Assembly: GCA_036383255.1 (NCBI GenBank)
Contig: DASVOS010000018.1
Location: forward strand, 281,432 to 345,431
DNA from: Gammaproteobacteria bacterium
Lineage (GTDB): Bacteria > Pseudomonadota > Gammaproteobacteria > Natronospirales > REEB76
Direction of reading: 5' to 3'
DNA: 64,000 nucleotides
Within the stretch, counting starts at the first letter, position 1. Every line of letters begins with the position of its first letter. This document shows positions 1-64,000 of the stretch, piece after piece. Made by a program: the position numbers and the translations under genes. The notes beneath the pieces are model-generated. The model worked only from the letters and a program-made list of their open reading frames with translations, did not search any database and had not been told where the DNA came from.

Positions 1-487
1 GGCGGAGAACACCCACCGCGAAGGCATCCTGCGCCTCTCGGTCGCGCCCTACCCTGACAGGAAGCTGCAGGCCCAGGCCCAGAAGCACATGAAGAAGCTG
101 CTGGAGAAGTTCGACTACGCCGGCGTGCTCACCATCGAGTTCTTCGTGAGGAAGGGCAAGCTCATCGCCAACGAGACCGCGCCCAGGGTGCACAACTCCG
201 GCCACTGGACCATCGAGGGGGCCGTCACCGGCCAGTTCGAGAACCACATGCGGGCGATCCTGGGCCTGCCGCTGGGCGAGACCTGGGCCATCGGCTATTC
301 GGCCATGATCAACTTCATCGGCAGCATGCCGACCCGCGAGGACGTGCTGGCCATCCCCGGCGCCCACTATCACGACTACGGCAAGGAACCGCGTCCGGGC
401 CGCAAGCTCGGCCACGCCACATTGGTGTGCAAGACGCGGAAAGAATTGATGAATCGGCTGAAGAAGTTCCCGGGACTGGGCCGCTGA
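1..487 (+). CDS. purK: 5-(carboxyamino)imidazole ribonucleotide synthase, C-terminal part (5' end outside window)
   Basis: This is the ATP-dependent carboxylation enzyme of de novo purine synthesis, which converts AIR to N5-CAIR in the cytoplasm. Only the last 161 codons are visible. The frame is open from base 2, so the gene begins upstream of the window. The ATP-grasp core is recognisable in AENTHREGILRLS, in GVLTIEFFV and in NETAPRVHNSGHWTIEGA, which carries the metal/ATP-binding Glu and Asn of PurK. The C-terminal domain follows (YHDYGKEPRPGRKLGHATLV). The stop TGA abuts the convergent tldD stop, so the two genes end inside a shared TGATCA. Identification is firm; the missing 5' part is purely a window effect. 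Confidence 0.96.
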   Translation, partial: AENTHREGILRLSVAPYPDRKLQAQAQKHMKKLLEKFDYAGVLTIEFFVRKGKLIANETAPRVHNSGHWTIEGAVTGQFENHMRAILGLPLGETWAIGYSAMINFIGSMPTREDVLAIPGAHYHDYGKEPRPGRKLGHATLVCKTRKELMNRLKKFPGLGR

Positions 488-1927
488 TCAACCGGTCCCG
501 CCGACCGTAATCCCATCTATACGCAACGTCGGCTGGCCTACGCCCACCGGCACGCTCTGCCCTTCCTTGCCGCAAGTGCCCACACCTTCGTCCAGCTTCA
601 GGTCGTTGCCCACCATGCTGACGCGGGTGAGCGCGTCCGCGCCGTTGCCTATCAACGTCGCGCCGCGCACCGGACGGCCGACCTTGCCGTCCTCGATGAG
701 GTAGGCCTCGCTCATGGAGAACACGAACTTGCCGCTGGTGATGTCCACTTGGCCGCCGCCGAAGTTCACCGCGTAGATGCCCTTCTTGACTGACCTGATG
801 ATCTCCTGCGGGTCATGGGGCCCCGGCAGCATGTAGGTGTTGGTCATGCGCGGCATGGGCAGGTGGGCGAAGGACTCGCGCCGACCGTTGCCCGTGGGAG
901 CGACGCCCATGAGCCTGGCGTTCAGCTTGTCCTGCATGTACCCCTTCAATACGCCCTTCTCTATCAGCGTGGTGCACTGGGTCGGCGTGCCCTCGTCATC
1001 CACATTGAGGGAGCCGCGCCGGTCCTCGAGGGTGCCGTCGTCCACCACCGTGCAGAGCTCGTTCGCCACCTTCTGGCCGAGCTTGCCGGAGAACGCGGAG
1101 GTGCCCTTGCGGTTGAAGTCGCCCTCGAGGCCGTGGCCGATGGCCTCGTGCAGCAGGATGCCGGGCCAGCCGGGACCCAGCACCACGGTCATGGTGCCGG
1201 CGGGGGCCGGCGCCGCCTCCAGGTTCACGAGCGCCTGGCGCACCGCCTCCTTGGCGAGATGGCTGGCGAAATCCCCTTCCAGGAAGCGGCCATAGTCGAA
1301 GCGCCCACCGCCGCCGGCATAACCCTGCTCGCGGCGACCGTCCTGCTCGACGATCACGCTCACGTTGAAACGCACCAGGGGACGTACGTCCGCAGCCAGG
1401 GTGCCGTCGCTCGCCGCCACCAGTACGGTGTCGTGCACGCCGGCGAGGCTCACCATCACCTGCTTCACGCGAGGATCCTGGCGCCGCGCTTCGGCGTCGA
1501 TGCGCTCCAGGAGCTTCACCTTGTCCGCGTCCGCCAGGGTCGGGATGGGGTCCAGGGGCTTGTACAGGCGCTGCGGCGCGTTAGGCACCCAGGCCTTGAG
1601 GCCGTTCTGCCCGCCCTGGCGCGCGATGGCGCGGGCCATGTCGGAGGCGCGGGTCAGCGCGGGCAGCAGGATCTCGTCGGAGTAGGCGAAGCCGGTCTTC
1701 TCGCCGGAGAGCGCGCGCACGCCCACGCCCTGCTCGATGCTGTGGCTGCCCTCCTTCACGATGCCGTCCTCCAGGGACCAGGACTCGTGGCGCGAGAGCT
1801 GGAAGTAGAGGTCCGCGCTGTCCACCTTGTGGGCCAGGAGCCGGTCCAGCACCTTCGCCACCTTGCCCTCGTCGAGGCCGGTGGGTTCGAGGAGGCTGCG
1901 TTCGGCGATTTTCAGCGCGTTTTCCAT
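488..1927 (-). CDS. tldD: TldD metalloprotease (TldD/PmbA family)
   Basis: TldD forms a heterodimeric zinc protease with PmbA (TldE), known from E. coli to process microcin B17 precursor and to degrade the CcdA antitoxin. The protein is 479 aa, normal for TldD (about 480). The HExxxH metal motif is HEAIGH at residues 260-265, followed by [10 protein letters not shown]. The glycine-rich C-terminal part ([33 protein letters not shown]) is typical. The frame is open far upstream, but the ATG at 1927 gives the family-length protein and clears the neighbouring nitrilase gene. It lies last in the yhdP-hypothetical-nitrilase-tldD run. The partner pmbA is not in this window. Confidence 0.95.
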
Positions 1928-1986
1928 GAGGGGCTTACCGGTGAATGTGCTGGGCGTGACATGAATCTGGGGTCGAAGCGTCCATC

Positions 1987-2793
1987 TTACAACCTGCGGT
2001 GGGCCAGGGCAGGGAAGCGGGCACGCAGCCGCTGCTGCTGTGCCGGGTCGAACGCGGCGGTGACGATGCCGGGCTCCGCGTCGCGCCGCTCCGCCAGCAC
2101 CTCGCCCCAGGCATCCACCACCATGCTGCGGCCCCAGGTGTCGCGCCCGTTGGCGTGGTGCCCGCCCTGGGCGGCGGCCACCAGGCAGCTCAGGTTCTCC
2201 ACCGCGCGTGCCCGCGCCAGCATCTCCCAGTGGCGCTCGCCGGTGGTGCGGGTGAAGGCCGAGGGCACGGCGAACAGGTCCGCGCCCTGGGCCGCCAGTG
2301 CGCGGAACAGTTCCGGGAAGCGCAGGTCGTAGCACACCGCGAGGCCGAGCCGGCCGAAGGGCGTGAGCACGGTGACGGGCTTCCCGCCCGCCTCGGTGCG
2401 GGCCGACTCGTGGTAGCTCTCGGTGCCGCCCACTTGCACGTCGAACATGTGGATCTTGTCGTAGTGCGCCACGCGCCGGCCGGCGGCGTTGTACACCGGG
2501 CAGCGGGCGAACACCTTCTCGCGGGAGGCCAGCACCGGCACGGTGCCGCCCACGATCCACACCTTGAGGGTCTGGGCTTTCTCAGCCAGGAAGTCCTGGA
2601 TGCGGCCGCTGCCATCCACCTCGCCGGCCGCCACGCGCTCCGCGTCGTCCCGCGCCATGAGCGCGAAGTTCTCCGGCAGCACGATGAGGCCGGCGCCCTG
2701 GGCGGCGGCCTTGGCCATGAGCTTGCCCGCCTCCCGGAGGTTCACGGTCACGTCGGTGCCGGAGGTCATCTGCACCGCGGCGAGCTTGTGCAT
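1987..2793 (-). CDS. Carbon-nitrogen hydrolase (Nit1/omega-amidase-type nitrilase superfamily)
   Basis: A cytoplasmic amidase of 268 aa. The superfamily triad is visible: Glu41 in LPENF, Lys113 in YDKIHMFD and Cys154 in [12 protein letters not shown]. Proteins with these contexts next to yhdP and tldD are usually grouped with Nit1-type deaminated-glutathione amidases or omega-amidases that repair or recycle alpha-keto amides. The exact substrate cannot be read from sequence. The ATG at 2793 was chosen because it overlaps the upstream gene's TGA by one base (TGATG) and starts the family's first beta strand (MHKLAAVQM). The longer in-frame extension upstream is only read-through of the neighbouring gene's complement. 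Confidence 0.92.
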
Positions 2794-3125
2794 CAGTGCT
2801 CCACCTTGAGCGCCACCGCGTCGTCCGGCTGGTCGGCGCTGGCGCGCTTGCCGATGTGATCCGCCGGCACGCCCAAGGCCACCAGCCAGTCCTGTAGCTC
2901 GTCGGCCCACAGGTTGCCGGTGTCGCTGGCGGCGTGCTGGATCACGATGCGCGCATCCTTGTCGCCGAGCCAATCCGCCACCGCCTCGCGCACCGGTTCC
3001 AGGCGCACCAGCGCGGCACCGCTGCGCTGCAGGGCCCACTGGTCGGCGCTGACGGTGAATACATCCACATCGGCGTGGACCGCATCCGCGGCGAGGCAAA
3101 GGATGAAAGCGAGGAGGTATCTCAT
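2793..3125 (-). CDS. Small exported protein of unknown function between yhdP and the nitrilase gene
   Basis: A 110-aa protein whose first 18 residues form a convincing signal peptide (hydrophobic LLAFILCLAADA ending in VHA, then the mature DVDVF). The mature part has an alternating beta/alpha pattern and a stretch (RIVIQHAASDTGNLWADELQDWLVALGVP) that loosely recalls peptidoglycan-associated OmpA-like C-terminal domains. Its diagnostic residues are not clearly present, so I do not assign it. The start overlaps the yhdP stop by four bases (ATGA) and the stop overlaps the nitrilase start by one, so it is embedded in a translationally coupled operon. A periplasmic role is inferred from the signal peptide only. 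Confidence 0.75.
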   Translation of the reverse strand: MRYLLAFILCLAADAVHADVDVFTVSADQWALQRSGAALVRLEPVREAVADWLGDKDARIVIQHAASDTGNLWADELQDWLVALGVPADHIGKRASADQPDDAVALKVEH

Positions 3126-6100
3126 GGCTTGCGGGTACTGGCGGCAGGCGCCGTGTCCGGGACCTTGGTGAGGTCGGGATTATCCCATGTCCCGGTGAGG
3201 TGGTAACGCACCTGCCCGGCCTTGGCCAGCGGCTTCTTGAAGATCTCCGTGAGCAGGAACACCACCGCGCCTACGCCCACGCCGCCGGCGAGCGCGCCCA
3301 CCACCGGCAGGCTCGAGCCGACGCTGGCATCCACGATCAGCGCCTCGTCGAAGTCGTGCTTGGCGAGGCCGGTGCGTCCCACGAGATGGATGCTCGCAGC
3401 CGGCCCCTTCATCACCAGGTTCTGGGTGTAGGCATCGCCGTCCTGCAGCATGAAGTCCCCCTCCACGCTGTCGAACCCGAAGCCTTTGGCGAACACGTCG
3501 CTGAAATTGAGCAGGAGCCGCCGCGGCAGCGCGTTGAGGCTGAGCAGGCCGAACACCCGGCCCGCGCCCGGCTGCACCTCCTTTAGCTGGCCGTCCACCA
3601 GCTTGGCGTGGATGCTGCCCGCGAGGGTCCGGGTCACGTCCCCGAAGGGGCTGTCCTGCCAGTTGAGGGCGGCCACCAGACTGCCGTAGTCAGCGGCGAT
3701 GCCGGCGTCGTAGCCCAAGCCCCGCAGGGTCTGCTCCACGTCGCTGCTTTCCACGTCGGCATTCAGCGTCGTGTGCTGCTGTCCTGAGGGCATGACGATC
3801 CAGCTGCCGTCGCCGGCGACGGTGAAGCTCGGCGCCGCAGCCTTGAAATCCTGCAACGCTGTGCCATTGGGCAGCGGCACCAGCGCGAGGCTGGCGCTGT
3901 CCAGCACCAGGTCGCCGTACTGGAAGCGCTTGCTGGTGAAGCGCAACGCCGGCAACTTGCGCGGATCGTAGCTGGGTTCGGGCGAGGCGGGCCTCGCGGC
4001 ATCCTTGGCAGTGGGCAGCTTGGCCAGGCTCACGCGATCCATGTCGAGCTGGATGGGATGGGCCTTGTCCACCTGCATCGGGACGCGGAAGACGCCCGCC
4101 ACCGCCGCGCTTTCCACCCGCCCCTGCCAGCCCTCGTCGCCTCGGCTCATGACGAGGCGCACCTCGTCCAGCATCTGGCCGAAGGCCTTGATGCGTCCCA
4201 CCTTGAGATCCGTCCCCAGGAGCAAGGCCGGCACCACCTGCCCCTGCAGCGAGGGTGCCGCGTCCTCGCGGCCTTTCTCCGGCTCGGGAAGCCAGGGTTT
4301 CCATTCATCCCAGTCGAAACTCGGCAGGTAGCCCGTGACCTTGAGGCCCGCTGCCGCAGGCTTGGCCGGGTTGCCGGCGCCCAGGTGCAGGTCACCCCGG
4401 TCGAACGCGAGAGCGCCGTGACTGGGCGCGTAATCCAGGCGCAGTCCCATGATGCCGCCGTAGTTTCCGCTGAAGGCGAGGTCGTCCGGGTTGTCGAACT
4501 TCATCAGCACGCGCAACGGTGCAGCGGCATCAGGCGCCTTGCTGAAAGGTGCGGGCAGCTTCACCGTCAGGCCACGCAAGTCCGAGCGCAGGGTGAGGCT
4601 GAGTTTGCCCGCGCCAAGGCCGGACTGCAGCGGCAGCCGCCCGTCCAGCTGCCAGTCGGCCTGGCCCTCAAGCCAGCGTTCCGAGGCATAGCCCATGAGT
4701 GCCGCCAGGGCCGGCGCGACGGCGGTGCCGTGGGCACTCAGCGGGCTCAGACCCTTCCCGCGCGGCCGCCGGATGTCCATCGTCAGCGGGCCGCCCAGGA
4801 GCGTGCCGTGCACGCCCTGCATCGAGAAGCCGTAGTTGCCGAAATCCACCGTGCCTTCCAGGTGCTCGGCGGTGAGCGCAGGCGTGTTCGTGAGGCCCGC
4901 GCTCGCCTGGTGCAGCCCGACCTTGCCCTGCAGGCGGTAGTGCTCCAGCTCGGTCAGCGGGAGGTAAATGTGCACCGACGCGTCGATGTCGCCCTTGGCC
5001 GACAGGCCATCCAGGTAACCCTCCAGCGTGTCCTTGAGCGGTCCCGTGCGCAGGAAGTCGAGACCTTGGGAGGCGTCGCCGCGGGCAGCGCCGTCTACCT
5101 CCAGCACGCCGCTCGCCAGTTCCTTGAACTGGGCGGTGCCGCCGGTGATGCTGAGGCCGTTGTAGCTGCCGCGCGTGACCTTGGCGGTGAGGCCCTGGTC
5201 CAGGAAGCGCACGTCCGCATCGAAATCCTTCACCGCAGGCCAGCCGGGCTGGTAGTCCAACTCGCCGTGCTCCAGGTGGAACTGGATGTCGAAGGTGCCG
5301 CCCTTGCCGTCGCGGTAGGGGAAGTCGGAGGTCTTGCCGTGGATCGCCACGGTGCCGGAGGTGACCTTGCCTGCCTTGATGGAGTCGTCGAGCCACTGCA
5401 CCACCGGCTTGGGCATGATGCCCACCGGGAAGTACGTGGACTTGTTGCGGGCATCGCCCCGCTCCACGGTGGCATCGATATCCAGCGTGGGCGCCGAGCC
5501 GTCCGCCGGGAAGCCCATGGCGGCGCGCCCGTGAGCGGCACCATCCAGGTTCTCCACGTGGAAGGTATCCGCCGCCACGCGCCAGCCGGACGGATCGTGG
5601 ATCACCTTGGCGATCAGGTCAGCCGATCCGGCGTGCAGTGGCGTGCGGAACAACGGCCGGAAATCCACGTCCGCGTCGCGCGCCGCGAGGTATGCATCAC
5701 CGCCCCTGTCGGAGAGGTCGAGCTTCCCATCCATCCCGGCGAAGCCCGGCCAGCCTTCCGCGGCATGCAGGCCGAGATCCTGGAAGCCCGCCTTCACGGA
5801 CCACTCAGGGAATTTAGTGCCATCCTTGTGCAGCTTGAAGCTCAAGGCAGTGACCTCGCCCGAGGGCGCGAAGGCATGCAGGCGGCGGTGGTATTCGTCT
5901 GCCTGGGAACCCGACGGCGCCTCGAGCCAGTCCGCCAGCGCCACGATGTCCTGCAGGCGCAGGAAATCCGCGTCGCCGGCCCAGCGCTCGCCATCGGCGC
6001 CCTGCGTGTATTCCAGGTCCAGGTTGCCGCGGGGCCAGGCGGCGCCCACGTCATCCTGCAGCTCGAGGTGGCGGCCCTCCAGGCACCAACCCGCGTCCTT

Positions 6101-7021
6101 GCGCTGCCACTCGATGCGGCCCTGCAGCAGCTTCAGTTTGCCTGCGGCGGAACGTCCGGGTGCGGGCACGAGGTCGTGGGCATCGAGTTCCGCCATGAAA
6201 CGCTGCATCACGCCCTGCTTGGCGGCGGCGCTCAGGTCCAGGTCCATGCTGCCGGAAGTGAAGAGATCATGGTGCGCGGGCAGGTAACTCAGCCAGCGCG
6301 GCAACTGCAGCTTGCTGGCCGTGAGCTGTGCTTCCCAATCCCAACCCGCCGGCTCGATACCGGGGCCGCGGATGCGCAGCTCGAACTCGAGCTTATGACC
6401 GAAGTCCGCGGGCAGCGCCAGGTCGCCCTGCAAGCGGTGATCCTCGGGACTGCTGTCCACCTTCAGGTTGATGTGCTGGAACAACGCCGGCATCGGGTGG
6501 CGCGCGTCGAACAGCGTGACCTGGCCGTTCTTCACCGCCACGTCGGCGCTCTGGGCGAAGATCTCGTCGAGGATGCGGCGCCAGTCCACCTGCTGGTTGC
6601 GGGTGCTGCCCTCCAATCCGCGCACCTGGTAGCTGCCGTCGGTCGCCCGCTCCACCTCCACCCGCGGCGCCACCAGCACCACCCGGTCGGGACGCGGCAG
6701 CCGGCCGTGCACCAGACTGCGTAGGTTGAGACCGAGCCTCACCTCTTCGGCCGCGGTCACCACCTGCTTGCGGTCGCGGCTCAGGATGCGCACGCCCTCC
6801 AGCGTCACCTCCGGGCCGTGCCAGCCCCACTCGGCGCCCATGGAGTGGATCTCCACGGGACGCTGCAGCACGCTGCTGGCCCACTGTTCCACCTGCAGGC
6901 GGTAGCCCGGCACCAGCGGCGTGAGCAGCCGGAACAGGCCGGTCACGGTGGCGAGCAGGATCACCAGGACCGCGAAGGTCCCGGCGAGCCACTTCCACAG
7001 CCGGCGCTTCCAGTTCGCCAT
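3122..7021 (-). CDS. yhdP: YhdP family AsmA-like inter-membrane lipid transport protein
   Basis: A 1299-aa protein, matching the YhdP family (about 1270 aa). It has one N-terminal membrane anchor at roughly residues 11-33 (LAGTFAVLVILLATVTGLF), then a very long periplasmic part made of repeated short beta strands with few conserved polar motifs. This is the pattern of AsmA-like bridge proteins. In E. coli, YhdP, TamB and YdbH together move phospholipids to the outer membrane. A hydrophobic glycine-rich segment near the C terminus (VGALAGGVGVGAVVFLLTEIF) is also typical. The gene overlaps the rng stop by one base and the downstream small gene by four. The long open frame on the opposite strand is a compositional shadow. 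Confidence 0.93.
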   Translation of the reverse strand: MANWKRRLWKWLAGTFAVLVILLATVTGLFRLLTPLVPGYRLQVEQWASSVLQRPVEIHSMGAEWGWHGPEVTLEGVRILSRDRKQVVTAAEEVRLGLNLRSLVHGRLPRPDRVVLVAPRVEVERATDGSYQVRGLEGSTRNQQVDWRRILDEIFAQSADVAVKNGQVTLFDARHPMPALFQHINLKVDSSPEDHRLQGDLALPADFGHKLEFELRIRGPGIEPAGWDWEAQLTASKLQLPRWLSYLPAHHDLFTSGSMDLDLSAAAKQGVMQRFMAELDAHDLVPAPGRSAAGKLKLLQGRIEWQRKDAGWCLEGRHLELQDDVGAAWPRGNLDLEYTQGADGERWAGDADFLRLQDIVALADWLEAPSGSQADEYHRRLHAFAPSGEVTALSFKLHKDGTKFPEWSVKAGFQDLGLHAAEGWPGFAGMDGKLDLSDRGGDAYLAARDADVDFRPLFRTPLHAGSADLIAKVIHDPSGWRVAADTFHVENLDGAAHGRAAMGFPADGSAPTLDIDATVERGDARNKSTYFPVGIMPKPVVQWLDDSIKAGKVTSGTVAIHGKTSDFPYRDGKGGTFDIQFHLEHGELDYQPGWPAVKDFDADVRFLDQGLTAKVTRGSYNGLSITGGTAQFKELASGVLEVDGAARGDASQGLDFLRTGPLKDTLEGYLDGLSAKGDIDASVHIYLPLTELEHYRLQGKVGLHQASAGLTNTPALTAEHLEGTVDFGNYGFSMQGVHGTLLGGPLTMDIRRPRGKGLSPLSAHGTAVAPALAALMGYASERWLEGQADWQLDGRLPLQSGLGAGKLSLTLRSDLRGLTVKLPAPFSKAPDAAAPLRVLMKFDNPDDLAFSGNYGGIMGLRLDYAPSHGALAFDRGDLHLGAGNPAKPAAAGLKVTGYLPSFDWDEWKPWLPEPEKGREDAAPSLQGQVVPALLLGTDLKVGRIKAFGQMLDEVRLVMSRGDEGWQGRVESAAVAGVFRVPMQVDKAHPIQLDMDRVSLAKLPTAKDAARPASPEPSYDPRKLPALRFTSKRFQYGDLVLDSASLALVPLPNGTALQDFKAAAPSFTVAGDGSWIVMPSGQQHTTLNADVESSDVEQTLRGLGYDAGIAADYGSLVAALNWQDSPFGDVTRTLAGSIHAKLVDGQLKEVQPGAGRVFGLLSLNALPRRLLLNFSDVFAKGFGFDSVEGDFMLQDGDAYTQNLVMKGPAASIHLVGRTGLAKHDFDEALIVDASVGSSLPVVGALAGGVGVGAVVFLLTEIFKKPLAKAGQVRYHLTGTWDNPDLTKVPDTAPAASTRKP

Positions 7022-8493
7022 CAGAGAGGCACCACGTCGAACTGTTCCTGTGTATATAAGGCTTCGACTTGAAGGCGCACGGGTTTACCGGCCTGTGCGG
7101 TGATCTCCGCGAAGGCGGCGGACTCCTGGTCCAGCAGCAGATCCACCACCTCCTGCGCCGCGAGCACCCGGAGTTCCTGGGACTCGCCCTGACGGGTGGC
7201 GCGCAGCACCTCCCGGAACACGTCGTAGCACACCGTCTCGGCGGTCCTCACCGAACCGCGTCCCTGGCAGGTGGGACAGGGTTCGCAGAGCACGTGCTCA
7301 AGGCTCTCGCGCGTGCGCTTGCGGGTCATCTCCACGAGGCCGAGCGCCGACACCGCGGTCACTTGGGTCTTGGCATGGTCCCCGGCCAGCGCCTGACGCA
7401 GCGCGTCCAGCACCGCCTGCTTGTGGGACTCGTCGCTCATGTCGATGAAGTCGATGATGATGATGCCGCCGAGGTTGCGCAGGCGCAGCTGGCGGGCGAT
7501 GGCCTGGCTCGCCTCCAGGTTGGTCTTGAGGATTGTGTCCTCGAGCGTGCTCTTGCCCACGTAGGCACCGGTGTTCACGTCGATGGTGGTCATGGCCTCG
7601 GTCTGGTCGATGACGAGGTGGCCGCCGGACTTGAGCGGCACCTTGCGCTCCAGTGCGCGCTGGATCTCCTCCTCCACGCCATGCTGCTCGAAGATGGGTT
7701 TGGCCGCCTCGTGCACCTCGATGCGCGCAGCCATGCCGGGGATGAACATGTCGGTGAACTGGCGCATGCGCTGGGCGATCTCGGCGGAATCCACCCGCAC
7801 CGTGCGCACCGGATCGCCGTGCAGGTCGCGCAGGATGCGCACCGCCAACGGCAAGTCCTCGTGCACCAGCGTGCCGGGCTTGGCGCGGGCGCCGGCCTCC
7901 CGCACGCTCTCCCACAGCTTGTTGAGGAACAGCATGTCGGCGCGCAGGGCCTCAGGCCCGGCGCCCTCGGCCGCGGTGCGGGTGATGTAGCCGCCGGGCG
8001 CGAGCCCCGGCGCGAAGGCCTCCACGTGCTGCTTGAGCCGCGCGCGCTCCGCCTCGTCCTCGATGCGGGCCGAGAGGCCCACGCCGTGGCCGCCGGGCAT
8101 GTACACCAGGTAGCGGGAGGGGATGCTGATGCGGGTGGTGAGGCGTGCGCCCTTGCTGCCGAGCGGGTCCTTGAGCACCTGCACCAATACGTCCTGGCCC
8201 TCGTGCAGGAGCTCGCGGATGTCCGGGGGCGGCGCATGTACCTCGGGGTCGGCCTCCGGCACCTGAGGCCGCGCGATGTCGGCGGCGTGCAGGAACGCGG
8301 TTCGGGCGAGGCCGAGCTCGATGAACGCCGCCTGCATGCCGGGCAGCACGCGGGTCACGGTTCCCTTGTAGATGTTGCCCACCAGGCCGCGGCGCCGCGT
8401 GCGCTCGACGTAGATCTCCTGCAACACGCCGCCGTCCATCAGCGCCACCCGGGTCTCCCGCGGGGTGACGTTGATCAGGATCTCTTCGCTCAT
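7021..8493 (-). CDS. rng: Ribonuclease G
   Basis: This endoribonuclease trims the 5' end of 16S rRNA and decays selected mRNAs. At 490 aa it matches E. coli RNase G (489 aa) and lacks the long scaffold tail of RNase E. Visible parts are the S1 RNA-binding region after residue 35 (NIYKGTVTRVLPGMQAAF), the catalytic block with TTIDVNTGAYVG and IIIIDFIDM (metal-binding Asp residues), and the zinc-link CEPCPTCQGRG. The order maf-rng-yhdP-nitrilase-tldD is the conserved pseudomonad-type arrangement. A 19-bp stem-loop lies 16 bases upstream of its ATG (see 8510-8558) and could influence its expression. The last codons contain a TTA-TAT-ACA patch unusual for this GC-rich genome. Confidence 0.96.
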   Translation of the reverse strand: MSEEILINVTPRETRVALMDGGVLQEIYVERTRRRGLVGNIYKGTVTRVLPGMQAAFIELGLARTAFLHAADIARPQVPEADPEVHAPPPDIRELLHEGQDVLVQVLKDPLGSKGARLTTRISIPSRYLVYMPGGHGVGLSARIEDEAERARLKQHVEAFAPGLAPGGYITRTAAEGAGPEALRADMLFLNKLWESVREAGARAKPGTLVHEDLPLAVRILRDLHGDPVRTVRVDSAEIAQRMRQFTDMFIPGMAARIEVHEAAKPIFEQHGVEEEIQRALERKVPLKSGGHLVIDQTEAMTTIDVNTGAYVGKSTLEDTILKTNLEASQAIARQLRLRNLGGIIIIDFIDMSDESHKQAVLDALRQALAGDHAKTQVTAVSALGLVEMTRKRTRESLEHVLCEPCPTCQGRGSVRTAETVCYDVFREVLRATRQGESQELRVLAAQEVVDLLLDQESAAFAEITAQAGKPVRLQVEALYTQEQFDVVPL

Positions 8494-8509
8494 GGCGTCA
8501 CTCTGAAGT

Positions 8510-8558
8510 TAAGGGTTGAGGCATGCGGATTCAGTGAAACCGCATGCCTAAACCCTTA
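8510..8558 (-). promoter_or_regulatory. Long inverted repeat (19-bp stem) between maf and rng
   Basis: The arms at 8510-8528 and 8540-8558 are complementary over 19 bp with one G-to-T mismatch, and they enclose an 11-base loop. The element starts one base after the maf stop and ends 16 bases before the rng ATG in the direction of transcription. There is no run of T after it on either strand, so it is not a classical intrinsic terminator. It could be an mRNA-processing or stability hairpin, or an attenuator that controls RNase G. The pairing is seen directly; the role is inference. Confidence 0.7.
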
Positions 8559-8559
8559 T

Positions 8560-9141
8560 TCAGAGCACGCTCACCCCCGCCTCGCGCAGCAGAGCGGCGG
8601 TCTCGAAGAGCGGCAGACCCATGACGCCGCTGTAGCTGCCTTCCAGGTGTTCGACAAAGAGCCCGCCCAATCCCTGGATGCCATAGGCGCCGGCCTTGTC
8701 CCTAGGCTCGCCGGTGTCCCAATAGGCCAGGGCCTCCTGAGGGCTCACGGCCCGGAACCGTACCTGACTCTCGTTCACGACGGCGGTCAGCATGCCAGGC
8801 TGCCAGAGGGCTATAGCCGATAATACTTGATGGGAGCGCGCCGAGAGGCGCGCCAGCATGGAAAGCGCGTCATCCCGGTCCCGGGGCTTGCCGAGGATGG
8901 CGCCGTCCAGCACCACCGCCGTGTCCGCCGCCAGTACGGGCAGCGTGGGGTACCCCATCCGCTTCGCCGCGGTCTCCGCCTTGAGGCGGGCGAGCCGCAG
9001 GACATAATCCCGCGCCGGTTCGCCGGCGTGGGGCGTCTCGTCCACGTCCGCCGCCGCCATCTCGAAACGCAGCCCCAGTTGCTCCAGGAGCTGCCGGCGG
9101 CGTGGCGAGGCGGAGGCCAGGTAGAACTGGGGCGCGGTCAT
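8560..9141 (-). CDS. maf: Maf-like nucleoside triphosphate pyrophosphatase (YhdE type, dTTP/UTP)
   Basis: A house-cleaning pyrophosphatase of 193 aa that hydrolyses dTTP, UTP and modified pyrimidine triphosphates to monophosphates. The N-terminal substrate loop LASASPRRRQLLEQLG (residues 8-23) and the catalytic Asp73 in AADTAVV are present. KAGAYGIQGLGG and GSYSGVMGLPLFET near the C terminus are characteristic. The YhdE (dTTPase/UTPase) subtype is favoured because of the ASPRR motif and the neighbouring rng, rather than the m7GTP-specific YceF. The ATG overlaps the rlmH stop by four bases. Members of this family are also linked to septum inhibition, but that cannot be judged here. Confidence 0.94.
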   Translation of the reverse strand: MTAPQFYLASASPRRRQLLEQLGLRFEMAAADVDETPHAGEPARDYVLRLARLKAETAAKRMGYPTLPVLAADTAVVLDGAILGKPRDRDDALSMLARLSARSHQVLSAIALWQPGMLTAVVNESQVRFRAVSPQEALAYWDTGEPRDKAGAYGIQGLGGLFVEHLEGSYSGVMGLPLFETAALLREAGVSVL

Positions 9142-9608
9142 GCGCGATGGTAGGGGTGGTTCTTGAGGATGGACCAGGCTCTATAGAGCTGCTCAGCCAC
9201 CACCACCCGCACCAGGCCATGGGGCAGGGTCAGGGGCGAAAGAGACCACTTGAAGCCGGCCCGGGCGATGCATTCCGGCGCGAGTCCGTCGGGACCGCCC
9301 ACCAACAATGCCTGATCACGGCCCTCCTGCAGCCAGCCGTTGAGCAGCTTCGCCAGGGCCTCCGTATCCAGCGGCTTGCCCTTCACCTCCAGGGTCGTGA
9401 CACCGGCACCCGCCGGCAGCGCCGCCAGCATGCGCTCGCCTTCCTCCTGCATGGCCTTGCGCGCATCGCCGCCGCTGCGGGCCGCGCCCAGCGGGATCTC
9501 CTTCAGGACGAGCTTGCACTCCGGCGGCAGGCGCCCGGCGTAGTCGGCATAACCCTCCGCCACCCAGGACGGCATCTTGGTGCCGGCGGCGATGAGGTGG
9601 ATGCGCAA
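9138..9608 (-). CDS. rlmH: 23S rRNA (pseudouridine1915-N3)-methyltransferase
   Basis: A SPOUT-class methyltransferase that modifies pseudouridine 1915 in helix 69 of 23S rRNA, acting on the assembled 70S ribosome. The 156-aa length matches E. coli RlmH (155). The SAM-binding knot is seen in LLVGGPDGLAPE and the C-terminal LSPLTLPHGLVRVVVAEQLYRAW is the family hallmark. The start codon is TTG (9606-9608), four bases after the rsfS stop. I accept it because MRIHLIAAGTKMPSW is the canonical N terminus. The rsfS-rlmH pairing is conserved across proteobacteria. Confidence 0.95.
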   Translation of the reverse strand: MRIHLIAAGTKMPSWVAEGYADYAGRLPPECKLVLKEIPLGAARSGGDARKAMQEEGERMLAALPAGAGVTTLEVKGKPLDTEALAKLLNGWLQEGRDQALLVGGPDGLAPECIARAGFKWSLSPLTLPHGLVRVVVAEQLYRAWSILKNHPYHRA

Positions 9609-9612
9609 GCGC

Positions 9613-9957
9613 TCAGCGGCCCGCGGCCTGGTTGAGATCCGGCAGCCAGAGCTTCTCCAGGTTGTAGAAGTCGCGCACCTGCGGGCGCATCACGTGCAGC
9701 AGCACGTCACCGAGGTCCACGAGCACCCACTCGCCGCCCTGCTCCCCCTCCATGCCCAGCGGCTTCACGCCGTGCTCGCGCACCTTGTCCACGGCGTTGC
9801 GCGCCAGCGACTTCACGTGCCGGTCCGAGGTACCGCTCACGATGACCATGAAGTCGGTGATGGCGGTCATGCCGCGCACGTCCAGCACGCGCAGGTCGAC
9901 GCCCTTCATGTCCTCCAGGGCTTCCACCACCAGGTCCTTGAGCTGTTCAGGTTTCAT
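9613..9957 (-). CDS. rsfS: Ribosomal silencing factor RsfS
   Basis: RsfS binds ribosomal protein uL14 and blocks subunit joining when nutrients fall. It is 114 aa, slightly longer than E. coli RsfS (105). Typical segments are the early VVEALEDMKGVDLRVLDVRG, then TDFMVIVSGTSDRHVKSLA, and near the end WVLVDLGDVLLHVM. The stop is followed after four bases by the TTG start of rlmH, and the ATG lies nine bases after nadD. This is the standard nadD-rsfS-rlmH order, so both family and context agree. Confidence 0.95.
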   Translation of the reverse strand: MKPEQLKDLVVEALEDMKGVDLRVLDVRGMTAITDFMVIVSGTSDRHVKSLARNAVDKVREHGVKPLGMEGEQGGEWVLVDLGDVLLHVMRPQVRDFYNLEKLWLPDLNQAAGR

Positions 9958-9966
9958 CGGGCTTCC

Positions 9967-10587
9967 TCATGCATAGCATTTCGAATCTCGTATGTAGGCG
10001 CGCACCGCGTCCGGCACCAGCCAGCGCAGCTCGCCGCCCTTGGCCGCGAGCTCCCGCACCCGGCTGGAGGAGATCTCGAACTGGGTGACCGCTTGCAGCA
10101 GCACCTGACCGGCGATGCCTTGCAGGACATCGGTCCGGCGCTCCTCCAGCACCGCGGCGATCCCGCCTTCCGTCTCCAACGCCCAGCCCGGACGGTGCAT
10201 CACCGCCACGTGTGCGAGGCCGAATATCTCCCGCCAGCGGTGCCAGCCGGGAAATCCCAGGAACGCGTCCATGCCCACCACCAGCACCAGCGCATCGGCG
10301 GGGTGCTGCCTGCGCAGCTCCGTGAGCGTGTCCACGGTGTAGGACGGCGAGGCACGCTTGAGTTCCCGCTCGTCCACCCGGAAACGCGGCTCCTCGTCGA
10401 GGGCGGCGCGCAGCATGGCGAGCCGGTGCTGCGGCGAAGCCAGCGGCGCGCCCCGGTGCGGAGGGTGGCCGCTGGGGATGAAGAGCATGCTGTCCAGGGA
10501 AAGCGCGTCGAGTATCTCGAGCGCGGGCCGCAGGTGGCCTAAGTGGATAGGGTCGAAGCTGCCCCCGAAGATGCCGATCTTTCTCAT
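9967..10587 (-). CDS. nadD: Nicotinate-nucleotide adenylyltransferase
   Basis: NadD converts nicotinate mononucleotide and ATP to deamido-NAD in NAD biosynthesis. The protein is 206 aa. The nucleotidyltransferase signature GIFGGSFDPIHLGHLRPA (residues 5-22, with the HLGH motif) and the C-terminal ISSSRVREL motif (ISSTxxR type) are both present. A purine-rich GAGGAG ribosome-binding site precedes the ATG in the short holA-nadD gap, which also contains a TATATATA patch at 10613-10620. It sits in the holA-nadD-rsfS-rlmH order seen in most gammaproteobacteria. Confidence 0.95.
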   Translation of the reverse strand: MRKIGIFGGSFDPIHLGHLRPALEILDALSLDSMLFIPSGHPPHRGAPLASPQHRLAMLRAALDEEPRFRVDERELKRASPSYTVDTLTELRRQHPADALVLVVGMDAFLGFPGWHRWREIFGLAHVAVMHRPGWALETEGGIAAVLEERRTDVLQGIAGQVLLQAVTQFEISSSRVRELAAKGGELRWLVPDAVRAYIRDSKCYA

Positions 10588-10625
10588 CCGCGCGCGTGGC
10601 GCTCCTCAGGCTTATATATAGGGGG

Positions 10626-11633
10626 TCAGCGGCCGACGCCTGCCATGCCTGTGGATAATTCTAACAGTTCGTCCCAGGGGCGGCCCCGGGCGCGCCCTTT
10701 GAGCACCGCATCGGCCCGCGATGCCTTCTTGAGGAGCCGCTGCCAGCCCGTGGCCTTGCGGCGTTTCAGGGCCGCCTGGACCAGGGGACGGCGCCGTTCC
10801 CAGACACCCGCCGTGACCCGCTGCATCGGGGCGCCCGCTTCGATCTCCAGGGCGAAGGAAGCCAGCTCCTTGAGCTGGCGCAAGAGCGCGCCCAGCACCA
10901 TCACCGGCTCCTCGCCTTCCGCCTGCAGACCTTCCAGCACGCGCACCGTCCGCGGCAGGTCGCCGGCGAGCGCCGCGTCCACCAGCTTGAATGCGTCATA
11001 GCGCGCGCTGTCCGCCACCGCTTCCGCCACGGCCTCGGCGTCCAGCACACCGGGCTGGCGCAGCAGCGCGAGCTTCTCCACCTCCTGTGCGGCGGCCAGG
11101 AGATTACCTTCCACCCGGCCGCTGATGAGCGTCACCGCATCGGGCGTGGCGTCGAATCCCTTGGCCTTGAGGCGCTGGCGCACCCAGGCCGGCACCTCGG
11201 CCGGCGCGACGGGCCACACTTGCACGAACAGCCCGGCGCGCTCCAGGGCCTGGGCCCAGACCGGATTGCCCTCCAGCTTGTCCTCCGCGATGACCAGGAG
11301 CAGCGTGTCCGGCGCCGGGTCCTTGGCGTAGGCCGACAGCACCTCGGCGCCCTTGGTGCCGGGCTTGGCGGTGGGCAGGCGCAGCTCCAGGATGCGGCGC
11401 GACGCGAACAGAGAGAGGCTGGCGCCGGCGGTGAGCAGCGCCTCCCATTCGAAGCCGCGCTCCGCCACGAACACCTCGCGGTCGGTGTAGCCCTGCTCGC
11501 GGGCCGCCTTGCGGATGAGATCGGCGCTCTCCTCCCGCTGCAGGGGCTCGTCGCCGGCGATGAGCGCCACCGGCGGCAGGCCGCCCTTGAGCTGGGAAGC
11601 GAGTCTGTCAGGCCCTAGCTTCACGCGTTGCAC
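10626..11633 (-). CDS. holA: DNA polymerase III subunit delta
   Basis: HolA is the wrench subunit of the clamp loader that opens the beta clamp. The 335-aa protein aligns by eye with E. coli HolA (343 aa) at its N terminus (LASQLKGGLPPVALIAGDEPLQREES, compared here only in pattern) and at SLFASRRILELRLP. The central EGNLLAAAQEVEKLAL motif and C-terminal helical bundle are also recognisable. The start is a GTG at 11633; a second GTG at 11624 would give MKLGPDRL, which also fits. Either way the gene begins inside the 3' end of the ZnuB-like gene (26 or 17 bases of overlap). Normally lptE lies directly upstream, but here a metal-transport cassette separates them. Confidence 0.94.
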   Translation of the reverse strand: MQRVKLGPDRLASQLKGGLPPVALIAGDEPLQREESADLIRKAAREQGYTDREVFVAERGFEWEALLTAGASLSLFASRRILELRLPTAKPGTKGAEVLSAYAKDPAPDTLLLVIAEDKLEGNPVWAQALERAGLFVQVWPVAPAEVPAWVRQRLKAKGFDATPDAVTLISGRVEGNLLAAAQEVEKLALLRQPGVLDAEAVAEAVADSARYDAFKLVDAALAGDLPRTVRVLEGLQAEGEEPVMVLGALLRQLKELASFALEIEAGAPMQRVTAGVWERRRPLVQAALKRRKATGWQRLLKKASRADAVLKGRARGRPWDELLELSTGMAGVGR

Positions 11634-12384
11634 CCGTCAGCTTGCGCAGGATGGCCATGATGATAGCGCAGGCTGCCAGGCACCAGACGATGAGCGCCCC
11701 GCTCGGCAGGTCGTAGAGCGTGGATAGCACCAGTCCCGCGGCATAGGCCACTGCCCCGAGCACGAAGGCCGCAGCGGTCCCCGGCTTGTAGCGCATGCCG
11801 CGCACGCCCAGGGCCGGCATGATGAGACTGGCGAACACCAGGTACACGCCCACCAGCTGCACCGAGGCGGTGACGGCGAGGGCGAACAACACGTAGAAGC
11901 CGATGCGCCCGAGGCGTTGGCCGAAGCCGAACCATACCCCCAGGATCAGGGCGTACAACAGCGCCACGGGGATGAGGCTCTTGTAGCTCACCCACAGGAT
12001 CTGACCGACCAGCAGGTCCTTGAGGTGTTCTCCCCCTTCCGGGTTGTTGGACAGCAGCAGGATGCTGCCGGTGGCGGCCAGCGCGAACAGGCCGCCGATG
12101 AGCGCCTCCTGCACTTCCGGGAAACGCCGCTCGGTCCAGGTGAGCAGGAGCGCGCCCAGCAGCGCCGATACGCCGGCGGCGAACTGCACGCCCCAGCCGC
12201 TCTCGCCGCCCCAGTGCAGCATGCCGGCAGCGATCACGCCCAAGCCCGCCACCTGTGCGATGGCGAGATCGATGAAGATGATGCCCTTGTTCAGCACCTC
12301 GCGGCCCATGGGCACGTGGGTGGCGAGCACCAGGAGGCCCGCCACCAGCGCGGGACCGATGATGGAGAGATCGACGAGGTTCAC
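11608..12384 (-). CDS. znuB: Metal (zinc/manganese-type) ABC transporter permease, ZnuB family
   Basis: An inner-membrane permease of 258 aa with about eight hydrophobic segments, of the ABC-3 family that imports Zn or Mn. The N terminus carries VPMGREVLNKGIIFIDLAIAQ, which is the family's conserved start (LGCFVVWRRMAYFGDxLAH-type region). The start codon is GTG at 12384, which overlaps the upstream substrate-binding protein's stop as GTGA; the frame extends further but into that gene. The 3' end runs 17-26 bases into holA. No ATPase gene (znuC) accompanies it, so the nucleotide-binding subunit must come from elsewhere if the transporter is functional. Zinc rather than manganese specificity is not proven. 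Confidence 0.88.
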   Translation of the reverse strand: MNLVDLSIIGPALVAGLLVLATHVPMGREVLNKGIIFIDLAIAQVAGLGVIAAGMLHWGGESGWGVQFAAGVSALLGALLLTWTERRFPEVQEALIGGLFALAATGSILLLSNNPEGGEHLKDLLVGQILWVSYKSLIPVALLYALILGVWFGFGQRLGRIGFYVLFALAVTASVQLVGVYLVFASLIMPALGVRGMRYKPGTAAAFVLGAVAYAAGLVLSTLYDLPSGALIVWCLAACAIIMAILRKLTGATREARA

Positions 12385-13289
12385 TTCCCGCCTCCCTGCA
12401 GCTTGAGCAGCCGATCCACCATGAGGCCATAGAACTGGAACAGGTCCTTGTCGTCGTCGGCGCCCACGGTGTCGGGGATCTGTGCCACCGGGATGCCGCC
12501 GCGCTCGCTCAGCCACTCCGGCGCCTGCTCGTCCTCATAGGGCGTATAGATGATGCCCTTCACGCCCTCGCTCTTGATCTTGCCGAGCAACTCCGACAGG
12601 TGGCCGGGACTGGGCGGGATGCCGGGCTTGGGCTCCAGGAAACCCACCGCCTCGATGCCGAGCCAGTTCTGCATGTACACCCACCCGTCGTGGTAGGCGA
12701 TGAGCTTCATGCCCTTCAATGGCGCCGCCTGCTGCTGCCACTTGGCGACGGCCGCATCCCAGCGCGCCTTGAAATCGGCGTAGCGCTTCTGGTAGTCGGC
12801 GGCGTTGGACGGGTCGAGCTGCGCCAGGTGCTTCGCGAGCTCCGCGGCCACCAGGCCGATGTTGCGCGGATCGGTCTGGAAGTGCGGGTTGCCGTAGGGA
12901 TGGATGTCGCCCTGGGCCCGGTCCACGCTCGCCGGGACTTGCAGCATCTGCACCGACTGCGAGGCGTCCAGGAAGCCGGGCTGTCCCGGCTGCACCGAGG
13001 CGCGGGCGCCCTGCTGCATCAGCACCGGCAGCCAGCCCACCTCCAGGTCCGCGCCGTTGCAGACCACGAGGTCGGCCTTGCGCACGGCGGAGATCAGGCT
13101 GGGGCGCGCCTGGATGAAGTGCGGGTCGTTGAAGGCGCCGCTGGCGGTGGTCACGTTCACGTGGCCGCCGCCCACTTCGGCCAGCAGCGAGGCCCAGTGG
13201 GGCTCGCAGGCGAAGGCGTTGATGTCAGCGAAGGCCGGTGTGCAGGTCGCCAAGGCCAATGCCAGAGAAAGGTATTTGAAGAGTTTCAT
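12381..13289 (-). CDS. znuA: Metal ABC transporter substrate-binding protein, ZnuA-like
   Basis: A 302-aa periplasmic cluster A-I metal-binding protein. The signal peptide is clear (LSLALALATCTPAFA, cleavage before Asp22). Candidate ligand residues occur in the expected places: His57 in NDPHFIQARPS, the paired His in HPYGNPHFQTDP, a further His in IAYHDGWVYM, and the acidic YTPYEDEQAPEW. It lacks the long His/Asp-rich loop of E. coli ZnuA, so Zn versus Mn preference is uncertain. The ATG was chosen because the upstream extension overlaps the barrel gene and has no family similarity. It is coupled to the permease by a GTGA overlap and follows the outer-membrane gene by 17 bases. Confidence 0.9.
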   Translation of the reverse strand: MKLFKYLSLALALATCTPAFADINAFACEPHWASLLAEVGGGHVNVTTASGAFNDPHFIQARPSLISAVRKADLVVCNGADLEVGWLPVLMQQGARASVQPGQPGFLDASQSVQMLQVPASVDRAQGDIHPYGNPHFQTDPRNIGLVAAELAKHLAQLDPSNAADYQKRYADFKARWDAAVAKWQQQAAPLKGMKLIAYHDGWVYMQNWLGIEAVGFLEPKPGIPPSPGHLSELLGKIKSEGVKGIIYTPYEDEQAPEWLSERGGIPVAQIPDTVGADDDKDLFQFYGLMVDRLLKLQGGGK

Positions 13290-13306
13290 GGTCGATCCTC
13301 GCCGAA

Positions 13307-14542
13307 TCAGAATGTATGCGCCGGATGGGCGCCCATGGCCACGATGTACTGCAGCATCACCTCGTTCGCGGCCCGGGGGCCCGACGCGTCGCGGTTGAAC
13401 TGCAGGCGGATGCGGCTGAACTCGGAGTTGGAGAAATCCAGCATCGCGCTCTCCCGGTGCGGCGCGAAGCCATTGCCGAGGAGCTGTGCCGGCTGATAGA
13501 GGCCGGTGACGGCGTTGTCGCTGCTCAAGCGGTCGTAGCGCAGGCCGAAGCGCCAGCGCGGCATCCACTGGTACACGCCCTGCACGTACCAGCCGCTCGC
13601 GGAGCCAGCATACAGGCTGCCGCCGCTGCAGGCGGTGGCCACCGGACAAGGCAACGGCGCGACGCTGCCGGACTCGCGCCGGTGAAGGTACTCGGCCTGC
13701 AGCACCAGGTTCTTCTGGGCGAAGTTGCCGTGGGGCGACCACTTCCACACGAAGTCCGCGCCCACGATGTCACTGTGGCCGGAGAATACCGGTCCATCCG
13801 GTTCGCTCGCGTCAGTGAACTCGGCGCTGGGGCTGCCGAGGGAGGGCCGATCCGCGGCACGGGCGGTCAGCCAGGACAAGCCCGCGAACCAGGTGCTGCT
13901 GTCCCCCACGTCGCGGCTCAGCTTCACGAACAGGGAGTGAGCGCCGTTGCCGCCGTGACTTGCGCCGCCCGCCGGGAAGCGGTCGCCGCTGAAGGCCTCG
14001 GCGCCGACCAAGAGGTAAGTGTCGGTGGGCGCGAGCCAGGTCACCTGCAGGCCGGGGTCGCTGTACTGTCCGCCCAGCATGGCCTCGTACACCAACGGCT
14101 GGTCCACGAAGTCCCAGGCGTGGGCATGGCGCGCGTTCTGGTAGCCGAAGGCGGAGAAGAACTTGCCGGCGGTCACCTGCAGGCCGTAGGGCATCGCCAG
14201 GGTCTGCAGGTAGGCCAGCTCCACTTCCGCGCGGTCCTCGCCATGGCTCTCGCTGAAGGAGAGCGCGGCGAAGCCTGTGAACTGGTCGTCGATATTGGAG
14301 AACAGGTCCAGTTCGGATTCACCGAGGCCGAAGCCCTGCTGCGGCAGGCCCGCGTCCTCGCCCAGCATGAAGCCCGGCATCTGCCGGTGGCCGGCGCTGT
14401 CAGGATAGGCGGCATAAGTGCCGTTCAGCACCAGGGCCACGCCGGGGTTGAAGGCGTTACCGCTCTGGGGCGCTGCGAAGGCCGCGCCGCTGCATGCGGC
14501 GATGCCGCAAGCCAAGGCGGCGGCCAGATATCTCTTGTCCAT
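13307..14542 (-). CDS. Predicted outer-membrane beta-barrel (porin-like) linked to metal uptake
   Basis: A 411-aa protein with a signal peptide (YLAAALACGIAACSGAAFA) and a body of alternating amphipathic strands rich in Gly, Tyr, Phe and Trp, ending in HPAHTF with a terminal Phe as expected for a BAM substrate. GFGLGESELDLFSNIDDQFTG and GKFFSAFGYQNARHAHAWDF are the kind of turns seen in phosphate-selective-porin-like and metal-regulated outer-membrane proteins. There is no plug domain or TonB box, so it is not a classical TonB receptor. It has a GAGGAG ribosome-binding site and stands directly before the ZnuA-like gene. A role in passing metal or metal complexes across the outer membrane is inferred from context. 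Confidence 0.72.
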   Translation of the reverse strand: MDKRYLAAALACGIAACSGAAFAAPQSGNAFNPGVALVLNGTYAAYPDSAGHRQMPGFMLGEDAGLPQQGFGLGESELDLFSNIDDQFTGFAALSFSESHGEDRAEVELAYLQTLAMPYGLQVTAGKFFSAFGYQNARHAHAWDFVDQPLVYEAMLGGQYSDPGLQVTWLAPTDTYLLVGAEAFSGDRFPAGGASHGGNGAHSLFVKLSRDVGDSSTWFAGLSWLTARAADRPSLGSPSAEFTDASEPDGPVFSGHSDIVGADFVWKWSPHGNFAQKNLVLQAEYLHRRESGSVAPLPCPVATACSGGSLYAGSASGWYVQGVYQWMPRWRFGLRYDRLSSDNAVTGLYQPAQLLGNGFAPHRESAMLDFSNSEFSRIRLQFNRDASGPRAANEVMLQYIVAMGAHPAHTF

Positions 14543-14622
14543 GGAAGACGCTCCTCGTGTACGTGTCTACGCGGCCGCGCCGCCCTGAGGCGGACGCGAC
14601 CATGCCAAGTGGATCCGGGGGA

Positions 14623-14931
14623 TCAGGCGTGGACGACGGGAGGTGCGCGGCTGGTCTGGTTGCGGAGGAGGCCCTGGGCGGCGGGGCTGATGAGGACGGC
14701 ACACGGCGCTGCTTCGCGCACCGGCAGGGCCAGCTGCGGGAGCGCTGTGCCGGACACGGCAGGCGAATGGCCTCCGAGCATGCAGTAGTGGCAGGTAAGA
14801 TCGGACTGGCCGATGGGATGGCTCGCCTGGTGCGCCGGCAATGCCGACTGCACCGCCAGGAACAGCAGACCGAGCACGAGCCAGAGGCGGCGCGCGGCGC
14901 GGTGCAGGCGAAGGTCGGTCAGGCGGAGCAT
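14623..14931 (-). CDS. Small membrane/exported protein with CxxC motif, DUF2946-like
   Basis: A 102-aa protein with one hydrophobic segment at about residues 16-33 (LWLVLGLLFLAVQSALPA). A short Cys/His patch follows, HPIGQSDLTCHYCMLGGH, that could bind a metal ion, and then a Pro/Ala-rich tail. This layout resembles the DUF2946 group of small proteins found beside copper and zinc transport genes, but that is recognition by pattern only. It lies 10 bases after lptE and 80 bases before the barrel gene, so it is the first member of the inserted metal cassette. No Zur-type palindrome was visible before it or in the gap after it. Confidence 0.6.
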   Translation of the reverse strand: MLRLTDLRLHRAARRLWLVLGLLFLAVQSALPAHQASHPIGQSDLTCHYCMLGGHSPAVSGTALPQLALPVREAAPCAVLISPAAQGLLRNQTSRAPPVVHA

Positions 14932-14941
14932 GGCGAAAATA

Positions 14942-19894
<4,953 letters not shown>

Positions 19895-19898
<4 letters not shown>

Positions 19899-21436
19899 GC
19901 GGCGGCCCTCCGGCGCGCGCGCCAGCCCAGGGCCAGCAACGCGAGCAGCGTGAGGCCGGCGGCAAGCCCATTGCCCCAGCGGCTCACCGGCGTGGCGCCG
20001 GCCAGGGGCTGGATCTCGCCCTGCAGCACGTACACCTGCCCGGTGGGCGCAGCGGCGCGCACCTGGCCCGCATCGTCCACGATGGCGGTGATGCCGGTGT
20101 TGGTGGCGCGCAGCAGCCAGCGGCCGGTCTCGATGGCGCGCATGCGCGCGATCTCGAGGTGCTGCGGCAGGGCGATGGAATCGCCGAACCAGCCGTCGTT
20201 GCTCACGTTCACGAGGAAGGCCGCCTCCGGGAGGGCCCGCATTATCTCATCGCCGTAGGCGTCCTCGTAGCAGATGGACGTGCCGACCGGGTAGCCCGCC
20301 GCCACCAGCAGCTTCTGCCGCGCGGCGCCGGGACTGAAGCTCGAGTACGGCAGGTCCATGTCCCGCAACAGCGACTTCACCCAGCGCGGCAGGAACTCGA
20401 AGTCCTCGCCGAAGGGCACCAGGTGGCGCTTGTTATAGGTGCCGTCGCTCTGCCCCAGGCTGATTACGCTGTTGTAATAGTTCTCGCCGTCGTAGGTCGG
20501 CACGCCCAGCAGGATGTCGGTGCCGTGCCCGCGTGCGTCGGCTTCCAGCGGGTCCAGGAAGTCGAACTGCACCTCGTCCTGATAGGCCGGTACCGCCGCC
20601 TCCGGCCAGACGATGAGGCCACGGCCCCAGTTCGCGTCGGTGAGGTGGCGGTAGAGCTTCAGGGTAGGGATGAATGCCGCCGGCTCCCACTTCTGGTCCT
20701 GGGGCACGTCGCCCTGGATGAGGCTCACGCTCAAGGGCGGCCCGGCGGGATGGGTCCAGCGCAGCTGGCCCAGGCCCCAACCGGCGGACCACAGCGCCAG
20801 CAATGCGGCGACGGGCGGTGCGGAGCGGCGCCAGTTGCCCGCCCCGATGGCCGTGAGCAGCAGCCCCGCGCTCAGCACCACCGCGAAGCTCACGCCGAAG
20901 CCGCCGAGATAGGGTGCATAGCCGGCCAGCGGCGAGTCCACCTGGCTGTATCCCAGGGTGAGCCAAGGGAAGCCCGAGAGGAACCAGCCGCGCAGCCATT
21001 CCAGGAAGGTCCACGCCGCCGGCAACAACAGCCACAGGCGCAGCGGGCCGGCAGGCGCCCAGGCCGCGGCGAGCGCGCAGGCGCCGGCGGAGTACAGCGC
21101 CATGATCGCCACCAGCGCCAGCAGCATGAACCCGGCGGCCAGGGGCGGCACCCCGCCCATGCCGTGCAGGCTGATGTAGAGCCAGTACACGCCGGATAGG
21201 AACTCGCCGGCACCGAACAGGAAGCCGCGCCAGGCGGCGCGGCGCCAGCCCAGCGGCGCGATGAGCCAGGCCAGGCCTGCGAGCGCGAGCACCGCGAGCG
21301 GATAGCAGCCGAAGGGAGCGAAAGCGAACACCGCGAGCAAGCCCAGCAACGCGGCGGCGGCGTCCCCTGCCCTTCCGGCACGCCACTCCAGCGCCCGCGT
21401 GGAGATGCGGTGCAGGATGGCGGCCACCGGACTCAC
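19895..21436 (-). CDS. lnt: Apolipoprotein N-acyltransferase
   Basis: Lnt adds the third acyl chain to the N-terminal Cys of lipoproteins at the inner membrane, which is the step that lets the Lol system export them. The 513-aa protein has the family layout: about eight membrane segments at the N terminus, then a periplasmic nitrilase-like domain. The catalytic triad is Glu279 (WPEAAVP), Lys336 (NKRHLVPFGE) and Cys389 (TSICYED), matching E267/K335/C387 of E. coli. The start is GTG at 21436, which overlaps the corC stop (GTGA). The corC-lnt pair is conserved in gammaproteobacteria. Confidence 0.95.
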
Positions 21437-22302
21437 GCCTCGCTTTCGGCGGCCGGGGGCCTGCGCAAGGCTTCCAGGAGGTGCAGGCGCCGGCTGTCGG
21501 CGCGCAGCACCTTGAAGCGGAACCCGCCGAGCTCGATGCGCTCGCCGCGCTTCGGCAGGTGGCCGAAGGCATGGGTGACGAGGCCACCGACGGTCTCGAA
21601 CTCGTCGTCGCTGAGCGTGGTGCCGAAGTACTCGTTGAAGTCCTCCACCGGCGTCACCGCCTTGACGGTATAGCGGGTGTCGGTGTGCTTGAGGATGCGC
21701 TGCTCGTCGTCCACGTCGTACTCGTCGTCGATGTCACCGACGATCTGCTCCAGCACGTCCTCGATGGTGACGAGGCCGGCCACGCCGCCGTACTCATCCG
21801 CCACGATGGCCATGTGGTTGCGGCTGGCGCGGAACTTCTTGAGCAGGATGTTGAGGCGCATGCTCTCCGGCACGAACGGCGCCGGACGCAGGTACTCGCG
21901 GATGTTGAACGGGGCGTCGTCGCCCTCGACGAAGTGGTTGAGCAGGTCCTTGGCCAGCACGATGCCGGTGACCTGGTCCCGGTCCTCGCCCACCACCGGG
22001 AAGCGCGAGTGGCCGGACTCGCTCAGCACCGCCAGCGCCTGGCTGAGGTCCATGTCCTTCTCCAGGGCCACCATCTGGGCGCGCGGAATCATCACGTCGC
22101 GCACCTGCATGTCCGCCACCTGCAGCACGCCCTCCAGCATGGTCTGGGCGTCGGCGTCGAACAGGTTGCGTTCGCGGGCGTCGTTGAGGAGTTCCAGCAG
22201 CTCTTCGCGGTCGCGGGGCTCGCCCGTGAGGGCTTGTCCCAGGCGCTGGAACCAGGCGCGCAGGCCGGGACTGGCGCTACGCTGCGGGTCTTCGTCGGTC
22301 AT
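21433..22302 (-). CDS. corC: CBS-domain protein CorC/YbeX (magnesium/cobalt efflux family)
   Basis: A cytoplasmic protein of 289 aa with a CBS pair (about residues 65-190: VADMQVRDVMIPRAQMVALE, then NHMAIVADEYGGVAGLVTIEDVLE) and a C-terminal CorC_HlyC transporter-associated domain (FNEYFGTTLSDDEFETVGGLV). In Salmonella CorC supports Co/Mg efflux with CorA, and in E. coli YbeX is linked to ribosome metabolism. It has no membrane segments. The frame also offers a TTG one codon upstream, but I prefer the ATG at 22302. An extended -10-like element lies about 30 bases upstream, so corC-lnt-ligase-leuS may have its own promoter in addition to read-through from ybeY. Confidence 0.93.
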   Translation of the reverse strand: MTDEDPQRSASPGLRAWFQRLGQALTGEPRDREELLELLNDARERNLFDADAQTMLEGVLQVADMQVRDVMIPRAQMVALEKDMDLSQALAVLSESGHSRFPVVGEDRDQVTGIVLAKDLLNHFVEGDDAPFNIREYLRPAPFVPESMRLNILLKKFRASRNHMAIVADEYGGVAGLVTIEDVLEQIVGDIDDEYDVDDEQRILKHTDTRYTVKAVTPVEDFNEYFGTTLSDDEFETVGGLVTHAFGHLPKRGERIELGGFRFKVLRADSRRLHLLEALRRPPAAESEA

Positions 22303-22333
22303 CAATGGGCCGTCAGGAGCGGGTCGGAAGCGG

Positions 22334-22342
22334 ATTTTACCA
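22334..22342 (-). promoter_or_regulatory. Possible extended -10 promoter element upstream of corC
   Basis: On the minus strand this reads TGGTAAAAT, that is TGnTAAAAT, in the short gap between ybeY and corC. No good -35 hexamer lies 16-18 bases upstream. The surrounding bases also form a weak inverted repeat (GATTTT/AAAATC). A start here would give a leader of about 25 bases. This is a pattern match only. Confidence 0.35.
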
Positions 22343-22365
22343 GCAAAATCGCGGGGTTCGGTGCC

Positions 22366-22830
22366 TCAGCGGGGTGCGTAAGGGTCAGGGTACCCGAGAC
22401 CGGCCAGGATGGCCGTCTCCAGGGGCTCCATCTCGGCCGCCTGGCGCTCATCCACGTGGTCATAGCCCAAAAGGTGCAGGCAGCCGTGCACCACCATGTG
22501 GGCCCAGTGGGCCTCCGCCGCCTTGCCCTGGGCCGCCGCCTCCCGCGCCACCACCGGCGCGCAGATGACCAGATCCCCGAGCGCCGCCACCGGCACGCCG
22601 GGCGGCAACTCCGCCGGGAACGACAGCACGTTGGTGGGGCCGGCCTTGTGGCGGTACCTGCCGTTGAACTCAGCGCTCTCCGCCTCACCCACGACACGGA
22701 TGGAGAGCTGCGCCTCGGTGCGCCGCCCCATGAGAGCCGCCTCTACCCAGCGCGCGAGGGCCGCCGCATCGGGTACGCCGTCCGCACCACTCACGTCCTC
22801 CACGTCCAGCTGGATACCGCCGCCGCTCAT
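22366..22830 (-). CDS. ybeY: Endoribonuclease YbeY (rRNA maturation factor)
   Basis: YbeY is a zinc-dependent single-strand endoribonuclease involved in 16S rRNA 3'-end maturation and ribosome quality control. The protein is 154 aa, near the usual 150-155. The zinc motif HxxxHxxxxxH is present as [11 protein letters not shown], followed by VDERQAAEM. The substrate-groove Arg region [10 protein letters not shown] and the strand NVLSFPAE are also conserved. The ATG overlaps the phoH stop by four bases. The phoH-ybeY-corC-lnt order is standard. Confidence 0.96.
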
Positions 22831-23807
22831 TCCTTGTCGCGCTGCTCGTAGGCAGTGACGATGCGCTGCACCAGCGGGTGGCGCACCACGTCGGCAGCGG
22901 TGAAGAATGTGAAGCTCACGCCGGGCATGTCGCGCAAGAGCTCCACCGCGTCGCGCAGGCCCGAGCGCTGGACCCGCGGCAGGTCCACTTGGGTGATGTC
23001 GCCCGTCACCACCGTGCGCGAGCCGAAACCGATGCGCGTGAGGAACATCTTCATCTGCTCGATGGTGGTGTTCTGGGCCTCATCCAGGATGATGAAGGCC
23101 TCGTTGAGGGTGCGGCCGCGCATGAACGCGAGAGGCGCCACCTCGATGACGCTGCGTTCCATGAGGCGCGTGACCCGCTCGAAACCCAGCATCTCGTAGA
23201 GCGCGTCGTAGATGGGGCGAAGGTAGGGATCCACCTTCTGGGTGAGGTCGCCGGGAAGGAAGCCCAGCCTTTCGCCCGCCTCCACCGCGGGGCGCACCAG
23301 CACCAGGCGCCGCACTTCGTCCCGGTTCAGGGCCGCCACCGCGCTCGCCACCGCAAGGTAGGTCTTGCCGGTGCCGGCCGGGCCGATGCCGAAGTTGAGG
23401 TCGTGGCTCGCGATGTTGTGCAGATAGCGGCGCTGGTTCGCGCCGCGGCCGCGGATACGGCCCTGCTTGGTATCGAGGGCGGGCTCGTCGCCGTCCGGCT
23501 CCGCGGGCACGGCCCGTCGATCCGCCAGGGCCGCTTGGCTCAGGCTCATGTGTACGGTCTCGCGGCTGATGCGTTCCTTGGCGGTGGCTGCATACAGTTC
23601 CTTCAGCACCCGCTCCGCCGCCTGCACCATGCCCGCCGGGCCGATGACCCGGAACTGGGCGCCGCGGTTGTTGATCTCGATGCCGAGACGCTGCTCAAGG
23701 TGGCGCAGGTGCTCGTCGAACTGGCCGCAGAGGTTCGCGAGGCGCGCGTTGTCGGCGGGCTCCAGGATGAAGTCGGTGGTGGCGGGAGTGTCTTCTGCCG
23801 CAGCCAT
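22827..23807 (-). CDS. phoH: PhoH family ATPase (YbeZ)
   Basis: A cytoplasmic P-loop ATPase of 326 aa that works with YbeY in ribosome and RNA metabolism. Walker A is [11 protein letters not shown] and Walker B is [10 protein letters not shown]. The C-terminal sensor region [14 protein letters not shown] is typical. The first 100 residues form the KH-like N-terminal extension of this subgroup ([23 protein letters not shown]). I start at the ATG 23807, one base after the miaB stop, because the longer frame is read-through of miaB. It sits between miaB and ybeY as in E. coli. Confidence 0.95.
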
Positions 23808-23808
23808 A

Positions 23809-25170
23809 TCAACCGGCGACACGGCGCGCCGCCATGGGTGCCACGGCCCCGGTGTCAGCCAAGCGGCCACGGTAGGAGTTCTGCATGGCCTGTGTGATGT
23901 CCACCTCCGCGAAGTGGCCGATGAGGTCCGCGTCGCCCGGGAAGTTCACCCAGCGGTTGCACTCGGTCTTGCCGGCCACCTCCCGCGGGTCGCGCTCGGC
24001 ATGCTTCTCGACCAGCACCCGCTGGCGGGTGCCGACCCGGGCCTGCATGTAGTCCTGGCCGAAGGCGTGCACCCGCGCCTGCAGGAGCTCCAGGCGCCGC
24101 ACCTTCTCGTCGTGGAGCACGTCGTCCTCGTAGCCGGCGGCCGGCGTGCCGGGGCGGCGGCTGTAGATGAAGCTGAAGGCCTGGTCGAAGCGCACGTCCT
24201 CGATCAGCTTCATGGTGTCATGGAAGTCACGCTCGCTCTCGCCGGGGAAGCCGACGATGAAGTCGGAGGACAGGCTGATGTCCGGGCGCGCCTCCCGCAG
24301 CCTGCGGATCTTGGCCCTGTACTCGAGGGTGGTGTGGCCGCGCTTCATGGCGGCGAGGATGCGGTCCGAACCGCTCTGCACCGGCAGGTGCAGGTAGCCC
24401 GCGAGCTTGGGTATGTCCGCGTAGGCACGGATCAGCCGCTCGGAGAACTCCAGCGGATGGGAGGTGGTGAAGCGGATGCGCTCCACCGCGTCCAGCGCGG
24501 CGACGTACTCCACGAGCAGCGCGAGGTCCGCCGTGCCGCCGCCGTGCATGGCGCCGCGGTAGCCGTTCACGTTCTGGCCGAGGAGCGTGATCTCCTTCAC
24601 GCCCTGGTCCGCGAGCTCGGAGACCTCTACCAGCACATCATCAAATGGCCGGCTCACTTCCTCGCCTCGGGTATAGGGCACCACGCAGAAGGTGCAGTAT
24701 TTGCTGCAGCCCTCCATGATGGAGACGAAGGCGGTGGCACCCTCGGCGCGGGGCGGCGGGAGCCGGTCAAACTTCTCGATCTCGGGGAAGGACACGTCCA
24801 CCACCGGCCGCTGCGTGCGGCGCGTCTCCTCCAACATCGCCGGCAGGCGGTGCAGGGTCTGGGGACCGAACACCAGGTCCACGAACGGCGCGCGCTTCAC
24901 GATGCCGCCGCCCTCCTGGCTCGCCACGCAGCCGCCCACGCCGATGACCACGCCGGGCCTGGCCTTGTGGTGCTTCCACAGCCCGAGCTGGGTGAACACC
25001 CTCTCCTGGGCCTTCTCGCGCACCGAGCAGGTGTTGAGCAGGAGCACGTCCGCCTCGGCCGGATCCTCGGTGAGGCTGTAGCCCTCCGCCGCCGCCAGCA
25101 CCTCGAGCATCTTGCCCGAGTCGTACTCGTTCATCTGGCAGCCGAAGGTCTTGATGTGGACACGGACCAT
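23809..25170 (-). CDS. miaB: tRNA-2-methylthio-N6-dimethylallyladenosine synthase MiaB
   Basis: MiaB is a radical-SAM methylthiotransferase acting on i6A37 of tRNAs that read UNN codons. It is 453 aa. The N-terminal UPF0004 domain has its three cluster Cys at 11 (FGCQMN), 48 (NTCSVRE) and 81 (GGCVASQ). The radical-SAM cluster is CSKYCTFC at 155-162. The C-terminal TRAM domain follows ([32 protein letters not shown]). The ATG at 25170 gives the canonical N terminus [11 protein letters not shown]. It follows manC by one base, so the tRNA/RNA-maturation operon is directly continuous with the polysaccharide locus. Confidence 0.97.
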
Positions 25171-25171
25171 G

Positions 25172-26605
25172 TCAGCGGCCGTAGATGTCGTCGAAACGCA
25201 CGATGTCGTCCTCACCCAGGTACGAGCCCGTCTGCACCTCGATGATGGCGAGGTCGGTGTCGCCGGGGTTGCTGAGACGGTGCTTGTGCCCGGCCGGGAT
25301 GTAGGTGGACTGGTCGTGCTCGAGCCTGAAGGTCTTGTCGCCGTTCACGATCTCCGCCACGCCCTCGATCACCACCCAGTGCTCGCTGCGGTGCTCGTGC
25401 ATCTGCAGCGACAATGAGGCGCGCGGCTTCACCACGATGCGCTTCATCTTGTAGTGCGGCCCCTCCTCCAGCACCGTGTAGGTGCCCCAGGGCCGGTGCA
25501 CGGTGCGGTGCAGCCTGGCGGACTCGTGGCCGTCCGACTTGAGCTTGTCCACCACCTGCTTCACATCCTGGGTCCGGTCCCGGTGCGCGATGAGCAGGGC
25601 ATCGGGGGTGTCCACCACGATGAGCCCTTCCACGCCCACCGCGGCGACCAGCCGGTCGCCGCCCTGTACGTAGTTGTCGCGGGAATCCACCAGGATGGCC
25701 TGGCCCGCCACCCGGTTGCCCTGGGCGTCGGGTGCGGTGAGCTCGCTGACGGAGCGCCAGGAGCCGATGTCGCTCCAGCCGATGGCGCTCGGCACCACCT
25801 TCACGTTGTCGGCCTTCTCCATCACCGCGTAGTCGATGGAAATGGCCGGCGCCTGCGGGAACAGCTCGGATTCGATCTGCACCGCACGCGGGTCCTTGGC
25901 GGCCGCGGCGCTACGCTTCCAGGATTCCTGCGTCTTGGTGTAGATGTCCGGCGCGTAGCGCTGGATGGCCGCGAGGATGGCGTCCGCCCGGAAGCAGAAC
26001 ATGCCGGAGTTCCAGAGGTAATCGCCGGAGGCCAGGAAGGACTGGGCCCGCTCCAGGTCCGGCTTCTCCACGAAGCGCTTCACCGCGCCCGCCGCGCCCT
26101 GCTTCCAGGCGCCGGCGGACTGGATGTAGCCGTAGCCTGTCTCGGGCGCCGTGGGCACGATGCCGAAGGTGACGAAGCTGCCCTTCTCCGCTTCAGGTGC
26201 AGCGACCGCGACGGCTTTCAGGAAGGCGTCGCGGTCTTCGACGAGATGGTCCGCCGGCAGCACCAAGAGCAGTGTGCCGCCGCCGTGGCGTTCCGCCGCC
26301 ATGAACGCCGCCATGGCGATGGCGGCGGTGGTGTTGCGGCCGACCGGCTCCAGCAGGAACGAGACCTTGGCACCGTTGAGCACCCCCTGCAGGCCCTCGA
26401 GCTGCTCCTGGCTCTGGAAATGGTGGTCGCGGTTCGTGACCACCGCGATCTCTTTCACGCCCGGCAGCGCAGCAGAGCGCGCCAGGGTGTTCTGCAGCAG
26501 CGTCATGCCGCCCTGTACTTGCATGAAGGGCTTGGGACGCGCCTCGCGCGATACCGGCCAGAGCCTCGTACCGGCGCCGCCGGAGATGATGACAGGCAGG
26601 ATCAT
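25172..26605 (-). CDS. manC: Mannose-1-phosphate guanylyltransferase / mannose-6-phosphate isomerase (bifunctional)
   Basis: A type II bifunctional enzyme (477 aa) that makes GDP-mannose and also isomerises fructose-6-P to mannose-6-P. The pyrophosphorylase signature [13 protein letters not shown] is at residues 9-21, with FVEKPDL later. The C-terminal cupin domain, which carries isomerase activity, is seen in [20 protein letters not shown] and [11 protein letters not shown] with metal-binding His and Glu. It overlaps algC by four bases and is one base from miaB. GDP-mannose would feed mannose or GDP-derived deoxysugars into the glycan. No gmd/fcl-type genes are in the window, so mannose itself is the simplest product. 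Confidence 0.94.
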
Positions 26606-28005
26606 GCGTGAGCCCTGGCCGCGGGAGCGCCCATCTTATCAATGAACGCCAGGAGCTCATCGGTGCGGGCCTGCATCAGTGCCGCGTCGCCACGGGACTC
26701 CACGTTGAGCCGCAGGACCGGTTCGGTGTTGGACTTGCGCAAGTTGAAGCGCCAGTCCTTGTATTCCAGGCTGAGACCGTCCACCTGGTCCATGTGGGTC
26801 GCGGCGGGCTGGTACTTGGCTTCCACCGCCGCGATCACCCGGTCCGGGTCCGCCACCACCCGGTTGATCTCGCCGCTCACCGGGAACGCAGCCTGCTGCG
26901 ACTCGACGAGCTGCTTCAGGCTCTGGCCGGTGCGGCTCACGAGCTCCGCCACCAGCAGCCAGGGGATCATGCCGCTGTCGCAGTAGCGGAAGTCGCGGAA
27001 GTAGTGGTGGGCGCTCATCTCGCCGCCGTAGAGCGCATCCTCGCGGCGCATGCGCTCCTTGATGAAGGCGTGGCCGGTCTTGCTCAGCACCGGCAGCCCC
27101 CCGGCGGCCTTCACCGTCTCGAGGGTGGACCACGTCAGGCGCGGGTCATGCACGATCTTCGCGCCCGGGTGGCTCGCCAGCAGCGTGCGCGCCAGGAGCC
27201 CCACCAGGTAGTAGCCTTCCACGAAGCCGCCGTCGCCGTCGAAGAAGAAGCAGCGGTCGAAGTCCCCATCCCAGGCGATCCCCATGTCGGCCTTGTGTGT
27301 GCGCACCGCTTCGGCGGTGACGGCGCGGTTCTCCGGCAACAGGGGGTTGGGGATGCCGTTGGGGAAATTCCCGTCGGGTTCATGCTGCAGCTTCACGAAC
27401 TTGAACGGCAGCTCGGGCTCCAGCACGTCGATGACGGGACCCGCGCAGCCGTTGCCCGCATTGGTGACGATAGTGAGGGGCTTGAGCGCCCCCACGTCCA
27501 AGTATCCCAGCAGGTGGCGCACATAGTCGCGCTTGAGATCCAGAGTCTCGCAGCGGCCGCGCTTATGGGGTGTCTTCCATTCGGGCTGCGCCGCCACCCG
27601 CGCCTTGATCTCGAACAGGCCGCTGTCTCCGCTCACCGGGCGCGAGTCCTCGCGCACCAGTTTCATGCCGTTGTACCCCTGCGGGTTGTGGCTGGCGGTG
27701 ACCATGATGCCGCCGCCGAGGTTGCGGCTGAAGGTGGCGTGATATACCTGCTCGGTCCCGCACAAGCCGATGTCGAGCACATCGGCACCGGCGTCCTGCA
27801 CGCCGCGCGCCACGGCGGCGGCGAGTTCGGGGCTGGAGAGGCGCACGTCACGGCCCACCGCCACGCGCTTTGGGCCCGTGAGCTCGACGAAGGCGCGGCC
27901 GATGGCATAGGCGATGTCCGCGTCCAGTTCTTCGGGGACGCGGCCGCGGATGTCGTAGGCCTTGAAGGCGGCGCCCAGGCGGGCGGCCAGGTCGGTGGCT
28001 GTCAT
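26602..28005 (-). CDS. algC: Phosphomannomutase/phosphoglucomutase (AlgC/ManB type)
   Basis: An alpha-D-phosphohexomutase of 467 aa that interconverts Man-6-P/Man-1-P and usually also Glc-6-P/Glc-1-P. The phosphoserine loop is [13 protein letters not shown], the metal loop is [15 protein letters not shown], the sugar loop is [10 protein letters not shown], and the phosphate-binding loop [14 protein letters not shown] is close to the C terminus. Dual specificity of the AlgC group would supply Man-1-P for manC and Glc-1-P for rfbA. The ATG lies inside a TATATATG tract with no strong ribosome-binding site. The 80-base gap upstream holds a perfect TATAAT hexamer (28062-28067). Confidence 0.94.
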
Positions 28006-28061
28006 ATATAGAGGGGCCGGGCCCGCGACAGGACCGGCGGCGGCGTTGCTATGGAAGGCGG

Positions 28062-28067
28062 ATTATA
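28062..28067 (-). promoter_or_regulatory. Possible -10 element upstream of algC-manC
   Basis: The minus strand reads TATAAT here, 57 bases before the algC ATG, in the 80-base gap after the WbpM-like gene. The sequence 16-18 bases further upstream (around TCGTGA) is a poor -35. In this GC-rich gap a perfect -10 hexamer is suggestive. It would give algC-manC-miaB and the housekeeping genes after them a promoter independent of the glycan locus. Confidence 0.4.
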
Positions 28068-28085
28068 GACCGTGGGCCGCGGGGC

Positions 28086-29978
28086 TCACGACTTTACCAG
28101 GCGCAAGGCGACTCGGCCCGTGCCCTGTTCCCCGCTCTCGGCCTGGGGCGTGAACTCCGGCACCAGGGCGCGCAGCTGCACCTTGGCCCGCTCCGGGTCC
28201 GCCGCCACCGCCTGCAGGCTGTCGATGCCCGCATTCAGCGCGTCGAGCTGGGCCGGCACCGCGTTGGCCAGCAGCAGCTTGGGATGGGTGGTGCCCTTGA
28301 GCTCCTCGCGGGTGTAGAAGAGCTCCTCATGCATCTTCTCGCCGGGCCTAAGGCCCGTGTACACGATCTGGATGTCCTGGTGGGGCCGCAGGCCCGAGAG
28401 CTGGATCAGCTTCTCAGCCAGGTCACGGATGCGTACCGGCTCACCCATGTCCAGCACGAAGATCTCGCCGCCGCGGCCGATGGCGCCCGCCTGCATGATG
28501 AGGCTGGCGGCCTCGTGGATGGTCATGAAGTAGCGGGTGATGTCCGGGTCGGTGACGGTGACCGGACCGCCGGCGGCGATCTGCCGCTCGAACAGCGGCA
28601 CCACCGAGCCGTTGGAAGCCAGCACGTTGCCGAACCGGGTGGTGACGAAATGGGTGCCGGCGTCGCGGTTGAGGGCCTGGCAATAGAGCTCGGCCACGCG
28701 CTTGGTGGTGCCCATCACGTTGGTGGGGTTCACCGTCTTGTCGGTGGAGATCAGCACGAACTTGTCCACGCCGTGGCGCAGCGCCGCATCGGCGATGACG
28801 CGGGTGCCGAAGATGTTGTTGCGGATGCCCTCCGCGACGTTCTCCTCCACGATCGGCACATGCTTGTAGGCGGCGGCGTGGAAGATGATCTCGGGCTTGA
28901 CCTGGGCGAACAGCGTCTCTACCGCGGTCTCGTCCTGGATGTTGCCGAGCGCGCTGGTGAACACCAGCGAGGGCGCGGTGGCGGCCAGCTCCTGGTCGAT
29001 GCTGTAGAGGTTGTATTCGCTGTTGTCCATCACCACCAGCAGCGCCGGATCGTGGCGGCTGATCTGGCGGCACAGCTCGGCGCCGATGGAGCCGCCGCCG
29101 CCCGTCACCAGCACGCGCTTGCCGCGCAGGAAGTCGGAGATGGCGCGCGAGTCCAGCACCACCGGGTCGCGGCCGAGCAGGTCCTCCACCGTGACGGGGC
29201 GCAGGCGCGAGACCTCGACCCGGCCGTCGGCGAGTTCCGTGAGCGAGGGCAGCGTGCGGCAGGGCACATGCACCTCGTTGCACATCTGCACCACCCGGTC
29301 CATGGTCTTGCGCGAGGCCGAGGGCATGGCGATGAGCACGATGTTCGCGTCATAGGCGCGCACCAGGCGCGCGATGTCGTCGAGGCGGCCGCGCACCCGC
29401 ACGCCCTGCACCTCGTGGCCCTGCTTCTCGGCGGCGTCGTCCACCAGCGCCACCGGCAGGAACGGCCCATGGCGGCGCAGGTCGCGGATCAGGAGCTCGC
29501 CGGCGCGGCCGGCACCGACGATGATGGCGCGCGCGGTGCTCTCGTCGCCGAAGGTCATCCAGCGGTCCTTGAGCACGCGGTACAGCATGCGGCTGCTGCC
29601 GAGGCCGATCGCGAGCAGGATCGGGTACAGCAACAGCACCGAGCGCGGTACGCCCTGCAGGCGGCCGAACAGGAACGCCGCCAGCACGGTGGCGAGGGCG
29701 CCCAGCACCGTGGCCTTGACGATGCGCATCAGGTCGGGGATCGAGGCGTAGCGCCAGATGCCGCGGTAGCAGCCGAACATCCACAGCGTGAGTGCGTGCG
29801 CCGGCAGTGCCATGCAGGTGATGAGCAGCATGCCGCCGAAATAGATGTGCGGGATCGGAGTGAGGTTGAAGCGCACCCAGTAGGCGAGCAGCACCGCGAC
29901 CGGGATCCACAGCAGATCGTGGAGGAACACGGTCCACCGGCTGCGCAACAGCAACCACCCGTCTCGTCTGGAGCCCAT
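28086..29978 (-). CDS. Membrane-anchored nucleotide-sugar 4,6-dehydratase (WbpM/PglF/CapD family)
   Basis: A 630-aa protein with four N-terminal membrane segments, a first Rossmann-like domain (IIVGAGRAGELL) and a C-terminal extended-SDR domain (VLVTGGGGSIGAELCRQI). The active-site run STDKTVNPTNVMGTTKR has Met where SDRs normally carry Tyr, which is the known Ser-Met-Lys arrangement of this family. These enzymes convert UDP-GlcNAc to UDP-4-keto-6-deoxy-GlcNAc, the precursor of QuiNAc, FucNAc or bacillosamine. An upstream in-frame ATG (30020) overlaps the wbpL-like gene. I prefer ATG 29978 because AGAGGA lies ten bases before it. The wbpV-position SDR, wbpL-like and wbpM-like genes lie in the same order as in Pseudomonas B-band LPS loci. 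Confidence 0.92.
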   Translation of the reverse strand: MGSRRDGWLLLRSRWTVFLHDLLWIPVAVLLAYWVRFNLTPIPHIYFGGMLLITCMALPAHALTLWMFGCYRGIWRYASIPDLMRIVKATVLGALATVLAAFLFGRLQGVPRSVLLLYPILLAIGLGSSRMLYRVLKDRWMTFGDESTARAIIVGAGRAGELLIRDLRRHGPFLPVALVDDAAEKQGHEVQGVRVRGRLDDIARLVRAYDANIVLIAMPSASRKTMDRVVQMCNEVHVPCRTLPSLTELADGRVEVSRLRPVTVEDLLGRDPVVLDSRAISDFLRGKRVLVTGGGGSIGAELCRQISRHDPALLVVMDNSEYNLYSIDQELAATAPSLVFTSALGNIQDETAVETLFAQVKPEIIFHAAAYKHVPIVEENVAEGIRNNIFGTRVIADAALRHGVDKFVLISTDKTVNPTNVMGTTKRVAELYCQALNRDAGTHFVTTRFGNVLASNGSVVPLFERQIAAGGPVTVTDPDITRYFMTIHEAASLIMQAGAIGRGGEIFVLDMGEPVRIRDLAEKLIQLSGLRPHQDIQIVYTGLRPGEKMHEELFYTREELKGTTHPKLLLANAVPAQLDALNAGIDSLQAVAADPERAKVQLRALVPEFTPQAESGEQGTGRVALRLVKS

Positions 29979-29994
29979 CTGGATCGATTCCTCT

Positions 29995-31017
29995 TTAAGT
30001 CGGCACGCGTCGGCACTCAAGCGTATTAACGTACGCGATGAGCGCCAGGTAGACCGCCGCCGCCCACCCCAACAGGAGTCCCTGAACTCCTGGTTCAGTG
30101 AAGCAAAAGCCGGCTACGGCTAGCAAGCTACATTTTAACATAAGGACGTATTCCCAGAGTACCGCCCGGCGGTGGCTCCAGCCCAGTCCGACCAGACGCT
30201 GATAGAAGTGCTCCCGGTGGGCTTGCCAGGGCCGTTGGCCATGCACGGCACGACGTATCACCGTCCAAGTGGCATCCACCACGAAGGGCGAGAACACCAA
30301 TAGCCCCAGCCAGAGGGGGAACAGGTCTTGGCGCTCCGCCCAAAGAAGAAACAGAGCCACCAGCAGGCCGAGGCTTCCCGAGCCCACGTCCCCCATGAAG
30401 AGGCGTGCCGGGGGGAAGTTGAAGGGCAGGAAGCCCCCCGCTGCTGCTGCTGCCAACAACGCCACGCCGGCGAACACAGGCGCATGGGCCAAGCAGCCCA
30501 ACAGCGCAAAGGTGCCGAAGCCGATGACGGCCATTCCCCCGGCAAAGCCGTCCATCCCGTCCATGAAGTTATATAAGTTGATCAACCAGACGGTCAGCAG
30601 CAGGCTGAATGCCATGAGCACTCCATGGGGCGCATGCCACTCCCATCCCGGCAGGAGATGCAGGGATCCGAGCGCATACCCGCCCCAGTCCACCAATCCC
30701 AGAGCCGCAAGCACATGCACCAGGAGACGTAGCCAGGCCGGCAGCCGCCAGACATCATCTGCGAAGGAGACGGCAGCCACCATCAACAGCGGCACCGCCA
30801 CCCAGCCCAGGCCGGGCACATGCCACCCGGTGGTGAGCAGACCCACGCCGAGACCCGCCAGGATCGCGAGGCCGCCGGAGCGCGGCGTCGCGCCGGAATG
30901 GAGCGAACGTGCGTTGGGCAAGTCCAGGAGCGCGAAGCGGCCGCGGTAGCGGCTCAGGAAACCTGCGAGTGCCGCGCTCATCGCAGACGCGGCGAGGACC
31001 GCAAAGAGCAGGCGCAT
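29995..31017 (-). CDS. Polyprenyl-phosphate HexNAc-1-phosphate transferase (WbpL/WecA family)
   Basis: A 340-aa integral membrane enzyme with about ten hydrophobic segments that starts glycan assembly by moving a sugar-1-phosphate onto undecaprenyl phosphate. Conserved aspartates are in SFADDVWRLP, LYNFMDGMDGFAGG and LFMGDVGSGSLG. The cytoplasmic His motif is HREHFYQRLVGLGWSHR. WbpL-type enzymes accept UDP-FucNAc or UDP-QuiNAc, which fits the adjacent dehydratase. The ATG at 31017 overlaps the SDR stop by one base. The gene, above all its 3' half (29995-30600), is visibly less GC-rich than its neighbours and uses codons such as TTA and TAT, hinting at a different history. Confidence 0.92.
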   Translation of the reverse strand: MRLLFAVLAASAMSAALAGFLSRYRGRFALLDLPNARSLHSGATPRSGGLAILAGLGVGLLTTGWHVPGLGWVAVPLLMVAAVSFADDVWRLPAWLRLLVHVLAALGLVDWGGYALGSLHLLPGWEWHAPHGVLMAFSLLLTVWLINLYNFMDGMDGFAGGMAVIGFGTFALLGCLAHAPVFAGVALLAAAAAGGFLPFNFPPARLFMGDVGSGSLGLLVALFLLWAERQDLFPLWLGLLVFSPFVVDATWTVIRRAVHGQRPWQAHREHFYQRLVGLGWSHRRAVLWEYVLMLKCSLLAVAGFCFTEPGVQGLLLGWAAAVYLALIAYVNTLECRRVPT

Positions 31018-31856
31018 CACGGTGCCGGCCCCGGCGTGAACGGCCGCGGCCGGATGCCGAGCGCGTGCTCCGCGGCGGCGCAATCGAACACCATGTCCCG
31101 GTTCATGCGCTCCGCCACCTCCGGCGTGAGAGCGCGGTAACGCGGCAAGAGGCGCGCGGCGGCGATGGCCGCGCGGTAAAGGAAGACCGGCACCGGCAGG
31201 ATGCGCGGCTCGCGTCCCAATGCCCGGAAGATGCGTTCCAGCATGGCGCGGTAGCTCAGGGTCTCGCCGCCGGCGATCTCGTAGGCCGCCGACTGCGGCA
31301 GCGTGAGCGCCGCCACGCAGGCGGCGGCGAGATCGTCCGCGTGCAGCGGCTGGCGCATGCCTCGCCCCGGCCAGGCCAGCGGGAAGAAGCCGATGCGGCG
31401 GATGAGCGCGGCGATGCGCGCCACGTTCTTGTCGCGCCGGCCGTCGTAGACGAGCGTGGGCCGCAGCAGCGTGTAGACCACGCCGCGGGTGCTGCACGAA
31501 TCGATCATCCCCTGCTCCGCTTCCCGCTGGTGGCGCACCAGCTCGCGTTCTCGGTGCGAGGCCGAATCCACCTTGGTGTAGACGCTGGTGGTGCCGATGG
31601 CCACCACCCGGCGCAGGCTCGCGGGCGCGCCTCGCAGCAACCGCGGCAGGAGCGGCAGGGGCGCCAGGTGGATGAGTGCCTGGGTGTCGGCGAGCGCCGC
31701 GCTCCATGCTTCATCTCTGGCCACGTCCACCTGTCGCCATGCGCTGTCAGGATGGGAACGGCGGCTCAGCACCATGACCTCGTGGCCGGCGCGGGCGAGG
31801 CGCGGCAGGAGGTAATCTCCCACCACGCTGCTGCCGCCGGTCACCAGCACGCGCAT
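31017..31856 (-). CDS. Atypical NAD(P)-dependent epimerase/reductase (SDR family), wbpV position
   Basis: A 279-aa Rossmann protein with the dinucleotide-binding start MRVLVTGGSSVVGDYLLPRL. Typical later elements are LLRPTLVYDGRRDKNVARIA and QPLHADDLAAACVAAL. Its place before the WbpL-like and WbpM-like genes suggests it reduces the 4-keto-6-deoxy-HexNAc nucleotide to its QuiNAc or FucNAc form. However, the catalytic YxxxK motif of extended SDRs is not where expected: the region after TTSVYTK reads ERELVRHQREAEQGM, with no Tyr/Lys pair. It may therefore belong to the atypical SDR group and have another role. The ATG lies four bases after the GT2 stop. Confidence 0.75.
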   Translation of the reverse strand: MRVLVTGGSSVVGDYLLPRLARAGHEVMVLSRRSHPDSAWRQVDVARDEAWSAALADTQALIHLAPLPLLPRLLRGAPASLRRVVAIGTTSVYTKVDSASHRERELVRHQREAEQGMIDSCSTRGVVYTLLRPTLVYDGRRDKNVARIAALIRRIGFFPLAWPGRGMRQPLHADDLAAACVAALTLPQSAAYEIAGGETLSYRAMLERIFRALGREPRILPVPVFLYRAAIAAARLLPRYRALTPEVAERMNRDMVFDCAAAEHALGIRPRPFTPGPAP

Positions 31857-31860
31857 GGAC

Positions 31861-32730
31861 TCAACGCCGCCGCAGCCGGACGATGGGCGCGAGCAGCAGG
31901 AAGCGTGACCAGATGCCCGCCCACACCAGCACCGTGAGCCAGGCTGGGCTCGCGGCACGCTGGAACTTGGAGAAGTAGCGCCACATGCCCCGGTGCTTGT
32001 GCCAGAGCACGAACACCGGCCGGCCGCGGCTGGAGGCGCCCTGCACGTGGCTCACGCTCACGGCCGGCACGAACAGCACGCCTGCCCCGGCCTGCTGCAC
32101 GCGCTTGCACAGGTCGAGGTCCTCGCAGTGCAGGAAATAGCCCTCGTCCCAGCCGCCCAGCCGTTCGAAGAGGTCACGGCGTATCAGGAGGCAGGCGCCG
32201 GAGATGGCTTCCACCGGCGCGGGGCCATCAGGCAGCGGCGTGCCCGTGAGGTCGAAGCCGCTCACCTTGCCGTCGGTGCCCGGGCCATCGAGTTTGAGCA
32301 CCCGCATCAGCGCGCGGCGCGTGTCCGGCAGGTGGCGGCGGCAGCCGCGCTGCTCGCTGCCATCACTGTTTAGCACCAGCGGGCCCAGCATGCCCGCCTG
32401 GGGACGCGCCTCAAGCACCGCCACCAGGCGCTCGAGCGCTCCCGCCGGCATGCGGCAGTCGGGGTTGATGAACAGGAGGTAGCGGCCGGTGGCGGAAGCG
32501 GCGCCCTGGTTGCAGGCGGCGCCGAAGCCGCGGTTCACGGGATTGCGCGCCAGCACCACGCCGGGGTGCGCGCCGGATTCCAGGAACGCGAGGCTGCCGT
32601 CCTCGGAGGCGTTGTCCACCACCACGGTGCGGACCAGGCCCTGCTGGCCGGCGAGGGATTCCACCAGCCCGCGCAGCAGCGGGCCGGCGTTGTAGTTGAC
32701 GGTGACCGCCGTGACCGCCGCGGCGGACAC
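31861..32730 (-). CDS. Family 2 glycosyltransferase (rhamnosyltransferase-like)
   Basis: A 289-aa GT-A fold enzyme. The N terminus AVTVNYNAGPLLRGLVESL and VVVDNASEDGSL form the nucleotide-binding half. LLFINPDCRMP holds the metal-binding acidic motif (a DxD variant, PDC). GACLLIRRDLFERLGGWDEGYFLHCEDLDLC contains the ED acceptor-side motif, here described by its parts. This pattern is typical of WbbL-like rhamnosyltransferases, which suits the dTDP-rhamnose genes in the locus. A hydrophobic C-terminal stretch may associate it with the membrane. The start codon is GTG at 32730, one base after the GSCFA gene. Confidence 0.88.
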   Translation of the reverse strand: MSAAAVTAVTVNYNAGPLLRGLVESLAGQQGLVRTVVVDNASEDGSLAFLESGAHPGVVLARNPVNRGFGAACNQGAASATGRYLLFINPDCRMPAGALERLVAVLEARPQAGMLGPLVLNSDGSEQRGCRRHLPDTRRALMRVLKLDGPGTDGKVSGFDLTGTPLPDGPAPVEAISGACLLIRRDLFERLGGWDEGYFLHCEDLDLCKRVQQAGAGVLFVPAVSVSHVQGASSRGRPVFVLWHKHRGMWRYFSKFQRAASPAWLTVLVWAGIWSRFLLLAPIVRLRRR

Positions 32731-32731
32731 C

Positions 32732-33793
32732 TCAGCCCTCGACGAAGTTGCGCATGAACAGGTCCATCACGTGCTGGGTCATGCCGCCCTGCACATGGCG
32801 CAGGTCGTCCTCCCAGGCCATGCCCCGCTCCGAATTCATGACGATCTCGTAGCTCGGGAAGTACTGCACGTTGTCGTGGGCCGAGGCGAAGTCCTGGGCC
32901 ACCGCGCGGAGCGTCGACTTGGAGTAGGTGTTCGCCACCACGATGTCCTGGCCGCTGAAGGTCGCCTGCAGCGGGACCGGCGAGGTGGTCACCACCATCT
33001 GCAGCTCCGGATGGCCGTGGCGGCTGAGCAGCGCGTGCAGCTGCTCCATGTTGTCCATGTTCTGCAGGTAGTTGGAGACCATGAACTCGTAGCGGCCGGG
33101 GTTCAGCTGCAGCATCTCCTTGTTGGGCGTGGTGTTGAGGTACACCTCCGCCTGCTTGTCGTACCAGACCTCCACCAGGCCCAAGGTCATGAACACCACG
33201 CGGCAGTCGCGGATGCGGGCGTTGACCTCCTGGATCAGGCGCCGCCGCTCCAGGGTGCCGGCCCGGTCCACCACCTCGAGGGTGGGGTTGATGTGCGGGT
33301 CGATGCAGCGCTTAGCGTCCAGGTCCACGAGGCTCGTCTCGGGGAACTTCACCGCCGGGTCCAGCGCCCAGCTGAGCTCGTTCAGCATCGAATAGGTGGT
33401 GTACTTGTTGGTGAAGCCGAGCGCCGTGACCTTGCTGTGGCCGGTGCTGGTGCTGAAGCGGTCGAAGTCGGTGGCGGCGCTAACCACCTGGAAGCCGCGC
33501 CCCTTGAGCGCGTTCTCGATGCCGCGCGCGAAGCAGGAGCCGATGGCGAACAGCTTGTCCTGCCTGTCTATCTTGAACTCCGGCTGCACCATCGCCGAGA
33601 AGCGCGGCTGGCGCAGGCGCTGGCAAGCGTAGGGCCCGGCGGCATCCTTGAAGTCGATGCCGGCCTTGGACCAGCGCGAGTGCTCCTTGCCGGAGGACTG
33701 GGTGGCTTGGGGCCCCGGGCGGTGGCCGCCCAGGCGGGCGAACATCGCGCGCAGGCGCGGGTGGCTGTCGAGGGTCTTGTCGAGGAATCCCAT
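32732..33793 (-). CDS. GSCFA domain protein
   Basis: A 353-aa protein with the name-giving motif of the GSCFA family, FAIGSCFARGIE at about residues 83-94, followed by a region with CRVVFMTLGLVEVW, TTSPVPLQATF and YFPSYEIVM. These spaced blocks (GSC, GLVEVW, SPVP, SYE) recall the blocks of SGNH-type hydrolases and acetyltransferases, so an esterase or acyltransferase acting on the glycan is a reasonable guess, but no biochemical role is established to my knowledge. No signal peptide or membrane segment is evident. It lies between the sulfotransferase-glycosyltransferase fusion and a GT2, all on the same strand. Confidence 0.85.
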   Translation of the reverse strand: MGFLDKTLDSHPRLRAMFARLGGHRPGPQATQSSGKEHSRWSKAGIDFKDAAGPYACQRLRQPRFSAMVQPEFKIDRQDKLFAIGSCFARGIENALKGRGFQVVSAATDFDRFSTSTGHSKVTALGFTNKYTTYSMLNELSWALDPAVKFPETSLVDLDAKRCIDPHINPTLEVVDRAGTLERRRLIQEVNARIRDCRVVFMTLGLVEVWYDKQAEVYLNTTPNKEMLQLNPGRYEFMVSNYLQNMDNMEQLHALLSRHGHPELQMVVTTSPVPLQATFSGQDIVVANTYSKSTLRAVAQDFASAHDNVQYFPSYEIVMNSERGMAWEDDLRHVQGGMTQHVMDLFMRNFVEG

Positions 33794-33818
33794 GGCTGTG
33801 CTCCGTGCGCGGCGCGGC

Positions 33819-36800
33819 CTAGCCCGCCGCCTTCAGTTCCTGCTGCCGGTCGATGGAGGTGATCACCTCCGCGAGGCGCCCGCGGATCACCTCCGGTGAA
33901 TAGCGTTCCCGCACCACCCGCCGGCCGGCCTGCGACATGCGCTGCCACAGCTCAGGATCGGTGTAAGCGCGCACTACCGCGTCGGCGAAGCTCTGCGGGT
34001 CGTCGCCGATCAGCACCTCGCGCCCGTCCTCCACATACATGCCCTCGGCGGCGATGGAGGTGGCCACCACCGGCAGGCCGTAGCTGAAACTGGTGCCGAG
34101 CTTGCCCTTGATGCCGGCACCGAAGCGCAACGGCGCCACCATCAGGCGGCAGGAATTGAAGTAAGGGGTGATGTCCTTCTGGAACCCCAGCACCTGGATG
34201 TGGTCGCAGGCGAGGTCGCGTATCTCCGCCGGCGGCCGCGAGCCCAGGATCAGGAACCTGAGGTCCGGGATGCGGCTCCTCAGCGCGGGCAGCACCTCGC
34301 GGCAGAAGTACAGCACCGCCTCCACGTTGGGGTTGTGCTGGTAGCCGCCGATGAACAGGATGTCGCGGCGCGCCTCGAAGCCGGGGCCCTGAGGCTCCTC
34401 CGGGATCACCAGCTGCACCACGTGCACGTTCGCGCGCGGCGCCTCCTGGGCCAGGAGCTCCTTCTCCACCGGGCTCACCACGATGCTGGCGTCGGACTCG
34501 CGGATGAGCTTGAGCTCGTCGGCGCGGGTGCGCTCGGCGCGGTCGGCGATGAGCGGGTTGTTCTCCACCGCCGCCTGGCGCCGCTCACGCAGGTAGTGCA
34601 GGTCCACAGTGTCGTAGATGACGCGCAGGCCCGGCGCGGCCTTCTTGAGGTGGTCGAGGTGGCGGATCGCCACGTAGGGCCGGCACAGCATGGCGAGCTG
34701 GAACTCGCCGGCGCGGGCCTTGATGAACTGATCCACCGACACGCAGTGCGGCTCGTACACGCATTCGATGCCGAGCCGCTGCAGGTCGCGGGTGTATTCG
34801 CCGTCGTGCAGCAGGTTGTCCGGCACGAAGGTGACCTTGTAGCCCAGTGACTGCAGCAGCTTCAGGTGGTAGAACTTGAGCAGCGAGCCCGCATCGTGGT
34901 CCGGGCGCGGCGTGTTGGCGTCGATCACCAGCAGGCGCTTGGTGACGCTGCGGTCCTTCTCCAGCAGCGGCAGCATGCCGTTAGGACGGTGCGAGGCCAG
35001 CACGTCCTTCCAGCGCTCGTGCAGCTTCTTGAGGTTCACCACCTGGTACTTCTTCACGCCGGAGCCGAGGTCGGTGCCGGAGCTCACGCCCTCGTAGTGA
35101 ACGATGGTGGAGAGCGGCTGGTACAGGACCCTGAGGCCGCGCTTGCGCACCTGGAAAGCGAGGTCGGTGTCCTCGCAATAAGCGGGCGCGTAGTGGCTGT
35201 CGAAGCCGCCGAGTTCGCGGAACAGCGCGAGGGGCACCATGATGCTGGCGCCGGAGCAATAGTCCACGTCCCGCAGGTAGTTGTACTCGGGACGGTCCGG
35301 GTCGTCGAAGCGTCCGTAGTTCCAGGCAGAGCCATCGCGCCAGACGATGCCGCCGGCCTCCTGCAGGCGCCCGTCCGGATACACGAGCTTGGAGCCGACG
35401 AGACCCGCCTCGGACACCTGGTCGAAGGTCGCGCGCAGCTCGTCCAGCCAACCCGGCAGCACCTGCACGTCGTTGTTCAGGAAGTACACATAGCGGCCGC
35501 GCGAGGCAGTGGCGCCGGCGTTGCAGGCGCCGATGAAGCCGAGGTTCTGCTCGTTCTTGACCACCCGCACGCCCTTGCAGCGGGCCAGCACCGCCGGGGT
35601 CTCGTCCTTCGAGCAGTCGTCCACCACGATCACCTCGAAGGGCGTCTTGGCGCCGACCGCGGCGATGGAGTTCAGGCAGTGCAGCGTGTGCGCCACGTTG
35701 TTGTAGACGGGGATCACCACCGAGACCTCAGGTGTCTCCGAGGTGGCGAGCACCGGACCCTCGCCCGCCAGCACCGCGGCCGGGCCCTTAGGGTCCACCT
35801 TCTCGCCACGCACCGCGCGGGTCTTGTAGTCGGCGCTGCCCGGGGCGCCGGCGCCGAAGAGCCGGCCCAGGCTGCGGCGCAGGACCATGCGCAGGCGCAT
35901 AGGCATGGGGATGCGGTAGTACACGTCGCGGGCCACCAGCCTCAACACCCCTGCGTTCATGAAGCGCAGCTTGGGGATGGAGCGCAACATCACCATCAGG
36001 CCGCGCAGCGGCGCGGTAACACGCCAGGAGGTCGAGTGATAGAGCGCCTGCAACTCGCGCTTGAGATGGCCCATCTCCCTGAGTTCGCCCCGCTGCCATT
36101 CCAGCTCTTGGGCCCGGGCCACGGCGAGGCCGGCGTGATGGCCGCGTTCCTCGGCGATGTGCTTGATCTCCTGGTCGCGGGCCTGGATCAGACGGTCCTT
36201 GTCGGCGAGCGCCGCATCGCGCGCGTGCAACTCGGCGTAGAGCGAACCGAGGATGTGGTCGAAGCCGGCGCTCAGGCCCGCCAGCTCCTTGCCGAGCCGG
36301 TCGAGCTGGGCCGGGTCGGTGCCGCCGGTCAAGGTCTTGTAGGTATCGCGGGTGAGCCGCCCGAGCTCGCCGCCCGGCATCAGCTCCGGTTTCTGGTGGT
36401 GGCGCAGTTCCTTGTGCACGAAGGCGGACATGCCCTGCTCAAGCGTGCGCTCGTCCGCCGGCCATGCGAGGCCCAGCTTCTCCCAGGCGGGCTTGAGCGC
36501 GCCGCGCCAGTCGGCCAGCACCGAGGCATAGTCCACCACCGCCCGCGGGCCGCCGCGGCTCGCCGCCTCCGCGTCCATGAGGTAGCGCAAGGTCAGCAGC
36601 GCCGACTTCTCCGGCGCGAAGTCGTTGCGGCTCTTGAGGGAAGCGATGATCTCAGCGGGGTCGCGGGTCGCGATCAGGTAGCAGGGCTGCCAGCCGAGCT
36701 CACGCAGGAGGTCCTGCCATAGGGGCAGCATGCGGCACAGGCGCGGGTCCTTGACGCAGGCGAGTTCCGCCGTACCGAAGTCGCGCTTGAGCACCGCCTT

Positions 36801-37061
36801 CAAGGCATCGCGTTCCGGGCGGATGGTCTCGTAGTTCCACCATTTGTCCGGCAGTGCGCGTACGTCGTCCCAGGCGTAACCGAGCTTGTCGAGGACGGCA
36901 TCGTGGATGCGCACGATCTCGTCGTGCTCCCAGAAACCCATCACGTTGTCCTGGCCCGCCGCCATCATCCGGTCGCCGAGCTCGGCACCCAGCAGGCGGC
37001 AGCTGCCTGCCAGCACCGAGGTGCCGCTGCGGTGCATGCCAAGGATCATCAGCATCTTCAT
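33819..37061 (-). CDS. Three-domain fusion: sulfotransferase-like + GT2 + GT4 glycosyltransferase
   Basis: A 1080-aa cytoplasmic polypeptide. Residues 1-250 form a sulfotransferase-like P-loop module ([10 protein letters not shown] at 8-17, the PAPS 5'-phosphosulfate loop; later [12 protein letters not shown] and [11 protein letters not shown]). About 280-345 is a charged, probably coiled-coil linker. Residues 445-690 are a family 2 glycosyltransferase ([45 protein letters not shown]). From about 710 to 1070 a group 1 (GT4) glycosyltransferase follows ([56 protein letters not shown]). The ATG overlaps the upstream sulfotransferase stop by four bases. It likely adds at least two sugars and may couple this to sulfation. 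The substrates cannot be read. Confidence 0.9.
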
Positions 37062-38005
37062 ACGGAACGCCCCCACAGCGCGGACAGGCGCGCCCCCAGG
37101 CCCCGGCGGATGCGCGCCACCGGCGGCTCTTGCAAGCGGCGGCAGTGCTCCTCGAACAGGCGCTGCATCTCGGTGCGGGCGCCGGCGTCGCCCTGTTCCA
37201 GGCTCTCGGGTGCCGCCAGCATGTCGCGGTAGAGCTGCTCGGCCTCGCGGGCGGCGGTCGTGCTGGTGTCCACCGGCACCGAGTCCTTTTCCACCTCGGA
37301 GCTGTTGATCTTGTTGTCGAGCGGCTTCAGGCAATCGGCGGAGTAAGTCTCACCCAGGAACGCCAGTACCCGGCGGAACGCCTGCTCCGGCTGGCCGGTG
37401 AAGTCTTCGTAGCGCACGCGCAGCATGCGCGCACGGCCGAGCGCGCGCTCGCCCAGCCAGGCGGCGCGGGTGAGCCTCAACCAGGCCTGGTAGGCCTCGT
37501 CGTGACCATAGTCGCGCGCGCCGGTGCGGGAGAACTTCATGAGCGAGCGCGCCACGTCGTGCGGGTTGCGCAGGAGGTGGACGAAGCGCGCACCGGGGAA
37601 CAGGCGCGATAGCGGGTATATATAGTGCGAGTTCTCGGGGGTCGCGTCGGCCCAGCGGCGCTTGGGGTCGTCCGGCGAGCGGCGCCGGTGCATCTCACCC
37701 TTCACCTTGCGCTCGGTGTGCTCGATGAGCCGCTGGTTGGCGGCACCCATGAGGTGCTGCAGGCCCTCGCCGAACAGGCGGTAGAACTCGTCCTCGTCCA
37801 TGCCGATCTGGCCGAGGTGCGAGAAGCCGCCGTTCACGGTGGCGAGGCGATAGAGGTTGTCCAGGTCCACACCCAGGCGTGCCAGCCAGTTGGTCTCCGG
37901 CAGGTTCACGATGTTGGGGTGCTGGCCCAGGCACCAGCAGAAGATGCTGGTACCGGAGCGGTAGGAACCCACCACGAACACCGGGCTGTGGCTATGGTCC
38001 GACAT
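37058..38005 (-). CDS. Sulfotransferase family protein
   Basis: A 315-aa cytosolic-type carbohydrate sulfotransferase. The 5'-phosphosulfate loop is [12 protein letters not shown] near residue 10, with YRSGTS as the core. The 3'-phosphate motif is [20 protein letters not shown] (conserved Arg and Ser). [15 protein letters not shown] is the following RYEDL-like motif. The start ATG at 38005 was chosen because the P-loop then lies at the expected distance; the frame continues upstream without family features. It overlaps the fusion gene by ATGA, and both probably come from one transcript. A TAT-ATA-TAC codon run at 37617-37624 is unusual for this genome. Confidence 0.88.
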
Positions 38006-38055
38006 CAGGAAGGGTCCTTGGGGAGACGCTGGAGCCGGCGGCGGCAAGACCCTGA

Positions 38056-38061
38056 ATTTTA
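38056..38061 (-). promoter_or_regulatory. Possible -10 element in the gap before the 38005 sulfotransferase
   Basis: On the minus strand the AT-rich patch reads TTTAAGATAAAATTC, containing TAAAAT about 50 bases before the ATG at 38005. The 89-base gap is otherwise GC-rich. No clear -35 is found. It could start a transcript for the sulfotransferase, the fusion, GSCFA and the glycosyltransferases after them. Pattern evidence only. Confidence 0.3.
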
Positions 38062-38094
38062 TCTTAAATCTACCCTGCCAGTCCCATTGAGGCC

Positions 38095-39255
38095 TCAGCC
38101 TGGCGGCGAAAATGCCCCGGGCTCCGCGTCCCGGGTGTAGCCCATGGCGGCGAGCTCGGTGCCGGCGATTCGCCACACCAGCGCCCGGTCGCGGGCGGTG
38201 AGGCTCTCGCGCCATTCCCCCGCCACGCCCTTGCGCATCACATCCTGCCCGGCCACGCCCCGTGGCCGCCCGCTCTGGGCCTCGAAGGAGCTCGCCCTGG
38301 CCACCGCTGCTACGGTTGTTGGGGAGGCGTCGGCGCCGAGCGTCTGCAGGAGGCGCCGGAACTCGCCGTCGAAGTCCGCCAGGAGGTCTTCGTAGCGCAG
38401 CACCGTGAGTTCGCCCCGCTCCGCCGCCTTGAGTACCTTCCGCACCCGGTCCGCCCACACCGACAGGGAGCGGCCGAGGCGCCAATCCTCGCCGTAACCG
38501 GCCAGGCGGCGCAGTGCCGTGACGCCGCGGATACCCGCCTCGCGGGCCAGCGCCACCGGTTTCATGAAGCTCACGTGGCTGTGCTGCCATGCCATGCGCC
38601 GCTCGCGCATGAGCTGGCGATAGTGGAACGCCGATACCGCCGCATCCCGGCCGTCGCGCACGATCGCCACGCGCGGCGCCTGGGGCCGCCATTCCCTAAG
38701 CGCGTCCAGGCACAGGATCTGGTCCGCGCCCTTCAGCACCAGCCGCTGGCCCGGCTTGAAGGCCGGCGCCAGTGCCGACAGGAACCCGTCCATGGCCTGA
38801 GCCGGCGTCGAGGCCTTGCGCAGCGCCTCGAAGGCGGCGGCCAGCAGCGCCGGCGGGAAGTTGAGGAACCCGACCGGCTTGCCCTGCGAGGCCCGCTCGC
38901 CGCCGGCGGTGGAACCTTCCGTCAACATCGCCGTCAACACCCGCACCGCAACCTCGGCCGGCAGGTCGTAAAGAGACGCGACGTCGCGGTAGCTGCCATC
39001 GGGGAGATAACGATGGAATGCGCCGGGCGCCAGCTGCTCGACCCTGAGCGCACAGAATGCGCTCCGGCCGAACACGTTGGCCAACCGCTCGCGTGGCGGC
39101 AATAGGTGCCGGCCGCTACGCCCGGCCACAGACCGCAGCACGTCCAGCTCGCGCAGGGCCGAGAACTCAGGATGGGCCGCCAGCGCGGAGAGCAGCCAGC
39201 TGGTGCCGTTCTTGTAGAGGCCGACGATGAAGACCGGATCGGCTGGCCGGTTCAC
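38095..39255 (-). CDS. Sulfotransferase-like protein (paralogue of the 62797-63885 gene)
   Basis: A 386-aa P-loop protein. The first loop is FIVGLYKNGTSWLL near residue 10, and the 3'-phosphate motif is VAIVRDGRDAAVSAFHYR. LTVLRYEDLLADF and GVAGEWRESL close the domain. The same blocks occur in the gene at 62797-63885 (MYKSGTSWLL, VRDGRDAAISAVHF, LRYEDLQQDF, GITGEWREAL, both ending ELAAxGYT), so the two are paralogues. The start is GTG at 39255, which overlaps the Wzt stop as GTGA. This tight link to the ABC exporter suggests that it modifies the exported glycan. Stops 89 bases before the next sulfotransferase. Confidence 0.86.
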   Translation of the reverse strand: MNRPADPVFIVGLYKNGTSWLLSALAAHPEFSALRELDVLRSVAGRSGRHLLPPRERLANVFGRSAFCALRVEQLAPGAFHRYLPDGSYRDVASLYDLPAEVAVRVLTAMLTEGSTAGGERASQGKPVGFLNFPPALLAAAFEALRKASTPAQAMDGFLSALAPAFKPGQRLVLKGADQILCLDALREWRPQAPRVAIVRDGRDAAVSAFHYRQLMRERRMAWQHSHVSFMKPVALAREAGIRGVTALRRLAGYGEDWRLGRSLSVWADRVRKVLKAAERGELTVLRYEDLLADFDGEFRRLLQTLGADASPTTVAAVARASSFEAQSGRPRGVAGQDVMRKGVAGEWRESLTARDRALVWRIAGTELAAMGYTRDAEPGAFSPPG

Positions 39256-39965
39256 TTCCGTGGGCCGCTGGACTGCATGTTCTTCAGGTAACGCTCCACC
39301 ACGGCCTTGGGCTCGCCGATCTCCACGGTGGCACCCTTCTCTACCCACACCACCCGGTCGCACAGCTCCAGCACCGTGTCGGTCTGATGGGTCACGATCA
39401 CCACGGTCTTATCGGAGGCGATCTTCTGGCGCATGACGGCTGAGGATTTCTCCTTGAAGCTGGCGTCACCGGTGCCCAGCACCTCGTCGATGAGCAGCAC
39501 GTCCGGGTCGGCGCGGGAGGCCACGGTGAAGCCGAGCCGCGCGCGCATGCCGGAGGAGTAGGTGCGCACCGGCTCGTCGATGAACTGCTGGAGCTCGGCG
39601 AAGCGCACGATCTCATCCATGCTCTCCTCCACCTGGCGGCGGGTCATGCCCAGCAGGATACCGGACAGCACTGCGTTCTGGCGGCCGGTGAGGGAGGGGA
39701 TGAAGCCCGCCTGCAGCGCCAGCAGCGAGACGCGCTCGGTCCTGCGCACGATGCAGCCATTGTCCGGAGCCAGGATGCCGGCCAGCAGGCGCAGCAGCGT
39801 GCTCTTGCCGGCGCCGTTGCGGCCTATCACGCCCAGCGTCTCGCCGTGCCGAAGGTCGAAGCTCACGTCGTGCAGGGCCCAGAACGCCGAGGAGCGCAGG
39901 AAACCCGCCTTCCGCCGGTAGCGCACGCCCACGTTCTTGAGTTCGATGATGGTGTCGCCGCTCAT
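39252..39965 (-). CDS. wzt: Polysaccharide ABC exporter, ATP-binding subunit (Wzt/TagH type, short form)
   Basis: A 237-aa ATPase of the ABC-2 export class. Walker A is GVIGRNGAGKST, the signature is TYSSGMRARL, Walker B is DVLLIDEVLGTGDASF, and the switch His is in VIVTHQTD. The N terminus (NVGVRYRRKAGFLRSSAFWALHDVSF) is typical for Wzt/TagH/KpsT-like exporters. It ends soon after the ATPase fold and has no C-terminal carbohydrate-binding domain as in the O9a-type Wzt, which recognises a terminal modification. Thus export may not depend on chain-end capping, or another protein recognises it. It follows the permease by seven bases and couples to a sulfotransferase by GTGA. Confidence 0.93.
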   Translation of the reverse strand: MSGDTIIELKNVGVRYRRKAGFLRSSAFWALHDVSFDLRHGETLGVIGRNGAGKSTLLRLLAGILAPDNGCIVRRTERVSLLALQAGFIPSLTGRQNAVLSGILLGMTRRQVEESMDEIVRFAELQQFIDEPVRTYSSGMRARLGFTVASRADPDVLLIDEVLGTGDASFKEKSSAVMRQKIASDKTVVIVTHQTDTVLELCDRVVWVEKGATVEIGEPKAVVERYLKNMQSSGPRK

Positions 39966-39972
39966 GCGCCCC

Positions 39973-40737
39973 TCAGACGATCATGAGTTTTGGATAGGAA
40001 CGGTCGAAGCGCTTCAGCAGCCATAACGCCAGGGCATAGATCATGCAGGAAGCCAATAACACGGCGGCGAGCGCGCTCCAATCCGGCCAGACCTTGGACA
40101 CCAGGACGTCGTGGAAACCCGCGATGACCGGCACCATGGGGTTGAGCCGCAGCACCTGCGCCACGCTGGGGGGCAGGCGGCTGATGTCGTTGATGACGCC
40201 CGAGATGAACAACATGACGACCAGGCCGTTGCTGATGATGAGGTCCAGGTCGGGGAGCAGCGGCACCAGCGCGGCCGCGAGGGAAGCCAGCGCCAGGGTC
40301 AGCATCAGCTCCACCACCACCAGGAACGGCAACGCGAGCCAGGACGTCCCGATGCCGTTGGTATATGCAGCCAGGCACAGCAACAGAGCCAGGATGATGA
40401 GAAACTTCATGCCGTTGGTGACCAGCACCATGCTCGGCAGGATGTACTTGGGCAGGTAGACCTGCTGGATCAAGCCGCTGTTGGCCTGGATGATCCCGCC
40501 GCCGTTCTGCACCGTGCTGGAGAAGAGCTTCCACGGCACCAGTCCGCTCAGCAGGAACAGCAGCCGGTGCTCGCCGCCCTGGCGCAACCCCAGGCCGAAG
40601 GCCAGGTAGAAGGCCATCATGTAGAGCAGCGGCTCCAGCACCCACCACGCGAAACCCACGTAGCCGCGGGCCGCGTCCGCATGCAGGTCGGCCAGTCCCC
40701 TGTACCAGATGAGTTCGGCGTAACGCGGCCTGCGCAT
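39973..40737 (-). CDS. wzm: Polysaccharide ABC exporter, permease subunit (Wzm, ABC-2 type)
   Basis: A 254-aa inner-membrane protein with six hydrophobic segments. The N-terminal amphipathic interface WYRGLADLHADAARGYVGFAWWVLEPLLYM is the classic ABC-2 polysaccharide permease entry, given here as the stretch before segment 1. Later features are LSGLVPWKLFSSTVQNGG and the helix before the last segments, RLNPMVPVIAGFHDVL. With Wzt it would flip undecaprenyl-linked O-antigen or capsule across the inner membrane. The gap upstream is 54 bases and contains a perfect TATAAT, so wzm may start its own transcript. Confidence 0.93.
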   Translation of the reverse strand: MRRPRYAELIWYRGLADLHADAARGYVGFAWWVLEPLLYMMAFYLAFGLGLRQGGEHRLLFLLSGLVPWKLFSSTVQNGGGIIQANSGLIQQVYLPKYILPSMVLVTNGMKFLIILALLLCLAAYTNGIGTSWLALPFLVVVELMLTLALASLAAALVPLLPDLDLIISNGLVVMLFISGVINDISRLPPSVAQVLRLNPMVPVIAGFHDVLVSKVWPDWSALAAVLLASCMIYALALWLLKRFDRSYPKLMIV

Positions 40738-40790
40738 CCGTTCGGTCTCTCGAGCGTGGAAGGTGGGCGCGGCGGATCCGCGCGGGCGGC

Positions 40791-40796
40791 ATTATA
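40791..40796 (-). promoter_or_regulatory. Possible -10 element upstream of wzm-wzt
   Basis: The minus strand reads TATAAT and overlaps the TAA stop of the phosphoglycerol-transferase-like gene, 53 bases before the wzm ATG. No convincing -35 is found 16-18 bases upstream (GGTAGG/AGGTAG region). Between it and wzm lies a ten-base palindrome around GGATCC. It would allow separate control of the exporter. Confidence 0.4.
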
Positions 40797-42966
40797 ACCC
40801 GACGTGGAACCGTCCTACCTCGATACGGCGGGCATCGCCGTTGCAGCTCACGCTCAGGGCGTGGTCGCCCGGCAGGAACAGCGGCAGCCGCCCGGTCATC
40901 ACGGCGTCGAGCATGTCGTCGCCCTTGTCCTCGATCCTGAGCTCCTCGAAACCGAGCCAGGCGTGCACCCGCCGCGCGCCGCCGCGGTACCTGATGTGGA
41001 ACACCGGGCTGCCATCCTGCTGGGGGTTGAAGCCGTGGCCCCAGCGCGTGGACCGGGGAGTCCACTCCACCACCTGCATGTCGCAGGGCTGGCTCGGATT
41101 GGCTTCCGAGAGGTAGGGAAGACCCAGAGACGGGATCTCCAGCGCCCGCTCCGGGTCACCGTAGAGCATGGCCGTGGTGTAGCCGGCGCCGCCCACGAGG
41201 TCGGTGCGGAACACCTGCATGTCCGCGTGCCAGCGGTTCACCTGGCGGCAGGTCTCGCTGCGGGTCTCTGGCGCACAGAACCCCGGGGTACCCCGGTCCG
41301 GCACCACCAGCAGCCGGCCGTTGCGCATGCGCGGGTGCAGCCCTGGCGGCGGCGTGAACACGTCCAGCTCCGTGGGTCCCTGCACGTGCAGCAGTCCGAG
41401 CAGCAGGCGCGGCAGCTCGTACAGCGAGATATGCCCGAGCTTGAGGGGGCCGTTGCGCCCGTCGATCACCAGCAGCGGCGTGCTCTGGTGCACCTCCAGC
41501 ATGGCCGGCGTGAACTCCTCCTCCCTGAGGCCCGTGAGCCCCGAGCGGTGGAACGGCGCGAAGCCGTCGCCGAGCACCGGCAGATGATCGCCGAAGGCCA
41601 CGATCAGCGCGTCCGGGTCGCGCGCCCTCAGGCGCTGGACGTAGGCGGCGAGTTCGGCGGTGTCGTAGTACACGCTGTCGGCATAGCCATCGATGAGCCT
41701 GTCCTTCGAACTGCCATGGATCCGGGGCGGACGCTTGCGCGCGTCCAGCTCGAACGGGTAATGGCCGCTCACGGTGGCGATGTAGGTGAAGCCCGGCCCC
41801 GGCGCCGGCTGCTTGCTGGCGAGCGTCTCCCATTGCTCGAACAGCGCCTGATCGGCCATGAAGCCGCCGTTGCGGTCGTCCGGGTCGAAGTTATCGCCAT
41901 CGTAGAATCGCTGGAAGCCCACGTGGCGGAACACATGGCCGCGGTTCCACACGCCGAAGGCGTCGGGCGTCACCGCGTAGGTGTGGTAGCCCGCCTGGGC
42001 CAGGATGCGCGGCAGGCACAGGGCCGGCCGGTCGAGGCCAGTGACGAACACGATCGCGTCGTCGAAGGCGGGCATGCCGCACAGCGCCTCGAACTCCGAG
42101 TTCGCGGTGCCCCCGCCGAATACCGGCACCAGCGCCTGGCTGTGGCCGGACTGCTCGTACAGCGCCCGGAACGCCGGCGCGAACGGGTCATGGTCGAAAT
42201 GCTCGGCCTTGAGCAGCGATGCGTCCCACAGCGTCTCCATCATGAACACGTAGACGTCACGCGGCGGTCCCGCCGCCGCGGGCCGTGGCAGCGGCACCTG
42301 CAGCGGCACGTCCCGCAACGCGGCCGCCACCTCCTCCTGTCCCGGCACGCGGCCGGCCACGGCGCGGGCGCGGGCATATTCGTTGAGCAGGAACAGGTGC
42401 GGGCCGCGCTCGTAGAAGTTGTAGATCTGGCCGAACGGCGTGTAACCGTAGAAGCGGTCCATGCCGCTCGCGATCTCCGCGGGCATCAGCCGCAGGACCC
42501 CATACACCAGCAGCAGCCCCCCGAACAGCAGCACCGGCGTGCGCCGGCGCCAGCGCAGCCCCGCGAGCGCCAGCAGCAGCAGGAGCGCGAACGGCATGGC
42601 CATGAGCACGAAGCGCCAGCCCGAGACCTGTTCGAACAATACCGGCAACGCCGTCAGGTCCGCGGGCAGCACCGGTGCCGCGAAGTACTGCATCTTGTAG
42701 GCGTTGCCGAGGTACAGGAGGCCCAGCGCCAGCACTTGAACGGCCAGGAACAGCCACCAGGGCCGCAGCAGGAGATACAGCCACCAGGCCAGCAGCGTGC
42801 AGGCCGCCATCTCGGACAGGTAGCCCGAGGGGTAGAGACTCATCTGATAGAAGTTTGACAGGAGCAGGTTGAAGAACGTCAGCAGCAGCAGCGTGCTGAG
42901 AGGAGGCAACCATAGGACGCGCCAGCGGCGCGCTCGGCTGGTCGGGGCCTCAGAAGAGCCTGACAT
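40792..42966 (-). CDS. LtaS/OpgB-like membrane phosphoglycerol transferase (alkaline phosphatase superfamily), copy 2
   Basis: A 724-aa protein with about five N-terminal membrane segments (roughly residues 20-190) followed by an extracytoplasmic sulfatase-fold domain. Catalytic-type motifs are VFMMETLWD (metal-binding Glu), GGGTANSEFE with candidate nucleophile Thr287, and AFGDHLPVLG (Asp-His metal ligands). These match lipoteichoic-acid-synthase-like phosphoglycerol transferases better than true sulfatases, because no Cys/Ser formylglycine motif is seen. After about residue 570 there is an extra C-terminal region of about 150 residues (SPVFHIRYRGGARRVHAWLGFEEL, listed by its first half). 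ATG 42966 has a GGGGGA ribosome-binding site and overlaps the upstream paralogue by 17 bases. Confidence 0.87.
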   Translation of the reverse strand: MSGSSEAPTSRARRWRVLWLPPLSTLLLLTFFNLLLSNFYQMSLYPSGYLSEMAACTLLAWWLYLLLRPWWLFLAVQVLALGLLYLGNAYKMQYFAAPVLPADLTALPVLFEQVSGWRFVLMAMPFALLLLLALAGLRWRRRTPVLLFGGLLLVYGVLRLMPAEIASGMDRFYGYTPFGQIYNFYERGPHLFLLNEYARARAVAGRVPGQEEVAAALRDVPLQVPLPRPAAAGPPRDVYVFMMETLWDASLLKAEHFDHDPFAPAFRALYEQSGHSQALVPVFGGGTANSEFEALCGMPAFDDAIVFVTGLDRPALCLPRILAQAGYHTYAVTPDAFGVWNRGHVFRHVGFQRFYDGDNFDPDDRNGGFMADQALFEQWETLASKQPAPGPGFTYIATVSGHYPFELDARKRPPRIHGSSKDRLIDGYADSVYYDTAELAAYVQRLRARDPDALIVAFGDHLPVLGDGFAPFHRSGLTGLREEEFTPAMLEVHQSTPLLVIDGRNGPLKLGHISLYELPRLLLGLLHVQGPTELDVFTPPPGLHPRMRNGRLLVVPDRGTPGFCAPETRSETCRQVNRWHADMQVFRTDLVGGAGYTTAMLYGDPERALEIPSLGLPYLSEANPSQPCDMQVVEWTPRSTRWGHGFNPQQDGSPVFHIRYRGGARRVHAWLGFEELRIEDKGDDMLDAVMTGRLPLFLPGDHALSVSCNGDARRIEVGRFHVGL

Positions 42967-45094
42967 GGAAATCCCCCACCTGCACCGGCTTGTCATCGCC
43001 GTTGCATTTCAAGGTGAGGGCACGGGAACCCGGCAGGTACAGCCGCGCGCGGCCAGACAGCGTGGCCGCGATGCGATGGTCGCGGTTGATCACCTCCAAC
43101 CGGTGCGAGCCCAACCAGGCCTGCACCCGACCGGCCTCACCCGTGTACTCGATCCAAAAGGTGGAACTGCCGCCACGGTGCGGGTTGAAGATGCGTCCCA
43201 CCCGTCCCTCCCGCGGCCCCCAGGCGGTGATGGTGATGCCGCAGGGATGCACGTCCATGGGGGCGTGGTAGCTCTCACCGGTATCAGGGATCGCCAGCTG
43301 GTAGGCATCGCCATACAGCAGCGGCACCAGGTACTCGTCGCCCGAGACCATGTCGGTACGCAGGGTCTGCATGGCCCGGTACCAGGCGTCAGCCTGCTCG
43401 CAGCCCTGCTTGGGGGCATCGCTGTCACAGAAGCGCGCCTCACCCGCGTCGTCGGTGACGAGAAAGCGCCCCTCGCCGATGGGGCGCGGATGAGTATGGG
43501 CCGGCGGCGTGAACACATCCACGGCAGCAGGCCCGGAAGCGCCCAGCAGCGACAGTACCAGGTGCGGGATCTCGAACAGCGAGAGCCGGCCGAGCTTGAG
43601 CGGTCCGCGCCGGCCATCGATGACGATGAGCGGCGTGCTCTGGCGCGCGCGCATCTGCATCGGGGTGAAGCGCTCCACGTTGTGCGGGAACAGCCTGGAA
43701 GCGGTGAAATCCCTGAGCTTGTTGCCCAGCGCCGGCAGATGGTCGCCGAACACCACGATCAGCGCGTCCGGGTCCGCAGCGCGCAGCTTGGCCAGGTAGT
43801 CGGCGAGATCGCGGGAATTGTAGTACACCGCATTGGCATAGTCGGTGACGGCGTGGTTGGGAGAGCTGGCCTTGACCACCGGTGGGCGTGTCGCCGGGTC
43901 CATCTGGAACGGATAGTGGCCGCTGGTGGTGACCGTGTACACGAACCGCGGCGCGGGTTCCTTCGGCACTCGTTCCAGCATCTGGCTGAACAGCGAGGCA
44001 TCCGCCAGGAAACCACCGTTCAGGTCGTCCAGGAAGAAGCTCTCCTTGGCATAGAACCGGCTGAAGCCCAGGTAACGGTAGACGTTGTTGCGGTTCCAGG
44101 TGCCGTATTCGTCCGGCGCCACCGCCACGGTGCGGTAGCCGGCCTGGGCCAGGAGCATCGGCAGGCAGGGCATGGCATGGACCACGCTGGTCACGAAGGC
44201 GATGCCGCCCGGCGTCACCGGCGCGCCGCAAAGCTCCTCGAACTCGGAGTTCGCGGTGCCGCCGCCGAACACCGGCACCTGCGCCCAGCCGTGGCCGGCC
44301 TCGTCCCACAAGGCGCGCAGCTCCGGCGCCATGGGGTCCTGGCTGAAGTGCACCGAACTCAGCAGCATCGGATCCCAGAACGCTTCCATCAGGATCACGT
44401 ACACATCGCGCGGCTTCTCGACCTTGAGGAGCGGCAACGGCTTGTCGAAGCCACGGTCCTTGAGCGCCGCGGCCACCTCGGCGCGCGTCGGCAGCTCCCC
44501 CTGCAGCATGCGCTGGCGCGCATACTCGTTCAGGAAGTAGACGAGCGGACCGCGCGCCTGGAAGTTATTGACCTCGATGAAGGGCTTGTAGCCGAAGAAG
44601 CCGTCGAGGCTCTTGGTGAGGGGTCCTGGCAGGAACAGGAGGGCGAGCCACAGCGGCACCACGCCGACCGCCAATGCGATGGCCGCGTAGCGATCGCGGC
44701 GGATGCCCAGCAGGAATACGAGCGCCATCGCCACCAGCGGCGACACGGCCAGCACGAAGCGCCAGCCGAACAGCACGTCCAGCAGCACCGGCAGGGTATT
44801 CGCGTCGGACGGCAGGATGGGCGCAGCCAGGAGGTCGATCTTGAGGCCGTTGCCGATGTAGAGCGTCCCCATCAGCACCGTCTGCAGCAGCAGGAACGCC
44901 CATAACGGCCGCATCAGCCAGTACAGCCAGTAGCCGAGCGCGAGCTCGGCCAGCGCGTCGGCCGCGAGGCCGGACCAGGTCAGGGTGTAGCCGAAATAAC
45001 GCCGCACCACGAGGTCGTAGACGCCCATGAGCAGCAGCGTCGAGACCAGCGGGATGAGGTGGCGGAACCGGCGGTCCCGCAGCGGAATCCTCAA
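42950..45094 (-). CDS. LtaS/OpgB-like membrane phosphoglycerol transferase (alkaline phosphatase superfamily), copy 1
   Basis: A 714-aa paralogue of the next gene with the same layout: N-terminal membrane segments, then the extracytoplasmic catalytic domain (VILMEAFWD, GGGTANSEFE with Thr280, VFGDHLPALG) and the same C-terminal extension (STFWIEYTGEAGRVQAWLG). The tandem arrangement indicates duplication with divergence, so the two may act on different positions or acceptors. In other bacteria such enzymes take phosphoglycerol from phosphatidylglycerol and place it on teichoic acid or periplasmic glucans; here the acceptor is probably the locus's glycan. The start is TTG at 45094, which overlaps the rfbB stop as TTGA. 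The next ATG is internal to the first membrane helix. Confidence 0.86.
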   Translation of the reverse strand: MRIPLRDRRFRHLIPLVSTLLLMGVYDLVVRRYFGYTLTWSGLAADALAELALGYWLYWLMRPLWAFLLLQTVLMGTLYIGNGLKIDLLAAPILPSDANTLPVLLDVLFGWRFVLAVSPLVAMALVFLLGIRRDRYAAIALAVGVVPLWLALLFLPGPLTKSLDGFFGYKPFIEVNNFQARGPLVYFLNEYARQRMLQGELPTRAEVAAALKDRGFDKPLPLLKVEKPRDVYVILMEAFWDPMLLSSVHFSQDPMAPELRALWDEAGHGWAQVPVFGGGTANSEFEELCGAPVTPGGIAFVTSVVHAMPCLPMLLAQAGYRTVAVAPDEYGTWNRNNVYRYLGFSRFYAKESFFLDDLNGGFLADASLFSQMLERVPKEPAPRFVYTVTTSGHYPFQMDPATRPPVVKASSPNHAVTDYANAVYYNSRDLADYLAKLRAADPDALIVVFGDHLPALGNKLRDFTASRLFPHNVERFTPMQMRARQSTPLIVIDGRRGPLKLGRLSLFEIPHLVLSLLGASGPAAVDVFTPPAHTHPRPIGEGRFLVTDDAGEARFCDSDAPKQGCEQADAWYRAMQTLRTDMVSGDEYLVPLLYGDAYQLAIPDTGESYHAPMDVHPCGITITAWGPREGRVGRIFNPHRGGSSTFWIEYTGEAGRVQAWLGSHRLEVINRDHRIAATLSGRARLYLPGSRALTLKCNGDDKPVQVGDFHVRLF

Positions 45095-46152
45095 GCCTTA
45101 TCTCCGCCCAGGCCGCGGCGCTCCGCCGCGGTCTTGTGGCCGGCCACCGCCTCACACCAGTCCAGGTGCGTGAGGTACCAGTCCACGGTCTTGGCCAGGC
45201 CCGAGGCAAGGTCCTCCGCCGGCTGCCAATCCAGTTCTTTCTTTATATAGCGGATGTCGATGGCATAGCGGCGGTCGTGGCCGGGCCGGTCCTGCACGAA
45301 CTTGATGAGCTCCTCATGGGGGCGGTGCTGGGAATCCGGGCGGCGCTCATCCAGCAGCTTGCAGATGGTGCGCACGATCTCGATGTTCTTGCGTTCGCCG
45401 TTGCCGCCCACGTTGTAGGTCTCACCGAGCTTGCCCTTCAGGATCACCCGCTCGATGGCGGTGCAGTGGTCCGCCACATACAGCCAGTCCCGCACCTGCT
45501 GGCCGTCGCCATACACCGGTATGGGCCGGCCGGCCAGGGCGTTCAGGATGATCACCGGGATCAGCTTCTCCGGGAACTGGTAGGGACCATAATTGTTGGA
45601 GCAGTTGGTGATGGTCACCGGCAGGCCGAAGGTGCGGTGGTAGGCCCGCACCAGGTGATCAGAGGAGGCTTTGCTGGCTGAATACGGCGAGCTCGGATCA
45701 TACGGCGTCTTCTCGTGGAACGCCGGATCGTCGGGGCCGAGGGAGCCGAACACCTCGTCGGTGGAGACGTGGTGGAAGCGGAAATCCCCCTGCTTCCCGG
45801 CCCATGCGGCCTTGGCGGCCTTCAGCAGCACGTGGGTACCGAGGATGTTGGTCCTGATGAACGCATCCGGGCCGTCGATGGAACGGTCCACGTGGGACTC
45901 GGCGGCGAAGTGCGCGACGGTGTCGATGCCCTCCTCCCGCATGAGCTGGTTGACGAGTTGCTCGTCGCAGATGTCACCCTGCACGAAGCGGAAGTTGGAC
46001 TTGCCTTCCACGTCCTTGAAGTTCAGCGTGCTCCCCGCGTACGTGAGTGCATCCAGCATCACCACCCGATCCTGCGGATGCATCTTCAGCCAGTGGTGCA
46101 GGAAGTTCGCGCCGATGAAGCCCGCGCCGCCGGTGATGAGGACCTTACGCAT
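45091..46152 (-). CDS. rfbB: dTDP-glucose 4,6-dehydratase
   Basis: The second enzyme of dTDP-L-rhamnose synthesis, 353 aa. The NAD-binding motif is GGAGFIGANFLHHW at residues 7-20, the catalytic YSASK is followed by ASSDHLVRAY, and STDEVFGSLG carries the Thr-Asp-Glu active-site triplet. NCSNNYGPYQFPEKLIP is diagnostic of RmlB. The ATG overlaps the rfbD stop by eight bases and the stop overlaps the downstream TTG start by four. The order rfbA-rfbC-rfbD-rfbB (in transcription order) completes a full rhamnose set. A TAT-ATA patch occurs near the 3' end (45244-45249). Confidence 0.97.
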   Translation of the reverse strand: MRKVLITGGAGFIGANFLHHWLKMHPQDRVVMLDALTYAGSTLNFKDVEGKSNFRFVQGDICDEQLVNQLMREEGIDTVAHFAAESHVDRSIDGPDAFIRTNILGTHVLLKAAKAAWAGKQGDFRFHHVSTDEVFGSLGPDDPAFHEKTPYDPSSPYSASKASSDHLVRAYHRTFGLPVTITNCSNNYGPYQFPEKLIPVIILNALAGRPIPVYGDGQQVRDWLYVADHCTAIERVILKGKLGETYNVGGNGERKNIEIVRTICKLLDERRPDSQHRPHEELIKFVQDRPGHDRRYAIDIRYIKKELDWQPAEDLASGLAKTVDWYLTHLDWCEAVAGHKTAAERRGLGGDKA

Positions 46153-47011
46153 CTTTGAGTTCCTTCAGCATCTTCTTCAGGTTATCGCGCCAAGGCGCGG
46201 CGCGCATGTCCAGGGCCGCCTCGGTGGAGCTGCGGTCCAGCATGCTGTAGGCCGGGCGCCGCGCCGGCGTCGGGTATTCCGCGGTGGTGATGGGGAACAC
46301 CTCCACCGGCGTCCTGAGCAGCTTGAGCTCCCGGGCGTCGGCCGCGATGGCCATCGCGAAATCGTACCAGCTCGCCGTGCCGGCATCGGTCCAGTGGTGC
46401 AGGCCGTGGAAACCGGGCGTTGCCGCCGCCTTCCACAGCACCGCTGCGATAGAGCTGGCCCAGGTGGGGCTCCCCTGCTGGTCGCTGACCACCTTCACTG
46501 TGCCCCGCTCGCCCATGAGACGCAGCATGGTGCGCACGAAGTTGTGGCCCTGGGCTGCATACACCCAGGCGGTGCGCAGCACCAGCGCCTTTGGGTCCGC
46601 CGCGAGCACCGTGCGCTCCCCTTCCAGCTTGCTCTCGCCGTAGGCGCCGAGCGGCGCGGGCCGGGCATCGGGTTTGTAGGGCTCGCTCGCCTTGCCGTCG
46701 AACACGAAGTCGGTGGAGATATGCAGGAAACGTGCGCCCTGGGCGCGGGCGGCCTCCGCCAGCCAACCCGGTGCCACGCCGTTGGCGCGGAACGCCAGGT
46801 CCCGCTCGCTCTCGGCCTTGTCCACGGCGGTATAGGCGGCGGCGTTGATGACGAGCGCAGGCGCATGCGCAGCCACCGTGCGCATCACCGCCTCGCGGTC
46901 GGTGATGTCCAGATCCTGCCGGTTGAGAGATACGAGATCGACGTGGGCGGGCTTGAGCTCAGCGAGCGCCCGCGCCACCTGGCCGCCCGCCCCCGTCACC
47001 AGGGTCTTCAC
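46145..47011 (-). CDS. rfbD: dTDP-4-dehydrorhamnose reductase
   Basis: The last step of dTDP-L-rhamnose synthesis, 288 aa. The dinucleotide motif is VTGAGGQVARALAE near the start, ISTDFVFDGKAS carries the active-site Ser-Thr-Asp, and LGAYGESKLEGE contains the catalytic YxxxK. RTAWVYAAQGHNFVRTML and YPTPARRPAYSML are typical of RmlD. The GTG start at 47011 overlaps the rfbC stop as GTGA. It is located between rfbC and rfbB in a coupled operon. Confidence 0.96.
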   Translation of the reverse strand: MKTLVTGAGGQVARALAELKPAHVDLVSLNRQDLDITDREAVMRTVAAHAPALVINAAAYTAVDKAESERDLAFRANGVAPGWLAEAARAQGARFLHISTDFVFDGKASEPYKPDARPAPLGAYGESKLEGERTVLAADPKALVLRTAWVYAAQGHNFVRTMLRLMGERGTVKVVSDQQGSPTWASSIAAVLWKAAATPGFHGLHHWTDAGTASWYDFAMAIAADARELKLLRTPVEVFPITTAEYPTPARRPAYSMLDRSSTEAALDMRAAPWRDNLKKMLKELKDA

Positions 47012-47550
47012 GGATAAGTGTCCGCTTCAGCCAGCGGCTTGCCCAGCCTGTCCTTGGGGGACAGCAGCGGCGCGCCGTTGAGGGGCCAGGCGATGCCGAG
47101 CTTGGGGTCGTCCCAGCGCAGGGTGCGCTCGTGCTCGGGGGCATAGAAGTCCGAGCACTTATAGAAGAACTCGGCGGTCTCGGACAGCACATAGAACCCA
47201 TGGGCGAAGCCCGGCGGCACCCAGAGCTGATGCTTGTTGTCGGCGGAGAGCACGGTGCCGACCCACTTGCCGAAGGTCGGGGAACTCTTGCGGATGTCCA
47301 CCGCCACATCGAACACCTCGCCCTGGGTCACTCGCACCAGCTTCCCCTGGGGCTGCTTGATCTGGTAGTGCAACCCGCGCAGCGTGCCCTTCACGGAGCG
47401 GCTGTAGTTGTCCTGCACGAACGGCACGTCGAGGCCGGCGGCAGCGAACTTGCGCGCCTCCCAGCTCTCGAAGAACCAGCCGCGCTCGTCGCCGAACACT
47501 TTTGGCTTGACGAGCACCACATCCGGGATGTCGAGGCGCTGGAACTCCAT
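47008..47550 (-). CDS. rfbC: dTDP-4-dehydrorhamnose 3,5-epimerase
   Basis: A cupin epimerase of 180 aa. VFGDERGWFFESW, GTLRGLHYQ (catalytic His) and WVPPGFAHGFYVLSE are the RmlC hallmarks, and the catalytic Tyr lies in FYKCSDFYAPEHE. The ATG at 47550 overlaps the rfbA stop by one base (TGATG) and gives the canonical N terminus [13 protein letters not shown]. Part of the complete four-gene rhamnose set. Confidence 0.96.
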   Translation of the reverse strand: MEFQRLDIPDVVLVKPKVFGDERGWFFESWEARKFAAAGLDVPFVQDNYSRSVKGTLRGLHYQIKQPQGKLVRVTQGEVFDVAVDIRKSSPTFGKWVGTVLSADNKHQLWVPPGFAHGFYVLSETAEFFYKCSDFYAPEHERTLRWDDPKLGIAWPLNGAPLLSPKDRLGKPLAEADTYP

Positions 47551-48431
47551 CAGGCCTGGGCCTCTTTGAGGAGCTTCATCAGATACTGGCCGTAGCCGCT
47601 CTTCAACAGCGGCTGCGCCAGCTTCTCCATCTGGGCCGCATCGATGAAGCCCTGGTGGAAGGCCACCTCCTCGGGGCAGGCGACCTTGAGGCCCTGGCGG
47701 TTCTCGATGGTGGCGATGAAGTTGGAAGCTTCCAGCAGCGACTCGTGGGTGCCGGTGTCGAGCCAAGCCACGCCGCGGCCGATGATCTCCACCTGCAGCG
47801 TGCCCTTGTCAAGGTACGCGACGTTCGCGTCGGTGATCTCCAGTTCGCCGCGGGCGGAGGGCTTCAAGGCCTTGGCCACGTCCACGATGCCGTTGTCGTA
47901 GAAGTAGAGTCCCGTCACGGCATAGCTGGACTTCGGTGCCTTGGGCTTCTCCTCGATGCCGAGCGCCTTGCCCTGCTTGTCGAAGTGCACCACGCCGTAG
48001 CGCTCCGGGTCCTTCACGTAGTAGGCGAACACCGTGGCGCCCTTGTCGCGGGAGGCGGCGCGGCGCAGCTGCTCGGAGAAGCCGTGGCCGTAGAAGATGT
48101 TGTCGCCCAGGATAAGGCAGACGGGATCCCTGCCGATGAACTGCTCACCCAGGATGAAGGCCTGCGCCAGCCCCTCCGGGTTCGGCTGCACCACGTAGCT
48201 CAAGGAGAGCCCCCATTGGGAGCCGTCGCCCAGCAGGTTCTTGAACATGGGGGCATCGTGGGGCGTGGTGATGACCAGGATCTCGCGGATGCCCGCCAGC
48301 ATGAGCGTGGTCAGCGGATGGTAGATCATCGGCTTGTCGTAGATCGGCAGCAGCTGCTTGCTGGTGACGCGCGTCACCGGATGCAGGCGCGTGCCCGAGC
48401 CGCCGGCCAGGATGATGCCCTTGTACTTCAT
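47550..48431 (-). CDS. rfbA: Glucose-1-phosphate thymidylyltransferase
   Basis: The first enzyme of dTDP-rhamnose synthesis, 293 aa as in E. coli RmlA. The signature [16 protein letters not shown] is at the N terminus, with [26 protein letters not shown] and [14 protein letters not shown] further on. The ATG at 48431 was chosen by the family N terminus; it lies 32 bases after cysNC. This short gap without terminator indicates that sulfate activation and rhamnose synthesis are cotranscribed. Confidence 0.97.
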
Positions 48432-48463
48432 GTCCGTCCCCGTGGTGCCGGCCGCGGCGCGGC

Positions 48464-50386
48464 TCAGCCGTGTTTGAGTATCCCCTGGCGGCGCAGGTGC
48501 GCCATCACCTGGGCCACGCACTGCTCGACGCTGTCGCGGTCGGAACGCAGCGTGAGCTCTGCGGCCTCGGGCGCCTCGTAGGGCGCATCGATGCCCGTGA
48601 AGTTCTTGATCTCGCCGGCGCGCGCCTTGCGGTACAGGCCCTTGGGGTCGCGCTGCTCGCAGACCTCGATGGGCGTGTCCAGGAACACCTCGACGAATTC
48701 GCCCTCATCCAGGAGCTCGCGTACCAGGCGCCGGTCGGCGCGGAACGGCGAGATGAAGGCGGTGATCACGATCACGCCCGCATCCACGAACAGCCGCGCC
48801 ACCTCGCCGATGCGGCGGATGTTCTCGACCCGCGCCTCGTCGGTGAAGCCCAGGTCCTTGTTGAGGCCGTGGCGGATGTTGTCGCCGTCCAGGAGGTACG
48901 AGTGGTACCCGCCCAGGAACAGCGCCTGCTCCAGCGCGTTCGCCACCGTGGACTTGCCCGAGCCCGACAGGCCGGTCAGCCACACCACGCAAGGCTTCTG
49001 GCCCTTCTGGTTGGCGCGCTGCACCCGGCTCACCTTGTGCTCGTGCCACACCACGTTCTCGGACCTGTCCTGCAGCACCGGCTGCACCGCGCGGGTCACC
49101 ATGCCGGCGCCGACGGTGCCGTTGCTCAGGCGGTCGATGGCGATGAAGGCCCCGGTGTGGCGCGAGGAAGCGTAGGGATCGAACGCGACCTGCTCGCTGA
49201 ACACCACGCGGCACTGGGCGATCTGGTTGAGCTTGAGCTCGTCGGCCAGGTCCTTCTGCAGGGTGTTCACGTCCACCACATGGTGGATCTTCTCCACCAC
49301 GCCGCTCACGGTCTTGGCGTTGAGCTTGAACAGGTACTGCTTGCCCGGCAGCATCGGCGCATCCGACATCCAGATCAGCCAGGCGTCGAGCGTGGTGCCC
49401 ACGTGGGGTGCGCGCTCGCCGTGCACCAGCATGTCGCCGCGGCTGATGTCGATCTCGTCCGCCAGCGTCAGGGTCACCGCCATGGGCGCGTGGGCCTCGT
49501 CCAGCTCGCCCTCCCAGGTGACGATGGAGGTGACCTTGCTGGAGCGGCGCGAGGGCAGCGCCATCACGGTGTCGCCCTTCTTCACCACGCCGGCGGCGAG
49601 GGTGCCGCAGAAGCCGCGGAAGTCCAGGTTCGGGCGGTTCACGTACTGCACCGGCAGGCGCAGGTCCTTGAGGTTCACGTCGTCGCCCACGTCCACCGTC
49701 TCGAGGATGTCGAGCAGGGTCGGGCCGGCGTACCAGGGCATGTGCTCGCCGCGGTGCACCACGTTCTCTCCCACCAGGGCCGAGACCGGCACGAAGCGGA
49801 TGTCCGGCAGGTTGAGGGACTTGGCGAGCTCAAGGTAGTCCGCCTTGATGCTCTCGTAGACCTTCTGGTCGTAGCCCATCAGGTCCATCTTGTTGATGGC
49901 CACCACGGCGTGCCGGATGCCGAGCAGCGAGACGATGAAGCTGTGGCGGCGGGTCTGGGTCAGCACGCCCTTGCGCGCGTCGATGAGGATCACCGCCAGG
50001 TTCGCGGTGGACGCTCCGGTCGCCATGTTGCGGGTGTACTGCTCGTGGCCCGGCGTGTCGGCGATGATGAACTTGCGCTTCTCGGTGGTGAAGTAGCGGT
50101 AGGCCACGTCGATGGTGATGCCCTGCTCGCGCTCGGACTGCAGGCCGTCCACTAGCAGCGCCAGGTCCGGCGCCTCACCGGTGGTGCCGTGCTTCTTGCT
50201 GTCCTTCTCCAGCGAGGCCAGGTGGTCCTCGAAGATCATGTCGGTGTCGTAGAGCAGGCGGCCGATCAGGGTGCTCTTGCCGTCGTCCACGCTGCCACAG
50301 GTGATGAAGCGCAAGAGCTCCTTCTGCTGGTCCTGGCGCAGGTAGCCCTCGATGTCGTCGCGGATGAGCTTCTCTTGGGCGGACAT
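48464..50386 (-). CDS. cysNC: Bifunctional sulfate adenylyltransferase subunit 1 / adenylylsulfate kinase
   Basis: A 640-aa fusion. The N-terminal CysN GTPase has [23 protein letters not shown] and NKMDL. The C-terminal APS kinase begins near residue 460, with its P-loop [12 protein letters not shown] at 472-483 and the [15 protein letters not shown] region. Together with CysD it makes APS from sulfate and ATP, with GTP hydrolysis, and then PAPS, the sulfuryl donor of sulfotransferases. The ATG overlaps the cysD stop by one base. No cysH or cysI/cysJ reductases lie nearby, and the next gene is rfbA, so the context points to PAPS for glycan sulfation at least as much as to cysteine synthesis. 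Confidence 0.97.
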
Positions 50387-51294
50387 CAGAAGTACCCCTC
50401 GCGCTTCTTCTCTTCCATGGAGCCGGCCTGGTCATGGTCGATCATGCGGCCCTGGCGCTCGGAAGTGCGGGTCAGCAGCATCTCCTGGATGATCTGCGGC
50501 AGGGTCACCGCCTCGGAACGCACCGCACCCGACAGGGGGTAGCAGCCCAGGGTGCGGAACCGCACCATCTCCATGCGCGGCTTCTCGCCCGGGTTCAGGC
50601 GCATGCGCTCATCGTCCACCATGATGAGGGCGCCGTCGCGGTCCACCACGGGCCTCGGCTTGGCGAAGTACAGGGGCACCACCGGGATCTTCTCCAGGTA
50701 GATGTACTGCCACACGTCCAGCTCGGTCCAGTTGGAGAGCGGGAACACGCGGATGCTCTCGCCCTTGTTGATGCGGCCGTTGTAGAGGTTCCACAGCTCG
50801 GGGCGCTGGTTCTTGGGGTCCCAGCGGTGGTTCTTGTCGCGGAACGAGTACACGCGCTCCTTGGCGCGGGACTTCTCCTCGTCGCGCCGGGCGCCGCCGA
50901 AGGCCGCGTCGAACTGGTGCCTGGTGAGCGCCATCTTCAGCGACTCGGTCTTCATCACGTCCGTGTACTTCTTGCTGCCGTGGTCGAACGGGTTCATGCC
51001 CGCCTTCACGCCTTCCTGGTTCACGTTCACGATCAGCTCCAGCCCGAGCCGCTTCGCGGTCTCGTCGCGGAAGCGGATCATGTCGCGGAACTTCCAGGTG
51101 GTGTCCACATGCAGCAAGGGGAACGGCAGCTTGCCCGGGTGGAAGGCCTTCAAGGCCAGGTGCAGCATCACCGAGCTGTCCTTGCCGATGGAGTACATCA
51201 TCACCGGCCGCTCGAACTCGGCCGCCACCTCGCGGATGATATGGATGCTCTCGGCTTCGAGTTCCTTGAGATGGTTCAGGCGGTAGTCCTTCAT
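50386..51294 (-). CDS. cysD: Sulfate adenylyltransferase subunit 2 (ATP sulfurylase)
   Basis: The catalytic PP-loop subunit of the CysDN ATP sulfurylase, 302 aa, equal to E. coli Cys[18 protein letters not shown] is the PP-loop, and [20 protein letters not shown] and [17 protein letters not shown] are family hallmarks. The ATG at 51294 gives the conserved start [16 protein letters not shown]; further in-frame sequence upstream is in the intergenic hairpin. It is the first gene of the minus-strand sulfation and glycan run, 83 bases after ssb. Confidence 0.98.
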
Positions 51295-51319
51295 CGCTCC
51301 ACTCGGGCTAAGCTGTGAC

Positions 51320-51347
51320 GGCACGGGAGGGTCGTCCCTCCCGTGCC
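51320..51347 (-). terminator. GC-rich 12-bp hairpin between ssb and cysD
   Basis: The arms 51320-51331 and 51336-51347 pair perfectly over 12 bp around a four-base loop (TCGT on the plus strand). It lies downstream of the ssb stop and 26 bases upstream of the cysD ATG. No T-run follows, so termination would be incomplete or Rho-dependent. It may separate ssb expression from the glycan run, or act in the cysD leader. Confidence 0.5.
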
Positions 51348-51377
51348 TCGGGATGGAATCGGATCAGCAGGGACGGC

Positions 51378-51836
51378 TCAGAACGGGATGTCGTCGTCCT
51401 GGAAGTCGCCGCCGCCGGCGGGTTCGCTGGCCGGTGCGCCGCGGCTCGGCGCCTCGTCGCGCATGCTGCGGTCTGAGCCACCGGATGGTGCGCCTGCGCC
51501 GCCGCGGCCGCCCAGCATCTGCATCTCATCCACCATGATCTCGGTGACGTAGTGCTTCTGCCCGTCCTTCTCGTAGTCGCGGGTACGCAGGCGGCCCTCG
51601 ATGTAGATCTGCTGGCCCTTGCGCACGTACTCGCCGACGATCTCCGCCAGGCGGTTGTAGAAGGTGAGCTTGTGCCACTCGGTGCGTTCCTTCTTCTCGC
51701 CGGTCTGCTTGTCCTTCCAGGACTCATTCGTCGCGGCGGAGAGGTTCACCACCGCGCCGCCGGAAGGCATGTACTTCACCTCGGGGTCCCTGCCCACCGT
51801 GGCCACCAGGATCACCTTGTTAACGCCGCGTGCCAT
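51378..51836 (-). CDS. ssb: Single-stranded DNA-binding protein
   Basis: A 152-aa SSB. The OB-fold covers about residues 1-110 ([54 protein letters not shown]). A Gly/Ala-rich linker follows, and the acidic tip DFQDDDIPF at the C terminus recruits partner proteins in replication and repair. It is divergent from uvrA with 254 bases between the starts, the classical ssb/uvrA arrangement. The ATG has a GGAG-like site in its leader. Downstream a 12-bp hairpin separates it from cysD. Confidence 0.97.
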
Positions 51837-51890
51837 ATGTCGCTCCGGAGTAGGTCCGGCTGAGGACCTGTTTTACCGCAAAAGTCCGCT

Positions 51891-51920
51891 ATTTTACTTG
51901 CTGGGGCTGCCCCGGGTCAC
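51891..51920 (-). promoter_or_regulatory. Possible ssb promoter in the ssb-uvrA intergenic region
   Basis: On the minus strand GTGACC (51915-51920) and TAAAAT (51891-51896) are separated by 18 bases, matching -35 and -10 in four and five positions. The ssb ATG lies about 55 bases downstream. In the remaining intergenic DNA (51837-52090) I see no clear LexA-type palindrome for uvrA; the uvrA leader only has AAGG as a ribosome-binding site before its ATG. Confidence 0.35.
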
Positions 51921-52090
51921 GCTTTTCCACCTCCGGGAGCCCCATCACCGGGCTGGAAAACCCGCCGCGCCATCCCCATATCAGAGGCTCAATCCGCCGC
52001 TTTCCGCCCTGATTTCCGGCCTGCCGCAGCTTTGCGCCGGAATGGGGCCGCGGCGTAAACTTCAATGTTCGCTCGCATTCAAGGCTAGAC

Positions 52091-54960
<2,870 letters not shown>

Positions 54961-54961
<1 letters not shown>

Positions 54962-55692
54962 TGCAGCATCGCCACGTCTTCATCCTCACTCCCCCCTTCT
55001 CCGGTTCGACGCTGCTGGTGCGCCTGCTCGCCACGTCGCCGCAAGTCTCCACCTTCTCCACGGAACGCGGCGAGGGCATGAACATCCCGGAACTGCGCGA
55101 AGTCATGCAGCCGGACCGCTGGGACCCGGCCAAGCCAATGCCCTGGGATCAGATCCGCCGGGTGTTCGAGAGCCACTGGGACATGACGCGTCCCGTGTTG
55201 GTCGAGAAAGGTCCGGCGAACCAGCTCCGTACCCGCGAGATCGAGGCGGCGTTCACGGGCGCGAGCTTCGTCATAATGATGCGTGACCCCTACGCCTGGT
55301 GCGAGAGCATGGACCGGCGCGGGCGCCGCCGTGGCGCCGCAGGCCTTGCCATGGGCGAACACGCACGACGCTGGCTCCTTCATGCCCGCATACTCCGCGA
55401 GGAAGCCGGCCGGCTCGCGCGCGTGCTTCGCTTCTCCTATGAGGCACTCTGTGACGATACCGCCGAGGTCGTCGGCAAGCTGGTGGAGTTCGTCCCGGAG
55501 ATCGGGGCGCTCGATCCGGCCCGCGATTTCGACGTGCACTCCACCTTCGGCAAGCGTCATAACCCCATCACCAACGCGAACCTGAGCGCCCTGGCGCGCC
55601 TGGATGCCGTGCAGCGGCGCGAGATCAGCAGCGTGCTCGGCGAGGACCCGGCGCTGCTGGAGTACTTCAGCTACGAACTCAGGGCCAGCTGA
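54961..55692 (+). CDS. Sulfotransferase-like protein coupled to uvrA (paralogue of the 60712-61434 gene)
   Basis: A 243-aa protein. The 5'-phosphosulfate loop is atypical: [14 protein letters not shown] at about residues 10-23, with SGST instead of SGTT. The 3'-phosphate region is [18 protein letters not shown], and LRFSYEALCDD follows. The C-terminal block HSTFGKRHNPITNANLSAL recurs almost unchanged in the gene at 60712-61434, so these are paralogues of one subfamily. The ATG overlaps the uvrA stop (TGATG), so it is probably translated from the uvrA message. The next sulfotransferase starts five bases after its stop. Activity on PAPS is inferred from the fold. Confidence 0.82.
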
Positions 55693-55697
55693 CCGGC

Positions 55698-56447
55698 ATG
55701 CACGGCGGGCCCAGCTTCCTCGGCATCGGCGCCCAAAAGGCCGGCACCACTTGGCTGCATGGGATGCTGCAGCTGCATCCCGGCGTGGGCATGCCGGCGG
55801 TGAAGGAGGTCCACTACTGGGACGTGAAGCACCCGAAGGGTGTGCCGGTTGAGGAATATGAGGCCTTATTCGCCCCCCTCGATCAGCCAGTACGGGGCGA
55901 GATCACGCCGGGCTACGCCATCCTGCCGCCGGAGACTATCGCCGTCATCTACCGGCGTTATCCCTCACTGCGTCTGCTGCTGACCCTGCGCAATCCGCTG
56001 GAACGGGCCTGGTCCAACGCCAAGATGTATCTCGTGCTCAAGGGGATCGTGGCGGACGAAAGCCAAGTGGACAGTGTCGGCGACGACTGGTACATCGAGC
56101 ACTTCCGTTCCGACCTCTCGCTACGCCGGGGCGACTACGAGACCTGCCTGCGCAACTGGCTCGGCTGCTTTCCCCGGGAGCAGCTCCTGCTCTCCTTCTA
56201 TGACGATCTGCTGGAAGACCCGCGCGGCTTCCTCGCCCGCAGCTGCGGGCACATCGGAGTCGGTGCCTCTCCTTACGCGGACATGGAGGAGGATGTGCTG
56301 CGCCGGCGGGTGGGCACCACGGCCCATCCCGCGATACGCCCCTCACTGCTGCAGGAGCTGCGAGGGCTCTACGCGGACAAGATTGCTTCCCTCTCCGACT
56401 ACCTCGGTCGGGACCTCAGCAGGCTCTGGATGGACGGGGTCGCCTAA
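55698..56447 (+). CDS. Sulfotransferase, heparan-sulfate-sulfotransferase-like domain
   Basis: A 249-aa protein with a textbook PAPS loop, LGIGAQKAGTTWLHGML (about residues 8-24), and the 3'-phosphate motif LLLTLRNPLERAWSNAKM with Arg and Ser. KEVHYWDVK after the first loop and LLLSFYDDLLEDPRGFL later are typical of Sulfotransfer_1 enzymes acting on polysaccharides. It follows the preceding sulfotransferase by five bases. A 7-bp GC hairpin lies 30 bases after its stop. Similar layout to the protein at 59027-59938. Confidence 0.9.
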   Translation: MHGGPSFLGIGAQKAGTTWLHGMLQLHPGVGMPAVKEVHYWDVKHPKGVPVEEYEALFAPLDQPVRGEITPGYAILPPETIAVIYRRYPSLRLLLTLRNPLERAWSNAKMYLVLKGIVADESQVDSVGDDWYIEHFRSDLSLRRGDYETCLRNWLGCFPREQLLLSFYDDLLEDPRGFLARSCGHIGVGASPYADMEEDVLRRRVGTTAHPAIRPSLLQELRGLYADKIASLSDYLGRDLSRLWMDGVA

Positions 56448-56477
56448 CGGCTCTCGGCTGATTGCGGTGGGCCGCGC

Positions 56478-56494
56478 CCGTCCGCGCCGGACGG
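56478..56494 (+). terminator. Short GC hairpin after the 55698 sulfotransferase
   Basis: A perfect 7-bp stem (56478-56484 with 56488-56494) and a 3-base loop lie 31 bases after the stop. There is no T-run, so it is a weak terminator candidate. AT-rich TAAGATAAGAT follows at 56515-56525 and may be a -10 region for the acyltransferase gene that starts at 56556. Confidence 0.35.
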
Positions 56495-56555
56495 TACTGA
56501 ACTTCCCCGGCACCTAAGATAAGATTCCGTCAGGCTTGAGGCATCGGGGAACAGC

Positions 56556-57131
56556 ATGGCCAGCCCAGACTTCCTTTCGGCCGCAGAACTCCGGTCCTGC
56601 GGGTTCGCCAGGCTTGGCGACAACGTGCTAATCGATCGTACTGCGCGCATCCTCGGTGCGGAACGGATCAGCCTGGGTTCCAACGTGCGTATCGACGCCT
56701 ACAGCGTGATGAGCGCCGGCATCGGCGGCATCGCCATCGGCGACTACGTGCATATCGCCGCGCATGCATTCCTGGCCGGCGCCGGACGCATAGAGATGCA
56801 CGATTTCAGCGGCCTGTCTGGCCGGGTCTCCATATATTCCTCCAACGACGACTATCACGGCGACGCGCTGACCAACCCCACCGTGCCGGAAACGTTCCGC
56901 AAGGTGCATAGCGCGCCCGTCACGCTCGAGGCCCATGTCATCGTGGGCGCCGGCAGCGTGATCCTGCCGGGCGTCACGTTGCACAGGGGCGCGGCGGTCG
57001 GCGCGCTCTCCCTCGTGCGCAAAGACGTGGCCGAGTTCTGCATCGTATCGGGGACCAGCGGCAGGATCATAGGCCAGCGCAAGCGGGACCTGCTGAAACT
57101 GGAGGCGCGCCTGCGCGCCTCTCAGGGCTGA
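56556..57131 (+). CDS. Left-handed beta-helix acyltransferase (WbbJ/LacA-like O-acetyltransferase)
   Basis: A 191-aa hexapeptide-repeat protein. The repeats run from about residue 25 to 160 (for example NVRIDAYSVMSAGIGGIAIGDYVHIAAHAFL in consecutive hexads, listed only as the region, and VIVGAGSVILPGVTLHRGAAVGA). The loop SSNDDYHGDALTNP contains the catalytic-type His of sugar O-acetyltransferases. It probably acetylates a sugar hydroxyl or, given the aminotransferase two genes on, an amino group, but the substrate is unknown. It ends 51 bases before the next glycosyltransferase. C-terminal residues form a short charged helix. Confidence 0.85.
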   Translation: MASPDFLSAAELRSCGFARLGDNVLIDRTARILGAERISLGSNVRIDAYSVMSAGIGGIAIGDYVHIAAHAFLAGAGRIEMHDFSGLSGRVSIYSSNDDYHGDALTNPTVPETFRKVHSAPVTLEAHVIVGAGSVILPGVTLHRGAAVGALSLVRKDVAEFCIVSGTSGRIIGQRKRDLLKLEARLRASQG

Positions 57132-57142
57132 CAGGCAGCGCA

Positions 57143-57151
57143 TGATAAAAT
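57143..57151 (+). promoter_or_regulatory. Possible extended -10 element before the 57183 glycosyltransferase
   Basis: TGATAAAAT (TGnTAAAAT) is found about 32 bases before the GTG start in a 51-base gap, without a good -35. It resembles the element before corC. The gene's ribosome-binding site is probably AAGG at 57167. Confidence 0.35.
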
Positions 57152-57182
57152 CCTGCGGCTAACGGCAAGGCGATCCGCTGAC

Positions 57183-57935
57183 GTGACCACCCAGAACCCC
57201 ATCGTATTCATCTTGTCCTGGGAACGGCCGCTCTACCTGTGGGCATGCCTCGACAGCCTGTATACCTCCACCCAGGTGCCCTGCCGCTTCGTGCTCATGG
57301 ACAACGCCTCCCAGGACCCGCTGGTGGATCGCGTGATCCGCTCGTTCGAGGCGCGCGGCATGTTCCACAAGGTACATCGCCGCACCGACAACAGCCCCCA
57401 CGCACTGGCAGAGACCCTGGACGCGCACAAGTCCGAGGTCGGGGATTACTTCGGCTTCGTGGAGAGCGACGTGACGGTCCTGCGCTCACGTCCCTGTTGG
57501 CTGGAGGAGTTCCAGCAGCTCACCGCCGCGGACCCGTCCATCGCCATGCTGGGCTCCCTGATCGACCAGGTCGACTTCATCGATCCCGCCTGGGTGGCGC
57601 AGCGCTTCCCGGAGCTCGACGAGGACCAGCTCAAGTTCTTCACCAAGAGCAGCAGCAAGGAACGGACCCTCCTGGATGAATACCCGGAGCGCACCACCGA
57701 CGCCATCACGCCGCCGGGCCGGCTCACCTTCCTGCGGCGCGAGGCCGTGGAGCGCACCGGCATCCTGCCGGACTTCCGGCTGGCCCATACGCTGCGCGAC
57801 ATGGGCTACAAGGCCGTGATCGCCACCCGCGTCCGTCACCGCCACCTGTCACTGGCCAACATATTCGACTATCCCGAGTACGAACGGGATAACCGCAACA
57901 AGTTCTTCGCGAGGCTGGTGCGTGAAAAGCGCTGA
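57183..57935 (+). CDS. Small GT-A-fold glycosyltransferase
   Basis: A 250-aa protein that starts with GTG. The N terminus IVFILSWERPLYLWACLDSL and FVLMDNASQDPLVD has the nucleotide-binding pattern of family 2-like transferases. GFVESDVTVL holds an acidic ExD triplet that could bind metal, and RRTDNSPHALAET lies in between. The C-terminal part (ITPPGRLTFLRREAVERTGILPDF) looks like the acceptor half. No membrane segments are found. It overlaps the aminotransferase start by 14 bases, so both are probably cotranslated. The sugar specificity cannot be told; family membership is judged by pattern and is less sure than for the other glycosyltransferases. Confidence 0.75.
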   Translation: MTTQNPIVFILSWERPLYLWACLDSLYTSTQVPCRFVLMDNASQDPLVDRVIRSFEARGMFHKVHRRTDNSPHALAETLDAHKSEVGDYFGFVESDVTVLRSRPCWLEEFQQLTAADPSIAMLGSLIDQVDFIDPAWVAQRFPELDEDQLKFFTKSSSKERTLLDEYPERTTDAITPPGRLTFLRREAVERTGILPDFRLAHTLRDMGYKAVIATRVRHRHLSLANIFDYPEYERDNRNKFFARLVREKR

Positions 57936-59025
57936 GCCCGAGTTCATACGCTACATCCGGCCGGAGATCCCGCCGCCGGAAGAGTGGCTGGCGCACCTGC
58001 GTGAGTCCTACGCGGTGGGCTACTTCACCAACACCGGCCCGGCAGTGCGGCGCTTCGAGGCCGCGCTGGCTTCCAAGTACTCGCGCGGGCGCGCCGCCGT
58101 GAGCGGGCCCAACGCCACCAATGCCCTGGTGGCGGCGCTCGAGGCCCTGGATGTGCGCGGTGGCACGGTGCTGACACCCGCCTACACCTTCCCTGCCACC
58201 GCCCATGCCATCCAGATGGCCGGGGCGCGTCCCGAGTTCTGCGACATCGATCCCGCCACCTGGGAACTGGATCCAGAGGCGGTGAGACACAGGCTCGCGC
58301 AGGGCGGCATCGGCGCCATCCTGCACGTGCGGGCCTACGGCTTCGGCCACGATTTGGGCTGGCTGGAGACCCTGGCGCGGGAGCACAAGGTACCCCTGCT
58401 GATCGATGCTGCCGCGGCCCTGGGCGGCAGCCAATCCCTCGGCGGCTGCGTGGGCCAGCAGGGCGACATGGAAGTGTTCTCCCTGCACGCCACCAAGGTC
58501 TTCGCCATCGGCGAAGGCAGCGTCACGTTCATGCACCCGGACCTGGAACAGCGCTACCGCCGCGTCTCCAACTTCGGCATCGACTACCCGGACGTCACAG
58601 ACGCCGGCCTGAACAGCAAGCTCAGCGACGTCCAGGCCGCCGTGGGGCTCGCGGTGCTGGACCACATCGACAGCCACATCGCCCACCGTCAGCGCGTGGC
58701 ATCCCTCTACCACGAGGCGCTCGCCGGCCTGCCGCAGCTGCGCCACCTCCAGCCTCCCGCGCTCTCACCCTGGCAGAGCTACCCGGTGCTGCTCGCCCCT
58801 GGCGTGGATGTGGGGCGCGTCCTGGAGCGGGCGCTGGCCGCGCGGCTCGAACTCAAGCGCGGCTATTACCGGGCACTGCACCAGACCACCCGCTTCCGGT
58901 CCGAGCCGCGCCTGCCGGTGACGGAGGACGTGGCGGCGCAGGTCGTTTGCCTGCCGGTCTATTCCAGCATGTCCGACGAGACCGCCGCGGAGGTGCTGCG
59001 GCGCTTCCGTGCGGCGCTGGGTTAG
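57922..59025 (+). CDS. DegT/DnrJ/EryC1/StrS family PLP aminotransferase
   Basis: A 367-aa PLP-dependent sugar aminotransferase that would convert a nucleotide-linked keto-sugar to an amino sugar. The catalytic Lys is in SLHATKVFAIGEGS, the PLP phosphate site includes SGPNATNALVAAL, and the cofactor-ring Asp is in LLIDAAAALGG. NSKLSDVQAAVGLAVLD is a further family block. The usual Gln in DAAQ is replaced by Ala (DAAA), and the GEGG loop reads GEGS, both tolerated variants in related groups. The GTG start overlaps the glycosyltransferase end by 14 bases. The keto-sugar substrate could come from the WbpM-like or rfbB product, but this is inference. Confidence 0.9.
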   Translation: MKSAEPEFIRYIRPEIPPPEEWLAHLRESYAVGYFTNTGPAVRRFEAALASKYSRGRAAVSGPNATNALVAALEALDVRGGTVLTPAYTFPATAHAIQMAGARPEFCDIDPATWELDPEAVRHRLAQGGIGAILHVRAYGFGHDLGWLETLAREHKVPLLIDAAAALGGSQSLGGCVGQQGDMEVFSLHATKVFAIGEGSVTFMHPDLEQRYRRVSNFGIDYPDVTDAGLNSKLSDVQAAVGLAVLDHIDSHIAHRQRVASLYHEALAGLPQLRHLQPPALSPWQSYPVLLAPGVDVGRVLERALAARLELKRGYYRALHQTTRFRSEPRLPVTEDVAAQVVCLPVYSSMSDETAAEVLRRFRAALG

Positions 59026-59026
59026 C

Positions 59027-59938
59027 ATGCTGCCCAACTTCCTCTGCATCGGCGCACAGAAGAGCGGTACCACAACCCTGCTTAACCAGCTCGGGCGGCA
59101 CCCGGACATCTACATGTCCCCGGCGCGCGAGACTCAGTTCTTCGTGCTGGACAACCTCTACTCCCAAGGGGTCCACCGCTACGAGAGCGCATTCTTCCAC
59201 GGCTGGACCGGGCAGAAGGCAGTGGGCGAGAAGACGCCGGAGTACCTGTATGACCCTTTGGTGCCGGCACGCATCGCAGAGACGCTCGGCACCGGTGTCC
59301 GGTTCATCGCCAGCTTCCGCAGCCCCGCACAGCGCGCCTACTCCCACTACCGCCACAACTTCCAGCAGTTCTGGGAGGACATGTCTTTCGAAGCCGCGCT
59401 CGACGCCGAGGAACGCCGCTGCTCAGCCGGCCGCTTCCAGCGGCTGCGCTACAGCTACCTGGATCGGGGCCGCTACGCAGCCCAACTGGAACGCTATCTC
59501 GAGCGGTTCCCGCGGGAGAACCTGATGCTCCTTGTGCATGAGCGGGACATCGAACACGGACAGATGGAGACCCTCGAGCGCATCTTCGGTTTCCTCGGAG
59601 TGGACGCCTCCTGGTCCCCACCCAGCCCGGTCTCGGCGGGCCGCCCCTCGGCCATGGTGCCGCGCTTCATCGAGGTGGAGGAGACTGTAGAGGTGGAAGG
59701 CGTCCAGGCCCGGGCGAAGCCAGGCGACCTCCTGCTCACCCGCAACCAGAGATCCACCCTGGTGCGTTCGCCATCGGCTGCGCTCGCCGGCTTCGCCCGG
59801 CGGGTCATCGAGAATCTCCCTTCGGAGCAGAGTCTTTCCCGCGCGCAGGAACTCGAGCTCAACCGCCGGCACTTCAGCACCGACATCCGCCTCCTGGAAG
59901 GCATGTTGGGGACTGACTTGGGATCCTGGCTGGACTAG
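59027..59938 (+). CDS. Sulfotransferase, heparan-sulfate-sulfotransferase-like
   Basis: A 303-aa protein with a strong PAPS loop FLCIGAQKSGTTTLLNQL at residues 5-22, an early acidic ARETQFFVLDN segment, and the 3'-phosphate motif FIASFRSPAQRAYSHYRH (Arg and Ser). LMLLVHERDIEHG corresponds to the YEDL-like strand. ATG 59027 is preferred over an in-frame start six codons upstream, which lies inside the aminotransferase gene. Its TAG stop and the TAG stop of the convergent gene share one CTAG (59935-59938). Confidence 0.9.
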   Translation: MLPNFLCIGAQKSGTTTLLNQLGRHPDIYMSPARETQFFVLDNLYSQGVHRYESAFFHGWTGQKAVGEKTPEYLYDPLVPARIAETLGTGVRFIASFRSPAQRAYSHYRHNFQQFWEDMSFEAALDAEERRCSAGRFQRLRYSYLDRGRYAAQLERYLERFPRENLMLLVHERDIEHGQMETLERIFGFLGVDASWSPPSPVSAGRPSAMVPRFIEVEETVEVEGVQARAKPGDLLLTRNQRSTLVRSPSAALAGFARRVIENLPSEQSLSRAQELELNRRHFSTDIRLLEGMLGTDLGSWLD

Positions 59939-60636
59939 GTCGCGAGCTTGCGCTCGAATAGCCGCACCGCCTCGGCGTAGATGCGGGCGTTCTCCCGGTT
60001 GGCCTCCTCCAGTTCCGGGAGTAGGTGCCGGTACTCCACCATATGGCTCTCTTGGCCGCTGCGGCGCTCGTGCTGCACTTCCAGTGCGCTGCCCAGCAGC
60101 CGGTTGAGGCAGGCCACGCTCTCGGCGTAGCGCTCCGTGATGCCTATCAGCGCGTACTCATCCAGCGGCACGCCGTCCAGGAACCGCTCGTAGAGCCGGC
60201 TCATCGCCTCGCTGCGCGCGAACTCCACCAGCCCAACCTCACCTTCCGCGATGAGACCGATGACCGGATTCTTGGCCACGGTAGCGGGATTCTTCGACGC
60301 CACATCCCTGAAGTAGTAGTAATGCGAGATGAGCCGGGGCACCGGATCGCGCAGGAAGGTGATGAACCAGGACTCCGGCCGCAAGAACGCGTACTTGCCG
60401 GCCTGGAAATGCCCGTGCAACACGTCGTAGTCCCGCCGGATGCGTGATGCTTCCAACCGCACCCGGACATGGGCCATGGCGCGCCCCAGGCGGTGCCGCA
60501 GCGCGGCCGAGGTGGGCCGGTCGTCGTAATCGAGCAGGTAACGGCCGAGCTTTCCGCGCTTGATCTCGGCGACGAGGCTGGTGCCCGCCGTCTTGGGGAC
60601 GTGCACGGAGACCAGTAGCTTTCCTGCTGCGCGCAA
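59935..60636 (-). CDS. Sulfotransferase family 2-like protein
   Basis: A 233-aa protein whose first motif VHVPKTAGTSLVAEI is the P-loop of the Sulfotransfer_2 group (carbohydrate 2-O and chondroitin-type sulfotransferases). FITFLRDPVPRLISHYYYF is the 3'-phosphate motif. DYDVLHGHFQAGKYAFL lies between them, with a His-Gly-His of the kind seen in that group. The start is TTG at 60636 with GAGGGTGAG just upstream; no in-frame ATG fits. It is the only minus-strand gene among plus-strand neighbours here and lies head-to-head with the 60712 gene across a 75-base gap holding TATGAT/TATATC patches that may serve as promoters. Confidence 0.85.
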   Translation of the reverse strand: MRAAGKLLVSVHVPKTAGTSLVAEIKRGKLGRYLLDYDDRPTSAALRHRLGRAMAHVRVRLEASRIRRDYDVLHGHFQAGKYAFLRPESWFITFLRDPVPRLISHYYYFRDVASKNPATVAKNPVIGLIAEGEVGLVEFARSEAMSRLYERFLDGVPLDEYALIGITERYAESVACLNRLLGSALEVQHERRSGQESHMVEYRHLLPELEEANRENARIYAEAVRLFERKLAT

Positions 60637-60711
60637 ATCTCACCCTCGTTTCGGACAGTCCGCGGTCCTATATCATAGCGGTCGGGATACCTCCACGCGC
60701 CACGGTACACC

Positions 60712-61434
60712 ATGCGGCACCGCTATCTGTTCATCCTGACCGCGCCCTTCTCCGGCTCCACCCTGCTGGCCTCGCTGCTGGGCAGCTCACCGCAGGTATC
60801 CATCCTGAAGACGCCGCAGCATGAAGGGCTGAAGCTGCCCGGCATGCACGCCTTGCTCATCTCCAAAGGGGGCTCGCAGTTCAACCCGCTTCCCTGGGGC
60901 TACCTGCATGAGCTCTACCACCGCCATTGGGACCTATCGAAGCCGGTGCTGGTGGAGAAGGGCCAGTACCCCAAGCACGGTGAGTACATACAGCGCTGTT
61001 TCCCGGGCGTCAGCTTCATCGTGATGCCGCGCGATCCCTATGCCTGGTGCGAGAGCATCAAGCGGCGGCGTAAGCCGGACAAGCCCGCGAAGCCGATGGA
61101 GGAGACGGCCCTGCGCTGGGTGCGCTCCGCCGCGTGGCACATCCACAACATCAAGACCCTTGAACGGGTGACCTACTTCACCTATGAGGACCTCTGCGAC
61201 CGGACGCCCGATGTGCTGGAGCGGCTGCGGCAGTTCATGCCGGAGCTGGGCGAGATGCGGCCGGAGGGCGAGTTCGAGGTTCATTCCGCGCTCGGCAAGC
61301 GCAGGAACCCCATCACCAATACCAACGAGAGTGCCCTGGGCCGGCTCGATTCCACCGAGATCGGCGCCATCTCCAGGACCCTCAACACCTACCCCGACAT
61401 CACCGCCTACTTCGGCTACAAGGTGCTGGGTTAG
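60712..61434 (+). CDS. Sulfotransferase-like protein (paralogue of the uvrA-coupled gene)
   Basis: A 240-aa protein with the loop [20 protein letters not shown] near residues 10-29, the 3'-phosphate region [18 protein letters not shown], and [19 protein letters not shown] at the C terminus. All three match the gene at 54961-55692 in order and spacing. These small proteins share SGST and the DPYAWCES motif, which marks a distinct subfamily. Convergent with the dehydrogenase: its TAG and that gene's TAA share TTAG (61431-61434). Substrate unknown. Confidence 0.82.
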
Positions 61435-62735
61435 GCCTTGACGATGTTGGAAGCCGGCGTACGGTAACGGCCGCGGGTGTCCACCAGCAGCTGGGCATGG
61501 CGCCCGATGAGGCCGTAGTCGAAGCCATCGTGGTCCGTGGCCAGCAGCACGCAGTCGAAGCCCTCGAGGGACTTCTCGTCCAACGCCACGCTGGCGAGGT
61601 CGAAGCGATGCTCGCGCATCTTCGGGAACTTAGGCACGAAGGGATCCGAATAGGCCACCTCCGCGCCCCGCTCCCGCAACAGCTCCATGATCTCCACCGC
61701 CGGTGACTCGCGGGTGTCGTCCACGTTCTTCTTGTAGGCGATGCCCAGCACCAGCACGCGGCTGCCCTTGAGGGCCTTGCTGCGCCCGTTCAGTGCCGCC
61801 GCGGTCTTCTCCACCACCCACTCCGGCATGCGACTGTTCACCTCGCCGGCGAGGCGGATGAAGCGCGTGTCCACGCCGTACTCCAGCGCCTTCCAGGTGA
61901 GGTAGAACGGGTCGATGGGGATGCAGTGGCCGCCCAGGCCCGGCCCCGGGTAATAAGGCACGAAACCGAAGGGTTTGGTGGCCGCCGCGTCGATGACCTC
62001 GTGGATGTCGATGCCCATGCGGTCCGCCACGATCTTCATCTCGTTGACGAGACCGATGTTGATGGCCCGGTGGATGTTCTCCAGGAGCTTGGTCATCTCC
62101 GCCGTGCGCAGGCTGGAGACGGGCACCACTTTGTCGATGACACCTGAATACAGCGCGCTGCCGATCTCCCGGCAGGCCGGCGTGAGGCCGGATACCACCT
62201 TGGGGATGGTCTGGGTGTGGAAGCTCTTGTTGCCCGGATCTTCGCGCTCCGGCGAATAGATCACGAAGCAGTCCGTACCGGGCTTGAGACCCAGGGATTC
62301 CAGCACCGGCACCACCAGTTCCTCGGTGGTGCCGGGATAGGTGGTGCTCTCCAGCGACACTGCCTGGCCCGCGCGCAGATGGGGCTTGAGCTCCGCCATG
62401 GTGTTGGCGATGAAGCTCACGTCCGGCTCGCGATGCCTCCCCAGGGGCGTGGGCACACAGATGATGAGGGCGTCGCAGTCCCGCGCGGAGCTGAAGTCGT
62501 GATTGGCACTGAACTTGGCCTTGACCGCCTGCGCCACCCGCGTGGCGGGGATCTGGGCGATGTAGCTTGAGCCTTCGTTGAGCGCCTCCACCTTGGCGGC
62601 GTCGATGTCGAAGCCGGTGACGGCGAAACCCGCCTCGCTGAAGCGCAGCGCCAGCGGCAGGCCCACGTACCCCAGGCCCACCACTCCGACGCGGGCGCTC
62701 TTGTCCTGGAGCTTCTGCAGCAGTGCGTGTGTCAT
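61431..62735 (-). CDS. UDP-N-acetylglucosamine/hexosamine 6-dehydrogenase (WbpA/WecC family)
   Basis: A 434-aa NAD-dependent four-electron dehydrogenase making a UDP-HexNAc uronic acid. The N-terminal Rossmann motif is [17 protein letters not shown] at residues 16-32, the catalytic Cys is in [24 protein letters not shown] is typical for the WbpA group, and the C-terminal [20 protein letters not shown] is the UDP-binding domain. WbpA-type substrate (UDP-GlcNAc) is more likely than UDP-glucose because of these blocks. No wbpB/wbpD/wbpE partners lie in the window, so the glycan may contain a HexNAcA directly. It would add a carboxylate to the already anionic polymer. Confidence 0.93.
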
Positions 62736-62765
62736 GGCCCGTGGGACTCCCGGATGGACAGGCGC

Positions 62766-62771
62766 ATTCTA
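62766..62771 (-). promoter_or_regulatory. Possible -10 element before the UDP-HexNAc dehydrogenase
   Basis: The minus strand reads TAGAAT, 31-36 bases before the ATG at 62735, in the 61-base gap after the last sulfotransferase. It matches five of six -10 positions. No good -35 lies at the right spacing. Weak pattern evidence. Confidence 0.28.
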
Positions 62772-62796
62772 CCCGAGGCGCAAGGGACGGCAGCCG

Positions 62797-63885
62797 CTAG
62801 AGTGCGCCGGGCAAGGGCAGGCTATCCAGCCCACCCGAGGGCGTGTAGCCCAAGGCCGCGAGTTCCTTGCCCGCTTCGTGCCAGGCGCGTTCCTGGTCTG
62901 CGCCGGAGAGGGCCTCACGCCACTCGCCGGTTATGCCGCGCCGGATCACGTGTTCCGCCGCCTCGCCGCGCGCGCGGCCTGTGAGGGTCTCGAAGCGGGT
63001 GGCCTCGTACACGTCCCGCAGCAGTGCTGGATCGGTATCCGCCCCGAGCCAGCCGAACAGTTTCCGTGCCACGCGGGGGAAATCCTGCTGCAGGTCCTCA
63101 TAACGCAGGATCGCGAGCTGACCATCCCCGGCGGCCTGCTGCAGCATGCGGATGCGGCTTGCCCATCCTGCCAGGAGTTCCCAATAGTCGTTCTGTGCGT
63201 CCACGTGCGCGCGCTTGATCGAGCGCATCAGGCGGCGAAAATGCACCGCGGAGATGGCCGCGTCACGCCCATCCCGCACGATCACGAGCTTGCGGGCCCG
63301 CGGACGCCAGGCCTTGAGGTGGGCGTAGCGGGCGATCATGTCGGCGCCCTTCAGCACCAGGGTCTGTCCCTGCTCCAGCGGGGCCGCCACGGTCTCGATG
63401 AAGAGGTCCGCTGCTTGGTAGACGTCGGCGGCGCCGGCGATGCCCGCGTACAGCTGCTCCAGGGCAGGCGCCCCAAGGTCGGCGGCGTTCAGGAGCTCAC
63501 GCTGGTCCCGGGACTCCCAGTCGGAGCTGCCACGCCGGCGCTTGAGCCCATAGAGCCCGAACAATGCCGCTGCCGCGGTGGGCGGCGGCAGCGCGAACAG
63601 GGCTTCCACCGTGTCACCGCCGGTGGCTCGTTTCAACAGCGCGGCGCCCTCGGCGTCACCCTGCAGGTCCTTGGGCAGCGCGCCCCAGGCATTGCGCGCG
63701 AAATAGCCCGCCAGCCGCTCAGGGGCGGGCAATAGAGCATCCCCGTCCGCCGCGCGTCCGGCTCCCGCCCCGATGAGGTCGATCTCCTTCACTCCGCGGA
63801 AGGCGGGATGCCGGTCCAGGATGCGCAGCAGCCAGCTGGTGCCGCTCTTGTACATGCCTGCGATGAATACGGGTTCTGAGGCCAT
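62797..63885 (-). CDS. Sulfotransferase-like protein (paralogue of the Wzt-coupled gene)
   Basis: A 362-aa protein with the loop FIAGMYKSGTSWLL near residue 6, LVLKGADMIARY in the middle, the 3'-phosphate motif LVIVRDGRDAAISAVHFR, LAILRYEDLQQDF, and GITGEWREAL before the C terminus. Each block pairs with the gene at 38095-39255. Two starts are possible. ATG 63918 gives an 11-residue extension; ATG 63885 (MASEPVFIAG) fits the paralogue's N terminus. A TATCAT hexamer just upstream of 63918 would place a transcript start near 63918, which also favours 63885. A 6-bp hairpin with a four-base loop lies at 63937-63952. Confidence 0.85.
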   Translation of the reverse strand: MASEPVFIAGMYKSGTSWLLRILDRHPAFRGVKEIDLIGAGAGRAADGDALLPAPERLAGYFARNAWGALPKDLQGDAEGAALLKRATGGDTVEALFALPPPTAAAALFGLYGLKRRRGSSDWESRDQRELLNAADLGAPALEQLYAGIAGAADVYQAADLFIETVAAPLEQGQTLVLKGADMIARYAHLKAWRPRARKLVIVRDGRDAAISAVHFRRLMRSIKRAHVDAQNDYWELLAGWASRIRMLQQAAGDGQLAILRYEDLQQDFPRVARKLFGWLGADTDPALLRDVYEATRFETLTGRARGEAAEHVIRRGITGEWREALSGADQERAWHEAGKELAALGYTPSGGLDSLPLPGAL

Positions 63886-64000
63886 GGGTATGCTGGATTC
63901 CGAAGAGGCTCCGCGCATGCCTATGATAATCTGCCCGGGCTCTTTGGAGCCCAGGAGCTGTCAGCCGGCTCGATATTTAAGGATGGGAACCCGATGCCAA

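What the first reader, a model, noticed from the sequence alone, without database searches (positions are those of the whole stretch)
25172..63885. Candidate sulfated, ABC-exported surface polysaccharide system with nine sulfotransferase modules and its own PAPS supply
Seen: cysD and cysNC head a minus-strand run with complete dTDP-rhamnose genes, manC-algC, WbpM-like and WbpL-like genes, glycosyltransferases and Wzm/Wzt. Nine P-loop sulfotransferase modules lie within it or next to it (33819, 37058, 38095, 54961, 55698, 59027, 59935, 60712, 62797). Known: sulfotransferases use PAPS made by CysDNC, and Wzm/Wzt exports undecaprenyl-linked glycans. Inferred: the product is an O-antigen or capsule sulfated at several positions, which would be unusual for a free-living gammaproteobacterium.
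Basis: partly seen in the sequence, partly recalled or inferred. Interest (0 to 1): 0.82.

Follow-up and report, generated by a model that had tools for sequence, protein, structure and literature searches.

The report
Sulfated surface sugar coat gene cluster
This stretch of a bacterial chromosome appears to build a rhamnose-containing sugar chain, decorate it with sulfate and probably glycerol phosphate, and export it to the cell surface; such coats are known from a few marine bacteria, and this one stands out for its nine sulfate-adding enzymes and its own supply of activated sulfate.

Summary
The genes are there as described. A 26-kb minus-strand run of 20 genes (cysD to manC, gaps at most 89 bp) holds CysD/CysNC, RmlABCD, Wzm/Wzt, WbpM/WbpL-like proteins, ManC/AlgC, glycosyltransferases and three sulfotransferase modules; six more modules lie beyond ssb-uvrA. 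Seven of nine pass a Pfam sulfotransferase cut-off; relatives place the other two there. PF01077 sulfite reductase was found in none of the family's 12 genomes, yet six of them have an APS kinase, each beside polysaccharide genes. Best reading: an ABC-exported, rhamnose-containing O-antigen-like glycan carrying sulfate and glycerol phosphate. Closest known: the Cobetia marina capsule, Rha-2-sulfate/Man-6-phosphoglycerol (PMC11766843). Sulfated capsules are thus already known in gammaproteobacteria: a new variant of a known kind. Against: nothing shows sulfate on the product; a CysH-like protein could also use PAPS; six relatives have sulfotransferase-family genes but no APS kinase hit; an Aeromonas O-antigen cluster has a sulfotransferase gene but no sulfate found (PMC4483657).

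The parts
50386..51294 (-). cysD, ATP sulfurylase small subunit
   Evidence: NF009214 CysD 537 bits vs cut-off 413
48464..50386 (-). cysNC, ATP sulfurylase large subunit fused to APS kinase (PAPS synthesis)
   Evidence: NF004035 1023.9 bits vs cut-off 715; 76% identical copy in relative G001
47550..48431 (-). rmlA
   Evidence: PF00483 E 1.5e-78
47008..47550 (-). rmlC
   Evidence: PF00908 E 1.7e-74
46145..47011 (-). rmlD
   Evidence: PF04321 E 1.4e-98
45091..46152 (-). rmlB
   Evidence: PF16363 E 1.2e-88
42950..45094 (-). membrane phosphoglycerol transferase-like protein 2 (LtaS/GacH type)
   Evidence: PDB GacH 2e-19, LtaS 1e-13; GTANSEF and FGDH motifs, no [CS]xPxR sulfatase motif, N-terminal hydrophobic segments
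40792..42966 (-). membrane phosphoglycerol transferase-like protein 1 (47% identical to its neighbour)
   Evidence: PDB LtaS 3e-18, GacH 6e-10; motifs as above; 47%
39973..40737 (-). wzm, ABC-2 permease
   Evidence: PF01061 E 1.7e-7; nearest NCBIfam KpsM, 34 vs cut-off 300; 51% homologues in G102, G225
39252..39965 (-). wzt, ABC ATPase, 237 aa, too short for a C-terminal glycan-binding domain
   Evidence: PF00005 E 2.2e-22; nearest NCBIfam galactan Wzt 176.7 bits, below cut-off 400
38095..39255 (-). sulfotransferase ST3
   Evidence: PF00685 E 3.3e-17
37058..38005 (-). sulfotransferase ST2
   Evidence: PF13469 E 6.3e-29
33819..37061 (-). ST1: N-terminal sulfotransferase domain fused to GT2 and GT4 domains
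   Evidence: GT domains; ST domain by relatives
32732..33793 (-). GSCFA-family protein, role unknown
   Evidence: PF08885 E 9.1e-44
31861..32730 (-). glycosyltransferase family 2
   Evidence: PF00535 E 3.1e-22
31017..31856 (-). SDR-type sugar epimerase/reductase
   Evidence: PF01370 E 1e-15
29995..31017 (-). wbpL-like initiating sugar-phosphate transferase
   Evidence: PF00953 E 3.3e-32; 47% homologue in G007
28086..29978 (-). wbpM-like UDP-HexNAc dehydratase
   Evidence: PF02719 E 3.5e-118; 62% homologue in G007
26602..28005 (-). algC-like phosphomannomutase
   Evidence: PF02878 E 1.9e-34
25172..26605 (-). manC-like GDP-mannose synthesis protein
   Evidence: PF00483 and PF01050
54961..55692 (+). 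sulfotransferase ST4 (44% identical to ST8)
   Evidence: PF13469 E 4.3e-13
55698..56447 (+). sulfotransferase ST5, heparan 3-O-sulfotransferase-like
   Evidence: PF13469 and PF00685; PDB 3rnl 3e-14, HS3ST1 1.5e-11
56556..57131 (+). hexapeptide-repeat acyltransferase-like protein
   Evidence: PF00132 E 5e-13
57183..57935 (+). GT2-like protein, weak
   Evidence: PF00535 17.6 bits, below cut-off 23.3
57922..59025 (+). DegT-type sugar aminotransferase
   Evidence: PF01041 E 3.7e-72
59027..59938 (+). sulfotransferase ST6, heparan 3-O-sulfotransferase-like
   Evidence: PF00685 E 4.3e-8; PDB 3rnl 7e-24, HS3ST1 4e-17
59935..60636 (-). sulfotransferase ST7, heparan 2-O/6-O-sulfotransferase-like
   Evidence: PF03567 below cut-off; family profile to PDB 8e-15; 6 of 8 relatives match PF03567
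60712..61434 (+). sulfotransferase ST8
   Evidence: PF13469 E 6.2e-8
61431..62735 (-). nucleotide-sugar dehydrogenase
   Evidence: TIGR03026 425.5 bits vs cut-off 189.8
62797..63918 (-). sulfotransferase ST9 (37% identical to ST3)
   Evidence: PF00685 E 1.2e-19
63994..64000 (+). first bases of an anion permease (CitMHS/TrkA_C), candidate sulfate importer; the rest lies outside the window (G000:C18:345425-347203)
   Evidence: PF03600 E 2.2e-61; TIGR00785 102.5 bits, below cut-off 198.6; homologue beside an APS-kinase gene in G013 and G015
18123..19898 (-). Wzy_C-family protein, candidate O-antigen ligase, outside the run
   Evidence: PF04932 E 2e-18; 34% homologue beside wbpM/wbpL in G007

Best explanation
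The locus makes an ABC-transporter-exported surface polysaccharide, most likely an O-antigen. WbpM/SDR make a HexNAc that WbpL loads on undecaprenyl phosphate (inferred); GT2 and the ST1-GT2-GT4 protein extend it with rhamnose (RmlABCD) and mannose (ManC/AlgC). Sulfate, perhaps imported by the permease at the right edge, is activated by CysD/CysNC to PAPS, and cytoplasmic sulfotransferases put sulfate on several positions before Wzm/Wzt exports the chain; CysQ, encoded elsewhere, removes the PAP by-product. The two LtaS/GacH-like membrane proteins then add glycerol phosphate in the periplasm, and a Wzy_C-type ligase may join the chain to lipid A-core. Shown: gene content, families, order, motifs, relatives. 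Inferred: sugar order, positions of sulfate and glycerol phosphate, O-antigen rather than capsule, and that the right-hand block serves the same polymer.
For: PAPS genes within the polysaccharide run, translationally coupled. All nine modules traceable to the sulfotransferase superfamily. PF01077 absent in this genome and the 11 others of the family while it is found in 11 of 14 control genomes, so no full assimilatory route explains CysNC. The APS-kinase gene lies beside polysaccharide genes in 6 of 6 family genomes that have one (G000, G001, G003, G005, G007, G008; G008 only a 3.9-kb contig with an rmlD end), as CysD/CysNC or as an ORF with APS-kinase C-terminus (G005's tested: Sat-CysC 938.7 vs 669 bits). 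A sulfotransferase lies within 12 kb of it in 4 of these 6. CysQ passes its equivalog cut-off, 318.8 vs 228.8. The order uvrA, ssb, rmlACDB, wzm, wzt, ST1-GT recurs in G102 and G225 of another family. ST1 and ST7 relatives co-occur (4 of 7 ST7 genomes other than this one; Fisher p 0.004), and in G091 ST1-, ST5- and ST7-like genes and Wzm/Wzt share about 28 kb. Known precedent with the same sugars and both decorations: PMC11766843.
Against: No chemistry. A CysH-like protein with an ECGIH motif (L022:2662-3384; 79.8 vs cut-off 154 bits) may also consume PAPS. ST-family genes need not mean sulfated glycan: six of the 11 relatives (G002, G004, G006, G009, G010, G011) have 1-11 PF13469 matches but no APS-kinase hit, and the Aeromonas salmonicida O-antigen cluster has an ST-domain ORF next to Wzt with no sulfate seen in the O-antigen structure (PMC4483657, passages). 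The right-hand block is separated by ssb-uvrA. No sulfotransferase match lies on the PAPS contigs of G003 and G008. Only 5 of 71 named CysNC loci show an ST relative by tblastn or motif. Both single-sequence AlphaFold models failed (pLDDT 48.7 and 41.2).
Confidence: 0.72

Rival explanations
1. A sulfated capsule, not an O-antigen: Wzm/Wzt act as KpsM/KpsT and the chain is anchored on a Kdo-lipid and passed through an outer-membrane OPX channel.
For: Permease nearest to KpsM; the two known sulfated, ABC-exported relatives are capsules.
Against: WbpL/WbpM-type priming genes in the run; no Kps partners among the window proteins scanned with Pfam; the only OPX match in the genome lies on another contig, C9:221006; ATPase nearest to galactan O-antigen Wzt. 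KpsC/KpsS were not searched genome-wide.
Confidence: 0.2
2. CysD/CysNC serve general sulfur metabolism and merely sit next to the polysaccharide genes; the sulfotransferases act on other, small substrates or proteins.
For: A CysH-like protein with ECGIH is encoded; sulfotransferase families act on many substrates (recalled).
Against: PF01077 missing in 12 of 12 family genomes; PAPS genes lie in polysaccharide loci in 6 of 6; ST1 is fused to glycosyltransferases.
Confidence: 0.12
3. Two separate glycans: the minus-strand run makes one polymer with ST1-ST3, and the block right of uvrA (ST4-ST9, aminotransferase, acyltransferase, sugar dehydrogenase) decorates or makes another.
For: uvrA and ssb separate the blocks, strands differ, and the right block has its own sugar-modifying genes.
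Against: ST3 and ST9 are 37% identical across the gap; ST1-, ST5- and ST7-like genes and Wzm/Wzt lie on one 28-kb stretch in G091; the right block has no exporter or flippase of its own among the proteins scanned.
Confidence: 0.3

Closest known systems
Cobetia marina KMM 1449 sulfated capsule cluster (PMC11766843; abstract and passages read)
   Same: dTDP-Rha and GDP-Man genes, CysNC + CysD, CysQ, sulfate permease, sulfotransferase, ABC transporter and an LTA-synthase-like protein; product Rha-2-sulfate / Man-6-phosphoglycerol.
   Different: Cobetia uses kpsDMTE and kpsSC with a wcb operon; here WbpL/WbpM-type priming, two LtaS-like genes, nine sulfotransferase modules, CysQ elsewhere in the genome. 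Sequences were not compared directly.
Vibrio sp. KMM 8419 sulfated capsule cluster (PMC11641403; abstract and passages read)
   Same: dTDP-Rha genes, cysC/cysN/cysD copies in the cluster, ABC export, sulfotransferases, WecA-type primer.
   Different: Three sulfotransferase genes; the Vibrio cysDNC are second copies; kps-type channel genes present.
Synechan (xss) cluster of Synechocystis PCC 6803 (PMC8205485; passages read)
   Same: Sulfated polysaccharide with rhamnose and mannose among its sugars, made by a dedicated cluster with sulfotransferases.
   Different: Wzx/Wzy-dependent, two sulfotransferases, no PAPS genes mentioned for the cluster in the passages seen.
GacH, glycerol-phosphate transferase of the streptococcal rhamnose polysaccharide (PDB 5u9z, 5wcx)
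   Same: Best solved-structure match of the 42950-45094 protein (2e-19).
   Different: Gram-positive; match covers residues 231-456 only; no sulfation there.
Wzm/Wzt O-antigen loci with a WbpL-type primer, e.g. P. aeruginosa common antigen (recalled, no call)
   Same: WbpL-type initiation, ManC/AlgC, Wzm/Wzt.
   Different: No PAPS genes or sulfotransferases there as far as recalled.

Membership tests
PAPS-dependent sulfotransferase superfamily | Match to a sulfotransferase family | tested here: met
   7 of 9 over Pfam cut-offs; 2 of 9 only through relatives
PAPS-dependent sulfotransferase superfamily | 5' P-loop and 3'-phosphate-binding R..x5S motif (roles recalled) | tested here: met
   9 of 9
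PAPS-dependent sulfotransferase superfamily | PAPS binding and sulfate transfer | not testable with these tools
   needs assay
Bifunctional CysNC | CysN and APS-kinase domains in one protein with CysD partner | tested here: met
   NCBIfam cut-offs passed
ABC-transporter-dependent O-antigen | Wzm permease and Wzt ATPase | tested here: met
ABC-transporter-dependent O-antigen | WecA/WbpL-type initiating transferase | tested here: met
   PF00953 E 3.3e-32
ABC-transporter-dependent O-antigen | O-antigen ligase | tested here: inconclusive
   PF04932 protein at 18123-19898; ligase and polymerase not told apart
ABC-transporter-dependent O-antigen | Carbohydrate-binding C-terminal domain on Wzt (one subtype only; recalled) | tested here: not met
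   Wzt is 237 aa; nearest is galactan Wzt, below its cut-off
Kps group 2/3 capsule as in Cobetia | KpsS/KpsC and KpsD/KpsE beside KpsMT | tested here: not met
   none among the window proteins scanned; OPX only on another contig; KpsC/KpsS not searched genome-wide
LtaS/GacH phosphoglycerol transferases | Alkaline-phosphatase-type domain with Thr in GTxxSEF-like motif and GDH, membrane N-terminus (roles recalled) | tested here: met
   both proteins; far below the NCBIfam LtaS cut-off (63-65 vs 970)
Sulfatase | [CS]xPxR active-site motif (recalled) | tested here: not met
   absent in both PF00884 proteins

The most novel reading that the evidence does not exclude
In this bacterial family PAPS synthesis has been kept only to sulfate surface glycans and is uncoupled from sulfur assimilation; here it feeds a doubly anionic (sulfate plus glycerol phosphate) Wzm/Wzt-exported O-antigen with about nine sulfation enzymes, and the sulfotransferase domain fused to the polymerising glycosyltransferases sulfates the chain as it grows, possibly capping it.
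Probability: 0.3. Interest if true: 0.7.

Novelty: new variant of a known kind. Interest (0 to 1): 0.5.

Why it matters
Sulfated polysaccharides are usually taken from animals and algae, and the genes for bacterial ones are known from few cases. A locus with nine sulfotransferases of several subfamilies, some akin to heparan sulfate enzymes, its own PAPS supply and no sulfite reductase in the genome is a clean place to assign single sulfotransferases to positions on one glycan, and to ask what a sulfate-coated surface is for. The shared uvrA-ssb locus in relatives offers natural comparisons with and without PAPS genes.

Tried and rejected
Sulfatase: the two PF00884 proteins looked like sulfatases by Pfam but lack [CS]xPxR and match LtaS/GacH. 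Wzm as ORF 39962-41065: no Pfam hit; the real frame is 39973-40737. In those 71 loci sulfotransferase relatives turned up in 5 by tblastn or motif (L066, L067, L068, L113, L121); the motif misses most TPR-type sulfotransferases, so this is a lower bound. The chance estimate for clustering ignores local duplication (ST3/ST9 37%, ST4/ST8 44%, ST5/ST6 29%). The Fisher test uses genomes drawn over the class without correcting for relatedness.

Full report
What is there. The window is G000:C18:281432-345431 of an unnamed 2.585-Mb genome in 18 contigs, listed as 100% complete. From cysD to manC, 20 genes on the minus strand follow each other with gaps of -17 to +89 bp: cysD, cysNC, rmlA, rmlC, rmlD, rmlB, two PF00884 membrane proteins, wzm, wzt, ST3, ST2, ST1-GT2-GT4, a GSCFA protein, a GT2, an SDR, wbpL-like, wbpM-like, algC, manC. 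On the other side lie ssb and uvrA, then ST4, ST5, an acyltransferase, a weak GT2, a DegT aminotransferase, ST6, ST7, ST8, a nucleotide-sugar dehydrogenase and ST9. At the right edge begins a CitMHS/TrkA_C anion permease, followed by what look by eye like ribosomal-protein genes.

The nine modules. Seven pass Pfam cut-offs. For ST7, an alignment with 7 relatives gives heparan sulfate 6-O- and 2-O-sulfotransferase chains at 8e-15 and 6e-14, and 6 of 8 members match PF03567. For the N-domain of ST1, 12 of 16 members match PF13469 and the profile's best PDB hit is an aryl sulfotransferase at 8e-5, over a short C-terminal stretch; the window's own domain does not reach E 0.01. ST5 and ST6 match 3rnl and heparan 3-O-sulfotransferase. 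All nine have the P-loop and the R[DNS][PG]x5S motif; controls are, where the motif also misses 5 of 6 PF13469 ORFs elsewhere in this genome.

PAPS supply. CysD and CysNC pass NCBIfam cut-offs and CysQ does too. PF01077, the sulfite/nitrite reductase domain, has no match in this genome though 11 of 14 control genomes have it, nor in the 11 other genomes of the family, of which 5 are at least 90% complete; it is also missing from 5 of 7 other genomes of the order. Against a pure sulfation economy: a CysH-like protein with an ECGIH motif is encoded. Of the 11 family relatives, 5 have an APS-kinase hit (G001, G003, G005, G007, G008) and 6 do not. The five hits lie beside polysaccharide genes: Wzz and rml genes (G001), rmlABCD (G003), Wzz-like and Polysacc_synt (G005), wbpL/wbpM/wzyC (G007), an rmlD end on a 3.9-kb contig (G008). 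G005's is a bifunctional Sat-CysC, above cut-off; the others of that type were not tested by family. So two unrelated ATP sulfurylases fill the same place, which points to selection for PAPS at this locus (inference). A sulfotransferase lies within 12 kb in G000, G001, G005 and G007, but none on that contig in G003 or G008.

Synteny. In G102 and G225, of another family, the order is uvrA, a transporter-like ORF, an ssb-like ORF (both by eye, G102), rmlACDB, wzm (51%), wzt (56 and 57%), ST1-GT (ST domain 44 and 43%); in G102 the fusion carries two GT2 regions rather than GT2-GT4, and two of three following ORFs match PF03567. Neither stretch showed CysD, CysNC or LtaS-like genes in its 20 kb. 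In G073 ST1-GT, rmlC and rmlD lie beside miaB, phoH and ybeX, the left flank of this window. ST1-domain relatives occur in 32 of 274 class genomes and ST7 relatives in 8 of 274, both counts with this genome. I fetched 11 of the 31 other ST1 genomes, mostly the best-scoring; a wzt-like gene is in the fetched ST1 stretch of 6 of 11, wzm in 4.

Phosphoglycerol. The two PF00884 proteins are 47% identical, have hydrophobic N-termini, GTANSEF and GDH but no [CS]xPxR, and match GacH and LtaS in the PDB. None of the 11 family relatives has a match; 9 of 56 genomes searched do, this one included.

Mechanism. Shown by sequence: enzymes for PAPS, dTDP-rhamnose, GDP-mannose, a HexNAc primer, ABC export, and two kinds of anionic decoration. 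Inferred: sulfation in the cytoplasm before export, glycerol phosphate after export, O-antigen rather than capsule. The short Wzt (237 aa) argues against a CBM-recognised chain end.

Compared with what is known. The Cobetia marina capsule has Rha-2-sulfate and Man-6-phosphoglycerol and a cluster with dTDP-Rha, GDP-Man, PAPS, sulfotransferase, ABC-transporter and LTA-synthase-like genes (PMC11766843; abstract and passages). Vibrio sp. KMM 8419 is similar with three sulfotransferase genes (PMC11641403). Synechan has two (PMC8205485). The same Vibrio paper calls PAPS plus sulfotransferase genes in a polysaccharide cluster a hallmark of sulfated polysaccharide, whereas the Aeromonas salmonicida cluster has a sulfotransferase-domain ORF and no sulfate found (PMC4483657). 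I found no paper on this locus or on nine sulfotransferases in one such cluster in nine searches of this open-access library; most subscription papers are not held there.

Verdict. New variant of a known kind.

Noticed in passing
G002, G004, G006, G009, G010, G011 (relatives): 1 to 11 PF13469 matches each, in most listed cases in frames over 500 aa, yet no APS-kinase hit with the CysNC query; either PAPS comes from elsewhere, the gene is missing from the assembly, or these proteins do not use PAPS.
   Followed up: partly
L022:2662-3384 (G000:C4): CysH-like protein with ECGIH motif in a genome without a PF01077 match; its product sulfite would have no known reductase.
   Followed up: partly
L186:14963-17436 (G102): Three similar tandem ORFs (starts LL.WSAK.GCTFAVKW) right of the ST1-GT fusion; two of three match PF03567 over cut-off.
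   Followed up: partly
G033:C31:8335-8937: Only the C-terminal part (about residues 620-711) of the 42950 LtaS-like protein matches here, twice in one 462-aa frame: a domain that may exist apart from the transferase.
   Followed up: no
L019, L020 (G000:C17, C4): Further sulfotransferase-family ORFs of 535-685 aa outside the window; by eye they begin with TPR-like repeats.
   Followed up: no
L021 (G000:C9:195000-212000): A second polysaccharide-like cluster with one PF13469 match and GT4 gene; by eye of exosortase-associated type (asparagine-synthase-like genes); the genome's only OPX match lies about 9 kb beyond.
   Followed up: no
window 51378-52091 and relatives G001, G003, G005, G102, G225: The ssb/uvrA region recurs as the edge of polysaccharide loci of different content, a likely exchange site.
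   Followed up: partly

Follow-up and report, generated by a model that had tools for sequence, protein, structure and literature searches.

A recurrent sulfotransferase-GT2-GT4 fusion protein beside ABC export genes in a gammaproteobacterium and its possible part in capping glycan chains

The fusion gene and its cluster

An open reading frame encoding a protein of 1080 amino acids, in which a sulfotransferase module, a long helix, a GT2 module and a GT4 module follow one another, was identified on the minus strand of the window (the whole stretch of 64,000 nucleotides that was analysed, from a Gammaproteobacteria bacterium); its modules and neighbouring genes are listed in Table 1. An ORF check of the window placed the ATG at 37061 and the stop codon at 33819-33821, and the plus strand over 33819-37061 was found to be interrupted by stops. 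An earlier note on this DNA had described a one-frame sulfotransferase-GT2-GT4 fusion, which was confirmed with the correction that it lies on the minus strand, and the covalent tethering of a PAPS-sulfotransferase module to two glycosyltransferase modules also holds. No frameshift or stop, which the note had considered as a possible flaw, was found between the domains, and a chance, frameshift or assembly-artefact origin of the fusion was ruled out by 17 further loci that share this colinear domain order. The ATG of the fusion gene overlaps the TGA of the upstream stand-alone sulfotransferase gene (ATGA), so the two genes are probably translationally coupled. A GSCFA-family gene (32732-33793, minus strand) lies immediately downstream.

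Table 1. Features of the fusion gene and the surrounding cluster (window coordinates)
Feature	Position	Strand	Basis
Sulfotransferase-helix-GT2-GT4 fusion gene, 1080 aa	33819..37061	-	open frame; full-length homologues
PAPS sulfotransferase module, aa 1-248	36318..37061	-	family alignment, PF13469 in relatives, profile, fold model
5'-phosphosulfate loop GMHRSGTS, aa 8-15	37017..37040	-	ORF translation and family alignment
3'-phosphate site R133..S141 (R-x7-S)	36639..36665	-	97/97 invariant; aligned with SULT1A3 Arg130/Ser138
Continuous predicted helix, aa 250-341, coiled-coil-like arm	36039..36314	-	AlphaFold2 model, periodicity
GT2 module, aa 443-690, LNND and PAYCEDTD motifs	34992..35735	-	Pfam, model, motifs, structural matches
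GT4 (GT-B fold) module, aa 700-1063, EAM Glu replaced by Thr	33873..34964	-	Pfam, model, motifs, structural matches
Stand-alone sulfotransferase (PF13469), overlaps fusion start	37058..38005	-	protein scan, family profile
Second stand-alone sulfotransferase (PF00685/PF13469)	38095..39273	-	protein scan
Wzt-like ABC ATPase, 237 aa, without Wzt_C	39252..39965	-	Pfam: ABC_tran only
Wzm/KpsM-like ABC permease	39973..40737	-	
LtaS-like membrane sulfatase-fold enzyme 1 (possible phosphoglycerol transferase)	40792..42996	-	
LtaS-like membrane sulfatase-fold enzyme 2	42950..45094	-	
rmlB, rmlD, rmlC, rmlA, dTDP-rhamnose synthesis	45091..48521	-	
cysN-cysC fusion and cysD, APS/PAPS synthesis	48464..51324	-	
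manC and PMM/PGM, GDP-mannose synthesis	25172..28005	-	
CapD-like, WecA-like PNPT, epimerase and GT2 genes	28086..32730	-	

The product of the cluster is predicted to be a sulfated polymer containing rhamnose and mannose and perhaps bearing phosphoglycerol. The two LtaS-like paralogues are in tandem, overlap and are 46% identical; an LtaS-like homologue was also observed near the methyltransferase-GT2-GT4 gene of another locus (L140). No Wzx gene was found in the cluster, the genome's single PF13440 match being located on another contig. The cysNC gene of the window is the sole strong APS-kinase match in the genome, and an APS kinase or cysD was present in 11 of the 96 loci whose flanks were examined; linkage to PAPS genes was therefore dropped as a gauge of sulfate demand, and for the same reasons it does not separate a sulfate cap from a sulfated repeat.

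Five more sulfotransferase genes are present in the window, at 54961-55692, 55698-56447, 59009-59938 and 60712-61434 (+) and at 62797-63918 (-), the last of which was identified by genome search and the other four by protein scan; they adjoin genes for a DegT aminotransferase, a hexapeptide transferase and a UDP-sugar dehydrogenase. Genome-wide, 15 matches to PF13469 were found over four contigs.

Modules of the fusion protein

No Pfam match was obtained for amino acids 1-440 of the fusion protein, the N-terminal module remaining blank even at E 1, and a search of the window module alone against the PDB gave no useful match. These blank searches are what speaks for the module being a P-loop protein of a kind other than a sulfotransferase. 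As the window module itself has no Pfam match, relatives were needed for the 'PAPS-type' call that the earlier note had made on its loop (GMHRSGTS, the start of [10 protein letters not shown] at amino acids 8-17). Among 97 aligned N-terminal modules, with relatives drawn from other genomes, residues G8, R11, S12, G13, T14, S15, N39, G42, K104, R133 and S141 are invariant and E45 is conserved in 96. The invariance of the loop residues is partly by construction, since the pattern [VI][LI]GMHRSGT served to retrieve most of the loci, while the conservation of N39, G42, E45, K104, R133 and S141 is independent of that pattern. PF13469 was matched by 66 of the 97 relatives (the window sequence not being one of the 66) and PF00685 by 8. 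When searched against the PDB, the family profile identified SULT1A3/1A1 and the tyrosylprotein sulfotransferases (TPSTs), and R133 and S141 aligned with Arg130 and Ser138 of SULT1A3, the residues that in the SULT family are known to bind the 3'-phosphate. The profile also matched the neighbouring stand-alone sulfotransferase (96% probability).

The N-terminal module was modelled by AlphaFold2 with a pLDDT of 94.6, and the best solved folds found by Foldseek were TPST2 and TPST1 with PAP, the curacin and olefin-synthase sulfotransferase domains and mycobacterial STF9; all 17 matches at E <= 1e-3 were sulfotransferases. The structure prediction suggested in the earlier note thus bears out its reading of the loop, and the 3'-phosphate Arg and Ser, whose loss it had named as fatal to that reading, are both retained. 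By family, residues and fold the N-terminal module is clearly a PAPS sulfotransferase, in all probability an active one, and it is very improbable that it is some other P-loop protein given the PF13469 matches of its relatives, the SULT and TPST structures found by the profile, the uniformly sulfotransferase folds and the invariance of R133 and S141. By analogy with the TPSTs, E45 may be the catalytic base. The module shares its PAPS-binding fold and motifs with the TPSTs and other Sulfotransfer_3 (PF13469) enzymes but differs from them in its low identity (~16%), its fusion to glycosyltransferases, its presumed glycan acceptor and its position below Pfam detection. The GMHRSGTS sulfotransferase family was present in 42 of 398 sampled Pseudomonadota genomes.

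The full-length protein was modelled with a mean pLDDT of 87.8, the sulfotransferase (1-248) being followed by a helix (250-341), a low-confidence helical stretch (342-442), which could be flexible, and the high-confidence GT2 and then GT4 modules. The linker, called coiled-coil-like in the earlier note, was modelled as a single helix of 92 residues at moderate pLDDT (about 45-73), which if straight would measure ~14 nm (by arithmetic, at 0.15 nm per residue). A periodicity of 3.5 residues was detected in it (shuffle P = 0.0096), while a stricter windowed test gave P = 0.06; among the long rods of the family, the stricter test gave P < 0.05 in 26 of 56.

The GT2 module, described earlier as full, is indeed a complete GT-A fold with the nucleotide/metal-site and ED motifs present ([15 protein letters not shown]); structural matches agree, and PF00535 was matched over a core of amino acids 447-570 (97.6 bits, E 1e-27). 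The same description holds in part for GT4, in that its GT-B fold is complete, matching MshA and sucrose-phosphate synthase, and PF13692 was matched over amino acids 899-1035 (87 bits, E 1.6e-24), but the usual donor-site Glu of the EAM motif is Thr in the window protein. In relatives this position is occupied by E, D, Q, N, M, L, T or another residue. Because of this replacement and variability, activity of the GT4 module is judged from its sequence to be likely but not certain. Members of the clade that has Wzt_C transporters retain the Glu; in the window protein's own clade the position is variable.

Recurrence, module exchange and linkage to export genes

The search for the same architecture in other genomes, as the earlier note proposed, identified 17 ST-GT2-GT4 (sulfotransferase-GT2-GT4) proteins besides that of the window, in gammaproteobacteria (including Rhodanobacteraceae, Lysobacteraceae and Thiocapsa) and also in Planctomycetota; the fusion is therefore recurrent and not a one-off. 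Homologous GT2-GT4 proteins in plasmid records are mostly annotated merely as 'glycosyltransferase'. The GT2-GT4 core was also found with other N-termini, namely a methyltransferase (L139, L140), an extra GT4 (L124, L125) or a PIG-L deacetylase (L135), and with nothing recognised at the N-terminus (L127-L129). On a tree of 29 GT2-GT4 cores, in which gain and loss are not distinguished, at least 6 changes of the sulfotransferase label fall on branches with good support, and methyltransferase forms are nested among the sulfotransferase forms. The N-terminal module has thus been exchanged repeatedly on the core, and a single uninterrupted fusion history is ruled out by these changes. Beside the window protein on the tree (84/81 support) is L077, in which the sulfotransferase and the core are encoded by separate genes in a Wzm/Wzt locus.

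In raw counts, which include kin, Wzm and/or Wzt genes were linked to the fused ST-GT2-GT4 gene in 10 of the 14 loci with enough flank, to methyltransferase-GT2-GT4 in 2/2 and to cores that were undecorated or bore GT4 or PIG-L in 0/7. A Wzt with Wzt_C (Pfam) was identified in 14 loci of the sulfotransferase family (L016, L047, L048, L134 and ten more), in several of which the sulfotransferase gene directly follows wzt; capping with sulfate is the simplest interpretation of these relatives. In other loci Wzt_C was absent, among them the window (by Pfam) and its core relatives L126 and L130. Proteins consisting of a sulfotransferase and a long Pro-free rod, without GT modules, were found near Wzt with Wzt_C in Desulfonema, Paenibacillus and Dyella (L023:6992-8527, L024:6980-8710 and L031:6965-8296). 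The seven members linked to Wzx are short and rodless and all belong to one clade; the association of rod length with ABC rather than Wzx export, although strong in a raw Fisher test, was therefore rejected as independent evidence, as it rests on one clade change.

Sulfation at the chain end or within the repeats

From these observations we infer the activity, donors and acceptor of the fusion protein, its chain-end specificity and any role in length control. The GT2 and GT4 modules would form a two-module polymerase, which probably adds two sugars in turn, for instance rhamnose and mannose, and would carry the PAPS-dependent sulfotransferase on a long helical arm. The protein would work in the cytoplasm on a lipid-linked chain, ahead of export by Wzm/Wzt, with the arm keeping the sulfotransferase off the polymerase so that it would sulfate the nascent chain end once the chain was long enough to reach; such end-capping would be akin to the methyl, phosphomethyl or Kdo terminators of other ABC-exported O-antigens. 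We rate this overall explanation as having an even chance of being correct, the terminator-like mode being the most likely.

PAPS is cytoplasmic, so sulfation would precede export in either mode, independently of the fusion, and there is good support for sulfation in the cytoplasm, ahead of export. The earlier note had proposed sulfation during chain growth rather than after export; the timing relative to export stands, while 'during growth' is one possibility only, the long helix separating the sulfotransferase from the polymerase. Given this separation, and given that relatives next to transporters with a Wzt CBM resemble a terminator-ruler-polymerase arrangement, sulfation of the chain end fits at least as well.

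In that published arrangement, terminator enzymes are held on coiled-coil rulers distant from the polymerase GT modules and the cap is read by the CBM of Wzt, with terminator and polymerase in one chain in WbbB and O7 ORF6 and in two in WbdD/WbdA (PMC11231755). WbbB (Klebsiella pneumoniae O12) and ORF6 (K. pneumoniae O7) resemble the window protein in their N-terminal modifier, long helical or coiled-coil spacer and two C-terminal GTs, and in the position of their genes beside wzm/wzt, but they add a Kdo or methylphosphate cap and are paired with a Wzt with a CBM. In WbdD/WbdA (Escherichia coli O9a / K. pneumoniae O3) too, a coiled-coil rod bears the catalytic head that works with a multi-GT polymerase, although these are two separate proteins and the head is a kinase-methyltransferase; the rod proteins of L023, L024 and L031 have this WbdD-like layout.

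ABC-export linkage, module swapping, the Wzt_C relatives and the published ruler plan together suggest, by analogy, sulfation of the chain end; against this are the CBM-less Wzt, the two extra sulfotransferases of the operon, the moderate confidence of the helix and a GT4 without its usual Glu. All characterised terminated O-antigen systems have Wzt_C (PMC11231755), and the window protein was not filed as a terminator since its Wzt lacks this part of the defining set. It may still cap chains, as the K. pneumoniae O1 transporter without a CBM exports chains both with and without terminal pyruvate (PMC11231755). The main rival, that the tethered sulfotransferase modifies one sugar per repeat during GT2-GT4 extension ahead of CBM-less ABC export, draws on the same absence of a CBM, on cysNC and cysD in the cluster and on the capsule of Cobetia marina KMM 1449, whose known product contains Rha2S and Man6PGro, its repeat rhamnose thus being sulfated, and whose cluster has rml, GDP-mannose, ABC export, cysNC/cysD, sulfotransferase and LtaS-like genes as in the window (PMC11766843). 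That capsule differs in being of Kps group III with Kdo priming, and no ST-GT fusion is mentioned in the parts of the paper available (PMC11766843). The two further sulfotransferases of the operon are compatible with sulfated repeats but could also supply them already by themselves, and the ~90-residue helix between sulfotransferase and GTs, together with the methyltransferases borne by the same core in Wzt_C systems, argues against this rival, which we regard as a real but lesser possibility. Sulfation of the chain end rather than of the repeat unit is favoured, though unproven, and we place it just short of even.

It is less probable still that the tether is a loose one, in which an active sulfotransferase has a different acceptor (e.g. 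a sugar of the core, of the linker or of the lipid-linked primer) and the fusion serves co-expression only. The free exchange of modules on the core, the common stand-alone homologues of the sulfotransferase and the possibly flexible stretch 342-442 would allow for this; the repeated fusion of a sulfotransferase to the same core, and the L077 pair in one Wzm/Wzt locus, point instead to a substrate shared by the sulfotransferase and the GTs. We consider this rival improbable, and it is probable that the sulfotransferase modifies what its own GTs have made, ahead of export.

No published precedent for a sulfate chain terminator was found in the literature searched, which did not extend to the Mann 2019 census; a 2023 paper citing Mann et al. 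2019 gives methyl, methylphosphate, Kdo and candidate pyruvate as terminators and contains no 'sulf-' word. As a tentative generalisation, which may well not hold, rod-bearing GMHRSGTS sulfotransferases, alone or GT-fused, could be widespread sulfate-capping terminators of ABC-exported glycans, with the cap read by the CBM of Wzt in many species and the window protein a CBM-less variant. If so, sulfate would join those four as a new chemistry of chain termination, Wzt domains binding sulfated ends would be predicted, and the fusion would offer a one-protein system in which changes to the rod can probe length control. The enzymes responsible for sulfating long surface glycans in bacteria are poorly assigned, and in either mode of sulfation this sulfotransferase family provides a genome-searchable handle on them.
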